NCBI GenBank assembly: GCA_023213315.1
Contig: JAKCPI010012715.1
Location: forward strand, 1-64,000
Source: Euborellia annulipes
Lineage: Eukaryota > Arthropoda > Insecta > Dermaptera > Anisolabididae
Direction: 5' to 3'
Length of the DNA: 64,000 nucleotides
Shown one piece after another: positions 1-64,000 of this stretch. Position 1 is the first letter of the stretch; each line of letters starts with the position of its first letter. Under the pieces are notes generated by a model. It had not been told where the DNA came from, did no database searches, and saw only the letters and a program-made list of their open reading frames with translations. The position numbers and the translations under genes were made by a program.

Positions 1-119
1 AATATCTCAAGTATTATTAACTTTATCAAAGTTATAGATATAAGTAAATTTATTCTACGCATCATTTTTGAATAAGTTTTGTTTGAAAATTTTTTTCATA
101 TCTCTTATCATTTTAGAAA

Positions 120-1770
120 ATATAAAGAATTTTTTAAATGTTTTAAATTAGCGCCACCAAAAGTATAAATTTTAAATTAAATATAATTTTATTCAGATAA
201 ATAAAATTTACAAATATTTTAATTTAAATAAAATAAATAAAATTTTATTATTTTTTAATTAATCCTCCCTATTGATTTATAACAAATTTCAACGGGGTTA
301 AAAACAGAAAAATCGAAATATCTTCTAAACTAGTAATTTTAGACAAATAACACACTGAAACAAAATTGTTCTATTTATGATTCCAAGCAACTTTTGTCTA
401 AAAAAAAAGTGTGTATCTTTAATCAGAGAGATGGATTCTACGTTTTCCTATTCTATTACATACAATTGTTGTGTTGTTTGTATGAAAAGCCCCTAGGATC
501 AATTAAAGCAACAGTCGCAACCCTATTTGGAAATAGTACCTTTCTCTGTGTGTGTGTGTGTGACATTAATAGAGAGTAAACATCGTTAAGTTTGAGGGTA
601 AACTTTCGCCCAGGCTATTATACACCCAACCCGTAAGTAAAGGTAGAATAGACGTAATATACGTTCGGTATATTTCCCAATGAATAATGAGCCAAAGGGA
701 AAATGATATTGACATTTCAAGGTAGTCAATGATTAAATATTACAGCTAATAGTTAATATTAGCTTTGCTAATGGATGATTTTTTTTAACCTTTATATAAT
801 TTTATTATTATTCGTCTTTTTGGTATAAAACACCTTTTAATTGAAGTCAGCGCTAAAACAAGAAAAAAAATACCAATTGAATAAAAAAATAGTGATGACA
901 GTAAAAAAATTACAAATCTTCTAAAATATTAATTTTATCGTAATAATGCTAATAGATAAAATTATTCTTTTTATCATTTAAAACAAAATTTGTTTGAAAA
1001 GTTTTTTTATATCTCTTACCCTTTAGGAGATATAGACAATTTTGTTTTATATTAGCGCCACCAAACGGATGAATTTTAAATTAATTATTGTTTATTATAA
1101 TTTAAATGCCTGAAATTATAATAATACAATTTCTTTTAAAAGATTATGCAACTATTTATTTATTTAAATTAATATTTAATATTCGCAATTTATTTAAAAC
1201 AAAATTTAACGGGGCTCAAATTATAAAAATATAAATATCTCTTTAATTATCAATTTTAGACAAATTATACTAAAATACAAAATTGTTTATTATTTAATTT
1301 AGATCAATTTTTTGTATAAAAAAATTTTTTATATCTCTTATACTTTAGGAGATATAGGAAGTTGATAAATATTTTTTATAAGCGCCACCAAACGGATTAA
1401 TTTTTAATTAATAATTAAAAAAAAAAAATAAAATTTAAGCGAGATATTAGAACAATTTTAATTTAAAAATAAATGATTAATTAATTTAAAAATATTTTTT
1501 TTTATATTTAATATTCGCAATTAATTTATAACAAAAATCAATGGGGTTAAAATTATAAAAATAAATATTTATAAATATCTCTTTAATTATCAATTTTAGA
1601 CAAATTATACTAAAATACAAAATTATTTTAATTATAATTTCTAACAAATTTTGTTTGAAATTTTTTTTTTTATATCTCTTACCCTTTAAGAGATAGGCCT
1701 ATCGAAAATTTATGTTATTACTTTCTCTTATTTTAGATAAACGCCACCAAACGGATTTAAATCGGACTTC
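120..1770. repeat. diverged ~320-bp tandem (satellite-like) repeat
   Basis: gcgccaccaaa recurs at 151, 1055, 1381 and 1740 (spacings 326 and 359 for the last three), each preceded by tatatctcttaccctttagga-like sequence and followed by AT-rich sequence, then gtttgaaaa. The piece from 371 to about 950 is unrelated AT-rich sequence. Confidence 0.8.
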
Positions 1771-2379
1771 TTCGAGATTTTAGAATAAGATTTCTATTTT
1801 AATTCAATAATTAAAAAATTTCCAAAATCTTGTCAATCATTTTACATTTTTTTTTTCAAATAAATTTCAAAGATTTTAGAACAAAATTTCTATTTTAATT
1901 TAATAATTAAAAATAAAATTTTCAAAACCTTGTCAATCATTTTACAATAATTTTTCAATTAGATATAATATGTAGAATTATTTATTCTTTTTCTACTGGC
2001 ATATAAAGCTTTTTTCTAACTTTTTTTTATATATTTACGAGATATAATTTTTTTGTAGAAATATCGCATCTAATTTCATCTATAAATTTTTAAAAAGAAA
2101 TATCCCCTGATGATGTCCTTTAAATTCCCAAGTCGGTCCTCTCTCTGAATTTTTATTATGAATAAAAAATATATTCAAATATATTTTATCATTTCTTATG
2201 ATATATTCCATTACGTTAGAGACACTCTGTTCCATTTTTTTTTGTCCTCTTATTAATTATTCATATTTAATTTCAAATGGTGGGAATTCCCTAGAAACAT
2301 CCTCGTCTGCTTTTTTTAGTTGGTCAATTATAAGATGATGATGTTGCAAGGAAGAAGGCATCAAATCTCGTCTGAATTA

Positions 2380-2505
2380 TGAATTAACTAGCTGCTCCGC
2401 CCGCCTGCGGCGGAATGTCCTCTATAATCATACAAAATTTCGTTTCAAAGGAAAGTTGGACGGAAGAGTGACAGACTAGACTAGCTGCTCCGTCCGCCTT
2501 GTTAA
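2380..2505 (-). mobile_element. two Helitron-like 3' ends side by side
   Basis: actagctgctccgcccgcct and actagctgctccgtccgcct about 90 bp apart; on the minus strand both end in CTAG before T after a G/C-rich hairpin. Confidence 0.5.
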
Positions 2506-2699
2506 ATTGAAGAGATATTTTAATTTGGAAATTAATCCTTATAATTAATTATTCTTTGATTGTTTAATTTCTTAAACAAAGCCTATTATCGAGAAAAAAG
2601 ATGATTATTTTCATGTTCTAGAACCCAATCGTGACTCCGTCGGGATCGAAAAATAAAATAATCCGTGACCAAAAAAGTTCTGTGATTATATGGGTTAAA

Positions 2700-3900
2700 A
2701 AAACGTATAATCCACCTCTCAGATTTAAGATACACAATTTTTTTTCAAACAAAAGTTGTTTAGAATTAAAAATAGAACAATTTTCTATCAGGGTGTTTTT
2801 TGTCTAAAATGGATAGTTTAGGAGTTATTTCGATTTTTCTGTTTTGAACCCCATAGGAATTTGTTCTAAATCAATAGCGAGTATTAATTATAAAAAAAAA
2901 TAATAAAAATTTTATTTATTTTATTTATTAAAAAAAAAATTGTATTTAATTTGAATTTTATCCGTCTGGTGGCGCTAATCTTAAATATCCGGTATGGTAT
3001 GGTAAGAGATAGAAAAAAAATTTTAAAACAAAAATTGTTCAAAATGATGCATACAATAAATTTACTTATGTATAAAATATCGATAAAAATAATAATAGAG
3101 AAGATATTTTAAATCTTATTTGTGTGTTAATTTCCTTATTGATTTGAAATATTATTTTAAATTATTTGAAATTTTTTTTTCAAAACAATGTTTTTTTGTA
3201 AAAGAAATTAATGTTCACCAGTCCGACATCCTCAAATTAAAAATATTTCAAATTTTGTTTAAAAAAAATTCAGTAATCAGGAACTCAAAACGTGTATTTC
3301 CTATTATTTACTGTTTATTTTATTATTTTTATTTGAAATCGGGATTCCCGTTTATTTACCCGAGGTGCTTTCGTGCACGAAGATTCAACCGGCCTCTGGC
3401 CGCATCCTGTGCAGTTACATTATTTTCTACCTCTTAACTCCTCCTCCTGCGTTCGTTTCTAGCTAGTGAACTAATCCTTATTTCTCGTTCCTTTTATCCA
3501 ACCTCTTCTATGCTATGGAGGATGTCCGAGTTGAGGAGGGAATTCTTTCGAAGAATGCATCACTGAGAGGGAGTCTTCTTTGCGTTCCTTCCAAAGCACG
3601 GGGATGTAACAACAACTCCCTCTTCTTGTAGAGTAATATATAGGTTTACATAAAGTCTGAGCGGAAAAAAAGTTGGAAACCGCTGATCTATATCTATCTA
3701 AATCCATTGGCGTCATTAGTTTACAATTCATTCTTTGGGTGGCGCTAATTTAAAAAAAAAACTAAAACTTTGTATATCTGCTTAAGGGTAAGAGATATAA
3801 AAAAACTTTTCAAACAAAAGTTGTTTAAAATAATCCATAGAATAATTCTATATATGGATATTTTTTCGATAAAGTTGATAGTTGAGTAGATATTTTGAAT
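2700..3900. repeat. inverted copies of the ~320-bp repeat
   Basis: ggtggcgctaat at 2967 and 3739 with ggtaagagatat after each, opposite in orientation to 120-1770. Between them, 3350-3650 is a GC-richer insert (see findings). Confidence 0.75.
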
Positions 3901-4017
3901 TTTAACTTGAAATAAAACTACTTGTTGACAGTGGCGTCATTTCAACTTTTTCTAGGTACTCAAAAGATATTCAATTTAATTAATTCTTTAATTTTGTGAA
4001 GTTTATATACTCGTAGA

Positions 4018-4159
4018 CATAGGCGTAGCCAGGAAATTTTTGATGGGGGGGTTTCAAGAAAATTTTTCCAAACATTTAAAAAATTTAAGATTATTTTAGG
4101 GTATTTTTTTTTTAGCTAGAGGGGTTTGAACCCCCCCCCCCCCCGTGGCTAGGCCTATG
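4018..4159. mobile_element. hAT-type MITE, 142 bp
   Basis: Ends cataggcgtagccagg and ctaggcctatg, with perfect 8-bp duplication ctcgtaga (4010-4017 and 4160-4167). A G run near the left end and a C run near the right end can pair. Confidence 0.9.
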
Positions 4160-4260
4160 CTCGTAGATATATTTTGAAATATTTTATTAGATATTAGAAT
4201 AATATAAAATTTTATAAATCAGAGCTCTTCCCCCCCCCCCAAATGACGCCACTGTCTAAA

Positions 4261-4415
4261 TCTACTGTATAATAGAGCAGTGTCCGTCAGTCTGTCTGTC
4301 CGTCTGTTACGCTGTTTGTCCAACTTGCTGTAATTGTGAAAAGAAATTTTGCAGTCTTAATTGATTAAGAAAAGAGGGACCACCACAGGCGGGCGTAGCG
4401 GCTAGTGTTGATATA
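4261..4415 (+). mobile_element. mini Helitron-like element, 155 bp
   Basis: Starts TCTACTG after an A and ends gcggCTAG before a T, with the gtccgtcagtctgtctgtcc block near the 5' end and a ggcgggcgtagcg block before the end. Insertion between A and T without duplication is the Helitron pattern. Confidence 0.65.
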
Positions 4416-6184
4416 TTATCTTTATCAATTGAATGCAAACTCCATTCAACGATTTATAAAGATTTTTTCCACTTGTATTGATTTCATATTTGACTTTTCA
4501 TTTACAAATATTATAGTCTAGCGTACTAACGCGCTATAATAATAAAATACACACTTGGCAGGCATAATATCAACACATTCATTTTGTTTAATAAAATATA
4601 CACACAACACATAAATAACAAGTTGAAAAGAGAGAGTGTGATTGAATAATAAGACTATTTTTGTTTTTTGTTTTAAACACAAACACGTTTTTTTTTTGTT
4701 CAATCGTTTATGTTGTTGTTGTTGTTATTAACAAAAATAACAAGCCTTCTTGTGGTTGATTAAAAAAATTTGTAATCAACTCTCTCATTCGATGGGGGAA
4801 ACAATTAAATAGATATGATAAAAAAAAAGAATATTAATTATTTATTTCCCCTGAGGGATTTGTAATTTTACGGTTTATTGATTATAAAGTGGTGGAGGGG
4901 GAAGTGGAGGAGGTTCAAAAAATTAAATCGATAAAAAAAAATTAAGAAAAAAAAAACACATATTTCCCGCTTTTTTGCCCGCAACGTAAAATATATAAAA
5001 ATCCTTCAGGGGAAATAAATAAATAATTAATATTAAAGGCGGGAAAGATTTGTAACTTATTGCCGGTTTTTTCATGTTTGGGTGAAGTTAGTGAAGTCTC
5101 TGTTAAATGGATTTTTTTTTTTTGTAGTGCAGAAACCCTATTCATTTTTATAAGGTATTTATTTAAAATTTATATAATATTCGTTTATTTAATAAAAAAA
5201 AAAAAAATTGTGAGTGCGGAGATTGCTAATAAAGAGAAATAAAAAAAAATAACTGTTTGAAAATTTTATATACAGATAAAAGGGAAAATTTCAGAGAATA
5301 TAGAACGATGATCCTTTTTACTATCATTTGATTGGTTGAACGGATGGTTAGATTAAAAGAAAAAATATATTCTTAATTATTCAATTTTAGTTGCATGTGA
5401 ATATTCTCTAGGAAATTCTAAACTCATTACAAAAAATCCGATGCGAATTGGATGCGCCGTTTCCGAGTTATAGACATTTGAATTTTCGAAGTTTTTATTC
5501 ATTTCTATTTCGTGCTCTTGATTTGGCCAAAAGAGGGGAGGGCGGCGAGTTGCAGGTTCCCCCACCCCTCCGCTCTGATTGTCGCCAGGCGCCCCCTCCC
5601 CCCTCGTTTCTAAGAAATATTCTTTCTCTTTTTAAAAATAATAATTTAATAGCTTTTAAGTCAATTTTTTTTTTTGGACATTTGGAAGAATTATAAAAAT
5701 CGAACGAGGAAAAACAAATTAATCAAGCAGTCAGAGAATATTGCCAAATAAATGATAGTTATATATTTAGTTAGATGTAAAATCTTTCAATTCTTCATCA
5801 TCACATGGTTATTATATTTATTTGAACACAAACGATATTTCCATCTAGGGTAGTTAAATATCAAAGTGTAAAATTTAATTTAGATGAAATGATTTGAGTA
5901 CTTCAAACAATTTTCACAAAATATTACAGATGTACTTTTTAAAAGAGCATCTAAATAATTGATTTATTAATTTAAAAAAAAAATCGTTAGAGCGAATTTT
6001 GAGAAAATCGAAAAAAACTGAAAAACTACATGAGTAAAGTACTAGTACTTTTTGGCTGATTTTGATTAAAAGCTTATTTCCACGCCTCAGGGGGGTGTAT
6101 AACTTAAATATAAAAGTTCACCCGCCTAGCTCAATACCTTCATGCTTAAAATTGAACACACATAGGCAAGAGAATGTAAAAAAA
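4416..6184. other. AT-rich intergenic stretch
   Basis: No gene. There is a small inverted repeat (4832-4862 and 5000-5035, around atttatttcccctgagggat) and a family B repeat at 5390-5640. 5980-6130 is a minus-strand family E fragment (gtactagtactttttggctg). Confidence 0.6.
5390..5640 (-). repeat. family B repeat
   Basis: ggaaattctaaactcattac, aaatccgatgc, then a G/C-rich cccacccctccgctctgatt block. Other copies: 8990-9120, 19850-20055 continuing at 20740-20790, 25250-25515, 29510-29690. The unbroken copy shows the family E insertion site. Confidence 0.68.
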
Positions 6185-6685
6185 AAAAATAGGGGGCCGT
6201 GAGGGTCCCAACGGGGCCGCGACTCAAAAAGTTTAACAAGCACTGAACTAAAGGTCTAAAGGGATGGATTTTATTATTTAATATATTTATGAGTAGAGAC
6301 CGGATTTTAGCAAAAAGCCTTTTGCCCCAATTTTTAACCAACCCTTTAGAATTTTATTTTTCCCCAAAATTCGAAAAACTAAGGGGATTGGGAGTGCGAT
6401 TTTTTTTCCTTTTTGCTTTTTTTGGGGTTTTTCTTTCTCTCCCTCCCTCCCGTTTTTATAAAAATTTATTAATAATATTTATTTTTTTTTTTTTTTTTTT
6501 TTTAAAAAAACACACTTTTCCCCCCCCCCCCCCCCCCCCCAAGCCAGGAGCTAGGGGGGGGGGGCCCCCCCACACCAAAAAAAAAAAAAGAGGGAGGAGG
6601 GGGGGTGGTAATTTATTAAATATAAGTAATTAAGAAAAAATTGGGATAAGAGATAGGTGAGGGGAATTTGTTTTTTTTTGGCTTT

Positions 6686-6782
<97 letters not shown>

Positions 6783-7400
6783 AGAAATAAGCATCTCTTT
6801 GATTGAAGACAAATTTTAAATTTTATTTTTCTCAAAGGATTGAATTCTTTATAGATAAATATGCATTCTTTTATTCTTATAGTTTCGAATACAATTTTAT
6901 AAAAGCATAAAAAGATGAAATTAAATGATTATTTCAAATGCTGGGAGAGCATCAATTTGTTTTTTCAAATTCGATCTGCGCCCAGAGTGCAGCCAGGGAG
7001 CCTCGCTTCACTCTCGTCTAGGCTTTTATTCACGCGCACATTCGCTTTTCAAAAAATCTCTCTATCTCTCTTATTTGTCGTTGGATTTGTGGAAAAACGC
7101 AAAACTGGTCTTTTCAATCAATTATAAAGCTATATTTATTTTTTTATTTAACTACGCCCACATAAAATGGGGGTTTATTGATTGCCTTTGACATCTTCAA
7201 ATTTTATTCATTTTCTAATTATCCTAATTTATTGTTTTTTAATTAAATAAACACATTTAGGCCTGGATATTGATTGAATAGCTTAGTATATAAAATATTC
7301 AATCAAAAACAATCAAATTTTAGTCTCAAAACGTTCTAAAAATGATTAAAAATCGATTTTACAAATTTATTTTGACATATTAATTTTTACTTTCTCTTAA
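6185..7400 (+). repeat. family R repeat, first copy, with a low-complexity insertion
   Basis: Direct copy of 26420-27120: gtgagggtcccaac, aagcactgaactaaag, aatgctgggagagcatcaat, gcagccagggagcctcgctt. A 480-bp insertion at about 6293-6772 contains long C, G and T runs and is bounded by ttatgag on both sides. Related, more diverged copies are at 17750-18250 and 21240-21780. Confidence 0.8.
6684..6779 (+). repeat. ~90-bp T homopolymer
   Basis: About 90 nearly pure T bases, with C, G and A runs at 6521-6600 just before. It is likely to be of uncertain length in the assembly. Confidence 0.9.
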
Positions 7401-8810
7401 AATTCAAAAATTAATTATTTTTTTGATGCTGCTGTTCTCATTTTGCTTTCAAAATTGTTTGAAGACCACCATGGGCGTAACTAGTGCATTTGGCTGGGGG
7501 GGGGGGGCTATGGGACCACCTATCCTCCGGTGGGCCTGGAAAGCCCCCTATTTTCTCAATTTTTCTTTCTTGGGGCAAGGAGCTTTCTGGGGGGGGGGGG
7601 GGGGCAGAGGTTAACTTTCTATCCAAACATGACAAAACCGACCCTTAGCCTTTTTTTTTTGTTCCAGTGGAAATTACAATTAAATTTTCTTAAAGTGCAA
7701 TTTTATTTATTTTTTTTTTTTTTTAACTAAAAACTTCAGAACAGATTGTCATGAAATTTGCTCTACATTTAGAGGCTATTTATTGTCTTTATTTTTAGTT
7801 TCAAGATTTGGTCGTAATAATTTATCGATCCCTTTTGCCGCTCCATTCACTTCTTGTTTTAATACCGCCCTACGCCCACTTAGGACTACACATTTGCCAA
7901 ATTTTACTCTAATCCGATGAATAGTTTCAAAAAAAAAATTTTCACATCCATTTCTGGGGTCTGTATGACCTGAAACGTAAAAAAAGAGATTTTTTACCAT
8001 CAAAATATTTTCACCTTATTTATTAGAGGGAAAGTAAAAAAAAAAACCCATAAAAATTCGTTTACTAGTTCCCGAAATTCATAAGTTGAAATTAAATAAA
8101 ATTTAGATCTCACAATTATTTTTCTATAATTAATCAAATAAATATTGTATTAGTGAATACTAATGTATAATCTTGGAATTATTAATTCACGTACGTGTTT
8201 TTTTATTGATATGGATATTAGGCTTTGTTTTTGTTTTTTGTTTTCCTCTTATTATTTTTTTATTGGCAGTTACTAGCTATCAGACCGACATAGGTTCACT
8301 GTCTGTACTGTGCGCTATGAATGTCTACCTGACGTTCTCCGCAGGGTGTAAAAAAAAGATCTTATATGTATAATTACATTGAAAAATTCATCAAGTAAAA
8401 GGAGAAAAATTAAAAATAAACGTGCGTATTATTGAAAGCGGATTATGCAGCTAGTTTTATATAAAAACCCACTGAATAATAATAATAATAATATTGGTTG
8501 AATATAAATTTAGCGTAAGCGAATTATTTATGTGATATGAACATGAATAAATAATCAGCAAATTTATTAGGCTTAGATATAAAATAAATAAATAAATAAA
8601 TAAACAACTTTGTATGTATGAAATATGACTATATTTTTTTATTTTTATGTTTTCAAAATAAACAGAAATAACAATTTCTTCTATTTATTTATGATTGAAT
8701 AAAAAAATACTTTCTCTCTCTATATAGTTCATATATAGGGTAAGAGAAAGTAAAAATGAGAATTAGAGGCCTTTTAAAGAAATTAATTAGACCGCAATTT
8801 TTCACTCAAT
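7400..8810. other. repeat-derived intergenic stretch
   Basis: 7470-7620 is a G-run-rich element beginning catgggcgtaactagtgc. 7780-7990 resembles old dispersed repeat. The rest is AT-rich with an (AATA)n run at 8582. No gene recognised. Confidence 0.5.
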
Positions 8811-8893
8811 AAAAATCTGGTGAGAGTGCTCGCACAGCACACGACTTTCTCTTTCTTAAGTTGTTTTCTGTGCTTGTCACACCAGATTTTTTG
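8811..8893. repeat. family E terminal hairpin, solitary copy
   Basis: About 83 bp, near-palindromic: tctggtg at one end and caccaga at the other, with cacagcacac and actttctctt inside. Other solitary or clipped copies are at 9320-9397, 11173-11257, 24742-24812, 29216-29299, 29722-29804, 32777-32866, 39603-39692, 54842-54892 and 62516-62578. Several (32777, 39603) occur without recognisable family E sequence beside them. Confidence 0.75.
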
Positions 8894-9792
8894 TGTCGAG
8901 ATATATATTTAGTTTCCGACATTCCCGTATATTTGAATTTATAAACCATTTGTTTATTTATATTTTGTTTTTGTTTGGGGCCGTAGTTTGGAGTTGTACG
9001 CAATTCAATATGCAAAGTTTTTTATTTTTTTTTTCTAACGAATATTATTTAGGGCTTAAGAAACGACGAGCGGAGGTGAAGTGACGCCTGCACCTCCCCT
9101 CGCCGGCTGCTATTCTTGGAAATAACTATTAAAAACATTCTATTATCTCCATCGCAAATCTTTCGTCTAAATAAAGTGATTCATTAGACCCAGAGAGAAT
9201 GATTTCACTTGTTGTTAAGTAACAATAAATAAGGCTCTCTCTTGGATGGGAGAGACAAATAAATAACGTAAAATATTTATTCTTTACTATCTTTTCAATA
9301 TCCCTTAGATCTCACTCTATAAAAATCTGGGTGAGACTGCTCGCACAGCCTTCGTACCGAAGGTTGTGTTCTGTGCTTGCCACACCAGATTTTTTGTGTC
9401 GAGATATATATTTAGTTTCCGTTATTATAATATTTAGATTTTCTGTTAAAAATATTACGTTATTGAAAAGATCATTTTTTTTTGTTTTGATTTCTATTTT
9501 CCCCTTTTACAGATTGATTTTTTTTTTCTCTCTTTGATTAGCTATAGTTATTTATTTATTTATTTATTTATTTTTTGATAAGGAAAATTGGGAATCTAAC
9601 GATAACAAAAAGAATGCCATCATATCTTTTATATTCTATTTATCCTTTGATCTTCTGCTTTTTTTTCTTTTTCTTCTTCTTCCTGATGATGATGATGATG
9701 TCTTTATCATTTAAAACTGAATAGCTAACCTTCAGGCGATTATATAAAGAAAATTCTTTTGTTTTTTTTTAATTATATTAAATTCAATATTG

Positions 9793-9885
9793 CCCTCGGG
9801 CTTGGCGTAGTTGGTAGCGCGCCTGCCTTGTATGCCAAGGGTCGAGGGTTCGGATCCCAGGCATTTGGACCCCAAAATACAGTAT
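9793..9885 (+). mobile_element. SINE head, internally shortened
   Basis: Head with tggcgtagttggtagcgcg and gggttcggatccc followed directly by ggcatttggacccc. The mirror copy is at 28737-28830 on the minus strand as part of the outer inverted repeat. Confidence 0.72.
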
Positions 9886-9973
9886 TTTCATAATCAAATT
9901 ATTATACGGTTGACTAAGGAGCTCAATGAGGAAAGGCAGCCAGCATAAATAAAAACTTTTATATTATGTCATC

Positions 9974-10005
9974 GACGTTTCGGAGCGCGTCGCTCCCATC
10001 TTCAG
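9974..10005 (-). ncRNA. hammerhead ribozyme motif, intact core
   Basis: Minus strand CTGAAGA, stem II GGAGCG/CGCTCC, GAAAC, GTC. It is the same family as 27577-27609, lying in the left arm of the outer inverted repeat. Confidence 0.85.
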
Positions 10006-10399
10006 AACCTCAAATATTTTTTTATTAATAGAGTATTAGAAAAAATATACAAAATATTAGCTACCAACACCAATTTTCCACATAATTGCTAGGTTTATAA
10101 ATAAAATAATAAATAAGAATAAATAAAAAAAAAATATTTTTATATTTTTTAGCATAAAAAATTTTTGTTTTTGTATTTTTATATTATTTTATAAAATAGA
10201 GAGGGGAGGCGTCATCCAATTTAATTTTTTTAAGGGAGGCTTTGTAACATAAAGTTTGGAAAGCACTGTTCTAGACCATGTCGCAAAAAACCACTTTTTT
10301 GGATTCAGGGGACCTCAAAACGTGTATATCCATCAAAATCTCGGCATCGAATTTCTGACATGAATCCAATACTTTCTCTCTTTATAAATTTTTTATTTT

Positions 10400-11430
10400 C
10401 CAATCTCAAGCCTAGGATGGAGTGTAGCCTGATTACAGAACCTTTAATTACTCATATTCCATAAATGCAATCTAATTTTTTAACATTTATTTATTTATTT
10501 ATTTATAAATTAAACAAACCTCAAATCACCGATAATTCAATTAAAAAAAAAAAAACAGAATTTTTTTTGTCGATAATTTAATAATACATTTCTAATTCGA
10601 TCTCTGATTGGTTGATTCATTAAATTCATTTATTAATGAATGCGAGGGTGGTGGGGGGGGGAGATCGCCATGATGATAGAAAATTAATTTACCTTGAAAT
10701 TGTTTTTTTTTTATTTAATTTCTACCTGATTTTTTTTTTTTTTGTTAACAATATTAATGGTTAACCTCGAGACCACTTCAATTATTATCCCCCCCTTAGA
10801 GAGATTGGGCCAATATTAAGGGGGTGGGTTCTTGAAATTCAACCAAGCAGCAGCTGCCAAAGACATCCAACTGGAAAAAAAAACGGTCAGCAATTGGAGG
10901 GCACAAAAACGGGTTGGGGGGGGGGGATCGATTTGGAATTTCTCCCATCTACTTGTTAGAGGGGGTAGACAAAAAAAAAACAACCCTAAATAGATTAAGA
11001 AGAAAAATGATAATTTGCTCGTCATCAATTAAAACAAAAGATTGTACAAAATAAAACAGTGATGTAACAACAACAAATAAGACGAGAGAAAACAATAATC
11101 TGTGGAAAAAAATTTTCCTTCTTATTAGCAAAATGGACGATTCATAATCCTCAAAGACCTTTGAGAGAGACAAAATCCGGTGTGACAAACACAGAACACA
11201 ACTTTCAATTACCGAAGGTAAGAGAAAGTTGTTTGTTGTGGGTGACACCAGATTTTTTATACATTTATTTAAGGTCTTTTCTTTATAAATGTTATTATAT
11301 ATTATGTATAAAGGCATAAAAATATATAAATATAGGCTATTAGGGCATCGGCTGTTAGACTAGCCTGCCATCTATTGCAAGAATGCTGAACTAATTAGAC
11401 AGTTGATTTTTAAATAAATCATCTAAGCTT
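10400..11430. other. AT-rich stretch without genes
   Basis: Holds one family E hairpin (11173-11257) and homopolymer runs. Open frames at 10816-11317 are repeat and low-complexity artefacts. Confidence 0.5.
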
Positions 11431-12494
11431 CTATATATATAATTCACTAATGTCCGTCTGTCACGCTCTATTTAGGCAACTTCCCGTTGGAATTTTGAAA
11501 TGAAATTTTTAAAGCATAAAGAGTACCTTCTCGGGATTACAGGAAAATTATTTTCATCCCGAAATTCCTATAACTTTTTGAGTTATTAATTACGATTTCT
11601 CCCATAGGAAATGTAGAGAGAAATATTTATGTATTCTTTTCATTTGTGTATTCCATGAATGTAAACAAATCCTCAAGCAGGCACTGGTTTGGAATAGTAG
11701 TAATAATAATTTTATTTTCGCAGGCGGGCCCCAGCACAGATCATACAATCAAGATGGGACAGCTCCAGGTTAAAAATTGTTTATAAGTTTAGCGCTCTCT
11801 ATACGCGTGTCGACCTATTATTTTGCGCGGGAGACCCGTGGCTCAGAGAGAAGACATTAGCTTCTCGTGCCTAAGGTCCCGCGTTCGCGTCCCGCCCCAA
11901 GCGAGAAAAATTTATTTAATTACCCCCTTTACCCTCCCCCCCTGTATCCGCCCTTGATATTAATTTATATGTTTATCGGTATGATAAAATAAAAAAAAAA
12001 AGATTAAAAACAATTATTTGAAAATGAACAGTAAATGAAAAAAAGAGAAATTAGTGTTAAAAAAATTTATTGCAAATTGTAAAAAAATTACAATTAAATT
12101 TAATTATAAGAGCAGCAAATTAAGAACTTACTTCTTTCTTTCCCATTTTTTAAACACGTAGGGCATATTAAATACGAAGGGCAATAATTGCGTGTGATTA
12201 ATTGAGTAGGGCACGTTACAATTTTATTTAATTCAAATTTATAATGTTTTTTTTTATTTGTTATTAAACTCATCAAACAATGTTATTTTGTTGGCGAATG
12301 GAACGAACTCTACAGGATAAATTTTTAACTAGTCTAGTATTGCCATCTAGCCACATATCAGACAACTAAAAACTTATAAACATTCTTCCCATAGAGCTGT
12401 CCCCCCATGGGCCCCAGCCAGCTGGAGGGGGGTCTACGGGGGCGAAGTCCCCCGGCTAGGCATGCCCGCCGAAGGTGGGCGACGCGGCTAGTCA
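11431..12494 (+). mobile_element. Helitron-like nonautonomous element
   Basis: Begins tctatatatataattcac followed by gtccgtctgtcacgctc and ends with a hairpin (gcccgcc/ggtgggc) then cggctag before a T, matching a Helitron TC...CTRR layout. It carries a tRNA-like insert at 11826. The start is less certain than the end. Confidence 0.55.
11826..11905 (+). mobile_element. second type of tRNA-like repeat
   Basis: gggagacccgtggctcagag, then a B-box-like gcgttcgcgtcccgcc. It differs from the main SINE head, so it is a separate tRNA-derived family or an old tRNA pseudogene. Confidence 0.5.
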
Positions 12495-12689
12495 TTTTAA
12501 ATGATTTAAAAAATTATATTTTATCAATTTGAAAATCTCACAATTATTTTTTTTTATAATTCGTCATATATATTAAATTTCCTATTTTTGTCGTCACTGC
12601 TTGTGACGTCACGGCTTGTAACCCGACATGCTGATAGAAGAGCTAAAAAATTTGAGTCGATCAAATAAAAGTTTCACTTTAAAAATATA

Positions 12690-13307
12690 TTTGAAAAAAT
12701 TGTAGCATAGGATTAATTAAAGGCAAGGTGAATACCGCCTACAGCGGGCAGCGTATCCAACCAAATAAATGCCTCTTAATTAAAAGAATGAACAGGCAGG
12801 CTCATTAAATGGAAGCCTTAGGCTTTTTATAATTTATATACCCTGCCAGGTATATTATATTTAGAGTTAAGTTCAAAAAGTCATATCAGTCAGGCTATGT
12901 CGAGTTTCTTTTCTTTAATTCATTGCTAAAAAAAAGTTTTTATTTAAAAATACGGATTTGAATATTTCTTCTTTTTTTTGGGGTTTTAAAATAAGTATCT
13001 TATTTAAATGTATATTTTCTTATTATCAAGGATTTTTTTTTTTTTAACTTTTCGCATCGTCTCAAGAAATTTTTTTTAACATAATTATGTAAGAATAAAG
13101 TTTCGATGGAAAATTACCTCAATTTTTTTTTTTAACTCTTCTATGGTGTGACTTAACGCATAGCATCTTAGTTAACTTGACCACTTGCATTTCATAACCA
13201 TCCAATACTTTCTCTCTCTATAGATTTCATATATGGACCCTGTTATGCAAATGTGTGTCAAAGGCCAAAAAAATTCAAAATTGAGTTAAGCCCGAAATAT
13301 TGTTTCA
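12690..13307. other. AT-rich stretch, nothing recognised
   Basis: No repeat family or coding sequence recognised apart from a family E end at 13200-13240 (ccaatactttctctctctat). Confidence 0.5.
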
Positions 13308-13366
13308 AAGGTTATGGAGAAAGAAAAACCAGCGAGTGCTTTCCACGTTAAGATAATTTATTCGCA

Positions 13367-13401
13367 GATATTTCGGTAAGCCTAACGCAAACCATCCTCA
13401 G
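13367..13401 (-). ncRNA. hammerhead ribozyme motif, left arm
   Basis: Minus strand CTGAGGA, stem II GGT..ACC extended by a second helix, GAAAT, ATC as the cleavage triplet. Three bases after ATC (TGC) pair with GCA before the core, giving a short stem I. Confidence 0.78.
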
Positions 13402-13687
13402 TGCTTCAAATTATATTAATATGATTGTGGAGCGTTTAATAAATTCATAAAATGCTTGAGAAGCCATTCATATATGGAGGGGACAAAATCGAATGAAGCA
13501 AGTCACTGAGAGAAAAATAGCATCTATATACATAAGACACAATCGAATTTTTGTATGCTTTAAGATAATTTCTCACAGTGACCCACCAGGCGCGTGTACT
13601 TTCTAATACATCCCCTCCATATATAGAATGGCTTCTCAAGCATTTTATGAATTTATTAAACGCTCCACAATCATATAATTTGAAGCA

Positions 13688-13722
13688 CTGAGGATGGTTT
13701 GCGTTAGGCTTACCGAAATATC
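13688..13722 (+). ncRNA. hammerhead ribozyme motif, right arm
   Basis: Plus strand copy of the motif at 13367-13401, identical in the core. The two face outward in a palindrome. ATC replaces GTC at the cleavage triplet, which the NUH rule allows. Confidence 0.78.
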
Positions 13723-13780
13723 TGCGAATAAATTGTTTTAACGTGGAAAGCATTCGCTGTTTTTCTTTCTCCATAACCTT

Positions 13781-15479
13781 AATACTGTTGACCCAGCATA
13801 CTTCGTTTCGTTTACTTCATATTGTTTCAAATGCTATAATTAATAATATTTTTTATGAAATATGTCCTAAAAAAATTTATATTTAATGTAAAAGCTTAAA
13901 ATTATTTTTACAATATTTCAATGCAGGATTTTTATTTTGCAAAAATGATTTATGTACCTAACACGTTGTTTTTTATGATGTTAACAACCAATGTTATTTA
14001 ACCTATATTATATATTGTTTACCTTAAATAAACCAAAATCCTTTTTTTTTTTTTTGAAAAATGAGAAATGAATTCGTAGATGTCAAAATTTAATTTTTTG
14101 ATATTATTCCTGATAATGAAGATGAGGATCAGAGCGATTTCGAAAAGACAACAAAATAAATAATATTAAGTCGATTTCTATTATAACTTTGATTTACTGT
14201 TGCCATGTTCACTTGCATTCAGGAATTAAGTGATGAGAAAATTTTGTTATCTCTTTGTATTTAATTTTAAAACATTAATACTATTTAAAATTATTTAATG
14301 TAATTTTGACATAAAAAGTTTCTATGCTATTAGTATTAAATATAACCATAAAAGAACTTTAATAATATCTTCGTTTTAATTTTTGAATTATAACCTAAAA
14401 TTATTTTATTAATATAAATAGTGCATAGATTAATTTACAATCATGTGTCAAGAGACTTTGAAGCATTTTTGCAAATATAATTGGACTTGGAGAATTTTTT
14501 CTATTTTATTGTTTATTCTCTAAATTAGTCATATTAATTAAAATAATTAAATAATTAAATCTCTCTAAGGAAAAATAATAAAAATGGTTATATAATTAAA
14601 TTTTTCTTTATTTTTTTTTACTTTAGGGACTCGAATTGAATAAAGACAGACAGACAGCCTTGCAAGCAAATGGTGTGCACCGCCGGCAAGTGCTGCCTCT
14701 GGTGTCAATTTTATAAAACCTTTTGTTAAAATGAAATTATTCTTTAATTTAATCAAACAAATTTCATAAAATTAGCATAAATATCACGGAGGGGACAACC
14801 TTAAGTGGAGGGGAGGGGGCCCCCTCCTCGAAAAAGCAAAAATTCAAATATTATGGGTTCTAAGGGGCCCTGGAAAGGCATTTGAATAGAAAGAGAGCGA
14901 AGGTAATGAGTGCGAGTGAGACGGAGATAGTCGCTTAAAGATGCTGAGTCTCCGCTCTTGGTGCACATAAACCGGATTGCAAACAATACGCGTGACGTCA
15001 TCTTTTCTTAGAAGCTATAAAAGAGAGAAATAAAAATAAAATTATTTTTTTTTTATATTCATCAAATTAGAAGACAAAAACAAATTAAATGAATATAAAA
15101 AAATTATTTTAATAAAAGGAAATAAATATATTCTCTAACTTTTGATTGATAATTGAGGTGGGATTTATTTATATTTTTCTTCCTGAGACGGGTGTTAAAA
15201 TTAATTGTATTTTCAATTTATATTTCTCGGCCTCTAAGATCATTTGACTTTTGGGAAATTAAATTAAAATGACTTCCAGCAGGTGAGAGACTCAACACTC
15301 AGCGGGTCACCTATCCACGGTCCAGCAGTTCTTAGCCTTGCTTAACCCGAATTTTCTCGATTGATTTTTTTCTGCCTTTTAGAAGCTATTAAATTTAAAA
15401 AAGTTATTTTTTCTTTTTATATTCAACAAATTAAAAAAAAAAAAATTATTTTAATAATTACCTTCGATAACTAAAAATC
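13781..15479. other. AT-rich stretch with two GC-richer islands
   Basis: 14630-14720 and 14780-15000 are less AT-rich. 14600-14672 has a polypyrimidine tract, tttag and a later gtgtgc that could bound a tiny exon, but no protein is recognisable. The remainder shows nothing. Confidence 0.4.
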
Positions 15480-15790
15480 TATTCAGTTTATGAAAAAAAT
15501 GTCAAAGAATAAAAACTTTTTAAAATTGAGTATTTTATCATAATATAACAAAGAAATTGAAAATTTCGAAATTTCTGAAAAAACTTTTTAGGTAAAGTAC
15601 TACTTCCAAGTGACGTATTTACTCCAAAAGTTGATAGAAATCTACAATTTTAGTGTGAGGGGCATATACCAAATTTCATCCATCTAGCTGCTTTGGTTTT
15701 TAAGCAATCGTGTTCACACACACCCAGACGTAATTCCAAAAGAATATACGAGAAAGTCTCGGGGAAGGCATTTTTTCATAAATAAGAAAA
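15480..15790 (-). repeat. family D dispersed repeat
   Basis: Inverted relative of 40378-40910, followed by a G/C-rich hairpin at 15797-15858 (ggcggggggtccagggg and cccgaagacgggcgccgcgg). Confidence 0.68.
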
Positions 15791-16054
15791 GGCAAGGCTC
15801 TGTTGGCGGGGGGTCCAGGGGTGCGAAGCCCGAAGACGGGCGCCGCGGCTGCTAGGCCTACATACAAAATTTCATAAAAATTGGAAAACATTTTTTTTAA
15901 TGTGTAAAATATTCCAAAGAGGATTTTGAATTAAAATTTACAAGCAAATCCCCGTATGGGGATTTAACATTGGATCTCTAGATGGAAGAACCGGAAAACG
16001 AATCTGAAATACATCAGTAAAGGGTACTATTTTTGAATTTTAATCCTTAAAGCC

Positions 16055-16297
16055 GCCCTCGGGGCTTGGTGTAGAGGTTAGCGTGCTAACCTCGTATACC
16101 AAACGTCGCGGGTTCGGACCCCAGGCAGTCCGATGATTTTATTTAAGCCATTGGCTTAAATAAGAATGCCTGGACCCCCAATATATATAAATTCATAAAT
16201 AACGGTTATCGTCAAAGTCTTAAATGGCCTAAGTTGCCAAAAAGACTGTGTGAATGTGTGTGAATGTTTAAAAAAAAAAAAAAAAAAAAAAAAAATT
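16055..16297 (+). mobile_element. tRNA-derived SINE, complete
   Basis: The head gccctcggggcttggtgtag with a B-box-like gggttcggacccc looks like an RNA polymerase III promoter. It is followed by a gccatttggataccaaat-type palindromic middle, a gttgccgaaaagact-type tail and an A run. Flanked by cttaaagcc (16046-16054 and 16298-16306), a 9-bp target duplication. Encodes no protein; it would rely on LINE machinery. Confidence 0.9.
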
Positions 16298-16528
16298 CTT
16301 AAAGCCAATTTTGAGAAAATCTAAAAAAAGTACATCAGTACTAGGCTAGTACTTTTGATCCAATTTTGTTTAAAAGATGATTTTCAAGTCTGAGGAAAGT
16401 GCTTAACTTAAATATAAAAGTAGATTCGAAGGACTTAATAGCTGGTAGTTCAATAAGGATAGGCGAAAAGAAGAAGAAAATTCGCAGCTAGATGTATTAT
16501 ATTTCATTATCTTTATTCCCATCATTTT

Positions 16529-16560
16529 GACGTTTCGATCCCGGTTGGGATCATCCTCAG
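16529..16560 (-). ncRNA. hammerhead ribozyme motif, intact core
   Basis: Minus strand CTGAGGA, a six-pair stem II GATCCC/GGGATC with an AACC loop, GAAAC, GTC. The bases after GTC (AAC) pair with GTT before the core. It is the left-end partner of 23391-23422. Confidence 0.87.
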
Positions 16561-16603
16561 AACTAATGTGCACAATAAGAGATAAATAGATTAGTATTGG
16601 GAA

Positions 16604-17000
16604 CAGTGGCGTAGCGAGAGGGGGGGCAAGGGGGGGTCATCATGCCCCGGGCGCTACTCACAAAGGGGCACCAAACAAATTCGTAAAACAAAAAATAATT
16701 ATAATGTCCGGCAAAAAAATTAAAAATATTTTCCGCGTGACGGAAAAATTTGGTTCCGCAAAAAAAAATAAAAAAGGGGAAAAATTCCGCCAAAACTTAG
16801 CCTCCCTAAAAAAAAAGGTAAAATGATTTTAAAAGCAGGGCAAAAAATTTTCCGCAGGCAAAATAATTTTTGAGTTCGGGGCCCCCAAAAAAATTTCTAT
16901 ATACGCCCCTGTATAATGTTATGGTTTTTGAATGCGGGGGGGGGGGGGGGGCTAAAAAGGAATTGAGCCCAGGGCGCGAGTTAAGCTCACTACGCCACTG
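16604..17000. mobile_element. hAT-like element with cagtggcgtag ends
   Basis: Ends cagtggcgtagcgag and ctcactacgccactg, flanked by attgggaa and attaagaa (two mismatches). The interior has ccccgggcgctactcacaaa, a C/G-rich hallmark shared with the copy at 22313-22585. The mirror arm of the palindrome lacks it at that spot. Confidence 0.8.
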
Positions 17001-17340
17001 ATTAAGAATCTACTTTTGTTATTTTTGTACCTCAATTATTTTTCGAGTTATACTCAAAAAACGATACAAAATTTGAGGAGGTCTTAATATCATTAAACAT
17101 AAAGGGTAGAAGATATTTAAGATATCGAATAAATTCTGTATTTAATGCAGATAACGAATCAATAAACACAAATTTTATATCTTTTTTAGTTTTTAGCAAA
17201 TTTACGAAAATTCAAGCAAACATAGATGTCACATTCTCTTATTAAATAGAGCAAACTAGTAATTGACATAAATGTGTAAGATTCAGGATTTAGTGCTGAT
17301 TCTAATGCACTATTCACTATTTCTATGTATTGAATAGTTT

Positions 17341-17700
17341 AATAATGTTTAATGGCTGGAAATATATTGAGGAAGGATATAAATGCAGGCAGCCAAGAAA
17401 TAAAAAACGCTCTCGATTCCCTTTGAATGTCCAGACGTTTCGGGCAAAATTTATTCGCCCATCCTCAGTGAACTATTCTAGTGGGAGAGAGTTAAGTCTC
17501 CTTTGGTATACATAGTGGTTGTTAGGTCCTACTACGTATTCTATTTAATGTAACAATATGATGATAAATGAGTTTTTTGTTATTAAAATTTTTTGCTATT
17601 TTCATAGGCAAGATATAATGAAGTAATGTAACGTCTGGACATTCAAAGGGAATCGAGAGCGTTTTTTATTTCTTGGCTGCCTGCATTTATATCCTTCCTC
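17341..17700. mobile_element. 360-bp palindromic hammerhead element with 13-bp target duplication
   Basis: Flanked by tattgaatagttt on both sides (17328-17340 and 17701-17713). Arms of about 90 bp (from 17358 and to about 17700) are inverted copies containing ggcagccaagaaataaaaaa. The left arm holds an intact hammerhead; the right arm kept only the flank. The opposite arm of the 7-kb palindrome at about 21775 has the uninterrupted site, so insertion came after palindrome formation. Confidence 0.85.
17434..17468 (-). ncRNA. hammerhead ribozyme motif, intact core
   Basis: Minus strand CTGAGGA, stem II GGGC/GCCC with a long AT-rich loop, GAAAC, GTC. Bases after GTC (TGGA) can pair with TTCA before the core. 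Confidence 0.83.
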
Positions 17701-18514
17701 TATTGAATAGTTTTTTTTTATTATTTTGAAAAGAAAAAAAATTCATCTGTCAAAATTAATTAAAATCGATTTTTTATTATTTTTAGGACATTCCTTGGCC
17801 GAAAATGGATTGTTTTAGTTAGAATATTTTATATTTTAATTTATAAAATCGATATCAAGCCCTAAATGTGTTTATTTAATTAAAAAACAATAAATTAAAA
17901 AATATTGGCGGGAGTTGACATTCCAAGTCGTGAGTGTCATCAACAAACCCTCATTTTATGTGGGCGTAGCTAAATAGAAAAATTCCTATGGCTTTATGAT
18001 TGATTCAAGAGACCAGTTTTGCATTTTGCCTCAAATCCGTGAATAAATAAGAGAGATTTAGCGATTTTTTGAAAAGCGATCTCGCGGTAGACGAAAGGCT
18101 TAGACAAGAGTTACGCAAGTCTCCCTGGCTGGTCTCTGGGCGCCGATCGAATTGGAAAAAAAATTTGATGCTCTTCCATTAGTTGAAATAATTGTCAAAT
18201 TGATTGATTTCATTTGTTTATACTCAAATTTTATAAAATTTAATCCTAAAAATGGCTATAAAATCTTATAATGTTACTAAATTAACGGATCTTAGAAGAT
18301 TTTTTTATACATGTTGTGGGTTGTGTATAAACAACGATTTGGTAAAATAACATTAACAAGCGTCAAAAATTGAAAGCCTGAATTGATAAAAACAAGGATT
18401 AGAATATTGTCACAAGAGGAGATAAAATTTCATCTAATTTTGATATGAAATGAAATCTTTTTTTTTTTTTTAATCAAATAGGAAGAATAAAATGAGCAAG
18501 CAGCTAATAACACT

Positions 18515-19205
18515 AGTCGACAAAAATGAACTTTTTTTCTTTCACAAGAATGAAGATATGAAATTCTAGAAATATTTTTCATGCTGAATTCAAATATCAA
18601 TTCAGTTTTTCCCCATCAGGCACAGTTTTAGAGATATAGAGCAAAATAGATTTTGATCGGAAAAAGTGCTCTAAAACGGCTTTTATTTAGAATGTTCAAA
18701 TTATTTTTAATGGGACACCCCGTCAAATTATGCAGATAGTTAGAATACATATAAATTTTAAGTTTCATCCCAATCGGAGGTCATTTAGACGTGCCGCAAA
18801 CGGCTAAAAGTTTAGAAAAAGAGAAATTTTCAAGATTTTTTTTTGCTTTGGTCACCCCTAATACAATTTTAGATATCCCTGAATGCAAAAAACATATATT
18901 TACGATATTCTATAGTTCTTTGGCTTTCTAAAAATCATTCATTCTTAAAAATCTGTTAATTATTAACGAAATTATGAACAAAAACGTCAGCAAAGAAAAA
19001 ACACAAGTAAACTCACTGGTCTAAAAAAATGGACCTCTTGTTCTTTCAGAAGTATAAAGAAAGATATCAGATTCAAAAAAATATTTTTTTTAATAATATA
19101 TAATAAAGTTAGTGCCCGTGAACCTATGCTCCAAAAGGATACATTAGCTTCTCGTAGATAGGGTTCGCTTTTTAATTCAATTGAAGTTTATTCTTTTCGA
19201 CCAGT
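18515..19205. mobile_element. longer element with actRgtcga ends
   Basis: Left end cactagtcgacaaaaatga and right end ttttcgaccagtg; an internal second copy of the left end at 19012-19075 in the same orientation. It lies in the unmatched centre of the 7-kb palindrome. No transposase frame. Confidence 0.6.
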
Positions 19206-19463
19206 GAGTGTAAATTCTAATTTGAAAGTTTAAAACACTTTAGATTCCAAAATCATAAATCAATTATTTTTTATATGCTCTTAAAAATGTATATTCTCAT
19301 TTTGCTCTCAGAATTGTTTGAAGCACACTTTACTCTTGTACTTCATAGGAAAGATAGGGGAACCAAATGGCTTAAATAAGAGGATTGTGTCTTTTTCCTT
19401 ATCCTTTTCATTCATTGTATATTTCAATATGCTGTTCAACTATATATAGGAAAGATAGGAGAA

Positions 19464-19729
19464 GCCCTCGGGGCTTGGTGCAGAGGTTAGCGTGCTAACC
19501 TCGTATACCAAACGTCGCGGGTTCGGACCCCAGGCAGTCCGATGATTTTATTTAAGACAATTGGATACCAAATGGCTTAAATAAGAATGCCTGGACCTGT
19601 ATATTAAATAAATAACGGATATCGTAAATGTCTTATATGGCCTGAGTTGCCGAAAAGACAGTGTGAATGTGAGTGTGAGTGTGAGTGTGAATGAGAAAAA
19701 AGTGTGAATGTTTAAAAAAAATATCTGGT
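19464..19729 (+). mobile_element. tRNA-derived SINE
   Basis: Same family as 16055-16297, full length, ending in a short A run before a family E hairpin remnant. It sits in the centre of the 7-kb palindrome, where it has no mirror copy, so it is a later insertion. Confidence 0.85.
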
Positions 19730-20055
19730 GTGACAAGCACAGCCAAAGTTAAGAGAAATTTGTGTGACCATCATAACAAATTTTTTTTTCTACGAGTCTT
19801 TAAAATTCTTTTTAATCTGTCCGAAGATATAATTTTAATTTATTATTTTATTTTCTTAGAAACGAGGAGGAGGGGGAGGCGCCTTGGTCAAGCGCAACAA
19901 CCAGAGAGGCGGGGAGGGGAGGCAGCAGGCAGGCTCCGCCCCTCCGTTGCTCCGATTAAGAGGTCCAATTAATTACACAGAGAAAAGAAATAAAACGTTG
20001 AATCTTCAAATGTCTCTAACTCGCAAACCGCTTCTTCAATTTGCATCCGATTTTT

Positions 20056-20739
20056 ACTTTCTCTTACCTATGTATATATGTAATATATATATAGAGAGAA
20101 AGTATTGGATTCATGTCAAAAATTCGATGTCGAGATTTTGATGGATCTTCACGTTTTGAGGTCCCCTGAATCCAAAAAACTGGTTTTCGCGACATGGTCT
20201 GTCTGTGGGTGGGTGGGTGGGTGTGTGTGTGTGTGTGTGTGGGTGGGTGGGTGTGTGTTCAATTTTAAGGATGAAGGAATTAAGCTACGAGGTTGAAATT
20301 TTATATTTAAGTTAAACACCCCCCGGGACCGGAAAAATAAGCTTTTAATCGAAATCGGCCAAAGAGTACTAGTACTTTACTGATGTACTTTTTCAGTTTT
20401 TTTCGATTTTCTCAAAATTTGCTCCAACGATTTTTTTTAAAATTCAAAAATCAATTATTATTTAGATTCTCTTTCAAATGTATATTCTCATTTTGCGATT
20501 GAAATCTTCTGAAGACCACTTTACTCTTGTATTTCATAGGGAAGATAGGTGAAATGGTTGCCATGGTAACAAAATATAAATATTTTCCCATACTTATAAA
20601 TTTTACATCTGAATTCATGTTCCATACTGTCGGGAACTAAATACATGTCGACACAAAAAATCTGGTGTGACAAGCACAGAACACAACTTTCGATTACCGA
20701 AGGTAAGAGAAAGTTGTGTGCTGTGCGCCAGTCACACCA
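20056..20739 (+). mobile_element. family E element, complete, with target duplication and empty site
   Basis: An unclassified 684-bp noncoding element. It starts actttctcttacc, has a ttggattcatgtc block, a gtactagtactttactgatg block and a gaagaccactttactcttgt block, and ends in an 80-bp hairpin beginning tctggtgtgac. It is flanked by gattttt on both sides and splits a family B repeat; the unsplit site is at about 5425-5450. Other copies are at 36749-39133, 45767-47070 and 58738-59402. No open frame is shared between copies. Confidence 0.8.
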
Positions 20740-22312
20740 GATTTTTTGTAATGAGTTTAGAATTTCCTAGAGATTACTTAGATGAAGCTAAAATTTAATA
20801 TTTAAACATTTATTTTTTTCATTATATCTCACCATCCGATTAGCCAATCAGATGAGAGTAAAAAGGATCATTGATCTATATTCTCTGAATTTTTGCCTAC
20901 GTGTATATAAAATTTCTAGTCGTCTAGCTCCAATGGTTTCGTTAAATTAGCGCTCTAAAGGTTTAGACCCGCTCAACGAATGTGCTCGGGGTCCATGCAG
21001 AGCAAGACTCGCTCTAAAAAAAAAAAATTTCATATCATATCAGAATTGGATGAAATTTTATGTCCTCTTGAGACAATATTCTAGTCCTTGTTTTTATCAA
21101 TTCAGCTTTCAATTTTTGAGGCTTGTTTATTTTATTTTACCAAATCGTTGTTTATACACACAACCCATAACATGTATAAAAAAAAACTTCCAAGATCCGT
21201 TAATTTAGCAACATTATAAGATTTTATAGCCATTTTTAGGATTAAATTTTATAAAATTTGAGTATAAACAATTGAAATCAATTTGACAATTATTTCAACT
21301 AATGGAAGAGCATCAAATTTTTTTTTCCAATTCGATCGGCGCCCAGAGACCAGCCAGGGAGACTTGCGTAACTCTTGTCTAAGCCTTTCGTCTAGCGCGA
21401 GATCGCTTTTCAAAAAATCGCTAAATCTCTCTTATTTATTCACGGATTTGAGGCAAAATGCAAAACTGGTCTCTTGAATCAATTATAAAGCCATAGGAAT
21501 TTTTCTATTTAGCTACGCCCACATCAAATGAGGGTTTGTTGATGACACTCACGACTTCGAATGTCAACTCCCGCCAATATTTTTTAATTTATTGTTTTTT
21601 AATTAAATAAACACATTTAGGGCTTGATATCGATTGAATAAATTAAAATATAAAATATTCTAACTAAAACAATCCATTTTTGGCCAAGGAATGTCCTAGA
21701 AATAATAAAAAATCGATTTTAATTAATTTTGACAGATGAATTTTTTTCTTTTCAAAATAATAAAAAAAAAACTATTCAATATATAGATATAGTGAATAGT
21801 GCATTAGAATCAGCACTAAATCCTGAATCTTACACATTTATGTCAATTACTAGTTTGCTCTATTTAATAAGAGAATGTGACATCTATGTTTGCTTGAATT
21901 TTCGTAAATTTGCTAAAAACTAAAAAAGATATAAAATTGGTGTTTATTGATTCGTTATCTGCATTAAATACAGAATTTATTCGATATCTTAAATATCTTC
22001 TACCTTTTATGTTTAATGATATTAAGCCTCCTCAAATTTTGTATCGTTTTTTGAGTATAACTCGAAAAATAATTGAGATACAAAAATAACAAAAGTAGAT
22101 TCTTAATCCTCATCAAATCGCCCATATTTTCCCCGTGTCATATGTTTAAGAAGTGGTTAAATTAAAAATCTTATATTTTTAGAATTTGTATCAATTAATC
22201 GAAAACTATTAAGAGATATTAAAATTTCGTACGCAAATTCTTATTCAAGGTGAAATTTTATCCAGAAACGATGTATCACATGCCTTGTGTTGGTGTTTAA
22301 TAGATAGATAGT

Positions 22313-22585
22313 AGCTAGTGGCGTAGCGAGAGGGAGGGAGGGGGGCAAGGGAGTCATCATGCCCCGGGTGCTACTCACAAAGGGGCGCCAAATGGTCCGT
22401 AAAACAAAAAATTGCTGGATAATTTTTATTTTTATTATAATTGATTTCTGCAAAATACTGTATATTTTAAATTTAGTGCCAGTGTAATATAATAATTATG
22501 TATATTTTACATATAATATTATATGGTTTTCGAATAGGGGGGCGCTAAAAAGGTATTGTCCCCCGGGCGCGAGTTAAGCTCACTA
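22313..22585. mobile_element. second copy of the cagtggcgtag element, truncated
   Basis: Direct-orientation copy, gtggcgtagcgagagg to gttaagctcactac, cut at its right end where the long-TIR element 22586-23350 begins. Confidence 0.72.
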
Positions 22586-23350
22586 CTGGAAAACATTATC
22601 AATTATAAATTTTTTTCCTTTTTTTTCATCTGACAAGGAATGTCACCCAAAGGTGAATCGCCGATTCTTTTGAAACTTGGTGCATTTAAAGAACTCATCT
22701 AAAGATTAATTTAGATGAAGGGGGGGGGGGGGGGGGGGGGGCGGGGGCGGCGGGGGGCGAAAAGGGGGGAGGGGGGGAGCGGGAAAAAGTTTCAGGGATG
22801 GGCATACAGAAATATTTTTTTTTTTAATATTTTTAACTTAATCTATAAAATCAGTACAATAGTGAAATTCAATGAAAAAATGCTTAAAACAAATCGCATT
22901 CTTACAATAACTGCATTTTATAAAAGAAAAATCACATGATTCGTCTTTATAACATAAGTTATTTTCATTGTTGAAAGAAAATTCAACAGGATTATCGAAA
23001 TGACCAGGATGGCTTTGAGAATAACCCGATGCAAACCACGAGTATTTAATATCTTGGTGAAGAGAGAGCTGATTGTGTGCTAATGATTGCAAAATTAGTA
23101 TATTATTTCTCTGATATAAGTTGATATTTAAATTGAAAAGTATAACGCGATCAGATATGAAAATGAAATTTTAATTAAAAAAAAAATATTTCTGTATGTC
23201 CATCCCTGAAACTTTTTTCATCTAAATTAATCTTTAGATGAGTTCTTTAAATGCACCAAGTTTCAAAAGAATCGGCGATTCACCTTTGGGTGACATTCCT
23301 TGTCAGATGAAAAAAAAAAAAAAAAAAAAATTATAATTGATAATGTTTTT
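22586..23350. mobile_element. long-TIR DNA transposon remnant
   Basis: Inverted ends about 160-230 bp long (22586-22825 and 23186-23350), including ggtgaatcgccgattctttt and gggatggrcatacagaaata. The left arm has a 70-bp G-rich expansion at 22720-22790. The 360-bp interior carries an 84-codon frame on the minus strand. Confidence 0.78.
22838..23092 (-). pseudogene. possible transposase C-terminal Cys/His-rich fragment
   Basis: 84 codons inside the long-TIR element. The C-terminal half has regularly spaced CYKDESC, KCSYCKNAICFKHFF and HYC, a C-x2-C type zinc-binding look like the cysteine-rich tails of piggyBac-type transposases. Homology is not proved from pattern alone, and no catalytic region remains. 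Confidence 0.45.
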
Positions 23351-23390
23351 CCGATACTAATCTATTTATCTCTTGTTGTGCACATTAGTT

Positions 23391-23422
23391 CTGAGGATGA
23401 TCCCAACCGGGATCGAAACGTC
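23391..23422 (+). ncRNA. hammerhead ribozyme motif, intact core
   Basis: Plus strand counterpart of 16529-16560 with the same stem II and AACC loop and the full CTGAGGA, GAAAC and GTC core. It marks the right end of the 7-kb palindrome. Confidence 0.87.
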
Positions 23423-24059
23423 AACATGATGGGAATAAAGATAATGAAATAATAAATTTTCTTTTTCTTTTCACCTATCCTGATTAAATATAAAATTTCA
23501 TCCTTGTAGCCTTTTAAAACATTATTATTTTTATGCGAATAAGGAAATGAATTGAGAGTTGGTCGGAAAGTGAGAAAAGTCCAAATCTCTCAACATATAA
23601 AAGATAGACAAACGATTTCTTTTTTTTTTTTTATTCCATTTCTATAAAAATGAAATAAAAATGGTATCTAAAGAGAGAGAGAGAGAGAGAGAGTGGATGC
23701 AACATAAATGCAATCCAAAGATTGGTCCCATCTCATTCTGCAATGGATCAAAGGATCAAAGGGCCTTTGGCTACAAAACGAAACTTTCTAGTAATTTAAT
23801 AAAATAGTTATATCCATCCCTTTACTTGGGATATTTCTATAATTATATTCTATAACTTTATAGGGGCGTATATATTACTTTCTATTACCTATATTTATAA
23901 AGGAAAAAGTTTTCAATTTATAATCGATTTTGATGGAAATACACGGTCCCGTGAGTGAACAAAATATCTCAGGAACGAACAGAACTAGGAGATTGACATT
24001 TTATATTTAAGTTAGACACCCCCCTGGGAAGTGACACGAGGCTTTTAAACAAAATCGGC

Positions 24060-24670
24060 CAAAGAGTACTAGTACTTTACTGATGTACTTTTTCAGTTTT
24101 TTTCGATTTTCTCAAAATTCACTGCAACAGATTTTGTTTAAAATTCATAAATTAAATATTTTTTAGATGCTCTTTAAAAAGTATATCAGTTAAATTTTTC
24201 GTGGAAATCGTTTGAAGTACATTTTACTGATGTACTTTTTCAGTTTTTTTCGATTTTCTTAAAATTCACTACAACGATTTTGTTTAAAATTCATAAATTA
24301 AATATTTTTTAGATGTTCTTTAAAAAGTATATCAGCTAAATTTTCCGTGGAAATAGTTTGAAGTACATTTTTCTGATGTACTTTTTCAGTTTTTTTCGAT
24401 TTTCTCAAAATTCGCTGCAAAGATTTTGTTTAAAATTCATAAATTAAATATTTTTTAGATGCTCTTTAAAAAGTATATCAGTTAAATTTTTCGTGGAAAT
24501 CGTTTGAAGTACATTTTACTGATGTACTTTTTCAGTTTTTTTCAATTTTCTTAAAATTTACTACAACTATTTTGATTAAAATTCATATATCAACTATTTT
24601 TTAGATGCTCTTTAAAAAGTATATCAGTGAAATTTTTCGTGAAAATCGTTTGAAGTACACTTTACTGATG
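24060..24670 (+). repeat. ~152-bp tandem repeat, four units
   Basis: Units begin near 24070, 24223, 24373 and 24524 with ctgatgtactttttcagttt, then ttcataaattaaatattttt and atgctctttaaaaagtatat. The unit is the middle segment of family E, which is single-copy in other members, so this is a local amplification. Confidence 0.85.
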
Positions 24671-25635
24671 TGGAAGCATTCGTAGCTCAGCGCCATCTGA
24701 TGATCAAGTTTGGGACTCAAGTGCTAAATATATCTCGACACAAAAAATCTTACCGAAGGATAAGAGAAAGTTGTGTGCTGTGCGATCAATTACACCAATT
24801 TTTTTTTTTTTTTGATATCCAACGTGTGAATGTTAAAGGTTTTCTATTTCAGTGTGATGCTTACGTGTACATGGGGCATGGGGGGAGGTGGGGGGGGGGG
24901 GGCATTGAATACTTGTCAATCAGAGACTAATCGATTTCCGAACTCAATTGCAAAGTGCTGTCTAATTTATTTTTTAAATGCAACGATAACTTGTCTGTCT
25001 GTCATTGATCTAAAAATACACACATAGTTTAAGTATATATATACTGTTAATAATATTTCTTATTTAAAAAAAAAATAATGCGGCTAAAAAAATAAAATAA
25101 TTTCTCTTCAGCTCTCTTTCTTCTGTTTTATTTAAAATAAATTTTTTTTTACTTTTATACCGTATCTTATTTATCGATTAATTCATATTTTGTCAAACAT
25201 ATTAAAAGAAAATTTGAAATAAACAATAAAAAGAATTAAATAATTAATTCTAAGAAGAGGGGGGTGGGGGGGGGGAGGTGACCTTGGCGCCGCCAAGCAT
25301 CAGGCGACAATTGACGGGGGGGAGGGAGGGAGGGGGGGGGGATGCTCGCACTCACCTCCCCTACTTTGGCCAATTTAAGATTCGCTAATCTCTCACGTTG
25401 GAAAAGAAAAAAAACTTTGAATATTCATTTATCTATAACTCCCGAACCCCTAATCCAAATTGCATCGGATTTTTTTTAATGAATTCAGAATTTCCTAGAG
25501 ATTATTTACACGAGTGTTTTTCAATCTTTTTGAATAAGCGACCCCTAATGACCCCGCAGACTAAAATCTAATAAATTAAGTCTTTTGTACAAAGGAATAG
25601 AGAAAAAGCTATTTTTTATTTCGTTTATTAAGCTA

Positions 25636-25666
25636 ACGTTTCGGTCAGATTAGCGACCATACTCAG
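25636..25666 (-). ncRNA. decayed hammerhead motif
   Basis: Minus strand CTGAGTA (G8 changed to T) with an intact GAAAC box. The G8 change should abolish activity. Confidence 0.65.
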
Positions 25667-25757
25667 GGCTGAAGGCTAGCCTTGACTCGCAGAGCCTATG
25701 GTCATTATTAAATTGCGCCTTTGGACTTTTGAGTAGTTTTATCCACACCTTTCAGCC

Positions 25758-25789
25758 CTGAGGATGGTCGCAAATCTGACCGAAATGTC
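25758..25789 (+). ncRNA. hammerhead ribozyme motif
   Basis: CTGAGGA, stem II GGTC/GACC, GAAAT, GTC. Partner of the decayed minus-strand copy at 25636. Confidence 0.78.
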
Positions 25790-26419
25790 AGCTTCAAGTG
25801 CCTAATAAATGAAATAAAAATAGCTTTTTCTTTATTCCTTTCTACAAGTTCCACTCAGCTATCGAACTCTCACTAATAAAAGACTTTTCTTTAATAGAAA
25901 ATGTTTCTTTAATAGAAAAAAATAGATTTAGCTGTTGACGGCATGCTTGAAATGGAAAATAAATAGACTTGAGTTAGAAAATGATTTGAATGTTAATACA
26001 TGTATTTCAAAAAATTTGTCAATTTTTAAACAAGCCCGAATTGTGTTTCAACTTTGCCTTTTTCTTTTTGCCAGCGACTCCCCGAGTAAGGCTTCGCGAC
26101 CCCCGTAGAGGGATTTGAAAGAACACTCTTTTACACGATGCTAAAGTTTAATAATTAGACATTTTTTTTATTATTATATCCATCCTATTAACCAGATGAA
26201 TATAAAGAGAATATTCTATTATAATTTTTCTCTACCTGTATATTAATTCTACAACCCTCTAAGACTCTAATGGTTTTGTTATAATACCGCTATAAATATA
26301 TATATATATATAGGTAAAAGAAAGTAATAAGATTAAATACTTGGATTATAATTATAAAATTTAGAAAATATAATTGTGAGTATTTAAAACTTCTTGTCTG
26401 AATTTAAAAAAAAAAAAAA

Positions 26420-27120
26420 AATAGGGGTCCGTGAGGGTCCCAACAGGGCCGCGACTCAAAAAGTTTAACAAGCACTGAACTAAAGGCCTTAAGGGATGGA
26501 TTTTATTATTTAATATATTTATGAGAAATAAGCATCTCTTTGATTGAAGACAAATTTTATTTTTTCTCAAAGGATTGAATTCTTTATAGATAAATATGCA
26601 TTCTTTTATTCTTATAGTTATTAATAAAATTTTATAAAAGCATAAAACGATGAAATAAAATGATTATTTCAAATGCTGGGAGAGCATCAATTTGTTTTTT
26701 CAAATTCGATCTGCGCCCCGAGTGCAGCCAGGGAGCCTCGCTTCACTCTCGTCTAGGCTCTTATTCTAGCGCACAATCGCTTTTCAAAAAATCTCTCTAT
26801 CTCTCTTATTTTTCGTTGGATTTGTGGCAAAATGCAAAACTGGTCTTTTCAATCAATTATAAAGCTATAGACATTTATTTATTTAACTACGACCACATAA
26901 AATGGGGGTTTATTAATTGCCTTTGACATCTTCAAATTTTATTCATTCTCTAATTATCCTAATTTATTGAAATAAACACATTTAGGCCTTGATATTGATT
27001 GAATAACTTGGTATATAAAATATTCAAGCAAAAACAATCAAATTTTAGTCTCAAAACGATCTGAAAATGATTAAAAATCGATTTTACAAATTTATTTTGA
27101 CATATTAATTTTTATTTTCT
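26420..27120 (+). repeat. family R repeat, uninterrupted copy
   Basis: Gives the empty site for the insertion in 6185-7400 (atttatgagaaataagcatc is continuous here). The stretch 26680-26880 is the most conserved between the four copies. Confidence 0.8.
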
Positions 27121-27576
27121 CTTCTTACCTCTATATATGTTAATATATATAGAGAGAAAGTATTGAATTCATGTCAAAAATTCGATGTCGAGATTTTGAT
27201 GAATATACACGTTTTGAGGTCCCCTGAATCCAATTTCTTTTTTTATTCTTATTTATAAAACTAGCAATTATATGGAAAATTGGTCTTGCTAGCTAATATT
27301 CGCGCCTCTCCTTAAACTAGTCCGCGCTAGCCGTTAATATTATTTAACAAGTAACAAAAAAATCGGCCCCATTCATTAAGATAAAAGAATTTCATTTCAT
27401 CATGTTAATTAGACAGCCAAAGAATATTGAATTTTTTTTTTTTAACACACTTTTTTTTCTCATTCACACACACATAGTTTTTTCGGCAAATTATGCCGAA
27501 TAATAATTTAATGAAGAATATAAATGGAATGAGGAAAGGCAGCCAGCATAAATAAAAACTTTTGTATTATTTCATC

Positions 27577-27609
27577 GACGTTTCGGGAGCGCGTCGCTCC
27601 CATCTTCAG
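27577..27609 (-). ncRNA. hammerhead ribozyme motif (PLE type), intact core
   Basis: Minus strand reads CTGAAGA, then a GGGAGCG/CGCTCCC stem II, then GAAAC and GTC. All core nucleotides are present. It is the left-end copy of the PLE that retains GIY-YIG. Confidence 0.85.
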
Positions 27610-27730
27610 GACCGGAAAGAAAGCACGGATAATAAATTTTAATTCCCAACACCCTCTTAATCATAAAATACCAAGAGCATTGATAAATAAATTAATTAGA
27701 AAAAATGGATACCAGCTTAGAAATCGGAGT

Positions 27731-28243
27731 TGCAACGAAGACGATACCGGTGGCAAAAAAAGCAAAATATTTTTTGCATTGGATTATTATCCTAAAATAA
27801 GTCACCAATTGAAAAAAATTTTATAATCCAAATCGCATTCAAACTTACAAACACCTTGGCATTTATTTAATCAAAAAAGTAAAACAGCTATTCATGAAAA
27901 GACAAATATTGTGTATAAAATAAACTGTTAGGGTTCCGAAGCTGGAAAATGTCCTATTTACATTGGGACAAATGCGCGCAAAGTTGGCCTACGAATACGC
28001 GAATAATTAATAAAAAACAAAACAGCTTTAGTCTACGAACACAGGCATAATTTCGACTTCAAAAATTATAAAATAATTAATCAAGATCAAAACACATTCA
28101 GAAGAGAATTTATTGAGATATTTGCAATACAAAAATATAGAGCGCAATCATGCAACTATAAAATTGATCTAGAATATTTGAGTGCACTTTATGAACTATT
28201 ATTAATAAGTCTTCTAAAATTAAAAAAAAAATATATAATTTAA
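27731..28243 (+). pseudogene. Penelope-like element GIY-YIG endonuclease remnant
   Basis: One frame interrupted by stops near 27821, 27929 and 27998 still reads as the C-terminal half of a PLE protein. There is a linker with FFALDYYPKISHQLKKIL, then EKTNIVYKINC, then GKCPIYIGTNARKVGLRIRE, then ALVYEHRHNFDF and FRREFIEIFAIQKY. VYKI, CPIYIG, the Arg of LRIRE, EH and the later Glu match the GIY-YIG nuclease layout found C-terminal to the PLE reverse transcriptase. The RT itself is absent. The remnant lies between two opposed hammerhead motifs (27577-27609 and 28611-28642), the expected PLE terminal arrangement. Confidence 0.88.
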
Positions 28244-28610
28244 TGCAATGTTTTGGAAAAAAAAATATTTTAACGTGGGAATAAATCTATTTCTGTAATT
28301 GATAAATAACTCATTTTTATAAAGTTTTTCTCTATTTGTTAAGATTAGTTTTTCTAAGAATTTTAATGTTTAATTTTATATATTAAAGACATTGATTAAA
28401 TTCTTTTAATCTATCTTGGTCGGCGTTTGAGACTGTTACTCACCTGGACAATTGTTAAAATAATATGCACAGCATACATTGTGTGAATATTTGTTGTGTA
28501 TACATTATAATGTTCTGTAAACTCAATTGCTACAATTATTTCGAAAGATTTTATAACTATATTTTGTATATTTTTTCTAATACTCTATCAATAAAAAAAT
28601 ATTTGAGGTC

Positions 28611-28642
28611 CTGAAGATGGGAGCGACGCGCTCCAAAACGTC
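28611..28642 (+). ncRNA. hammerhead ribozyme motif, one core mutation
   Basis: CTGAAGA and stem II are kept, but the second box is AAAAC instead of GAAAC. G12 is essential, so this copy should be inactive. Confidence 0.75.
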
Positions 28643-28736
28643 AATGATATAATATAAAAGTTTTTATTTATGCTGGCTGCATTTCCTCATTGAGCTCCTT
28701 AGTCAACCGTATAATAATTTGATTATGAATATACTG

Positions 28737-28830
28737 TATATCTATTGGGGTCCAAATGCCTGGGATCCGAACCCTCGACCCTTGGTATACAAGGCAGGCG
28801 CGCTACCAACTACGCCAAGCCCGAGGGCAA
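28737..28830 (-). mobile_element. SINE head, mirror of 9793-9885
   Basis: Same internal deletion as 9793-9885, so the two descend from one duplication and not from two insertions. Confidence 0.72.
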
Positions 28831-29839
28831 TATTAAATTTAATATAATTTAAAAAAACAAAAGAATTTTCTTTATATAATCGCCTGAAGGTTAGCTATTC
28901 AGTTTTAAATGATAAAGACATCATCATCATCATCAGGAAGAAGAAGAAAAAAGAAAAAAAAAGCAGATCAAAGGATAAATAGAATATAAAGATATGATGG
29001 CATTCTTTTTGTTATCGTTAGATTCCAATTTTCCTTATCAAAATAAATAAATAAATAAATAACTATAGCTAATCAAAGAGAGAAAAAAAAAAATCAATCT
29101 GTAAAAGGGGTAAAGAAAAATCAAAACAAAAAAAATTATCTTTTCAATAACGTAATATTTTTAACAGAAAATCTAAATATTATAATAACGGAAACTAAAT
29201 ATATGTCGACACAAAATAATCTGGTGTGGCATGCACAGAACACAACCTTTGGTTACCGAAGGCTGTGCGACCAGTCACAACACCAGATTTTTATAGAGTG
29301 AGATCTAATGGATATTGAAAAGATAGTAAAGAATAAATATTTTACGTTATTTATTTGTCTCTCCCATCCAAGAGAGAGCCTTATTTATTGTTACTTAACA
29401 ACAAGTGAAATCATTCTCTCTGGGTCTAATGAATCATTTTATTTAGACAAAAGATTTGCGATGGAGATAATAGAATGTTTTTAATAGTTATTTCCAAGAA
29501 TAGCAGCCGGCGAGGGGAGGTGCAGGCGCCACTTCACCTCCGCTCGCCGTTTCTTAAGCCCTAAATAATAATCGTTTGAAAAAAAAAAATAAAAAACTTT
29601 GCATATTCAATTGCGTACAACTCGCAAACTACGGCCCCAAACAAAAACAAAATATAAATAAACAAATGGTTTATTAATTCAAATATACGGGAATGTCAGA
29701 AATTAAATAAATCTCGACACAAAAAAATCTGGTGTGACGAGCACAGAACACAACCGAAGGTAAGAGAAAGTAGTGTGCTGTGCGATCAATCACACCAGAT
29801 TTTTAACCTTGCTGAATGCATGCATACAAATTCGTAAGT

Positions 29840-30175
29840 GTGAGTGTGTATGTGTGTGTGAGAGAGAGAGGGAGAGAGAGAGAGAGGCTGTGTGTGTGTG
29901 TGTGTGTCGCTCGCAGCGCTCCAGACGGCAACTTGAGCAATTCGCGCCGGTACGATCTCCGTTTTTGATCTGTCAGTCGGTTACGGTCTTTTTTTTTACC
30001 TTTTCGTGTTACTTATTTCAAAGAGTATTTATTTATTTGTGTTATATAATAATTCGTTATAGTTTTATTTTAATGTGCGTGTGTGTGTGTGTTGTGGTGT
30101 GAATTCAAAGTGATTTTCCTGCATTTGACGACACACGGGCCTGTCTGACTCTGCTGCTTCAACTTTTAAAGGTAG
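29840..30175 (+). promoter_or_regulatory. possible promoter and untranslated first exon
   Basis: A GC-richer island (ctcgcagcgctccagacgg, gcaattcgcgccggtacg) in otherwise AT-rich DNA, with GT and GA microsatellites upstream. An arthropod-like initiator tcagtcgg is at about 29974. A good donor aaag|gtagaa ends the unique block near 30170. No coding sequence follows that I can recognise, so this is a guess at a transcription start. Confidence 0.3.
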
Positions 30176-30527
30176 AATTTATTTAATTCCTTGAAAAATA
30201 TTTAATTATTTTCGACTTTCTTTTACGTATATAATAAATATAATAATTAAATTTTATTGTTAAATGTGATGAAAAAATGACAAGTGAGGTTAGGAAACTA
30301 TTAAAAAAAAAAATTTAATATTTATTCTAAAAAAAAAAACATTAATATTATCAATTAAATAATAATGCATAAACACAATTTAATCAAACAAGTGTTTTGC
30401 GTTGTATTTTTTTCATTTTCTTTAAATTCAAAGTGTATTTGATTCAGGGTTTTTCTGTCAATCTTTGTTTAGGTATCTACAGGACCTCAAACAGACTTGA
30501 CGGGCCTACTTAATAAATAAATAAATA
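30176..30527. other. AT-rich stretch
   Basis: Nothing recognised. It would be intron if the island at 29840-30175 is a first exon. Confidence 0.4.
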
Positions 30528-30683
30528 GTTTTTTTTTTTTTAACACACGCTTTTTTTTCCCATTCACCCTCACACACACATACATACAGTCTTTTCGGGA
30601 AAGTAGGCCATATAAGACTTTTTAATAATATATCTATTGGGGGTCCAGGCATTTTTATTTAAGCCATTTGATTTTTTTCTAGT
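30528..30683 (-). mobile_element. SINE fragment (tail half)
   Basis: Minus-strand tail: T run, cattcaccctcacacacaca, gtcttttcgg, then gggggtccaggcattttt. It ends before the tRNA head. Confidence 0.72.
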
Positions 30684-30901
30684 TTGTAAAAGGCTTTTGT
30701 GACCTTCATGCCAACAATTTTTTACATAGTTTTTGACAAAATTTTTAGGACAGTTATACATACATAGCTTATAATGTTTATTTAAATAAAAAAAGTTATT
30801 TAAAATTTGTCAAAATTCCCTAAACATAGGGTCACCGTGATTTATTGAGGCCAGATTCGTACGACTTCCGGAGAATCTGGGGGGTATGGAAAAATTTTAA
30901 G

Positions 30902-31167
30902 GCCCAAGGGGCTTGGAGTAGTTGGTAGCGTGCCTACCTTCTATACCGAACGTCTCGGGTTCGGACCCCAGGCAGTCCGATGATTTTATTTAAGGCATTT
31001 GGATACCAAATGAGTTAAATAAAAATGCCTGGACCCCCCAATTGATATATTAAACATACTGATTATCGTCTATGGTAAAGTCTTAAATGGCCTCAGTTGC
31101 CGAAAAGACTGTGTGAATGTGTGTGTGAATGAGAAAAAAGTGTGAATGTTTTTTATAAAAAAAAAAA
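30902..31167 (+). mobile_element. tRNA-derived SINE, complete
   Basis: Head variant gcccaaggggcttggagtag. Flanked by the 11-bp duplication aaaattttaag (30891-30901 and 31168-31178). Confidence 0.88.
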
Positions 31168-31178
31168 AAAATTTTAAG

Positions 31179-31882
31179 AAAATGATGCATTAGTTATCCT
31201 GAGGCGTGAAAAATATTCTTAAATTTAACTTCATTTATAAGCATTTTAAATTAAAAAAATAAATATTAGGCGCGACGCGGAGTAAAATTCCCCAATTTGG
31301 CCACGTTTTGTGTTCATATTAGTAAAATTAGGACTTTTCTCAGATCCGGACGCCAAATCGGACAAGTGTTCCAAATCCGGTAACCCTACCTAAACAGTAC
31401 CGGTAATAATAATAATAATACTTGAACCATTTTTATAAAATGACTCTCCTCTCCTTGAGTGATGCAAAATTGTCAATTATAAAGGGCCCGGGCCCCTTCA
31501 GGAAAAGAATTTCAAGAAAAAATGTTTTGTTTTTAAATTGAAATTTTAACCATGAAAATTACATTTTTTTTATTAGAATTTTAAGGTTAGAGCGCAAAGG
31601 GCCCGGGCCCCCTCGGAGGCCCCCTTCCCCCCTGTCTGCAGCCCTGGGTATCTATTCTAGTTAGCAAATAATTAAGATAAAATCTCTTAGGAAATTGTTT
31701 CATTGCTTGACCTGCTGTAATAATCTCATTATGATCGGATTTTATAGACAATTTGTCAAGTTTTATTAATATTACTGACGTCATCAAATAAATAACAACA
31801 TGCAATCACTTGATCATTCCATTTATCGAACGAACTATCTATCTATCTTATTAAATTTAGAAGGAGACGAAAGAGAATTTAT
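31179..31882. other. intergenic stretch with a G/C-rich MITE end
   Basis: gggcccgggcccc occurs at 31484 and 31600 and a cagccctgggtat edge at 31640, which may bound a small element. No gene. Confidence 0.45.
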
Positions 31883-32368
31883 CAATTGATATAATTTGAG
31901 ATTTACTCTTTTAAATCCGTACGATGGAGTTCACGGTAATTAAAACAAAGTATTTTACTTTATTATGCAGGAATTTTATTGCCAGACAACTGTTGTGTGC
32001 ACATTCTCACAGTTTCGGTCCGAAAAATTTAAATAAGGAAAGGACAAGGAATACATGGTATGTACTGGTTTTTAATGACATAATTTTTGAAAAAAACATA
32101 ATTGTGATGTTCATTCATTGTATTGTGAAGAAAATGAATATGTAATCATATGAAAGATTGGCCCGGTGTTGCATGAAGGTTAAGAAAACAAATTGTATGT
32201 TTCAGGCCTGATGATGGTCCTTTTCGGACCGAAACTGTGAGAATGTGCACACAACAGTTGTCTGGCAATAAAATTCCTGCATAATAAAGAAAAATACTTT
32301 GTTTTAATTACCGTGAACTCCATCGTACGGATTTAAAAGAAGTAAACCTCCAATTATATCAATATCTT
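31883..32368. mobile_element. palindromic hammerhead element
   Basis: Arms 31883-32022 and 32215-32368 are inverted copies over about 130 bp, including ccgtacgatggagttcac and gccagacaactgttgtgtgc. The right arm has a complete hammerhead core. The left kept only the GAAAC half. The spacer (32023-32214) has no recognised content. Confidence 0.78.
32208..32238 (+). ncRNA. hammerhead ribozyme motif
   Basis: CTGATGA, a strong stem II GGTCC/GGACC with a TTTTC loop, GAAAC, then TGT in place of the usual GTC. TGT fits the NUH-type cleavage rule only loosely, so activity is uncertain. Confidence 0.75.
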
Positions 32369-32440
32369 ATTAAAGTTATAGAAATATTTATTTCCTTAAA
32401 TATCATTGTATGTTAGCGAGGTGAATAGCTGAATCAATAC

Positions 32441-32618
32441 GTAGTAGAAAAATAAAAGGCCGAGCAGCTAGGTTTCTTTAATAGGGAACCCTCAGCGACG
32501 TTTCGGTCGAAGCTAGAGTTCTAGCCATGAAGATGGTCGCATAGTCGACCGAAACGTCGCTGCGGGTTCTTAAATAAAGAAATAAACATAGCTGCTCGGC
32601 CTTTTATTTTTCTACTAT
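32441..32618. mobile_element. 178-bp palindromic hammerhead-derived element
   Basis: The arms (about 70 bp) carry tagtagaaaaataaaaggcc at the left end and its complement at the right. The right half holds a hammerhead lacking C3. A related copy with one good arm is at 47150-47325. Confidence 0.72.
32527..32558 (+). ncRNA. decayed hammerhead motif
   Basis: Reads ATGAAGA instead of CTGAAGA, followed by stem II GGTCG/CGACC, GAAAC, GTC. Loss of C3 should inactivate it. The copy at 47166 shares the change, so it is ancestral to this family. Confidence 0.62.
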
Positions 32619-32776
32619 TAAATATTATTATTTTCAAGAGTGTTTATTTTCATATAACGCCCACAATCATTGATTGCATTTTGACATGTGATTATTTCGT
32701 TGTTTAAAAAAAAACTTTTATGATTCTAGGCTTTAAAATGCCAATAAAAAATGTTTTTATCTTCTTTGATTAAAAA

Positions 32777-32866
32777 AAAAAAATATATGGTGTGACCAGT
32801 CGCACAGAACCCTTATCTTGGGAAATTGAAAGTTGGGTTCTGTGCTTGACACACCAGATTTTTCGT
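32777..32866. repeat. solitary family E hairpin
   Basis: Begins tatggtgtgacc and ends gacacaccaga, with a ttgaaagttgggttctgtgc right arm. It has no family E body next to it. Confidence 0.65.
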
Positions 32867-32899
32867 GTATGATATATATTTAGTTTCCAGTGAGGTGTT

Positions 32900-33547
32900 T
32901 TTTTTTTTTTTTTTTTTTTTAAACATTCACACTTTTTTCTCATTCACACACACACTTAGCTTAGGCCATTTAAGACTTTTAACCAGGGTTGCCACATATT
33001 AAAATGCTCAATGTAGGACAATAGGAAATGGACATATATATATCAATATATATACATTTTTTAGGTGAAGATATTGATAATTTATTTTAAGTTATTTATT
33101 TAATGACTACATTCAATGTCTGAACTTATATTTTTCATCACTCTTCGCGCATTTTAATAATTTAATGTTGTTTCGAACTTTCTCATAAAATTGTACGCAA
33201 TTTTCTTTACAATTAACGCTTACAAGCAATTCCGCTTTGATTAACTCTACTGAACACTTATTTCTTTCATCCGGGCGTTTAGAAATCGATTATACAGACT
33301 TATAAAAACCAACTTAATATTTTATTTTGAAAGTAGGACACATTAGGCTTCATTGTAGGACGTAGGACATTCATTGTGATTGTAGGACTGTCCTACCGAA
33401 AGTAGGACGCGTGGTAACCCTGCTTTTAACGATACTTGTATGTTTAAATATATCTATTGAGGGTCCAGGCATTCCAATTGGTATCCAAATGCCTTAAATT
33501 AATTAATCATCGGACTGCCTGGGGTCCGAACCCGCGACTTTTGGTAC
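32900..33547 (-). mobile_element. SINE split by a hAT MITE
   Basis: The tail part is 32900-32983 and the head part 33431-33547. The break is exactly the MITE at 32984-33422 plus its target duplication. Confidence 0.85.
32984..33422. mobile_element. hAT-type MITE, 439 bp
   Basis: Terminal inverted repeats cagggttgccac and gtggtaaccctg and a perfect 8-bp target duplication cttttaac (32976-32983 and 33423-33430). It has repeated gtaggac motifs near the right end and no coding capacity. An 8-bp duplication and CA..TG ends are hAT traits. Confidence 0.92.
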
Positions 33548-33612
33548 ACAAGAGTGCCTAACTTAAATACAAAATTTCAACCTCATATCTCTATTTTTTT
33601 CTTCTTGAGATA

Positions 33613-34045
33613 CGAGTGCAGGTCAATAAGTCCGTGACTTTTTGAATGAAACAGAGGTTTATGGATAAAAAATTATTTCATTTTTCAACGTAGTCTCCTT
33701 TGAGCTCTATACTCTTTGTCCAACGTTTCTCCAATTTTTTTATCCCTTCCAAAAAATAAGATTTGTCGAGGGCATCAAAATCAAATCTCTTTTCGCCGAG
33801 GTTTGGAAACAAGAAATAGTCACTCGGGGCTAAATCCGGAGAATAGGGCGGATAAGGGAGCAATTCGTATTCACTTTTTTCCATTTTCTTTTCAAATCAT
33901 GAGGTAGTCTGCTATTAATAGATGTCAAACAAAAACTAAAACACCCAGTTGGTTCAAAGTCAGTTGATAGTTGCCTGCTGACAGGAACAGTGTTGCCATT
34001 TCAGTTAAGAGGAGGGAAATTCAAAAAGTCACCGACTTGCCCTCG
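33613..34045 (-). mobile_element. internally deleted mariner element
   Basis: Ends cgagtgcaggtc and gacttgccctcg with a TA on each side (33611-33612 and 34046-34047), and gtgactttttgaat inside both ends. The 433-bp copy keeps only the transposase 3' end. Confidence 0.9.
33678..33884 (-). pseudogene. mariner transposase C-terminal fragment
   Basis: 68 codons with PPYSPDLAPSDYFLFPNL, the block that holds the third catalytic Asp of the DD34D triad, then GIKKLEKRWTKSIELKGDY and VEK, the usual mariner ending. The first two thirds of the protein are deleted. Confidence 0.93.
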
Positions 34046-34047
34046 TA

Positions 34048-34662
34048 TTTTATTCAAAAAAAGTTAGTGCGGTCACTCACACCAGATTTCTCTTTGTTTT
34101 TGTAATTATTTTTTTTTTTTCTCCGAATCTCCAAATGTATTTTCTTTAATATTCTTCAATTACCAATTTGTTGTTGTTGTTTAATTAAAAAAAAAAAAAA
34201 AAAATTGAATTTTTCTAATATACAAACAAACGTTTTTGTTTTAAATAATAAAAAAAAATAGATTCCATTTTCTATGATCTCAGTTTTCTTCTCTCTCTCT
34301 CGTTCTCTTCAGTATCAGTTGCAAGATAGAGAGACAGAGCGTTTTGTTTTTGTTGTATATTTGATCTCTGATGGAATGGTTAAGGAGTGGGGGGAGGAGA
34401 GGGGGGAACCTCTCTTTTTGAAAATGAGAACTTTCTTTTGTTAATATTATATCAACAACGACAACAAAAGAAAATTGTAACTTTTATTTTTGGAAAGGCA
34501 AAGTTTTTTTTTCCGTACTTTGGGAAAGTATTAGTATCTTGAAAAATAAATTTTTTTTTATAAATCTTTACGTTTCAGGTCTTTACCGGGCATATTGAAT
34601 CTTCCGAGGCATTTTAATGTATTTTTTTAGTAATTCAATATTTGATTATAGCTGTAGTAATG
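34048..34662. other. AT-rich stretch
   Basis: Contains a clipped family E hairpin arm at 34065-34090, poly(T/A), and a purine-rich block at 34380-34410. No gene recognised. Confidence 0.45.
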
Positions 34663-35292
34663 TATTCAGGATAATAAGGAATAATTTCCCAAAAAGAATG
34701 CAGCCAAATTTATTTCATTAGATTTTAATAAAAAATACTAATCACTTGCTGACGATTCGGTTCGGGTTTGAACCATCATCGGAGCTACAAACATGGGAAA
34801 AATAATAGAGTCATAAGATGGTTTGTTTTACAAATCATTTGAAGACTTATTGAATTAATTGATCATACCTGTGATTTTGTCTTTATGTTTTTAAACAATA
34901 CATTCAAACTATTATGGTACTATAGAGTAAATTATTATAATATTGTATAAAATAATTGAATATAATCTCAAATTATTTTTATATAATGACTGGAAATAGA
35001 GCCTAGTACATAGGAGCAGGACGAGACTTTGTCAATGCAAGGTTGTCTTTAATATTTAAGAGATTATTTTATCGCACATGTGCCATGAGAGAAATGTATA
35101 GTGCGCATATCAGTAACGGAGACTGATTTATTATGCAAATTTTTTGAAAATATTGCCATATAAGAGAACGACTGATTTGAAATCTCTTTTTAAAGTTGAC
35201 AGCGTTGTTTAAATATATATAGATGGATTCCAATCTAATGAAATAAATTTGGCTGCATTCTTCTTGGGAAATGATTCCTTATTATCCTGAAT
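34663..35292. mobile_element. palindromic PLE-like element with a decayed hammerhead
   Basis: Inverted ends of about 70 bp (34663-34733 and 35222-35292) include ataataaggaat and gcagccaaatttatttcatt. A decayed hammerhead lies just inside the left end. The interior of about 500 bp is AT-rich with no frame recognised. Confidence 0.7.
34751..34782 (-). ncRNA. decayed hammerhead motif
   Basis: Minus strand CCGATGA, stem II GGTTC/GAACC, GAATC, GTC. Two core changes (U4 to C and A14 to T) mark it as inactive. Confidence 0.6.
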
Positions 35293-35689
35293 ATGTATTT
35301 TTTTATTCGGCTGTTTTAAAAAGTATTTAAATTGGTGAGCATATAGTCCAAGAGCTAGCGACAAAAATGGGCAAGAGTTTTCTGAACGCTAATATTTTCA
35401 GAATAGGTTGCATTTTAGTGATGTAAAGATACTCTAGAGTCAGCACTTGCAATACCGGGGAATATTAGCGGGAATAAGCCGGTAAAGTTGCGGGAAAATG
35501 GTTTTTCACAAATATCTCGAAAACTATGCGATTTTCCGCAAAAATTCATCTATACAAAAATAATCGAAATTAAATTCCAAACAAAAATGGTCTAGTACAT
35601 AATCACGCTAAAGTGAACGGTTCGGGAGAAATAGAGGGGTTCAAATGAAAGGAGACACTGACATGAGATAGAGAAATATTTAATACAAG

Positions 35690-35740
35690 TTGAGAAAGGC
35701 GCGGCTTCGCCGCGCCCATCTCAACTTGGCCCTGGCGGGC
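35690..35740. repeat. perfect G/C stem-loop
   Basis: caagttgaga and tctcaacttg flank ggcgcggc-ttc-gccgcgcc, giving two stacked stems of 10 and about 8 bp. Confidence 0.8.
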
Positions 35741-35999
35741 GGCGTCTCGGTGCGTGATCAGTAGTTTTTCTCTTAATTTTAAATCCCATATTATTTTCGC
35801 CTAAATGAAAATACAATGAATCAAATTTAAAATTTGAGTATTCGCCCTGCCCGGCCTCTGGGTTTTGAAGGCCATGAGAAAATTACGGGAAAGAAGCAAG
35901 CCTAAATTTCCCTTTAATAAACTGATTAGAGCCAACGGGCATGCAAATGAAATCAGGCGGACAGGGACCTATTAAAAAAAATCAAGAATTTTAAAATAA

Positions 36000-36290
36000 A
36001 AATTTCGGGGGTGGGGCAATTGCACAATAAATCTTTAAACTTTTAAACCCCTTGATAGATATTCATTGAAGAATTTTAAATCCACAAAAGCATGTTAATA
36101 TTTGAAGAAATAGAAGAATTAAAAATTTCGGGGGGGGGGGCAATTACACAAAAAATATTTGAACTTTTAAATCCCTTGATAGATATTCATTGAAGAATTT
36201 TAAATCCACAAAAGCATGTTAATATTTGAAGAAATAGAAGAATTAAAAATTTCGGGGGGGGGTGGGCTGCCGAATTTAAAAAAACTCTCA
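36000..36290 (+). repeat. ~123-bp tandem repeat, 2.3 units
   Basis: aatttcggggg at 36003, 36126 and 36248 with gatagatattcattgaagaa and gcatgttaatatttgaagaa between. The units are almost identical, so the duplication is recent. Confidence 0.85.
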
Positions 36291-36748
36291 AACAACTTTT
36301 TTAGATTCTTATCAAGGGAAGGCTTTAGGGAAGAAACCAAATTGATATCTCTCCTGGTTAAAAAAAAATTTGAATTTGCCTCTCCGGCTCCGCCCTCTCT
36401 GTATTTCGCCAATCAGCGCTATCCCTGAAGCCCGATTGGTTGTTTCACACATCGGACACGTTTTTTAGCGCTTTATTATATAGTATGATCTTGTTACCAT
36501 GACAACCATCAAATTTTACCCCTCTATATCTCCCGAACCGTTCACTTTAGGGTGATTATGTACTAGACCATTTTTGTTTGTAATTTAATTTCGATTATTT
36601 TTATATGGATGAATTTTTGCGGAAAACCGCATAGTTTTCGAGATATTTGCGAAAAACCATCTTCCCGCAACTTTACCGGCCAAAGGCCCCGTTACTGGAA
36701 GTGCTGACTCTAGAGTATCTTCCCATCACTAAAATGCAACCTATTCTG

Positions 36749-39133
36749 AAAAATCTGGTGTGACTGGCGCACAGCACACAACTTTCTCTTACCCTTCGGT
36801 AAGAGAAAGTTGCGCACCGTGCTGGTCACACCAGATTTTTTGTGTCGAGATATATTTAGTTTCCGATAGCACCTTAGTTTCAAACTTGCATTTTAAATGT
36901 TGACTGCTTCAAATAAACTATGGTTATTTTTCAAAATTTTAATCTCATATTTGGACATTTTATACACAATATAGAATCGTAAATAAATACAAAATTTCAT
37001 AAGAATTGGAAAAAAAAATTTTAAATGCGTAAAAAGTTCCAAAGGGGACCCCCTTTTGAATCGAAATTAACATACAAATCCCTATAGGAAATTAACATTA
37101 GGCCTATGCGAAGATAAGGTGGAAAGGGAATTTAAAAAGAGTAGAGAGAGAGAAGATAATTTTGTGAGAGAGAGAGAGATATATGTTTTCTCTGAAACAA
37201 TTAAAGACACAAATAAAATAAAAATAAATGGGAATTTAAATAATAATTGATTTTTAATCTAATAAAAAGAAAAAGATTTAAATTCCGTTACCATGGCAAC
37301 CATTTCTCCTATCTTTCCTATGAAGCACAAGAGTAAAGTGTGCTTCAAACAATTTTGAGGGCAAAACGAGAATATACATTTGAAAGAGTATCTAAAAAAT
37401 AATTGATTTTTGAATTTTAATCAAAATCGTTAGAGCGAATTTTGAGAAAATCGAAAAAAACTGAAAAAGTACATCAGTAAAGTACTAGTACTTTTTGGCC
37501 GATTTTGATTAAAAGCTTATTTTGTCGGTTCTGGGGGTGTTTAACTTAAATATAAAATTTCAGCCTCCTAGCTCAATTCCTTCATGCTTAAAATTGAACA
37601 CACACACACACACCCACACACACACAGACAGACCATGTCGCGAAAACCACTTTTTTGGATTCAGGGGACCTCAAAACGTGAAGATCCATCAAAATCTCGA
37701 CATCGAATTTTTGACATGAAACCAATACTTTCTCTCTATATATATATTACATATATACATAGGTAAGAGAAAGTAAAATAATAGCTTTCAGATAAGTCTT
37801 GTCCATTTTCGTCGTTAGCTCTTGGACTATTACTTTCTCTTACCTATGTATATATGTAATATATATATAGAGAGAAAGTATTGGTTTCATGTCAAAAATT
37901 CGATGTCGAGATTTTAATGGATCTTCACGTTTTGAGGTCCCTTGAATCCAAAAAAGTGGTTTTCGCGACATGGTCTGTCTGTCTGTGTGTGTGTGTTCAC
38001 TTTTAAGCATGAAGGAATTGAGCTATGAGGCTGAAATTTTATATTTAAGTTAAACACCCCCGGGACCGACAAAATAAGCTTAATCAAAATCGGCCAAAAA
38101 GTACTAGTACTTTACTGATGTACTTTTTCAGTTTTTTTCGATTTTCTCAAAATTCGCTCTAACGATTTTGATTAAAATTCAAAAATCAATTATTTATTAG
38201 ATGCTCTTTCAAATGTATATTCTCGTTTTGCCCTCAAAATTGTTTGAAGCACACTTTACTCTTGTGCTTCATAGGAAAGATAGGAGAAATGGTTGCCATG
38301 GTAACGGAATTTAAATCTTTTTCTTTTTATTAGATTAAAAATCAATTATTATTATTTTTTTTTTTTTTTATTAAAAAACATTCACACTTTTTTCTCATTC
38401 ACACTCACACTCACACACACATTCACACTGTCTTTTCGGCAGCTCAGGCCATATAAGACATTTACGATAACCGTTATTTATGAATTTATATATATTAGGG
38501 TCCAGGCATTTTTATTTAAGCCATCTGGTATCCAGATGGCTTAAATAAAATCATCGGACTGCCTGGGGTCCGAACCCGCGACGTTTGGTATATGAGGTTA
38601 GCACGCTAACCTCTACGCCATGCCCCGAGGGCCAATTATTATTTAAATTCCCATTTATTTTTATTTTATTTCTGCCTGTAATTGTTTCAGAGAAAACATA
38701 TATCTCTCTCTCTCTCTCACAAAATTATCTTCTCTCTTTCTACGCGTTTTAAATTTTTCTACCTTATCTTCGCATTTGGCCAATGTTAATTTCCTATAGG
38801 GATTTGTATGTTAATTTCGATTCAAAAGGGGGTCCCCTTTGGAACTTTTTACGCATTTAAAATTTTTTTTTCCAATTCTTATGAAATTTTGTATTTATTT
38901 ACGAATCTATATTGTGTATAAAATGTCCAAATATGAGATTAAAATTTTGAAAAATAACCATAGTTTATTTGAAGCAGTCAACATTTAAAATGCAAGTTTG
39001 AAACTAAGGTGCTATGGGAAACTAAATATATCTCGACACAAAAAATCTGGTGTGACCAGCACGGTGCGCAACTTTCTCTTACCGAAGGGTAAGAGAAAGT
39101 TGTGTGCTGTGCGCCAGTCACACCAGATTTTTA
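36749..39133. mobile_element. 2.4-kb inverted pair of family E elements
   Basis: Left arm 36749-37775 and right arm 37833-39133 are inverted copies joined by a 57-bp spacer that contains gtccattttcgtcgttagct. Each arm runs from an actttctcttacc end at the centre to the tctggtgtga hairpin at the outside. A SINE (38354-38632) interrupts only the right arm; the left arm at about 37255 is the empty site. Confidence 0.85.
38354..38632 (-). mobile_element. tRNA-derived SINE inside family E
   Basis: Minus-strand full-length copy with an 11-bp target duplication caattattatt (38343-38353 and 38633-38643). It dates after formation of the 36749-39133 inverted pair because the other arm lacks it. Confidence 0.9.
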
Positions 39134-39602
39134 CATATTAGAATGCTTTTTACTTTCTTTTACCAGTATATATAAAGAGAAAGTATTGGATTCATGTCAA
39201 AAATTCGATGGCGAGATTCAATGATATATATCCGTTAGATGGTAACCTTTGGGTTAATAGCAGGTAGCCTTAAAGATAACGTTATTTAAAAAAGTTTAAC
39301 AGCTTGGTTGCCTCTTTTTTAAAATCTCTTTTTAAATTAATATACAATCATTCCCTTAAATGCCCCAAGGGCGGTGTAAATGCTGACTTTAGATCAAAGA
39401 AAAAAGTTAACGAAAACGAAATAAAAAAAAAAAAAATTCATATGTTTTTGAAAAGAGAAAAAAAATGAACTTTTCTGTTGATTTCTCGAAAATGTATCAA
39501 GAGATAAAAATTTAAGAGTATTAAATTACAAATCAATTTGATATCTATCTGAAAATTATAGGACAAAGAGTAACAAAAAGAATCAGTTGACAAAAAGAAA
39601 AT

Positions 39603-39692
39603 TAAAAAAAAAATCTGGTGTGTTGTTCGCACAGCACACAACTTTCGATTACCCAAGGTAAGAAAAGGTGTGCTTGCCACTTCAGATTTTTT
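39603..39692. repeat. solitary family E hairpin
   Basis: Begins aaaaaaatctggtgtgttg and ends ttcagattttttgtg, with cacagcacacaactttcgat on the left arm. The right arm has a deletion. Confidence 0.6.
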
Positions 39693-39731
39693 GTGTCGAC
39701 ATATATTTAGTTTCCGACAGTAGGGTACAGT

Positions 39732-39993
39732 CATGGGCGGATTAAAGGGGGGGGGCGATCGCCCCCCCCCCGAGAAGAAATTCACAATGTTATAAAAACT
39801 AGTAATCTAAAGAAATTATGATTTCCGGGCTTTAATTTCAATTGAATTTGTTACCAATCAATCAACCAAATAAATAGGAAATGGGTCTAAATGGCCATAG
39901 ATGCCCACAAAGTCCTTAAATAAAAAAAATAAAAAAAAAAATAAATAAAACCGCCCCCCCCCCCCCCGACAAAATTGCATTAATCCGCCACTG
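39732..39993. mobile_element. hAT-type MITE, 262 bp
   Basis: Ends catgggcggattaa and ttaatccgccactg, with 8-bp duplication ggtacagt (39724-39731 and 39994-40001). G and C runs flank the ends. Confidence 0.87.
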
Positions 39994-40377
39994 GGTACAG
40001 TATGGGAAAATATTTATATTTTCTTACCATGGCAACCATTTCTCCTATCTTTCCTATAAAGTACAAGAGTAAAGTGGCCTTTAAACAATTTCAAGGGCAA
40101 AATGAGAATATACATTTTAAAGAGCATCTAAAAAATATGATTTTTGAATTTTAATCAAAATCATTGTAACGAATTTTGAGAAAATCGAAAAAAAAAAAAA
40201 AAAACTGAAAAAGAACATCAGTAAAGTACTAGTACTCTTTGGCCGATTTTGTTTAAAAGCTTCCTGTCACGTCCTAGTGGGGTGCTTTAAATAAATATAA
40301 AATTTCAATTAAATAAAAGAAACTTGCGTTTTTTTCTTGGACAAAAAGTGACAGTTAGTTAGTATGTCGTTTTTTAC

Positions 40378-40910
40378 TTTCTCGTATAGAGAAAGTTATG
40401 TAATCGTAAAAAAATTCGACTTCGAGATTTTGATGTTTCTCCACGTTTTAGACCTCCCTGAGTCCAAAAATACCATTTTTGAATTATGTCTGTGTGTATG
40501 TGTGTAAACACGATTGCTTAAAAACCAAAGCAGCTAGATCGATGAAATTTGGTATATGCTCCTTACACTAAAATTGTAGATTTCTATCAACTTTTGGAGT
40601 AAATACGTCACTTGAAAGTAGTACTTTACTTAAAAAGTTTTTTCAAAAATTTTCAATTTTTTTGTTATATTATGATAAAATACTCTATTTTAAAAAGTTT
40701 TTATTCTTTGACATTTTTTCAAAAACTGAATAGTTTTTGAAATAATCACAGAAGAAATAGAAAATATTCGTTAATTTTGATAAAAAATCAAAACAAAATC
40801 ATACAGGTGTCATTAAAAAAAGGGTAAATATAAACAAATGAATTTGTGAAACAAATGAACACACCCAGACGTAATTCTAAAAGAATATACGAGAAAGTCT
40901 CGGGGAAGTC
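40378..40910 (+). repeat. family D dispersed repeat
   Basis: Shares aaaccaaagcagctagat, tctatcaacttttggagtaa and ttctttgacattttttcaaa with 15480-15790 in inverted orientation. The edge gagaaagtctcggggaag occurs in both. Its left edge is a family E-like actttctcgtatagagaaag hairpin. Confidence 0.7.
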
Positions 40911-40988
40911 AATCCCCATATTTTGGTATAATTATTAAAAATCGATAAATTTTCAATAATATTTATTTTTGGTTTACAGGTGCGCTAA

Positions 40989-41008
40989 CATGTTTCGGCC
41001 ACCATCAG
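40989..41008 (-). ncRNA. truncated hammerhead motif
   Basis: Minus strand CTGATGGTGGCCGAAACATG: both boxes are recognisable but stem II is collapsed by a deletion relative to its partner at 41454. Confidence 0.55.
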
Positions 41009-41063
41009 AACCAATAATTCATCGACATAACAAAAAGTCTTGAGGTGTAATTTATGTTTTAAC

Positions 41064-41272
41064 CAAAGAAATTTCTGATGGGGGGGGTTCAAGAAAATTT
41101 TTTTCAAAAATTTAAGATTATTTTTTTTTTTTAGCTAGAGTAAATTATTATAATATGTTTTACTTTCTCTTACCCTATATGAACTATAATTTGTATTATA
41201 GAGATTAAATATCTAATCATAGTTTGGGTCCCATGGGGGGGGGAGGTTGAATCCCCCCTGGCTACGCCTATG
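41064..41272. mobile_element. hAT-type MITE, same family as 4018-4159
   Basis: Perfect 8-bp duplication gttttaac (41056-41063 and 41273-41280). The right end ggctacgcctatg is intact; the left end has a deletion (caaagaaatttctgatgg). Its interior carries a family E fragment at 41157-41215. Confidence 0.85.
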
Positions 41273-41453
41273 GTTTTAACAATTCGATATTTTTTTATGA
41301 TTAAAATTAATGTTTAAATTTAGAACACACCTGATATGCAGAAATTAAGTTTATTAATCATTAATTTTAAAAAATCATAAAAAATATAGAAATAATTGTT
41401 TAAAACATAAATTACACCTCAAGACCTTTTGTTATGTGGATGAATTATTAGTT

Positions 41454-41485
41454 CTGATGATGGCTCTTATGGTGACCGAAACATG
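41454..41485 (+). ncRNA. hammerhead ribozyme motif
   Basis: CTGATGA, an imperfect stem II beginning GG and ending CC, GAAAC, then ATG. The triplet ATG is not a good NUH site, so cleavage is doubtful although the core is complete. Confidence 0.68.
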
Positions 41486-41759
41486 TTAGCGCACCTGTAA
41501 ACCAAAAATAAATATTATTGAAAATTTATCAATTTTTAATAATTATACCAAAAAAAACGACATATCACCTGACACACCTGTCACTATTTGTCCAAGAAAG
41601 AAAACACAAGTTTCTTTTATTTAATGGTATTCAACCTCCTTTGGATTCAGGGGACCTCAAAACGTGTATATCCATCAAAATCTCGACATCGAATTTTTGA
41701 CATGAATCCAATACTTTCTCTCTCTATATATTAACATACATAGAGGTAAGAGAAAATAA

Positions 41760-42539
41760 AAATTCATCTAAAAATGACTTTTCTGTTGATTTCACGAAAA
41801 TAAATCAAGAGATAAAAATTATAGAGTATTAAATTACAATCAAATTGATATCTATCTGAAACTTATAAGACAAATAGTAACAAAGTTATGAAAGAATAAC
41901 TATAAAGACAAAGGGCAAGAAAACAAAAAAAAGCATTATTTATTTTATTAAGATAATATCTCTTTTTTAGGTGTAGAATCAAAAAAGCTATTTCCCCATT
42001 TATGCGCTCAAAACTTTAATTATATAATGAAAACTTAGTGCCAACATTAACTCTTATATTCCACCGACACCTGCTCTCTCCTTTTTTTTTATCATTTTAT
42101 TACATTCTCTCTCTTTTATACAATTAGAAAGGGGAAAAGTCAGGTGTATGTGAGTAGAAGGATTTTATTTTTTTATTTACAGGGCGTATCCCCCGGTGGA
42201 TGACGTCAGAGAAAGTTTTGAATTAATCGGGAAATGAAATCGTTTGATTTTAATTAAAAATTAGACTCGGGAAGAAGAAGGGGTGGGGGAGAAAAAAAAC
42301 ACACAGAGGGAGGAGAGAGAGGGTTAAATATATTAATTAAATTATTAATGTTATATATTTAAAGAAAAACTCATCCATTGAAGGATCAAAGTCATCATCA
42401 TCTCGTGAATAGTATCTCTAAATATTATTTCCACTTATTAAATTTGAATAGGATTAAAATAAAAGGGATTTTTTTAATAAATCTGATTAAACAGAGATGA
42501 TATTTAGAAATGGAGAGATTAAAAAAAAAAAAAAGTAAA
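41760..42539. other. AT-rich stretch
   Basis: No gene. 41640-41757 just before it is a minus-strand family E end. 41760-41900 is similar to 39450-39600. Confidence 0.45.
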
Positions 42540-43350
42540 AATGAATATTTTTATTGATCCAACGAAATTTTTCGGTAAATATTGACTTTATCGAAATTTT
42601 ATATAAAAATTGTTTTACGTATCATTTTGAACAATTTTTGTTTAAAAAGTTTTTTAATATCTCTTACCGTTTACAAGTTATTGAATGTTTTTGTTGTTTT
42701 AAAATAGCGCCACCAAAAGGAGAAATTTTTAACTAATTAATTAAAAAAATAGAATTTTAATAATGAAAAAAATAGAATTTTAATTAATTAGAATAAAATT
42801 ACTTATTGTTAATTTATTTATTTATTAACATTTAATTAACACAAATATTTCAATTTAATTAAAATAATTAATTATTTTCTAACAAGAACATCTCTTAAAC
42901 TATCAACTTTAGACAAAATATACCCAAATATAAAATTATTCTTTGGTTCATTTCGAACAACTTTTGTTTGAAAAGTTTTTTTATATCTCTTACGTTTTAA
43001 TAGAAATAGAAGATTTTATTTGTTTTATATTAGCGCCATCAAAAGGATGAAATGTAAACTAATTAATTTTAAAAAATAAATAAATTTTTTTCTGATTAAT
43101 TAAAGTAAATATTTCAAATAAAACAAAATAATTTTAATTTTATGATTAATTCTCGCTATAGATTGATAACAAACTCCAAAGGAGTTAAAATCACAAAAAT
43201 CAAAATATCTCCTAAACTATCAATTTTAGACAAATAATACCGTAATATGAAATTGTTCTGTTTTTGATTTGCAACAAATTTTGTTTCAAGATTTTTTTTA
43301 TAACTCTTTGCATTTAGAAGATATAAAGAGTTTTGGATTAGCGCCACCAA
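42540..43350. repeat. distant block of the ~320-bp repeat
   Basis: gcgccacc or gcgccatc at 42707, 43031 and 43340 (spacings 324 and 309) with atatctcttac preceding, same orientation as 120-1770, 41 kb away. Confidence 0.8.
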
Positions 43351-43361
43351 AAGCTTTAATT

Positions 43362-43513
43362 ATTTTTTTTTTACTTTTTTTTGCCATTCACGCACACGTA
43401 GGGCCTACATAGGGGCTTTTCAGAAACTCAGGGCATTTAAGACCAAACGATACTGTAATTTTAATAAATTATATCTATTGGGGGCCTAAACATTCTTATT
43501 TAAGCCATGGTAA
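43362..43513 (-). mobile_element. SINE fragment (tail half), diverged
   Basis: T run, ccattcacgcacacgta, then gggggcctaaacattctt and ttatttaagccatgg. The head is missing. Confidence 0.65.
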
Positions 43514-44170
43514 TATTTAACTTTTGAATTCAATCATTGCCTTGGAGTAATTTATAATAATTACGTTAATAATTTTATACAGAATTTTATCCTCTACAAT
43601 TTATCTAAATAGAAATTTGAATAAGTTTTGTAGTTATTTACAGAAGAAAAAAAAGATTTCTCAGTTTTTTCTTAAATTGCAACATTTAATTTTTGAAGTC
43701 AATCATTTTTTTAACGTAATTTCTGACAATTAGTGTAATCATTTTATAAAGTATTTAATTCTATACAATTAGATAATTTTGATAGAAAATATAGTTTGGG
43801 TGTTATTTCCGGAAAATTAAAGTTTTTTCTTTTAATGGCAACATTTTACTCATTTCTCAAAAGCAAATTTTAACAAATGGGTGCTCGTTTGATACATAAT
43901 TTATTTCTCTACAATTTATATAATAACGAGGAATTTAATAAAACTCATAGTTTTGTAGTTATTTACAAAAAACTAAAAAAAAAAGTTTGATTTTTCTTTA
44001 TTAGCAACATTTCACTCTAGATTTTAATCATTTCTCACAAGCTAATTTTATCAACAAGATTATCAATTGATAGTAAATTTAATCCTTTTTAATATATCTA
44101 ATAAAGTCCATTTCGATTGAAAGTAGAATTTTAGAGTTATTTAAACTTTTTTTTTTTAAGTTAGCAGCAA
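43514..44170. repeat. degenerate ~165-bp tandem repeat
   Basis: Four units starting at about 43515, 43680, 43845 and 44008, each with acattt-a, a caatcatt or catttctca segment, an ctctacaattta segment and gtagttattt. Highly diverged. Confidence 0.6.
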
Positions 44171-44863
44171 AATTCTAAAAAAGAGAATAAGTGTGCTAAA
44201 TCACACCATTATATTTTTGAATTCCTTCACAGAAAAGAACTTTTTGATCCACTCTCTCATATTTCATCTCTGTTTTAGTAATCTATCTGACATTTGAGTT
44301 GTGTAAAATTACACAAGTGAGAGAGAAATTTCCTTGATGGATGTGCAAATGTGTGCTTCAGATCTATTCCTATCTATATATAATAACAACAACAACAACA
44401 ACATGACAACACATGCGTGAGTTGTTGTTGTTGTTCATGTCCTCCTCTACTCTAATTACAAACATTACACATAATAGATAAATTTAAATGGTTGTTTGCT
44501 CAATTCAATTATTATTAAATTAAAAAGAAAACTTTACTTGGGAAGTGACGGGAATTTGAATGACAATCATAGATTACAGATTGGTCAAGCATTTTTAGGC
44601 TTGGAAGGTCTAAAATTTTTATTTTTTTTACTTTATTCCAGGAATTATACTCTTTGATGGGTTGATGTCTCTGTGTTTTTTTAATTATTGATAGGTTATT
44701 GTTTAAATTTTATTAATTAAAAAAATAATAATAATAATAATAATTTTTATTCTCCACGGTTTACTTGGTACGGTACTCACTAAACCATTTTCAAAGAACT
44801 TGAATTTGTAAATTTATATTCAATTTTTTTTTTTTTTTACAATACTATAAATAAAAAAAAAAT

Positions 44864-45330
44864 GGCGCTTATTGTTGTTGGATTATTTTAAATTATTTTT
44901 TTACATTATTATTAATAAAAAAAGGCGCTTATTGTTGTTGGTTTATTTTTTTATTTGGTTATTGTTAAATGGAGATTAATTAAACGAAATTTATAAAATA
45001 TCTCAAAAAAAAAAAAAAAAAAATTGTTTTTGGCTATTGGAACTGGTAGCGAACTCAATCCCCAGAATTAGAAATATTCTTTTATTAAAAAAAAAAAAAA
45101 AATAAATAAATAACCTAAAAACAATTGTTTTTATTTCATTGTTAATAAAAATAATAATAATAATAAAGACACAAATCTTAGGTTCGCTACGAGTTCCTTC
45201 GAGCAAACAATTTTCTTTTTGGAGATATTTTAAAAATTCCGTTTAATTAAAATACATTTAACAATGATAACCTTATAAAAATAAATAAACTAACAACAAT
45301 AAGCGCCATTATTTCTTATTTCGTTGTTAA
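44864..45330. repeat. inverted repeat of about 200-bp arms
   Basis: ggcgcttattgttgttgg near the left end (twice, 44873 and 44924) and caacaataagcgcc near the right. tggtagcgaactc pairs with aggttcgctacgag toward the centre at about 45100. AT-rich and noncoding. Confidence 0.75.
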
Positions 45331-45766
45331 AATTTTCTTGATTTCTTTTAATAAAAAAATTCTTTATTTATTTATTTTTTTTTTTTTATTAACAACAAAA
45401 TAAAATAAAAATTTTTCGGATCGTAGGCTTTTAATTGAAAATTTTCAGAAAATTATTTAATTAAGGGTATTAAAATCGCGTTTTTAATCTTAATTTAATA
45501 ATTGGGAAATGGGAAATCAATTGGCGTATGTTAAATTAAAAACTGAGAAAAATATTTATTTAGTATTTGAATCATTTAAAATTATTTTAAAAATTATTAT
45601 TTATTTAAAAATTAAATCTCACAATTATTTTTTTATAATTCGTCATATATATTAAATTTCAACTTTCCTATTTTTGTTGTCATGGCTCGTGACGTCATAA
45701 CTTGTAGTGTCACGGCCTTTGACGTCACGGCTTTTAACGCGACATGCTGATAGAGCAAACGAAAAA

Positions 45767-47070
45767 ATCTGGTGTGACTGGTGCACAGCACACAACTTTC
45801 TCTTACCCTTCGGTAAGAGAAAGTTGTGCACCGTGCTGTTCACACCAGATTTTTTGTGTCGAGATATATTTAGTTTCCGATAGCACCTTAGTTTCAAACT
45901 TGCATTTTAAATGTTGACTGCTTCAAATAAACTATTGTTATTTTTCAAAATTTTAATCTCATATTTGGACATTTTATACACAATATAGAATCGTAAATAA
46001 ATACAAAATTTCATAAGAATTGAAAAAAAAATTTTAAATGCCTAAAAAGTTCTAAAGGGGACCCCCTTTTGAATCGAAATTAACATACAAATCCCTATAG
46101 GAAATTAACATTAGGCCTATGCGAAGATAAGGTGGAAAGGGAATTTAAAAAGAGTAGAGAGAGACGATAATGTTTGCAAGTGAGAGAGAGACATATATGT
46201 TTTCTTTGAAACAATTAAAGACACAAATAAATTTAAAAAAAAATGGGAATTTAAATAATAATTGATTTTTAATCTAATAAAAAGAAAAAGATTTAAATTC
46301 CGTTACCATGGCAACCAGTTCTATCTTTCCTATGAAGAACAAGAGTAAAGCGGTCTTCAGAAGATTTCAACGGCAAAATGAGAATATACATTTTAAAGAG
46401 CATCTAAAAAATAGTTCATTTATGAATTTTAAAAAAAATCCTTGGAGGGAATTTTGAGAAAATCGAAAAAAACTGAAAAAGTACATCAGTAAAGTACTAG
46501 TACTTTTTGGCCGATTTTGTTCAAAAGCTTATTTTGAGATTCTTCAAAGGTACCTAAGTTAAATATAAAATTTCAATCCGCTAGCTCAACTCCTTCATGC
46601 TAGCCCTCGGGGCTTGGTGTAGAGGTTAGCGTGCTAACCTCATATACCAAACGTCGCGGGTTCGGACCCCAGGCAGTCCGATGATTTTATTTAAGCCATC
46701 TGGATACCAGATGGCTTAAATAAAAATGCCTGGACCCTAATATATATAAAAAATTCATAAATAACGGATATCGTAAATGTCTTATATGGCCTGAGCTGCC
46801 GAAAAGACAGTGTGAATGTGTGTGTGAGTGTGAGTGTGAATGAGAAAAAAGTGTGAACTCCTTCATGCTAAAAATCTGTCCACACACACACACACATACA
46901 TACATACATACATACACACACACAGACCAATTTGCGGGACCCACTTTTTTTGGACTCAGGGGACCTCAAAACATGTATATCCATCAAAATCTCGACATCG
47001 AATTTTTGACATGATCGCAATACTTTCTCTCTCTATATATTTCATATATAGGGTACGAGAAAGTAAAAAT
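45767..47070 (-). mobile_element. family E element with SINE, inserted in family C
   Basis: Hairpin at 45767-45856, then the same blocks as 36749-37775 in the same order, ending at gagaaagt near 47065. It is interrupted by a SINE (46603-46855) and itself splits a family C repeat (45412-45766, continuing at 47071-47090 with gatcaaaataaagtttcact). Confidence 0.78.
46603..46855 (+). mobile_element. tRNA-derived SINE inside family E
   Basis: Full length with a perfect 15-bp target duplication aactccttcatgcta (46588-46602 and 46856-46870). Confidence 0.92.
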
Positions 47071-47149
47071 TTATGTCGATCAAAATAAAGTTTCACTTTA
47101 AAAAAAAATAAATACATAATATATCAATAATAAGAGCGCCATTGTTTTT

Positions 47150-47325
47150 ATAGAGAACCCACAGCGACGTTTCGGTCGACTATGAGACCTTCTTCATGGC
47201 TAGAGTTCGGTCATTAGAAACACCTCTTAAGTTCTTTGACAGACATTTCATAAAATTGCCAAAAGTCAATATCTCTATTAAAGAAATAAACTTAGCTGTT
47301 AGGTCTTTTATTTTATTCTATTACC
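47150..47325. mobile_element. PLE-like hammerhead element, relative of 32441-32618
   Basis: The left half shares gcgacgtttcggtcga with the 32441 element, and the right end has the matching aaagaaataaac-ttagctgtta end in inverted orientation. It contains one decayed hammerhead. Confidence 0.6.
47166..47197 (-). ncRNA. decayed hammerhead motif
   Basis: Minus strand ATGAAGA, stem II GGTC..GACC, GAAAC, GTC. It has the same C3 loss as 32527. Confidence 0.58.
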
Positions 47326-48417
47326 AGAATATTGTAAAGCAATGATACCAATATTAAAATATTTCCAATTTATTTGATGAAATAAAATTTTTTTTTTTAA
47401 ATATTGTAAAAATATTTTAGCAATATTGCTGCGATATTACCACTTTGTTATAATATAGGAACATTTCTGCAACATTCCAGCACTGTGAGTGGCTAGTTGC
47501 ATATAAATAACTCACGATCTCTGACCTTATTCAGGTATCAAATAAATTACATTAAATGTTTTTTTTTTTGAAAAACGACAAGTAGCTACAGTAGATCAAA
47601 AGAGAGTTTTATTTATCTTTTAATAGAATTATGCTGAATAACAACCGCCAAACAAAAAGATAAATAAAAGATGCTGGTAGGCATTAACAACAACAACAGC
47701 AACAAAATTTTCAAAACAAGTAAAGATTTAAAAATGAAAAGGGAGAGAAAGTTGTTTTTTTTTTTAAATAGAAATTAATTAGCGGCATCTGCTGATTGAA
47801 ATCAAAAGATTTAAGGTAAAAAAAATAAAGATCAAAGGAACTTTGTATATTTATAATTATCCATTTACGTCAGATGTTTAGAATTAATATATCATTTCTA
47901 TAATGAGACTTTTTATAACATGGTACTTTAAAAAAAAAGTAATTAATTTTTTTTTAATATCTATTCCTATCCATAATACAATTTATGATAAATAAATTGA
48001 AAAGTTTGAATTTACGAATTATAAAAAAAAAAAAAATTAAATGAAGTACTTATTAAAGTTTGAAGTTTCGTTGGGTATAATTAAAAAAAAATTATAATGT
48101 TGCTTGTGAAGGGCGTTGGATTGATTAAAAGTGAAAAAACTCTTTCTATCTCTGTGTATTAAGTCAATTCTAAAACCACTTGATTAATTATAAAATATTC
48201 ACTTATTTTCTATAAACAATTTTAAAAGAAAAGTATTTTTTTTTTTTTTTTTTATTTCATAGATTCTACTATTGCTACAGTCAAGGCCACAAGTCCCTGA
48301 TGGGTGGGGCCTTGAGGTTAGGCAACCGAAATGCTTAAAAGTCAAAAGATGATTTATTTTACTTTCAAAAGATCTCGTAAAATGTACAGTACGGAATTTT
48401 TATTTCTCTAATAATAG
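47326..48417. other. AT-rich stretch
   Basis: No gene. 48277-48345 is similar to 51375-51445 (see rejected list for a hammerhead-like look). Confidence 0.45.
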
Positions 48418-48821
48418 TAGGGAGGTGTTCGATTATTGAAAAAAATAAATCGATTATCGATTATGAAAAATAATCGATTATTCCGATGATTAATCGATTA
48501 TTTCAGATTATGGGAAAATTAATCGATTATGAAAAAAAAACAAGCGATTATACCTTTTTTTTTCTCTGGTAAAATTTCAATTTTTCCCTCTTGCAAAAAT
48601 CATAAAATCTTTTGACTTTTTTTTTTTTTTTGTAAAACTAAAATTTTTTTTCCCTCTTACGAAAATATTTTTCGTAAAATTTTCGTTTTTTTTTTACCAT
48701 ACGAGTTTCATGCCATCTTTTCAAACGCATGTTTCCCGAAAATAATCGAAATAATCGATTAATCGATTATTTTCTAAGGAAATAATCAAAATCGATTAAT
48801 CGATTATTTTGTGCACCCCTA
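48418..48821. mobile_element. hAT-type MITE with repeated aatcgatt motifs
   Basis: Ends tagggaggtg and gtgcacccct, target duplication aataatag/aatattag with one mismatch. Subterminal regions hold about ten aatcgatta-like motifs, the kind of cluster to which hAT transposases bind. Confidence 0.82.
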
Positions 48822-49472
48822 AATATTAGCGAAGGATTAATATATTTATCTACTTATATAGGAAAAAATTTTAAATTTTCAAAGTTGGTATAACGTGTGT
48901 TAATAATATAAATCGTAGAATCAGTCCACAGCTGCATTAATCATAGAATACATTTTTTAGCATTAAATCCAAGGGATGTAGAATATACATAGGGCGGCTA
49001 TAAACATTGCATAACCTCAAAATCTTTAAGGCTCTCGCAGTTATCTGATTGAGGTATGGATAAGTTGTTTCTTGATTAAAACAAGGGGAGGTAAACGAGC
49101 TAAACTTTTACAAAGATTAATATCCAAAACAAAAAACAAAAAAGCTCATTTAAGAAAAGCAGTATATGATTTGCTTATTAAACAATTAAGTTAGATAAAT
49201 TATTACCTTTTTAAATGAATTATTTATTCATTGTAAATAGATTCCAATTATTTCTCTCTTTATTTAGAAATTTTCCAAATGAATGAACTGATAAATATTT
49301 TTGAATTAATAATGAGTATTTGTATAATAATTACCTATGTGTTGTTTGTATGATTAATTAATAATTAAGTTTAATTACATTGTGTTTATATTTAATAATG
49401 ATAATCTATAAAAATAAATTAACAATGAAGCATTGTTGATAAAAAAAAAAAATAATAATAAATTCGAAAGAA

Positions 49473-49724
49473 GCCCTCGGGGCATGGCGTAGAGGTTAGA
49501 GTGCTAACCTCGTATACCGAACGTCGCGGGTTCGGACCCCAGGCAGTCCGATGATTTTATTTAAGCCAATTGGATACCAAATGGCTTAAATAAGAATGCC
49601 TGGACCCCTATATGTATATTTATCAATAACGGTTATCGTCTAAAGTCTTATATGGCCTGAGTTGCCGAAAAGACTGTGTGAATGTGTGTGTGAGTGTGAG
49701 TGTGAATGAGAAAAAAGTGTGAAT

Positions 49725-49754
<30 letters not shown>
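49473..49754 (+). mobile_element. tRNA-derived SINE, complete
   Basis: Perfect 12-bp target duplication aattcgaaagaa (49461-49472 and 49755-49766) and a long terminal A run. This is likely one of the youngest copies. Confidence 0.92.
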
Positions 49755-49756
<2 letters not shown>

Positions 49757-50329
49757 TTCGAAAGAAGAAAATAAATACATAAAAGTGTTCATTTTTTTCT
49801 AATAAAAAAATCTGATGTGAATAAAATAAACAAAAGTGCAAAAAACTTATTTAATTTCTAAATTTATTTGTTCATACTTTATTTTCACTGATAATAATTT
49901 TTACACCAACTAACGTCTCTTAATTCATTTTTTTTTTTTTAATTAATGGAAAGGAAAATTTAATTTAGACTGTCTGACTCTATTAAGTGAAGTAAACCCC
50001 AAAGGGACAACCAAACGGAAATAAGGATAATGATTTTAGCTAAAAATAACAAAAAAAAAGCCACCAACAGAAGAAAAAAGAATTGAATTATTGGATAAAA
50101 ATCTAATCTATGAATTGCCGTCAGTATTAATATTTATTGAAACACGTAGCTAACTTGACTCATGTCATACTTTGTATCTAACTTCATGCTGAATCAAATT
50201 GTAAATAAATAACGTTCTTAATAGTTATTTAAACATAAAATACTTAAAATAAACATTACATTTATCATAGAATTTTACCATGAAATATTTTAAAGGTTAT
50301 TGAATGTCAAATCAAATTTGAGGTTAATT

Positions 50330-51330
50330 TACTATGTCTGTTCGTTTTGCTTGTCATTGCATCACATTTCTGTTCGTTTAATTTTTTACTCGCTAGCATA
50401 ACATGCATTCTATTCGTTTGACACTTGGGCTGGTAGATTTTGCAGCATAAATTGACCCAATCGAATAGTGAATTGTGCAGGGCGATCACAGCGCCAAAGC
50501 TTTAGTAGATGACCACCTTTTTGGTCGCCATTTTCTCTCAATCCACTTCGATTAAAATAATATCGACAATAAAAACGATAAGTAAGTTTCAGGCTTTATT
50601 TTCATTTTATTTTTATTGATTTTATTTATTATTGATGTAAAATTAATAAAAATATAAAAAGAAAAAGCACTTTTCACATATACACACACACACAAACAAA
50701 TTTTGTTCATTGTTATTGTTCTCCATTAGTCAAAATGTTTGTTGTTGTAATAATATTCGATTACAATTGTTTTTTTTTTTTGTTTTTGTTTTTTAACATT
50801 ATGTTTAGTATAAAAGTGAATGGCAAGCAATAGCAAGATATGAAATTAAATATGTATTAGAGACATTTAAAAACAAGAATATGTAGAAACAAATAAAAAA
50901 TAACATTCACATATTATTATTTGAGTGAATGAGGGGGAAAATAAAGGAATAAACGCAATGCGTCAAAGTCGACGAAGAAAAGAGAAAGAAATAAAAATAA
51001 TAAGTTCAAGCCTGAATGATTAATACTATAAGGGGAAAGTATTATGATGATATGTAGATAAAATTAATATAGTAAAGTCTCTACATCAATAAACGACGTT
51101 GAACGAAAAATGAAAATTGTCGATATTATTTTAATCGAAAAAATGGCGACAAAAGGTGGTCATCTATTAAAGCTTTGGCGCTGTGATCGCCCTGCACAAT
51201 TCACACCAGCTATTCAATTGGGTCAATTTATGCAGCAAAATCTTCCGGCGCGAGTTTCAAAAGAACAGAATGCAAGTTATGCTAGCGTATAAAATATGAA
51301 ACAAACAACTATGTGTAATGGCAAGTGAAA
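50330..51330. repeat. inverted repeat with a shared coding-like stretch
   Basis: 50330-50590 and 51110-51330 are inverted copies (gtcgatattattttaatcga, then atggcgac, then ggtggtcatcta, then gctttggcgctgtgatcgcc). Both encode GGHLLKLWRCDRPAQFT in the outward frame. The spacer 50590-51110 is AT-rich. Confidence 0.78.
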
Positions 51331-52229
51331 CATATATGTATTCACATATGACAACTCGCTAACACTTGATGATAGTACAGTCAGCGCCACAAGTGCCTGA
51401 TGTGCTCGAGAATGGGCTTAGGCAACCAAAATGCTTAGTGTTGTCTTAAAAGTAGCTTTCTTAAAAAAATATATTTTATTTATTTTAAGGTTATTCGGAC
51501 ATTAAAGCACTTTAAATAGATTAAAAACTAATTTTTAAATATGTTATTAATCACTATCACATAAGTATAAAATAAAATTTTGAAGCAGATCTGACGCAGG
51601 GCTATCGTGTAATTAATTATTAAAAAATTGAAATTTAACATGTAGTCTATGGGGAATGTATACATGTACATATATCGAATCATATAGCCACTTCTGCAAT
51701 AGATAAAAAAACAAAAAACTTATATTTTATCAATTCACTTCCGAGAAATACGTTAAACATAAAATCAAAAGTTTCAGCCGAAGGCTTTTAAAGATATTTT
51801 AACAAGAAATTCAAAAAATTCTCCAAAATGACAGTCGCCAATATTTAAAAATGAGACTCAGATCAGCCTGGCAACGTCGCATAAAATAATACTCTTTTCT
51901 CGCTGTCAGTTACATTTTTTTTTCCATTTTACGATATTTTTTCTCGCAAATCGTCCATTGTGTTTAAACTGATTTGCATTAATCATTTTAATATATTAAA
52001 TAAAATAAACTTGGAGGCTTTTAAGATTTAAAATAAACAGCTGATGAATGCAATGTTGCCAGTTCTATATTACGTGAAAAACTGCTCAAGTCAAAAGTCA
52101 TTCATTTATTATTTTTGGTAATTAAATTATTAACTTAATACAATTATAAACTCTGATAGGTCACGACGAAATTATAATAAGGAATTTTGGCATTCAAATT
52201 TTTAATTTTATTAAAAAAAAAATTTAGAT
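51331..52229. other. AT-rich 3' flank of the esterase
   Basis: Nothing recognised except the short repeat at 51375-51445. Presumably intergenic or 3' UTR near 52230. Confidence 0.45.
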
Positions 52230-52235
52230 TTTATT
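52230..52235 (-). promoter_or_regulatory. candidate poly(A) signal of the carboxylesterase
   Basis: AATAAA on the minus strand 36 bases past the stop codon. A second AATAAA is at 52207-52212. The cleavage position is not determined. Confidence 0.5.
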
Positions 52236-52270
52236 TTGACTTACGGGGTACTATCCGAACAACCTTAATT

Positions 52271-52427
52271 TTAAAAAAATCTCTCCCAGAATTGAATTCT
52301 TTTTCCAATTGGATATGTTTCATTTTCCATTTGTTTCAATGTTGTTGTTGTTGTTGTTGATATTTCTCCAATATTTAAATAAGTGATCTTTTGATTTTTT
52401 ACTGGATCCCAAGACGAAGATGGATTA
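52271..52427 (-). CDS. carboxylesterase terminal exon
   Basis: One base plus 52 codons including TAA. Acceptor is a T-rich tract ending in tag before TAATCC. It completes the Gly and encodes NPSSSWDP, YLNIGEI, a run of six ACA threonine codons, then KRIQFWERFF and stop. NP, the W of the proline-rich stretch, the YL.I strand and the terminal FW are all family hallmarks. The (ACA)6 run is a slippage-prone microsatellite inside the coding sequence. Confidence 0.93.
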
Positions 52428-55400
52428 CTAAAAAAAAAAATAACAAAATATTAATTAAACAAAAACAAAAACAAAAAACTCAATCAACACTTCACTTTTG
52501 TTTTTTTTTTCAACAGTTCAAACGAACGATTCATTTGAACTCAAATAATGATTGGATTTATTATTATTATTATTATTATTATTTTTTTAAGGGTCACCTT
52601 TTTTTGTTAACTCAATTACCCACCGCCATATCAAACAAAACAAAATCTTTTTTTTTTTAAATAATTGTCGAGTATAGTATTAATTTATTTATACTATTAT
52701 ATTTCAAAAAAGGTTTAAAAAATAAAAAGTATTGTTTAATTGAAAGAATTAAAATAGAAATTTTATTAAATTCTTTTCAATTTTTTTTTTCAAAGGAAAT
52801 AAAAGGCTTTTTTTTCTCTAAATAACGCTTTAAAAGCCTTTAGGGAAAAATTTTCCAATTCATTTAACGAATTACTAAACTTAATCTAATTTTTTTATAT
52901 ATTGTACCGTTGCCGTCTAGCAAACTAGCTGGACTGCCTGGCTTAGGAGACCGCACTCATGTCACGGGGGTACAGCTATATGGGAAGAATGTTTACAAGT
53001 TTTTTTTAGTTCATATGATAAGTAGTTAGATGGCTCCACTAGGCTGTTTTCCTTCAAAATATATATTACTCTGTCAGTAGCTCAAAAATCTGGATATAAA
53101 TTTTTAAACTAATAAATTACTCTTTGTTAAACAAAAATACAAAATCATTGTGTGATTTTATGAAACCACGATGCAAGTGAAACTTTTTTTTTCGTATCGT
53201 AGGCGTTTAAATGAAAATCTTCAGAAAATTATTCAATTATGGGTATTAAAATCGCGTTTTTAATCTTAACTTAATAATAATAGGAAAATGGGAAATCAAT
53301 AGACGCATGTTAAAAACTGAGAACAATATTTATTTAGTAATTGAAGATTTGAATCATTTTAAATTATTTTAAAAATTATATTTTATCAATTTAAAAATTG
53401 AATAATTAAATCTCACAATTATTTTTTTATAATTCGTATTATATATTAAATTTCAACTTTCCTACTCTTTTAAAACGAATTAGTAGAATTTTTACTTATT
53501 CAAACAGTAGGTAAGAAAATTACATCAAATTTAGTCATTTTGAGTAGAATCAACTAATATATTTATTAAATTTATTGGTTACTTTTAGATTAGTTATTTT
53601 TTACTAATTCAAAAAGTAGTTCATTCAATTCCGGCTGTCTGAGAAACCAACATGGCCGACCAGCTGTTTGATCGGTTCCTTAATAAAGACATTTTTGGCA
53701 ATATAAGGCTTTATTTAAGTAATAATAATACAAATAAATAATAATATTGAGATAACTTGTATTTTTTGTTAAAAATTGCAGGAAATATATGTTAAGTCAA
53801 AACAAATTTTTTTAAATTAATAAAATATTATTTTTTAAATAGTCAATTAAGAAATATTTTTACTTAAAATTTAGTAAATATATTTCTTGATATAACGATA
53901 ATTAGTTTTATTAAGTTTATTTAGAAATAAATTGCTGGGAAGGAATATAGTAACATTCAAGTAAAAAGCATTGTTAACATCAGCGACATACTTATATACC
54001 AAATAACAGAGTAGTAAAAGTAAGTCAAGTTTAAGTGGGTTCGGCTAGAACTCGAGTCAGTAAACACAAGTTAGGTCCCGGTGTCATCGCAACTTATTTC
54101 ATATATCTTACACGTTTCTTTTTTTTTTTTTTTGTCATTATTTTTTAAAAAATTCACTTTTTCAATTAGTGAATTTTTCATATTAATAATTTTTACTAAT
54201 TGAAAAAGTGGATATCCCCTATTTACGGGTGGTCTACTTTGCACATCTTAAAAAAGTGACTATTAACTATGAATTAGTAGTTTTTTACTAATTCGTTTTT
54301 AGAGAGTATTTTTGTCGTCACGGCTTGTGACGTCATGGCTTGTAGCGTCACGGCCCTTGACGACACGGCTTGTAACGCGACATGCTGATAGAAGAGCGAA
54401 AAAATTTGAGGCCATCAAATATAAGTTTCACTTTAAAAATGGTTGAATGATTTTCAACAAAGGGACTAACGACCCTGACATTCACGCCCTCTCCCTCAAT
54501 AGTCAAGGCTTTTGGAACAATATTCCACAGACCCGATGTATTATTTTAATTATTGAGGGGGTAATAATAAGAGTAATAAATTCTTACCCAGTTTTTGCAA
54601 AATTGACCAACAACGATGTAAATAACTCGACAATTTTCTTTTCATTTGAGTCCGATCTTGTTAAATATGTTGGAATGTTATTTCTATAGAATAAATAATT
54701 TAAATCTTCTCCGTGTTTTACGCCTGAAATATCAAAAACAGATTATTAAATTATATATCTAGAGCAGTGAGGTGGATTGGGCTTTGAACAGACCTATTTG
54801 GCCCAAGACAAATTTACGGACCAACAAGGTAACACAAAAAGAAAAATCTGGTGTGAGTGATCACACAGCACAGCGCACAACTTAAGAGAAAGTGAAAAAT
54901 AAATAAACAAGCCTTCTGTTTCTAATTTCACTCCTTAGACCGAACTTTGGGTTATAGCTAGTTAACTACCACCTGGACTCATAAGTTAGCTTATCCGAGG
55001 GATAACTAGTTAATTAGATATTTACCTTTTAATATTCTATGCTTATTAGTTTCCAGAAGACCCTCAAATGAAAAAGCATAGAAATAATAATTATTATTTG
55101 GATTCATTTTGGACATCAAAAGAGTCGAATGCCAAGGGCCGGTGATAAATTGTAAATCAGAATGAAACTAAAAAAAAATAAAAAAAATTAGAAAAAGAAA
55201 ATTAAAAAACAAAAACAAAGAGTAGATAGATATTTCGCCTACTGAAATTAAATTCGTTGCTTTATCTAAATGAACTTTCTCTTGATTTTCAAAATAAAAT
55301 TTTATTATTTCTTTTTTTAATTCATCACTCGATTTTTTATTGTACATATTGACAAAATGATAAAAAAATTTTGTCCAAATCAATTGGAAATTTTCTGTAG

Positions 55401-58400
55401 TCGCTTGAATATATTCATCTAAAAAAAAAAAAATCAATGTGTGGTTTTATGAAATCACAATGCAAGTGAAACTTTTTTTTTCGGATCGTTGACGTTTAAC
55501 TGAAAATTTTTTAGAAAATTATTCAATTAAAATCGCGTTTTTAATCTTAACTTAATAATTGGAAAATGAGAAATCAATAGACGCATGTTAAAAACTGAGA
55601 ACAATATTTATTTAGTATTTGAATCATTTTAAATTATTTTAAAAATTATATTTTATCAATTTAAAAATTGAAAAATTAAATCTCACAATTATTTTTTTAT
55701 AATTCATCATATATATTAAATTTCAATTATTTATTAATAATTAAATTGAAATAAATAAATATCAAATGTCAAGACGTCTATAAAATGGCGGAGAGTTTTG
55801 CTTGCTCAAATATGCTTGTTCGTGATTACAATTCAATCTATCATCAAGCTGCTTGCACAATTCAAATGCTTGCGCAAAATTTTCCTGCAGACGCTACAAT
55901 TTGCTTGTACAATTTATGTTTGTAGCCATTTTTAGGCCTAAACTCTCGTTTGTAGGCTCTAATTGAAACATTGTATTAATAATCTTAAGGAAGGCAGATC
56001 AGCAGGCAGGAGAATGGAAAACTATTTTAATTTCTTTTGGTTGACGTTTCGGACGCCAATTGCGTCCTTCTTGGGGGCCTGCAATTAACAATCTTTGGTA
56101 AGAAATAATGATTTTTTATTTATAAAAAATAATGTTATATTTTTGGCTGCATGCCCCGAAGAAGGGCGCGATTGGCGTCCGAAACGTCGACCAAAAGAAA
56201 TTAAAATAGTTTTTTATTCTCATGGATGCTGATATACCTTCAGCCATTTTATACTTTAATTGTGCCTACGGGCTTGGTCTAGTTGGTAGGGTGCCTACCT
56301 TCTATACCAAACGTCGCGGGTTCGGACCCCAGGCAGTCCGATGATTTAATTTAAGCCATTTGGACACCAAATTTTCCCATCATCAGTCTTTCAAATTGGA
56401 TATGTCTTGGAGTTGTTATAAAGGCACAATACATTCATTATGTATTATATTTGACTTAATCCTGCCACGTACTTGATTGGTTAAATTAATTTCCTTTTAC
56501 CCCCCTTATCCTGAGCAATAATAAGATGAGTCAACTTAATATTATTATGATTTACCTGAATTAAACAACAAAAATTCACCAGAGGTGATTCCAGTAATGA
56601 AAGGGATTTTTTTGAAATGTCCACTTTTCATTAATTGAATTGGATCTCCAGTAAAAAATAAATTTGTAGCATCTTCGGGCTCTGATGTTGGTAGAAATGA
56701 CGGTATAAGAGGATAGACACTTCTCTAAAAAATAAAAATAACTTTAGTAGAATTTAAATTAGCCGCTCCGCCCTCTGCTCGTTCGGGCCCGCCTGTGGCG
56801 GACCGTCACCTTTTCTTAACCAAGTGCCGCAATTTTTCAGTCAACGAAAATACATTATCTGGCTTATTGATAAAATACAACCCTCTTATCCCTTTAGAAA
56901 AATCTATATAGATAATAGTGGAGTGTCCGTCTGTCAGTCTGTCTTGATCCAATCCGACCCATCCCCGATCTCTATAGGAAAAAAAATTTAATTATATTAT
57001 AATTTTTATTATGATTCATTTGAGAGATTTAATTATTTTAATTGGCTTTCATAAGATAAAACAATGCTTTCCAATGGGCAAATTAATTTTCTGGTATGCT
57101 TCCCCTTTGAGAATTTGCGGAACCGAGTCCTGGACTCTCCATAAGACTGCAAAATTTCATTTCAAAATTACGGGAAGTTGGACAAAAGAGCGTGACTAGG
57201 GATACGGTATCGAAAGAAAAGTATCGATACTTGTACTTGGTATCGTATCGAAAGGAAAGTATCGATACCAAAAGTATCGGATGAAAAGTATCGATACCAC
57301 CAAGTATCGAGTATTTTTTAAAGTATGAGTATTTTTCCTCTTTTTTTAAGTTTTTTCGGCATCTTAGGCTCCTGATGTCGTTCAAAGGGCCCAACGGAAG
57401 ATCAATGGGGTATACTGGTGCGCCATTTTCCTCAAAGTAATGAGCACCAGGAGGACGGGGTTTTCTCAACCAAAATACGGATTTCGCCAAAATAAAAGTC
57501 TGTCCATTTTCACTGGTCGACATAAATGAACTTTTTCTTTCACAAGAATAAAGATATAGATATGAGATTCTAGAAATATTTTTCATAAATTCAAACATCA
57601 TTTCAGTTTTTCCCCATCAGGCCAACTTTTAGAGATATATAGAAAAATATTTTAATAGAAAAAGTGCTCTAAACGGCTGATGGAAAAATTCTAACTACAT
57701 ATCTGAATTCACTATAAAAAATGTACTAAATTCACTAATCAGATTTCTTGTGAAAAAAACCTTGTCGACCAGTATTTTTATTAGTTTATATATCAGCCTT
57801 TCTATGTAATATTTGCGCACTTTTAAATTTAGTAAATACAGTTTGCAATAATACAAAAAAATTAAATTAGAAATTTAATGTTATTAAATTAAAAGGTTTT
57901 TATTAAAAAGTATCAAATTTTCTATTATTAATAAATAATTATTAGGAATATGATGGAATAAAGTCTATCCCACAAATATCGACCATCTGTTATATATCAA
58001 CTTGCTATTTATATCAAGAGAAAAAGAATATGAGATATTCTTTGGCAGAATCGCAATTAAAATATTTATATAACGTTTAAAGTCTCTCTATATGGCCTAA
58101 GATGCCGAAAAAACTTAAAAAAAAAAATGATATTTGAATGAGTACTTTTCATTCGATACCGGCAATCAAGTACTCATATGAGTAAAGTATCGAAAGAAAA
58201 GTATCGAGTAAAAAAAGTACTAGTATCGAAACAAAAGTATCGATACTAGTAAGTATCGATACTTTTTTCGTGTCCCTAAGCGTGACAGACTGACAGACAG
58301 ACGGACAGTCCACTATTATATCCGGAATATAGATAAAATCTATTAAAATTGAATTATAAACAAATCTTCCATAATTGTGGAATCCACCGGAGATTTTGCA

Positions 58401-60788
58401 CCCCTGGTTAGACGCGAGGGCCTCCGAAGACGGGTGGCGCGGCTAGTATTACCCATCCACCTCTTGAATTTTAATGAACATGCCACACAAAACATGACAT
58501 CTTTCCCCAAGGGGGTTTAGTACCCCCCAAAAGACACTGTTTTTGGTGAAAGCTATTAATTTATCTATTCATGGACAGTTCGTTAAATACGAGAGGATAC
58601 CATTTTAATAAAATTATATTCTGATTCATAGATAAAATATCGATCAAAGAATATGTGGCGGTCGGAATCTATGTGTGCTCTATGTGGCTATGGCTGCCAT
58701 GAATATGAGTTTATTTGGCTTTGATAACGATTCATATTACTTTTCTTACCTCTATATATATGTTAATATATATAGAGAGAGAAAGTATTGGATTCATGTC
58801 AAAAATTCGATGTCGAGATTTTGATGGATATACACGTTTTGAGGTCCCCTGAATCCAAAAAAGTGGTTTTCGCGACATGGTCTGTCTGTCTGTGTGTGTG
58901 TCTGTGTGTGTGTGTGTCTGTGTGTGTTCAATTTTAAGCATGAAGGAATTGAACTATGAGGTTGAAATTTTATATATAAGTTAACAACCCCCGGGAGCGT
59001 GAAAATAAGCTTTTAATCAAAATCGGCCAAAGAGTACTAGTACTTTACTGATGTACTTTTTCAGTTTTTTTCGATTTTCTCAAAATTCGCTCTAACGATT
59101 TTGATTAAAATTCAAAAATCAATTATTTTTTAGATGCTCTTTCAAATGTATATTCTCATTTTGCCCTCAAAATTGTTTGAAGCACACTTTACTCTTGTGC
59201 TTCATAGGAAAGATAGGAGAAATGGTTGCCATGGTAACAAAATATAAATATTTTCCCATGTTTATAAATTTTACATCTTAAATTCTAATATATTGGCGGA
59301 AACTAAATATATGTCGACACAAAAAATCTGGTGTGACAAGCACAGAACACAACTTTCGATTACCGAAGGTAAGAGAAAGTTGTGTGCTGTGCGAGATTTT
59401 TTATATTGATATTTATTATTTTTCCGAATAAATTTTATAAAAGAACTAGCAACAAGCGCTTCGCTTCGCCCGACCTTGTAGCTAGCTGGGGGGCTTAGCC
59501 TCCCAGACCCCCCACTGGGGGGCACAGCCCCCCAGACCCCCGTATTTTTATGACTTAACGTCTTATTTTATGATTTAACCTCTTCTTTTATGGCTTAACG
59601 TCTTTTCTTATGAATTAACGTCTTTTTTTTTATGAATTAAAGTTTTCGTTCAACAAACCTATTAGGCTCCGGTTCGCCTGCGGCGAACCATCGCCATTCC
59701 TTTATTGCCATTGCCAAAGAGAAAACAACGAAAAATCAAATGAAAAAAGGCAATTCAAAGAAAATAATAAAATTTCAAAGAATCAAAATATTCAAGGCGA
59801 TATCAAGGGATGAATGATGATATGTCAATTTGACAGCTGTCATCTATTTGGTTATAAAGAGGCTATTTCTCTCTCCATATTTAAAAAAAATGGCCACTTG
59901 TGTTTTGACTTAAATTGAATGTAAACATTAGATTGAAATTTGAAATTCGCACTTTTTTGAAAAAAAAGGCATAAAATGTGTAAAAATGAATTAAAAAATT
60001 TAAAAATAATAAAATAGAGGGCCCAAGAAAAACATTTTGTAAAGTTTAAGTCAGGAAAGAAGAAAAAAAAGAAATCAAATGGTAAGCAAAAAAGTAAAAA
60101 TATATAGAAATAGGCCCTTAGAAACGTTAATGACAAAAGAATAAACAACATTTTGAAATGTAAACAATTGAAAATAATGGTAACGAAATTCCTTTTTAGA
60201 AAAAATAGAAAGATTTGAAAAAAAAAAAAAAAATTATGAATGAAAATAGATTTTTTAATAAGTAAACTTCGGAACAAAAAAAGAAAATAAAATAGTTGTA
60301 GTCAACAAAGTAGAGAAAATAGTGAAAAATGAGAAGTAAACAAGGGAGTGAATCAACAGATGCTTAAAGATAGGTTATTATCTTATTAATATAGAGCGAT
60401 TCTTCACAACTAGTTCCATGTTGGGGTCACCACTTTAGCAATTAACATCACGGTTTGATGAAGAATTCTTTTATAATATTTATTTGGAAACATATTATAA
60501 ATAAAAACAAAATAAACTCATATTCATGGCAACCATTGCCACATAGAACACACATAGACTCCTTTAATCGAATAGAATCAATCAATCAATAAGACAATAA
60601 GTATTTACCAGAGTAGCAATGTGACGTGCAGGAATTCTTTCTAGACATTTGATAATCGTTTCGTCGTCATTTGGTGATGAAGAAGATACAGAACAGTTGA
60701 GTTTTTCAGCTGCCATTAAAGTTTGATTGCGTAGATGTTTATTTAATCCAACAGGCGCTCCTAAAGTTCCACTCAAACTAATAGCACT
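52271..60788 (-). CDS. carboxylesterase gene, 3' part (six exons, N-terminus outside window)
   Basis: Spliced minus-strand gene: join of 60609-60788, 56556-56724, 55243-55418, 55026-55167, 54588-54723 and 52271-52427. It gives 960 bp in one frame (319 residues plus stop), with GT/AG at every intron and matching phases (0, 1, 0, 1, 2). The product matches the carboxylesterase/cholinesterase family of alpha/beta hydrolases, which hydrolyse carboxylic esters. Visible landmarks in order: SAISLSG just after the nucleophile elbow, a CLxRIPA segment, GxFKKIPFITG followed by GEF (catalytic acid), SDLQF, YAFSFEG, GVKHGEDLNYLF (catalytic His), NFAKTGNP, and a C-terminal FW. The family is usually about 530-600 residues, so roughly the first 220, including the GESAG serine, must lie beyond 64000. 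Introns of 75 bp to 3.9 kb hold SINE, hAT, Tc1-like and PLE insertions. Sequence resembles insect esterases; no subfamily is claimed. No stop or frameshift is seen, so the gene is probably functional. Confidence 0.93.
53465..54306. mobile_element. Tc1/mariner-type MITE in an esterase intron
   Basis: Ends ctcttttaaaacgaattag and ctaattcgtttttagagag, flanked by TA on each side. Removing it restores a continuous family C repeat (ttcaactttccta joined to tttttgtcgtc), as in the uninterrupted copies at 61140 and 45660. It contains a region at 53630-53700 with atggccgaccagctgtttg but no transposase frame. Confidence 0.87.
54588..54723 (-). CDS. carboxylesterase exon 5 of those visible (catalytic His)
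   Basis: Two bases, 44 codons, two bases. Acceptor atatttcag and a consensus donor GG|gtaaga. It encodes GVKHGEDLNYLFYRNNIP, where the His is the family catalytic histidine (GA.H.dEl.YLF), then SNEKKIVELFTSLLVNFAKTG. The final Gly codon is split by the intron and completed in the last exon. The plus-strand open frame over this exon is only a shadow. Confidence 0.94.
55026..55167 (-). CDS. carboxylesterase exon 4 of those visible
   Basis: 47 codons plus one base. Acceptor ttttttag is before TTTCAT and donor gtaaat is after AAAAG. It carries SDLQFITGPW and YYFYAFSFEG, the conserved SD..F and Y.F.y.G motifs. The intron upstream is only 75 bp, unlike the kilobase introns elsewhere in the gene. 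Confidence 0.92.
55243..55418 (-). CDS. carboxylesterase exon 3 of those visible
   Basis: Two bases plus 58 codons. The acceptor is a long T run ending in tag and the donor gtaggc follows TTTCA. It encodes the helical region between the catalytic acid and the SD..F motif (EYIQATTENFQ, then an ELKKEIIKFYF helix). The junction with the previous exon makes NSDEYIQ, and the junction with the next makes LISFHSDLQF. Confidence 0.88.
56043..56074 (-). ncRNA. decayed hammerhead motif
   Basis: Minus strand CCAAGAA, stem II GGACGC/GCGTCC, GAAAC, GTC. The first box is mutated. Confidence 0.55.
56156..56188 (+). ncRNA. near-complete hammerhead motif
   Basis: CCGAAGA, stem II GGGCGC..GGCGTCC, GAAAC, GTC. 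A single core change (U4 to C) from the consensus. Confidence 0.62.
56265..56375 (+). mobile_element. SINE head fragment in an esterase intron
   Basis: tRNA-like head with cgggttcggaccccaggc and the ttaagccatttgga middle, then lost. It has the gttggtagg subtype of D-arm. Confidence 0.75.
56556..56724 (-). CDS. carboxylesterase exon 2 of those visible
   Basis: 56 codons plus one base. Acceptor ttttttag lies before AGAAGTGTC and donor gtaaat after TTCAG. It encodes PSFLPTSEPED, then DPIQLMKSGHFKKIPFITG and ITSGEFLLF. This is the family segment where a P..ll..G.f..vP.itG motif leads into the catalytic acid, here the Glu of GEF. An alternative acceptor 4 bp downstream would break the frame. Confidence 0.92.
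57197..58278. mobile_element. hAT-type element, 1082 bp, with repeated gtatcgatac motifs
   Basis: Ends tagggatacgg and cgtgtcccta and a perfect 8-bp target duplication agcgtgac (57189-57196 and 58279-58286). Both subterminal 120-bp regions are packed with aagtatcgatac motifs. The interior carries another small element (57519-57772, actggtcgac ends) and a coding-like stretch near 57340-57515. It splits a Helitron-like element in an esterase intron. Confidence 0.88.
57519..57772. mobile_element. MITE with actggtcgac ends
   Basis: Ends actggtcgacataaatgaac and cttgtcgaccagt. It shares 120 bp with 18516-18640, where the ends are actagtcgac and tcgaccagtg (18515-19205), so it is a deletion derivative of that longer element. 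No clean target duplication seen. Confidence 0.7.
58738..59402 (+). mobile_element. family E element in an esterase intron
   Basis: Colinear with 20056-20739, from the ttacc-tatatatagagaga end to the tctggtgtga hairpin, whose outer right arm is clipped. It lies in the 3.9-kb intron of the carboxylesterase. It contains a (TG)n-rich stretch at 58890-58927. Confidence 0.78.
59546..59655 (+). repeat. 22-bp tandem repeat, five units
   Basis: Units of tatgacttaacgtctt type, beside a G/C-rich block (cagaccccccactggggggc). A ggttcgcc/ggcgaacc hairpin with a minus-strand CTAA before T at 59661 follows and may be a Helitron-like 3' end. Confidence 0.75.
59662..60608. other. esterase intron, AT-rich
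   Basis: Last part of the 3.9-kb intron. The long minus-strand open frame here is Phe/Leu-rich low complexity and is not coding. Confidence 0.5.
60609..60788 (-). CDS. carboxylesterase exon (first in window)
   Basis: 60 codons with no partial codon at either end. Acceptor tttttcag precedes AGTGCT and donor gtaaat follows CTG. It encodes SAISLSGTLGAPVG near the start, the usual family segment just after the GESAG loop, then a Cys-containing AEKLNCS and KCLERIPARHIATL. In the family these cysteines lie in a disulphide loop. It begins phase 0, so the missing upstream exon should end in phase 0 with something like the family GLF-x-K. Confidence 0.9.
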
Positions 60789-60848
60789 CTGAAAAATACA
60801 AAAAAAAAATATATATTTTATGTTCGTATTTAGATGATTAAAAAACAT

Positions 60849-61265
60849 TGTGTGGTTTTATGAAACCACGATGCAAGTGAAACTTTTTTTTCGAATCGTA
60901 GGCGTTTAACTGGAAATTTTCAGAAAATTATTCAATTAAGGATACGTTTTTAATCTTAACTTAATAATTGGAAAATGGGAAATCAATAGAAGCATGTTAA
61001 AAACTGAGAACAATATTTATTTAGTAATTGGAGATTTGAATTATATTAAATTATTTTAAAAATTATATTTTATCAATTTAAAAATTGAATAATTAAATCT
61101 CACAATTATTTTTTTATAATTCGTCATATATATTAAATTTCAACTTTCCTATTTTTGTCGTCACGGCTTGTGACGTCATGCGCTTTGTAGCGTCACGGCT
61201 TGTGACGGGACATGCTGATAGAAAAGCGAAAAAATTTGAGGGGATCAAATACAAGTTCCACTTAA
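60849..61265. repeat. family C repeat, complete copy
   Basis: About 415 bp from gtgtggttttatgaaacc through aagtgaaacttttttt, cgtttttaatcttaacttaa, acaattatttttttataatt and repeated gtcacggcttgtgacgtca to aagttccactt. The aagtgaaac and gtttcactt ends are inverted, so it is probably a MITE. Others: 12500-12690 (right half), 45412-45766 plus 47071-47100, 53150-53464 plus 54307-54436, 55437-55735. Three lie in the esterase gene. Confidence 0.75.
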
Positions 61266-62622
61266 AAAAAAAGAATAGAGATATTACTAAATTATACAAT
61301 AAATTAAATAGGCAACGATTTTGTTAAAACTTGTCCGATCTTGAGGGTATAGTGCGAAAGTTCGTTGACTATTTTTTTTTTTATTCCCGTTACCTATTTT
61401 TAGCTCTCACTGTGCGTAGTACTAAGGGATAGAGCTTATGCCGAGATTCCGGTGTCCGTCTGTCTGTCCGTACTCATAAAAATTACGGTCTGAATTAAAG
61501 GTCGTAAAAAAATAATAGTTACATATACTTAATCAAAAATACGTTTTTGTCCCTAGCACTTTCGGTTTTTTAAAACGTTTTAAGTTTCAACTTATTATGT
61601 TTTTCATTTGTTTACATTTTAATCTTTTTTTTTACATTCGTCAAAATCAAAACCAATGTGTTTCCTTAAATATGGAGAAATAACCTCTTTTAACCTCCCA
61701 TTTTTTTTGACAGTTGTATATTTTGGCGCGCCACGAGTTATGTCATCATCATAACATACTCTTTGAAATATTACTAAAAAGGTTACTACATATCTATGAC
61801 TAGTTATCACGAAGCCATTTGGATGAAATTTTCTTCTGATCAATTGTAAATATTCTAAACATGTATTATTTACAATAAAAATTTATTTTATACAAGTGTT
61901 TTAATAAATTTCAAAAAATTCGTTTGATCATTTTTCGAAAAATTAAAAATTATAATTGCAACTTTGATCTTTTTCGCGATTACAATACTTCGTACAAGGA
62001 AGTAAAAGATTAGAGTAGAGATTTTTTCTAAGATATTTAAGTGCGAGGCGGGCTGAGCAGCTAGTTTTAAAAAAAGATCTTATTGAAAGCATCTCGAATA
62101 AGAGTTTAATTTCATTTGAATATACATGTAATTAAAAATAAAGTTTGTATTTTAAAAATAAAAAAAACAAAGTTGGCAGCAAAATAAACTTGTTTCTTTT
62201 GAAAAGCGAGGGGGAGATTTATAGGCAGGGGATGTGAAGGTATCTTCATGAAAAAAAAAAAGAAACCAACTTCCCCTTTCTGTATTCTTAGTTTACTTTC
62301 AATTGAAAGTCAAATTAATTCAAATAGTTTTAATAGAAAAAGAAGAGCAGAGATAAAAAAAAAAGGCTGGACCCGAATGAATATCGTAATTATAAAGTAT
62401 CTATCCTTTGAAGTCAAGGATGACGTAAACACTTGGGGAAAAAAAAAACTCTTTAATGGGATGTTGACCAACTTTTCAGACGCCCCTTTCTCGTCAATTA
62501 TATTCAAGAAAAAAAAAAAAAATTTCTTTCCTTCGGTAATTGAAAATTGTGTTTTGTGCTTGTCACACCAGATTTTTATCTATATCTATATTTATTTGCC
62601 GCCAGATTCAAGATATATAAAA

Positions 62623-62735
62623 TTGCCCTCAGGCTTGGTGTAGTTGGTAGCGCGCCTGCCAAGGGTCGCGGGTTCGAATCCCATGGGAGTACGATGATTT
62701 TATTTAAGCCATTTGGATACCAAATGTTTGAAAAT
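62623..62735 (+). mobile_element. SINE head fragment
   Basis: gccctcaggcttggtgtag, a B box gggttcgaatccc closer to the tRNA consensus than other copies, then the atgattttatttaagccat middle. Confidence 0.72.
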
Positions 62736-62919
62736 AAAAGAATTAATAAAAAAAAGAGAGCCTAATCATATTTCAAAGAGTATGTTATGATGACGACGTA
62801 CCTCAAGGCGCGTCAAAATATACAACTGTCAAAGTTAAAAGAGGTTATTTCTCCATATTTAGGGAAAAAAAAAGGACACATTGGTTTTGATTTTGACGAA
62901 TGTAAACAAAAGATTAAAA

Positions 62920-63118
62920 CACACAAGGAAGGGAGCAGGAGCAGCCAAAAATCAAAGCCTCCGATTTTACTACAATTACTGAGACGTTTCGGGAAAACTT
63001 TATTCTTCCATCATCAGTCTTTCAACGTCTCGGTAATTGTAGTAAAATCGGAGGCTTTGATTTTTGGCTGCTCCTGCTCCCTTCCTTGTGTGTAAACCAC
63101 GTACTTCATTAGTTATCT
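62920..63118. mobile_element. 199-bp hairpin element with a hammerhead at its tip
   Basis: Flanked by an 11-bp duplication aaagattaaaa (62909-62919 and 63119-63129). Arms 62920-62988 and 63024-63092 are 69-bp inverted copies with one mismatch seen by eye. The 35-base loop and the last six bases of the left arm hold a complete hammerhead on the minus strand. It is inserted in one arm of the inverted repeat 61370-61860 / 62765-63385; the other arm has the empty site near 61610. Confidence 0.87.
62983..63017 (-). ncRNA. hammerhead ribozyme motif, intact core
   Basis: Minus strand CTGATGA, stem II GGAA/TTCC with an AT-rich loop, GAAAC, GTC. The GAAACGTCTC segment is also complementary to GAGACGTT upstream, so the cleavage site can be buried in the long hairpin. 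Confidence 0.84.
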
Positions 63119-63683
63119 AAAGATTAAAATATAAACAAATGAAAAACATAATAAAGTTGAAACTAAAAACGTTTTTAAAAAACCGGAAGTGCTAGGGACC
63201 AAAATGTTATTTTTCTCTGAACCAGTTTATTTATGCTGAATACGTATATGTAATTATTATTTTTCTACGATCTTTAGTTCAGGGCGTGATTTTTATGCGT
63301 ACGGACAGACAGACAGACAGACGGACACCGGAATATCTGCATAAGCTCTCTCCCTTAGTACTACGTACAGCGAGAGCTAAAAAAGATAAAATTTATAAGT
63401 ATGGCAAAATATTTATATTTTGTTAACCATTTCTTCTATCTTCCCTATGAAGTACAAGAGTAAAGTGGTCTTCTTAAGATTTCAAGAACAAAATGAGAAT
63501 ATAAATTTTAAAGAGCATCTAAAAATTAATTGATTTTTTGAATTTTAATGAAAATCGTTCGAGTGAATCGAAAAAAATTGAAAAAGTACATCAGTAAAGT
63601 ACTAGTACTCTTTGACCGTTTTTGTTCAAAATTTTCGGTTCAAGTCCCAGGGGGATACCTAACTTAAATATAAAATTTCAACC

Positions 63684-64000
63684 GCATTTGATAAAATAGA
63701 CAGAGGACACCTGTTCAGAAAGATGAAGGATATGGCTCTGAACGGAAGAATATTGGAAACAATAAAGAAAATATATGAAGAAACAAGGAATATGATTGCG
63801 CAAGATAGCGAAGAAGGACAAAATAAACAGAAGAAACTCTTCTGGACAAAAAGAGGTCTGAAACAAGGTTGTCCAATGAGCCCGACGCTCTTCAACATTT
63901 ACATTAATGACCTCGAGGAGAGTTGGGAGAAAAGAAATATAGGAGGAACAGTAATTGGAAAAAAGAAAATCTTTTGCATCAAATTCGCGGATGATGTGGC
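63684..64000 (+). CDS. non-LTR retrotransposon reverse transcriptase, truncated at both ends
   Basis: One open frame of 105 codons runs off the right edge. It reads AFDKIDRGHLFRKM at the start (RT palm motif with the first catalytic Asp), then WTKRGLKQGCPMSPTLFN and IYINDLEE (the QG.P.SP.LFN motif), and ends at FADDV, the catalytic YADD-type motif. The frame is intact up to the edge. On the left it abuts a family E-like repeat at about 63680 with no ATG, so the copy may be 5' truncated there. The QGCPMSP and FADD pattern is typical of LINE RTs; the clade is not assigned. Confidence 0.92.

Follow-up and report, generated by a model that had tools for sequence, protein, structure and literature searches.

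Hammerhead ribozyme motifs of dissimilar sequence lie close together on both strands of the window (the whole 64,000-nt stretch of Euborellia annulipes DNA analysed here), raising the questions of what kind of element carries them and how they came to be inserted. An earlier note on this DNA had reported 11 complete motifs, and a pattern scan recovered every one in place, with C3 at 10005 (−), 13401 (−), 13688 (+), 16560 (−), 17468 (−), 23391 (+), 25758 (+), 27609 (−), 32208 (+), 41454 (+) and 63017 (−); position 9974 is the base preceding the predicted cut of the first motif. The pattern CTGANGA followed by GAAAY within 40 nt gave 14 rows in the window versus 2.7 (s.d. 1.8) expected from 30 first-order Markov simulations, and these rows consisted of the 11 complete motifs and 3 spurious or duplicate ones. 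We trained a covariance model (R1) on 11 motifs of the window, 9 complete and 2 decayed, which it matches by construction; it revealed 18 window matches at E<0.01, one of which (56347, −) covers only the 5′ half. Beyond the 11 complete motifs, R1 added 7 at this threshold and two weaker ones (E 0.054 and 0.1); approximately eight decayed motifs had been claimed before. At least ten families had also been claimed; 11 (A–K) were counted by sequence, among which C and F appear related to each other and to the motif at 47158 (−).

Stem II was found to covary while the boxes stayed fixed, as the earlier note had stated: 50 of 55 pairs formed within families versus a mean of 38.3 after swapping (0/20,000 permutations), and proximal stem I likewise covaries. 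Selection on the hammerhead fold is supported by these sequence comparisons. A lack of significant covariance-model hits had been named as one outcome that would refute the earlier claim. Taken literally, the public models give that outcome, since Rfam 15 gave 0 gathering hits over the window, with hammerheads absent even at E≤10, and no hammerhead on close-ups of two motifs, whereas our own model R1 gave significant matches. The public models plausibly miss these motifs because helix III is absent and an extra base precedes stem II. By eye, all that is left of helix III in most units is ACGU, and the motif at 32208 has UGUG after GAAAC and no plain NUH, which a longer stem III would restore. 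The motifs thus have a CUGANGA ... GAAA core with covarying stems I and II, as expected of hammerheads, and lack helix III and a match to the Rfam models. Note that an Rfam scan of a whole window can overlook such hammerheads completely.

The pattern extends across the genome (903 Mb), in which at least 34,784 exact cores were counted, with 0 in reversed controls. The window contains 4 strict cores (by eye) and the genome, on average, 1.8 in every 64 kb, so core density is not peculiar to it. Not counting the half-motif 56347, the window has 14 loci, of which 10 are outward-facing inverted pairs of truncated arms; the number of motifs exceeds the number of events because most motifs are arms of such two-armed insertions. 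Of the earlier proposal, a likely Penelope-like origin and the many families stood, and the swarm peculiar to this region did not.

Six of the paired insertions carry both a one-sided tail and a target duplication at the following positions. Insertion A (13308–13780) has outward hammerheads at 13359–13409 (−) and 13680–13730 (+), a right-arm tail of 38 nt and the duplication ATATTGTTTCAA at 13297–13308 and 13819–13830, and uninterrupted copies of its target occur in L015 and L020. Insertion B (17341–17713, including the right duplication) comprises a full arm (−) with a hammerhead at 17426–17476 and a left-arm tail of 28 nt, and a short arm at 17630–17703 (+) starting 6 nt before the predicted cut; its duplication TATTGAATAGTTT lies at 17328–17340 and 17701–17713, and an empty site was found at 21619–21931 (97.5%). 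In insertion E (31885–32363; hammerhead 32200–32246, +), the left arm starts within stem II and bears a 25-nt tail, and the duplication TATCTTATTAAA extends to 16 nt when one mismatch is allowed. Insertion F (32442–32617) has a hammerhead at 32519–32566 (+) with C3 changed to A, a left-arm tail of 34 nt and the duplication TTAAATATYATT; insertion G (34663–35293) has a decayed hammerhead at 34743–34790 (−), a right arm of only 35232–35293, a left-arm tail of 33 nt and the duplication ATGTATTTTTTTA. Insertion J (62919–63093; hammerhead 62975–63025, −) completes the six, with a right-arm tail of 25 nt, the duplication AAAGATTAAAA, a right arm starting 6 nt before the predicted cut and a diverged uninterrupted target copy at 61493–61771 (79%).

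Insertion C (25585–25847) has hammerheads at 25627–25674 (−, one core change) and 25750–25797 (+), and its duplication CTAATAAA scores 8, below threshold. Insertion D (27528–28691) joins a short arm at 27528–27613 (−; hammerhead 27569–27617) to a long arm (+; hammerhead 28603–28650); its flanks form an imperfect 27-nt direct repeat (23/27), and its tail class was left unassigned by the script. Searches of the flanks revealed no target duplication for insertion H (40921–41553; hammerhead 41446–41493, +; left arm 40981–41016, −, E 0.1, with stem II mostly deleted) or for insertion I (55990–56241; decayed hammerheads 56148–56196, +, and 56035–56084, −, E 0.054), which is of the CTGANGAAG class by eye. 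Single cores were found for family D at 9966–10013 (−; C3 10005, predicted cut after 9974), inside a 1.2-kb copy of 28559–29805 and with no inverted partner within 3 kb, and for the single-armed family K at 16521–16568 (−) and 23383–23430 (+), both by pattern scan and R1. The decayed hammerhead at 47158–47205 (−; E 2e-6) gave short local matches only, and a search for an inverted partner found none.

The paired architecture was common outside the window as well. When each unit was searched with the 100 nt that start at GAAA, an inverted partner with tails pointing outward was present within 2.5 kb for 60 of the 74 units that could be scored, and none for the other 14; among the 60, 6 also had short direct and 3 short convergent matches. 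In a larger set, 78 of 98 units were paired and 20 unpaired, with 0 convergent matches, and direct tandem copies within 2.6 kb were limited to 1 weak match among the paired and 0 among the unpaired units, a range that does not exclude full-length tandems, which would sit further apart. Direct tandem copies are usual in Penelope-like elements (PLEs). Neighbours less than 2 kb apart, among those listed, were in −/+ order in 20 of 22 cases (the other two being different sequences) and in 20 of 20 in another listing. Arms in the larger set were taken to 700 nt upstream, and 11 of 62 collapsed rows, in which an arm did not reach 20 nt past the cut, were dropped as other inverted repeats. The resulting 51 insertions and 5 hand-found window pairs made 56, of which one failed a flank-length check, leaving 55. 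Loci were fetched in the order of the strict-pattern listing, not at random, and a second set was chosen from the pairs listed.

Examination of these 55 insertions revealed target duplications in 42, and exactly one arm carried a tail of 17–38 nt in 38 of the 42 (22 left, 16 right, 0 classed as tailless, 4 unclassed); mismatched flanks reach the duplication threshold in 8.6%. In the second set, mostly from CTGANGAAG families, 12 of 20 insertions had a duplication (30/380 mismatched flanks reach the threshold), with 6 tails left, 6 right and 0 tailless. No duplication was detectable in the flanks of 13/55 and 8/20 insertions, respectively. Together, 50 of the 54 pairs that have a duplication carry a single tail, the duplications being about 9–20 bp and variable in length. 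The two arms of a pair are also truncated at different points on their inner side. Since independent arms would give exactly one tail with a probability of at most 0.5, this argues against an independent choice of start on each arm. The single tail per pair is a new regularity that holds nearly always and is close to a rule. It is not absolute: by eye, neither arm of L013, which the script left unclassed, seems to bear a tail, and an empty copy matches the flanks of this insertion once they are joined; the tail pattern is ambiguous in L014 and L015, and insertion D is unclassed. Joined flanks matched an uninterrupted copy for 17 of the 42 insertions, and among 13 one-tail insertions testable by an empty site, 11 joins were clean within 2 gap columns and those of L017 and L020 were unclean. 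Seven of the 42 duplications are composed of only two letters.

One strand of a covarying hairpin often lies within the tail. CAGC was present in 45 of 50 tails, and 18 of 50 lacked one of the two hairpin motifs. In all 17 families with both motifs, the variable position of TNGCUG/CAGCNA was paired (GC 10, AU 5, GU 2; 184/50,000 permutations); counted per tail, the pairs were GC 13, AU 7, GU 3 and UA 1. An earlier position-specific test gave 406/20,000. In such tests, the chosen motif dictates the remaining stem positions, and families were clustered only roughly (the UA pair of L040 was merged). An automatic hairpin score was discarded for poor separation (own 14.5 versus swapped 13.8, with 39% of swapped values reaching the own mean).

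Coding sequence is absent from most insertions because the arms are truncated, insertion D and L057 being those that keep remnants. The former has a broken open reading frame at 27623–28210 (+) with 3 stops, upstream of its + hammerhead, which in its motifs resembles, by eye, the C-terminus of a Penelope-like ORF; L057, of another family, keeps a related stretch. Pfam and PDB gave no match to the remnant in D, and none above cut-off for L057; protein searches returned no homologue, and PDB none. No intact Penelope-like ORF was seen beside these C-terminal remnants, and no tRNA genes were found.

We consider it likely that these are Penelope-like insertions, with a minimal hammerhead near their 3′ ends, made by asymmetric two-ended target-primed reverse transcription. 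The GIY-YIG/RT protein of the element would cut both DNA strands, leaving a staggered break. At one end, copying would begin beyond the conserved RNA hairpin and produce the tail; at the other, it would begin inside the hairpin loop and produce none, and the two cDNAs, ending at separate points, would then be linked head to head. On this view, the insertion would be asymmetric because its two ends play different roles, and not because two starts were picked at random; any self-cleavage would not, as a rule, decide where an inserted copy ends. The inner ends of the arms gave no support to cleavage-defined 5′ ends: only 2 of 51 short-arm ends fell within 3 nt of the predicted cut, and 6 fell in a 14-nt window versus a median of 4, which is no excess, in a sample that would miss insertions with both arms cut, as these would be coreless. 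A run-off site at C3 was also dropped; the peak seen with family-mate ends (24/91 in 12 nt) was gone with at least 3 mates and was non-significant from inverted partners (569/5000), and it may mark a module boundary common to several families. Another peak in family-mate ends, at +36 to +41, was attributed to an unrelated repeat and set aside.

The head-to-head orientation could also result if a single reverse transcript, possibly on an antisense template, snapped back and copied itself, the explanation favoured in 2013 for Adineta Penelope in the account of those elements (PMC3846280). In its favour, some loops are small, 10 of 51 being ≤14 nt, and arm differences in 29 insertions were mostly private (82, versus 18 shared; L014 and L015, each the other's mate, are counted in the 18), so that most pairs could derive from one RNA or one master. 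However, loops range from 3 to 993 nt across the 51 insertions, and of the 12 insertions that could be scored, 6 had the tail on the long arm and 6 on the short one (superseding a hand count of 9 versus 8); a copy cannot hold a tail missing from the first cDNA, so self-priming fails in the short-arm cases. Moreover, the arms of L035 differ at 5 informative sites, 4 of which have both variants in other insertions, a case missed by the two-template test on aligned arms alone and found with longer mates. We regard such fold-back as unlikely. That the inverted pairs are established nonautonomous families, transposing as mirror-ended mini-elements, is improbable. Insertion C has the junction and loop of L017, which would be expected of a replicating unit, and the K copies at 16560 (−) and 23391 (+) begin at the same upstream base (both by eye), but comparison by eye of eight further multi-copy families showed that neither junctions nor arm lengths are constant among insertions, as expected of separate truncated insertions and not of fixed small elements, and duplication lengths vary too. 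L014 and L015 do have a common junction and flanks, but they lie in the same flanking repeat and look like one duplicated insertion. The nonautonomous swarm of the earlier note is thus unsupported, its noncoding state being attributed to truncation. Animal retrozymes, which are small retroelements with circular RNAs and tandem repeats that carry type I hammerheads, would account for the type I arrangement and the small noncoding units; yet the three longest tandem arrays checked hold no hammerhead, stem III is cut down to ACGU in most units (by eye) and, within 2.6 kb, convincing direct repeats were missing from all units, making this origin very improbable.

Within the preferred two-ended scheme, a further and unlikely proposal is that the hammerhead is kept mainly as an RNA pairing module and less for cutting. 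Its self-complementary ACGU stem III would couple two element RNAs in one particle, and an asymmetric enzyme dimer would copy a different template onto each end of the break, starting past the hairpin on one and within the hairpin loop on the other. If true, it would explain the single tail, the head-to-head arms, the two-template arms of L035, the strict conservation of GAAACGUC and the missing cleavage mark at the ends.

Minimal type I hammerheads are reportedly scattered through metazoan genomes and also occur in the pLTRs of PLEs (Cervera and De la Pena 2014; Lunse et al. 2017). According to the reviews' treatment of them, they occur in thousands of copies and many families without helix III, and cleave as dimers, as a cited title also indicates (PMC7761336, PMC6155905, PMC7229834). 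The motifs described here resemble the minimal PLE variants of these reviews in their many copies and families and in helix III reduced to ACGU, and differ in the number of at least 34,784 exact cores and in the paired architecture. Like the metazoan retrozymes as described (PMC7229834), they have a noncoding, type I form and likely rely on the enzyme of another element, whereas in retrozymes the units are repeated in tandem and their type I hammerheads are canonical. The closest likeness is to the Penelope/Poseidon PLEs. Adineta vaga Pen1-6 are described with head-to-head copies, a one-sided 31-bp tail and 8–10-bp duplications (PMC3846280), and purified Anolis PAc cuts and extends both strands; its tail is delimited by two start sites, and stem II of its hammerhead lies at the start codon, with the cut 26 bp on (PMC11167929). 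The insertions here likewise have inverted, head-to-head pLTR-like terminal repeats, a tail of about 30 nt on one of them, target duplications, variable 5′ truncation and, near the 3′ end and the tail, a minimal hammerhead with stem II beginning at AUG and the cut about 26 nt on (25–29 in 15 units). In contrast to the available descriptions of Adineta and PAc, partial tandem (direct) pLTRs were not convincingly found within 2.6 kb, and the AUG is unsupported as an ORF start for these families, since its frames end within 3–31 codons (at most 31 in the 11 complete motifs) and its U is replaced in 9,553 of 34,784 cores, mostly by A among the cores listed. The single tail, a near-rule here (50/54), is optional in those descriptions, and the PAc start sites, reported as alike on both strands (PMC11167929), do not predict strict asymmetry. 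The role of minimal hammerheads in PLEs is called a mystery in a passage of a 2020 review (PMC7761336), and how PLEs generate inverted copies was left open in the Adineta account (PMC3846280). The pattern in this genome, with no excess of inner ends at the predicted cut, argues against independent start-site choice and simple cDNA fold-back, and tens of thousands of copies, nearly always one-tailed, make both questions directly testable.

The pattern scan of the window for CTGANGA-N-stem II-GAAAY returned 14 rows, compared with a simulated expectation of 2.7 matches for the loose pattern, and 11 of these rows were real, so that the eleven complete hammerheads of an earlier note were recovered where it had placed them. 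Within 11 families, 50 of the 55 stem II pairs were formed, as against an average of 38.3 with swapped partners (0/20,000 permutations), which bears out the claim of stem II covariation between families. Alignment of the 11 window motifs (A1) revealed covariation in proximal stem I and stem II, with a score of 0.509 versus 0.210 in shuffles and at most 0.273 in slid controls; in an alignment of 93 matches drawn from 40 further loci of this genome, which was fitted to the structure and hence leans towards it, the score was 0.672, versus 0.164 when shuffled and at most 0.111 when slid. Model R1 gave 18 matches in the window at E<0.01; a decayed hammerhead at 47158-47205 (-) is a match of this model. 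The conserved stems show that the hammerhead fold matters. The check with Rfam hammerhead models that the same note had suggested came out negative, with no hammerhead match when the whole window and close-ups of two motifs were scanned. Rfam plausibly misses these hammerheads because one extra base separates A9 from stem II and because stem III has shrunk to ACGU in most units.

Searching the assembly (903 Mb, 25,949 contigs) revealed 25,231 copies of the strict core with AUG and 9,553 copies of the core with another base at the U, with 0 matches of the reversed-pattern control in each case. The window contained four strict cores (by eye) versus 1.8 expected from the genome mean; thus the hammerhead field is a property of the whole genome, not of local clustering. 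In the genome listing, the second large core class carried another base, mostly A among the matches listed, at the U of CTGANGATG, and window insertion I looks like this class by eye.

Self-comparison showed that most window motifs are arms, that is, halves of inverted pairs in which each arm reads outward. In total, the window contained ten outward inverted pairs (insertions A-J) and four partnerless loci, at 10005 (-), 16560 (-), 23391 (+) and 47158 (-), a count that leaves out a half-motif at 56347. The earlier reading of the field as a nonautonomous swarm is not supported: the pattern is genome-wide, and inverted pairs account for most of the motifs. Further loci were fetched, 40 in genome-listing order, 20 shorter, and later 20 more. 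With 100 nt from GAAA on as the query, a divergent inverted partner was found for 60 of the 74 scorable units of 40 loci and the window and none for 14, and no unit among these 74 had solely a direct or convergent partner. For 60 loci and the window, the count was 78 of 98 units, although inverted repeats of other kinds make up 11 of the 62 collapsed rows. Among matches listed, core neighbours less than 2 kb apart were oriented -/+ in 20 of 22 cases in the strict-core listing, the two others being different sequences, and in 20 of 20 cases in another listing. By eye, window 25585-25847 and positions 2936-3249 of another locus, L017, agree in their inner junction and in the sequence of the loop (the stretch between arms), the clearest hint that an inverted pair may move as a unit.

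Several other repeats were observed in the window. A 1.2-kb segment occurs twice in opposite orientation with 94% identity (8810-10057 and 28559-29805), and holds a hammerhead and a repeat that by eye has a tRNA-derived look. At 56347-56394 (-), the 5' half of a J-like hammerhead (TTGAAAGACTGATGATGGGAAAA) gives way to the palindromic repeat CCCCAGGCAGTCC, a copy of which seems to have inserted into the hammerhead. Eight copies of a 60-nt repeat (CCCCAGGCAGTCCGATGATTTTATTTAAG...) that by eye looks MITE-like and is in part palindromic lie across 16119-62739, and about four 146-bp units form a tandem array at 24076-24671, inside which there is no hammerhead. A short frame at the window end, 63984 (+), reads ...KKIFCIKFADDV, which by eye resembles the catalytic box found in non-LTR reverse transcriptases.

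Target duplications, sought between the outer flanks of 55 insertions, were above threshold in 42, a threshold that mismatched flanks pass in 8.6%. The tail, an extra outer end of one arm ranging from 17 to 38 nt, was on the left in 22 of these 42 and on the right in 16; none was classed as tailless, and four (window insertion D and loci L013, L014 and L015) were unclassed. By eye, L013 probably lacks a tail on both arms and has an internal deletion in the right arm, so that the single-tail pattern is not absolute, with L013 as its one likely exception. The empty-site join of L013 (2939-3072) was confirmed, and both arms seem by eye to stop at the no-tail site. In a second set of 20 pairs picked from printed listings, 16 of them belonging to the core class in which the U is replaced, 12 had a duplication, with the tail left in 6, right in 6 and none tailless; sampled pairs of the non-U CTGANGATG class had a single tail. 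Were each arm to choose its start site independently, no more than half of the pairs could end up with exactly one tail.

Comparison of flanks joined over one duplication copy with the rest of the sequence analysed matched an uninterrupted target for 17 of the 42 insertions with a duplication. Thirteen one-tail insertions had such a match, and joins were clean (within 2 gap columns) in 11, the others being L017 and L020. In the clearest case, insertion B (17341-17713), the uninterrupted target at 21619-21931 (97.5%) contains one copy of the 13-bp TATTGAATAGTTT; thus the left tail of B belongs to the insertion. Window 17083-18166 and 21316-22026 are one repeat, the first copy split by B and the second empty, and give two inverted-repeat matches of 466 and 258 nt (96-98%).

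CAGC was present in 45 of 50 tails, and CAGCNA with TNGCTG across tail and arm in 32 of 50 cases. The variable position was paired in 17 of 17 families (GC 10, AU 5, GU 2), which 184 of 50,000 permutations reached; an automatic best-stem score gave much weaker hairpin evidence than this position-specific pairing. The pairing places the start of the tailless arm inside the predicted hairpin loop and that of the tailed arm beyond the hairpin. The searchable open-licence full texts yielded no mention of a single tail as a regular feature, and as far as these texts go, single tail and hairpin are a sharper regularity than the published descriptions. With them, both the mechanism of insertion and the role of the ribozyme become testable. 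Templates with 5' ends set by self-cleavage would be expected to leave inner arm ends clustered at the cut; no pile-up was found at the predicted cut, with 2 of 51 within 3 nt, in a sample that needs one intact core and that insertions cut on both arms therefore escape. In the accessible text on PAc, a Penelope-like element of Anolis, cleavage is not required for insertion in vitro (PMC11167929).

The loop between the arms spans 3 to 993 nt (51 insertions; 10 at 14 nt or less), which argues against a single cDNA that folds back on itself and yields both arms. Such a fold-back copy would also be unable to gain a tail, yet the tail was on the longer arm in 6 and on the shorter arm in 6 of 12 scorable insertions. 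More favourably to fold-back, arm differences are mostly private to one arm (82 versus 18 in 29 insertions), so that arms in general come from equal or identical templates, but in locus L035 the arms differ in the family variant that they carry at 4 of the 5 informative sites, the third result against fold-back. It is likely that each end of the break had its own, separate reverse-transcription event, with an ordered asymmetry.

Assignment to Penelope-like elements rests on the architecture, the hammerhead position relative to the tail, the AUG-to-cut spacing and a coding remnant in D (27528-28691). This remnant, a broken C-terminal ORF at 27623-28210 that by eye presumably resembles Penelope C-termini, has a related stretch in locus L057 (36% over 53 residues, E 4e-4); it had no Pfam or PDB match, and in Pfam the L057 stretch had only a weak unrelated match below the cut-off. 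The AUG as start of a long ORF was rejected, as the frames have 3-31 codons. The elements are new representatives of an already known kind. AUG-to-cut spacing is 25-29 nt here and 26 in the accessible description of PAc. As far as that text extends, the PAc protein in purified form has cutting and extending activity on both strands, two start sites bound the tail, and the strands show no difference in start sites; PAc thus fits one event per break end in part, in its both-strand activity but not in strand-specific starts (PMC11167929). For the Penelope elements of Adineta vaga, the accessible part of PMC3846280 prefers self-priming as the explanation of inverted copies, and describes head-to-head terminal repeats (pLTRs), a tail that is optional and confined to one side, and duplications that, when they occur, are 8-10 bp long.
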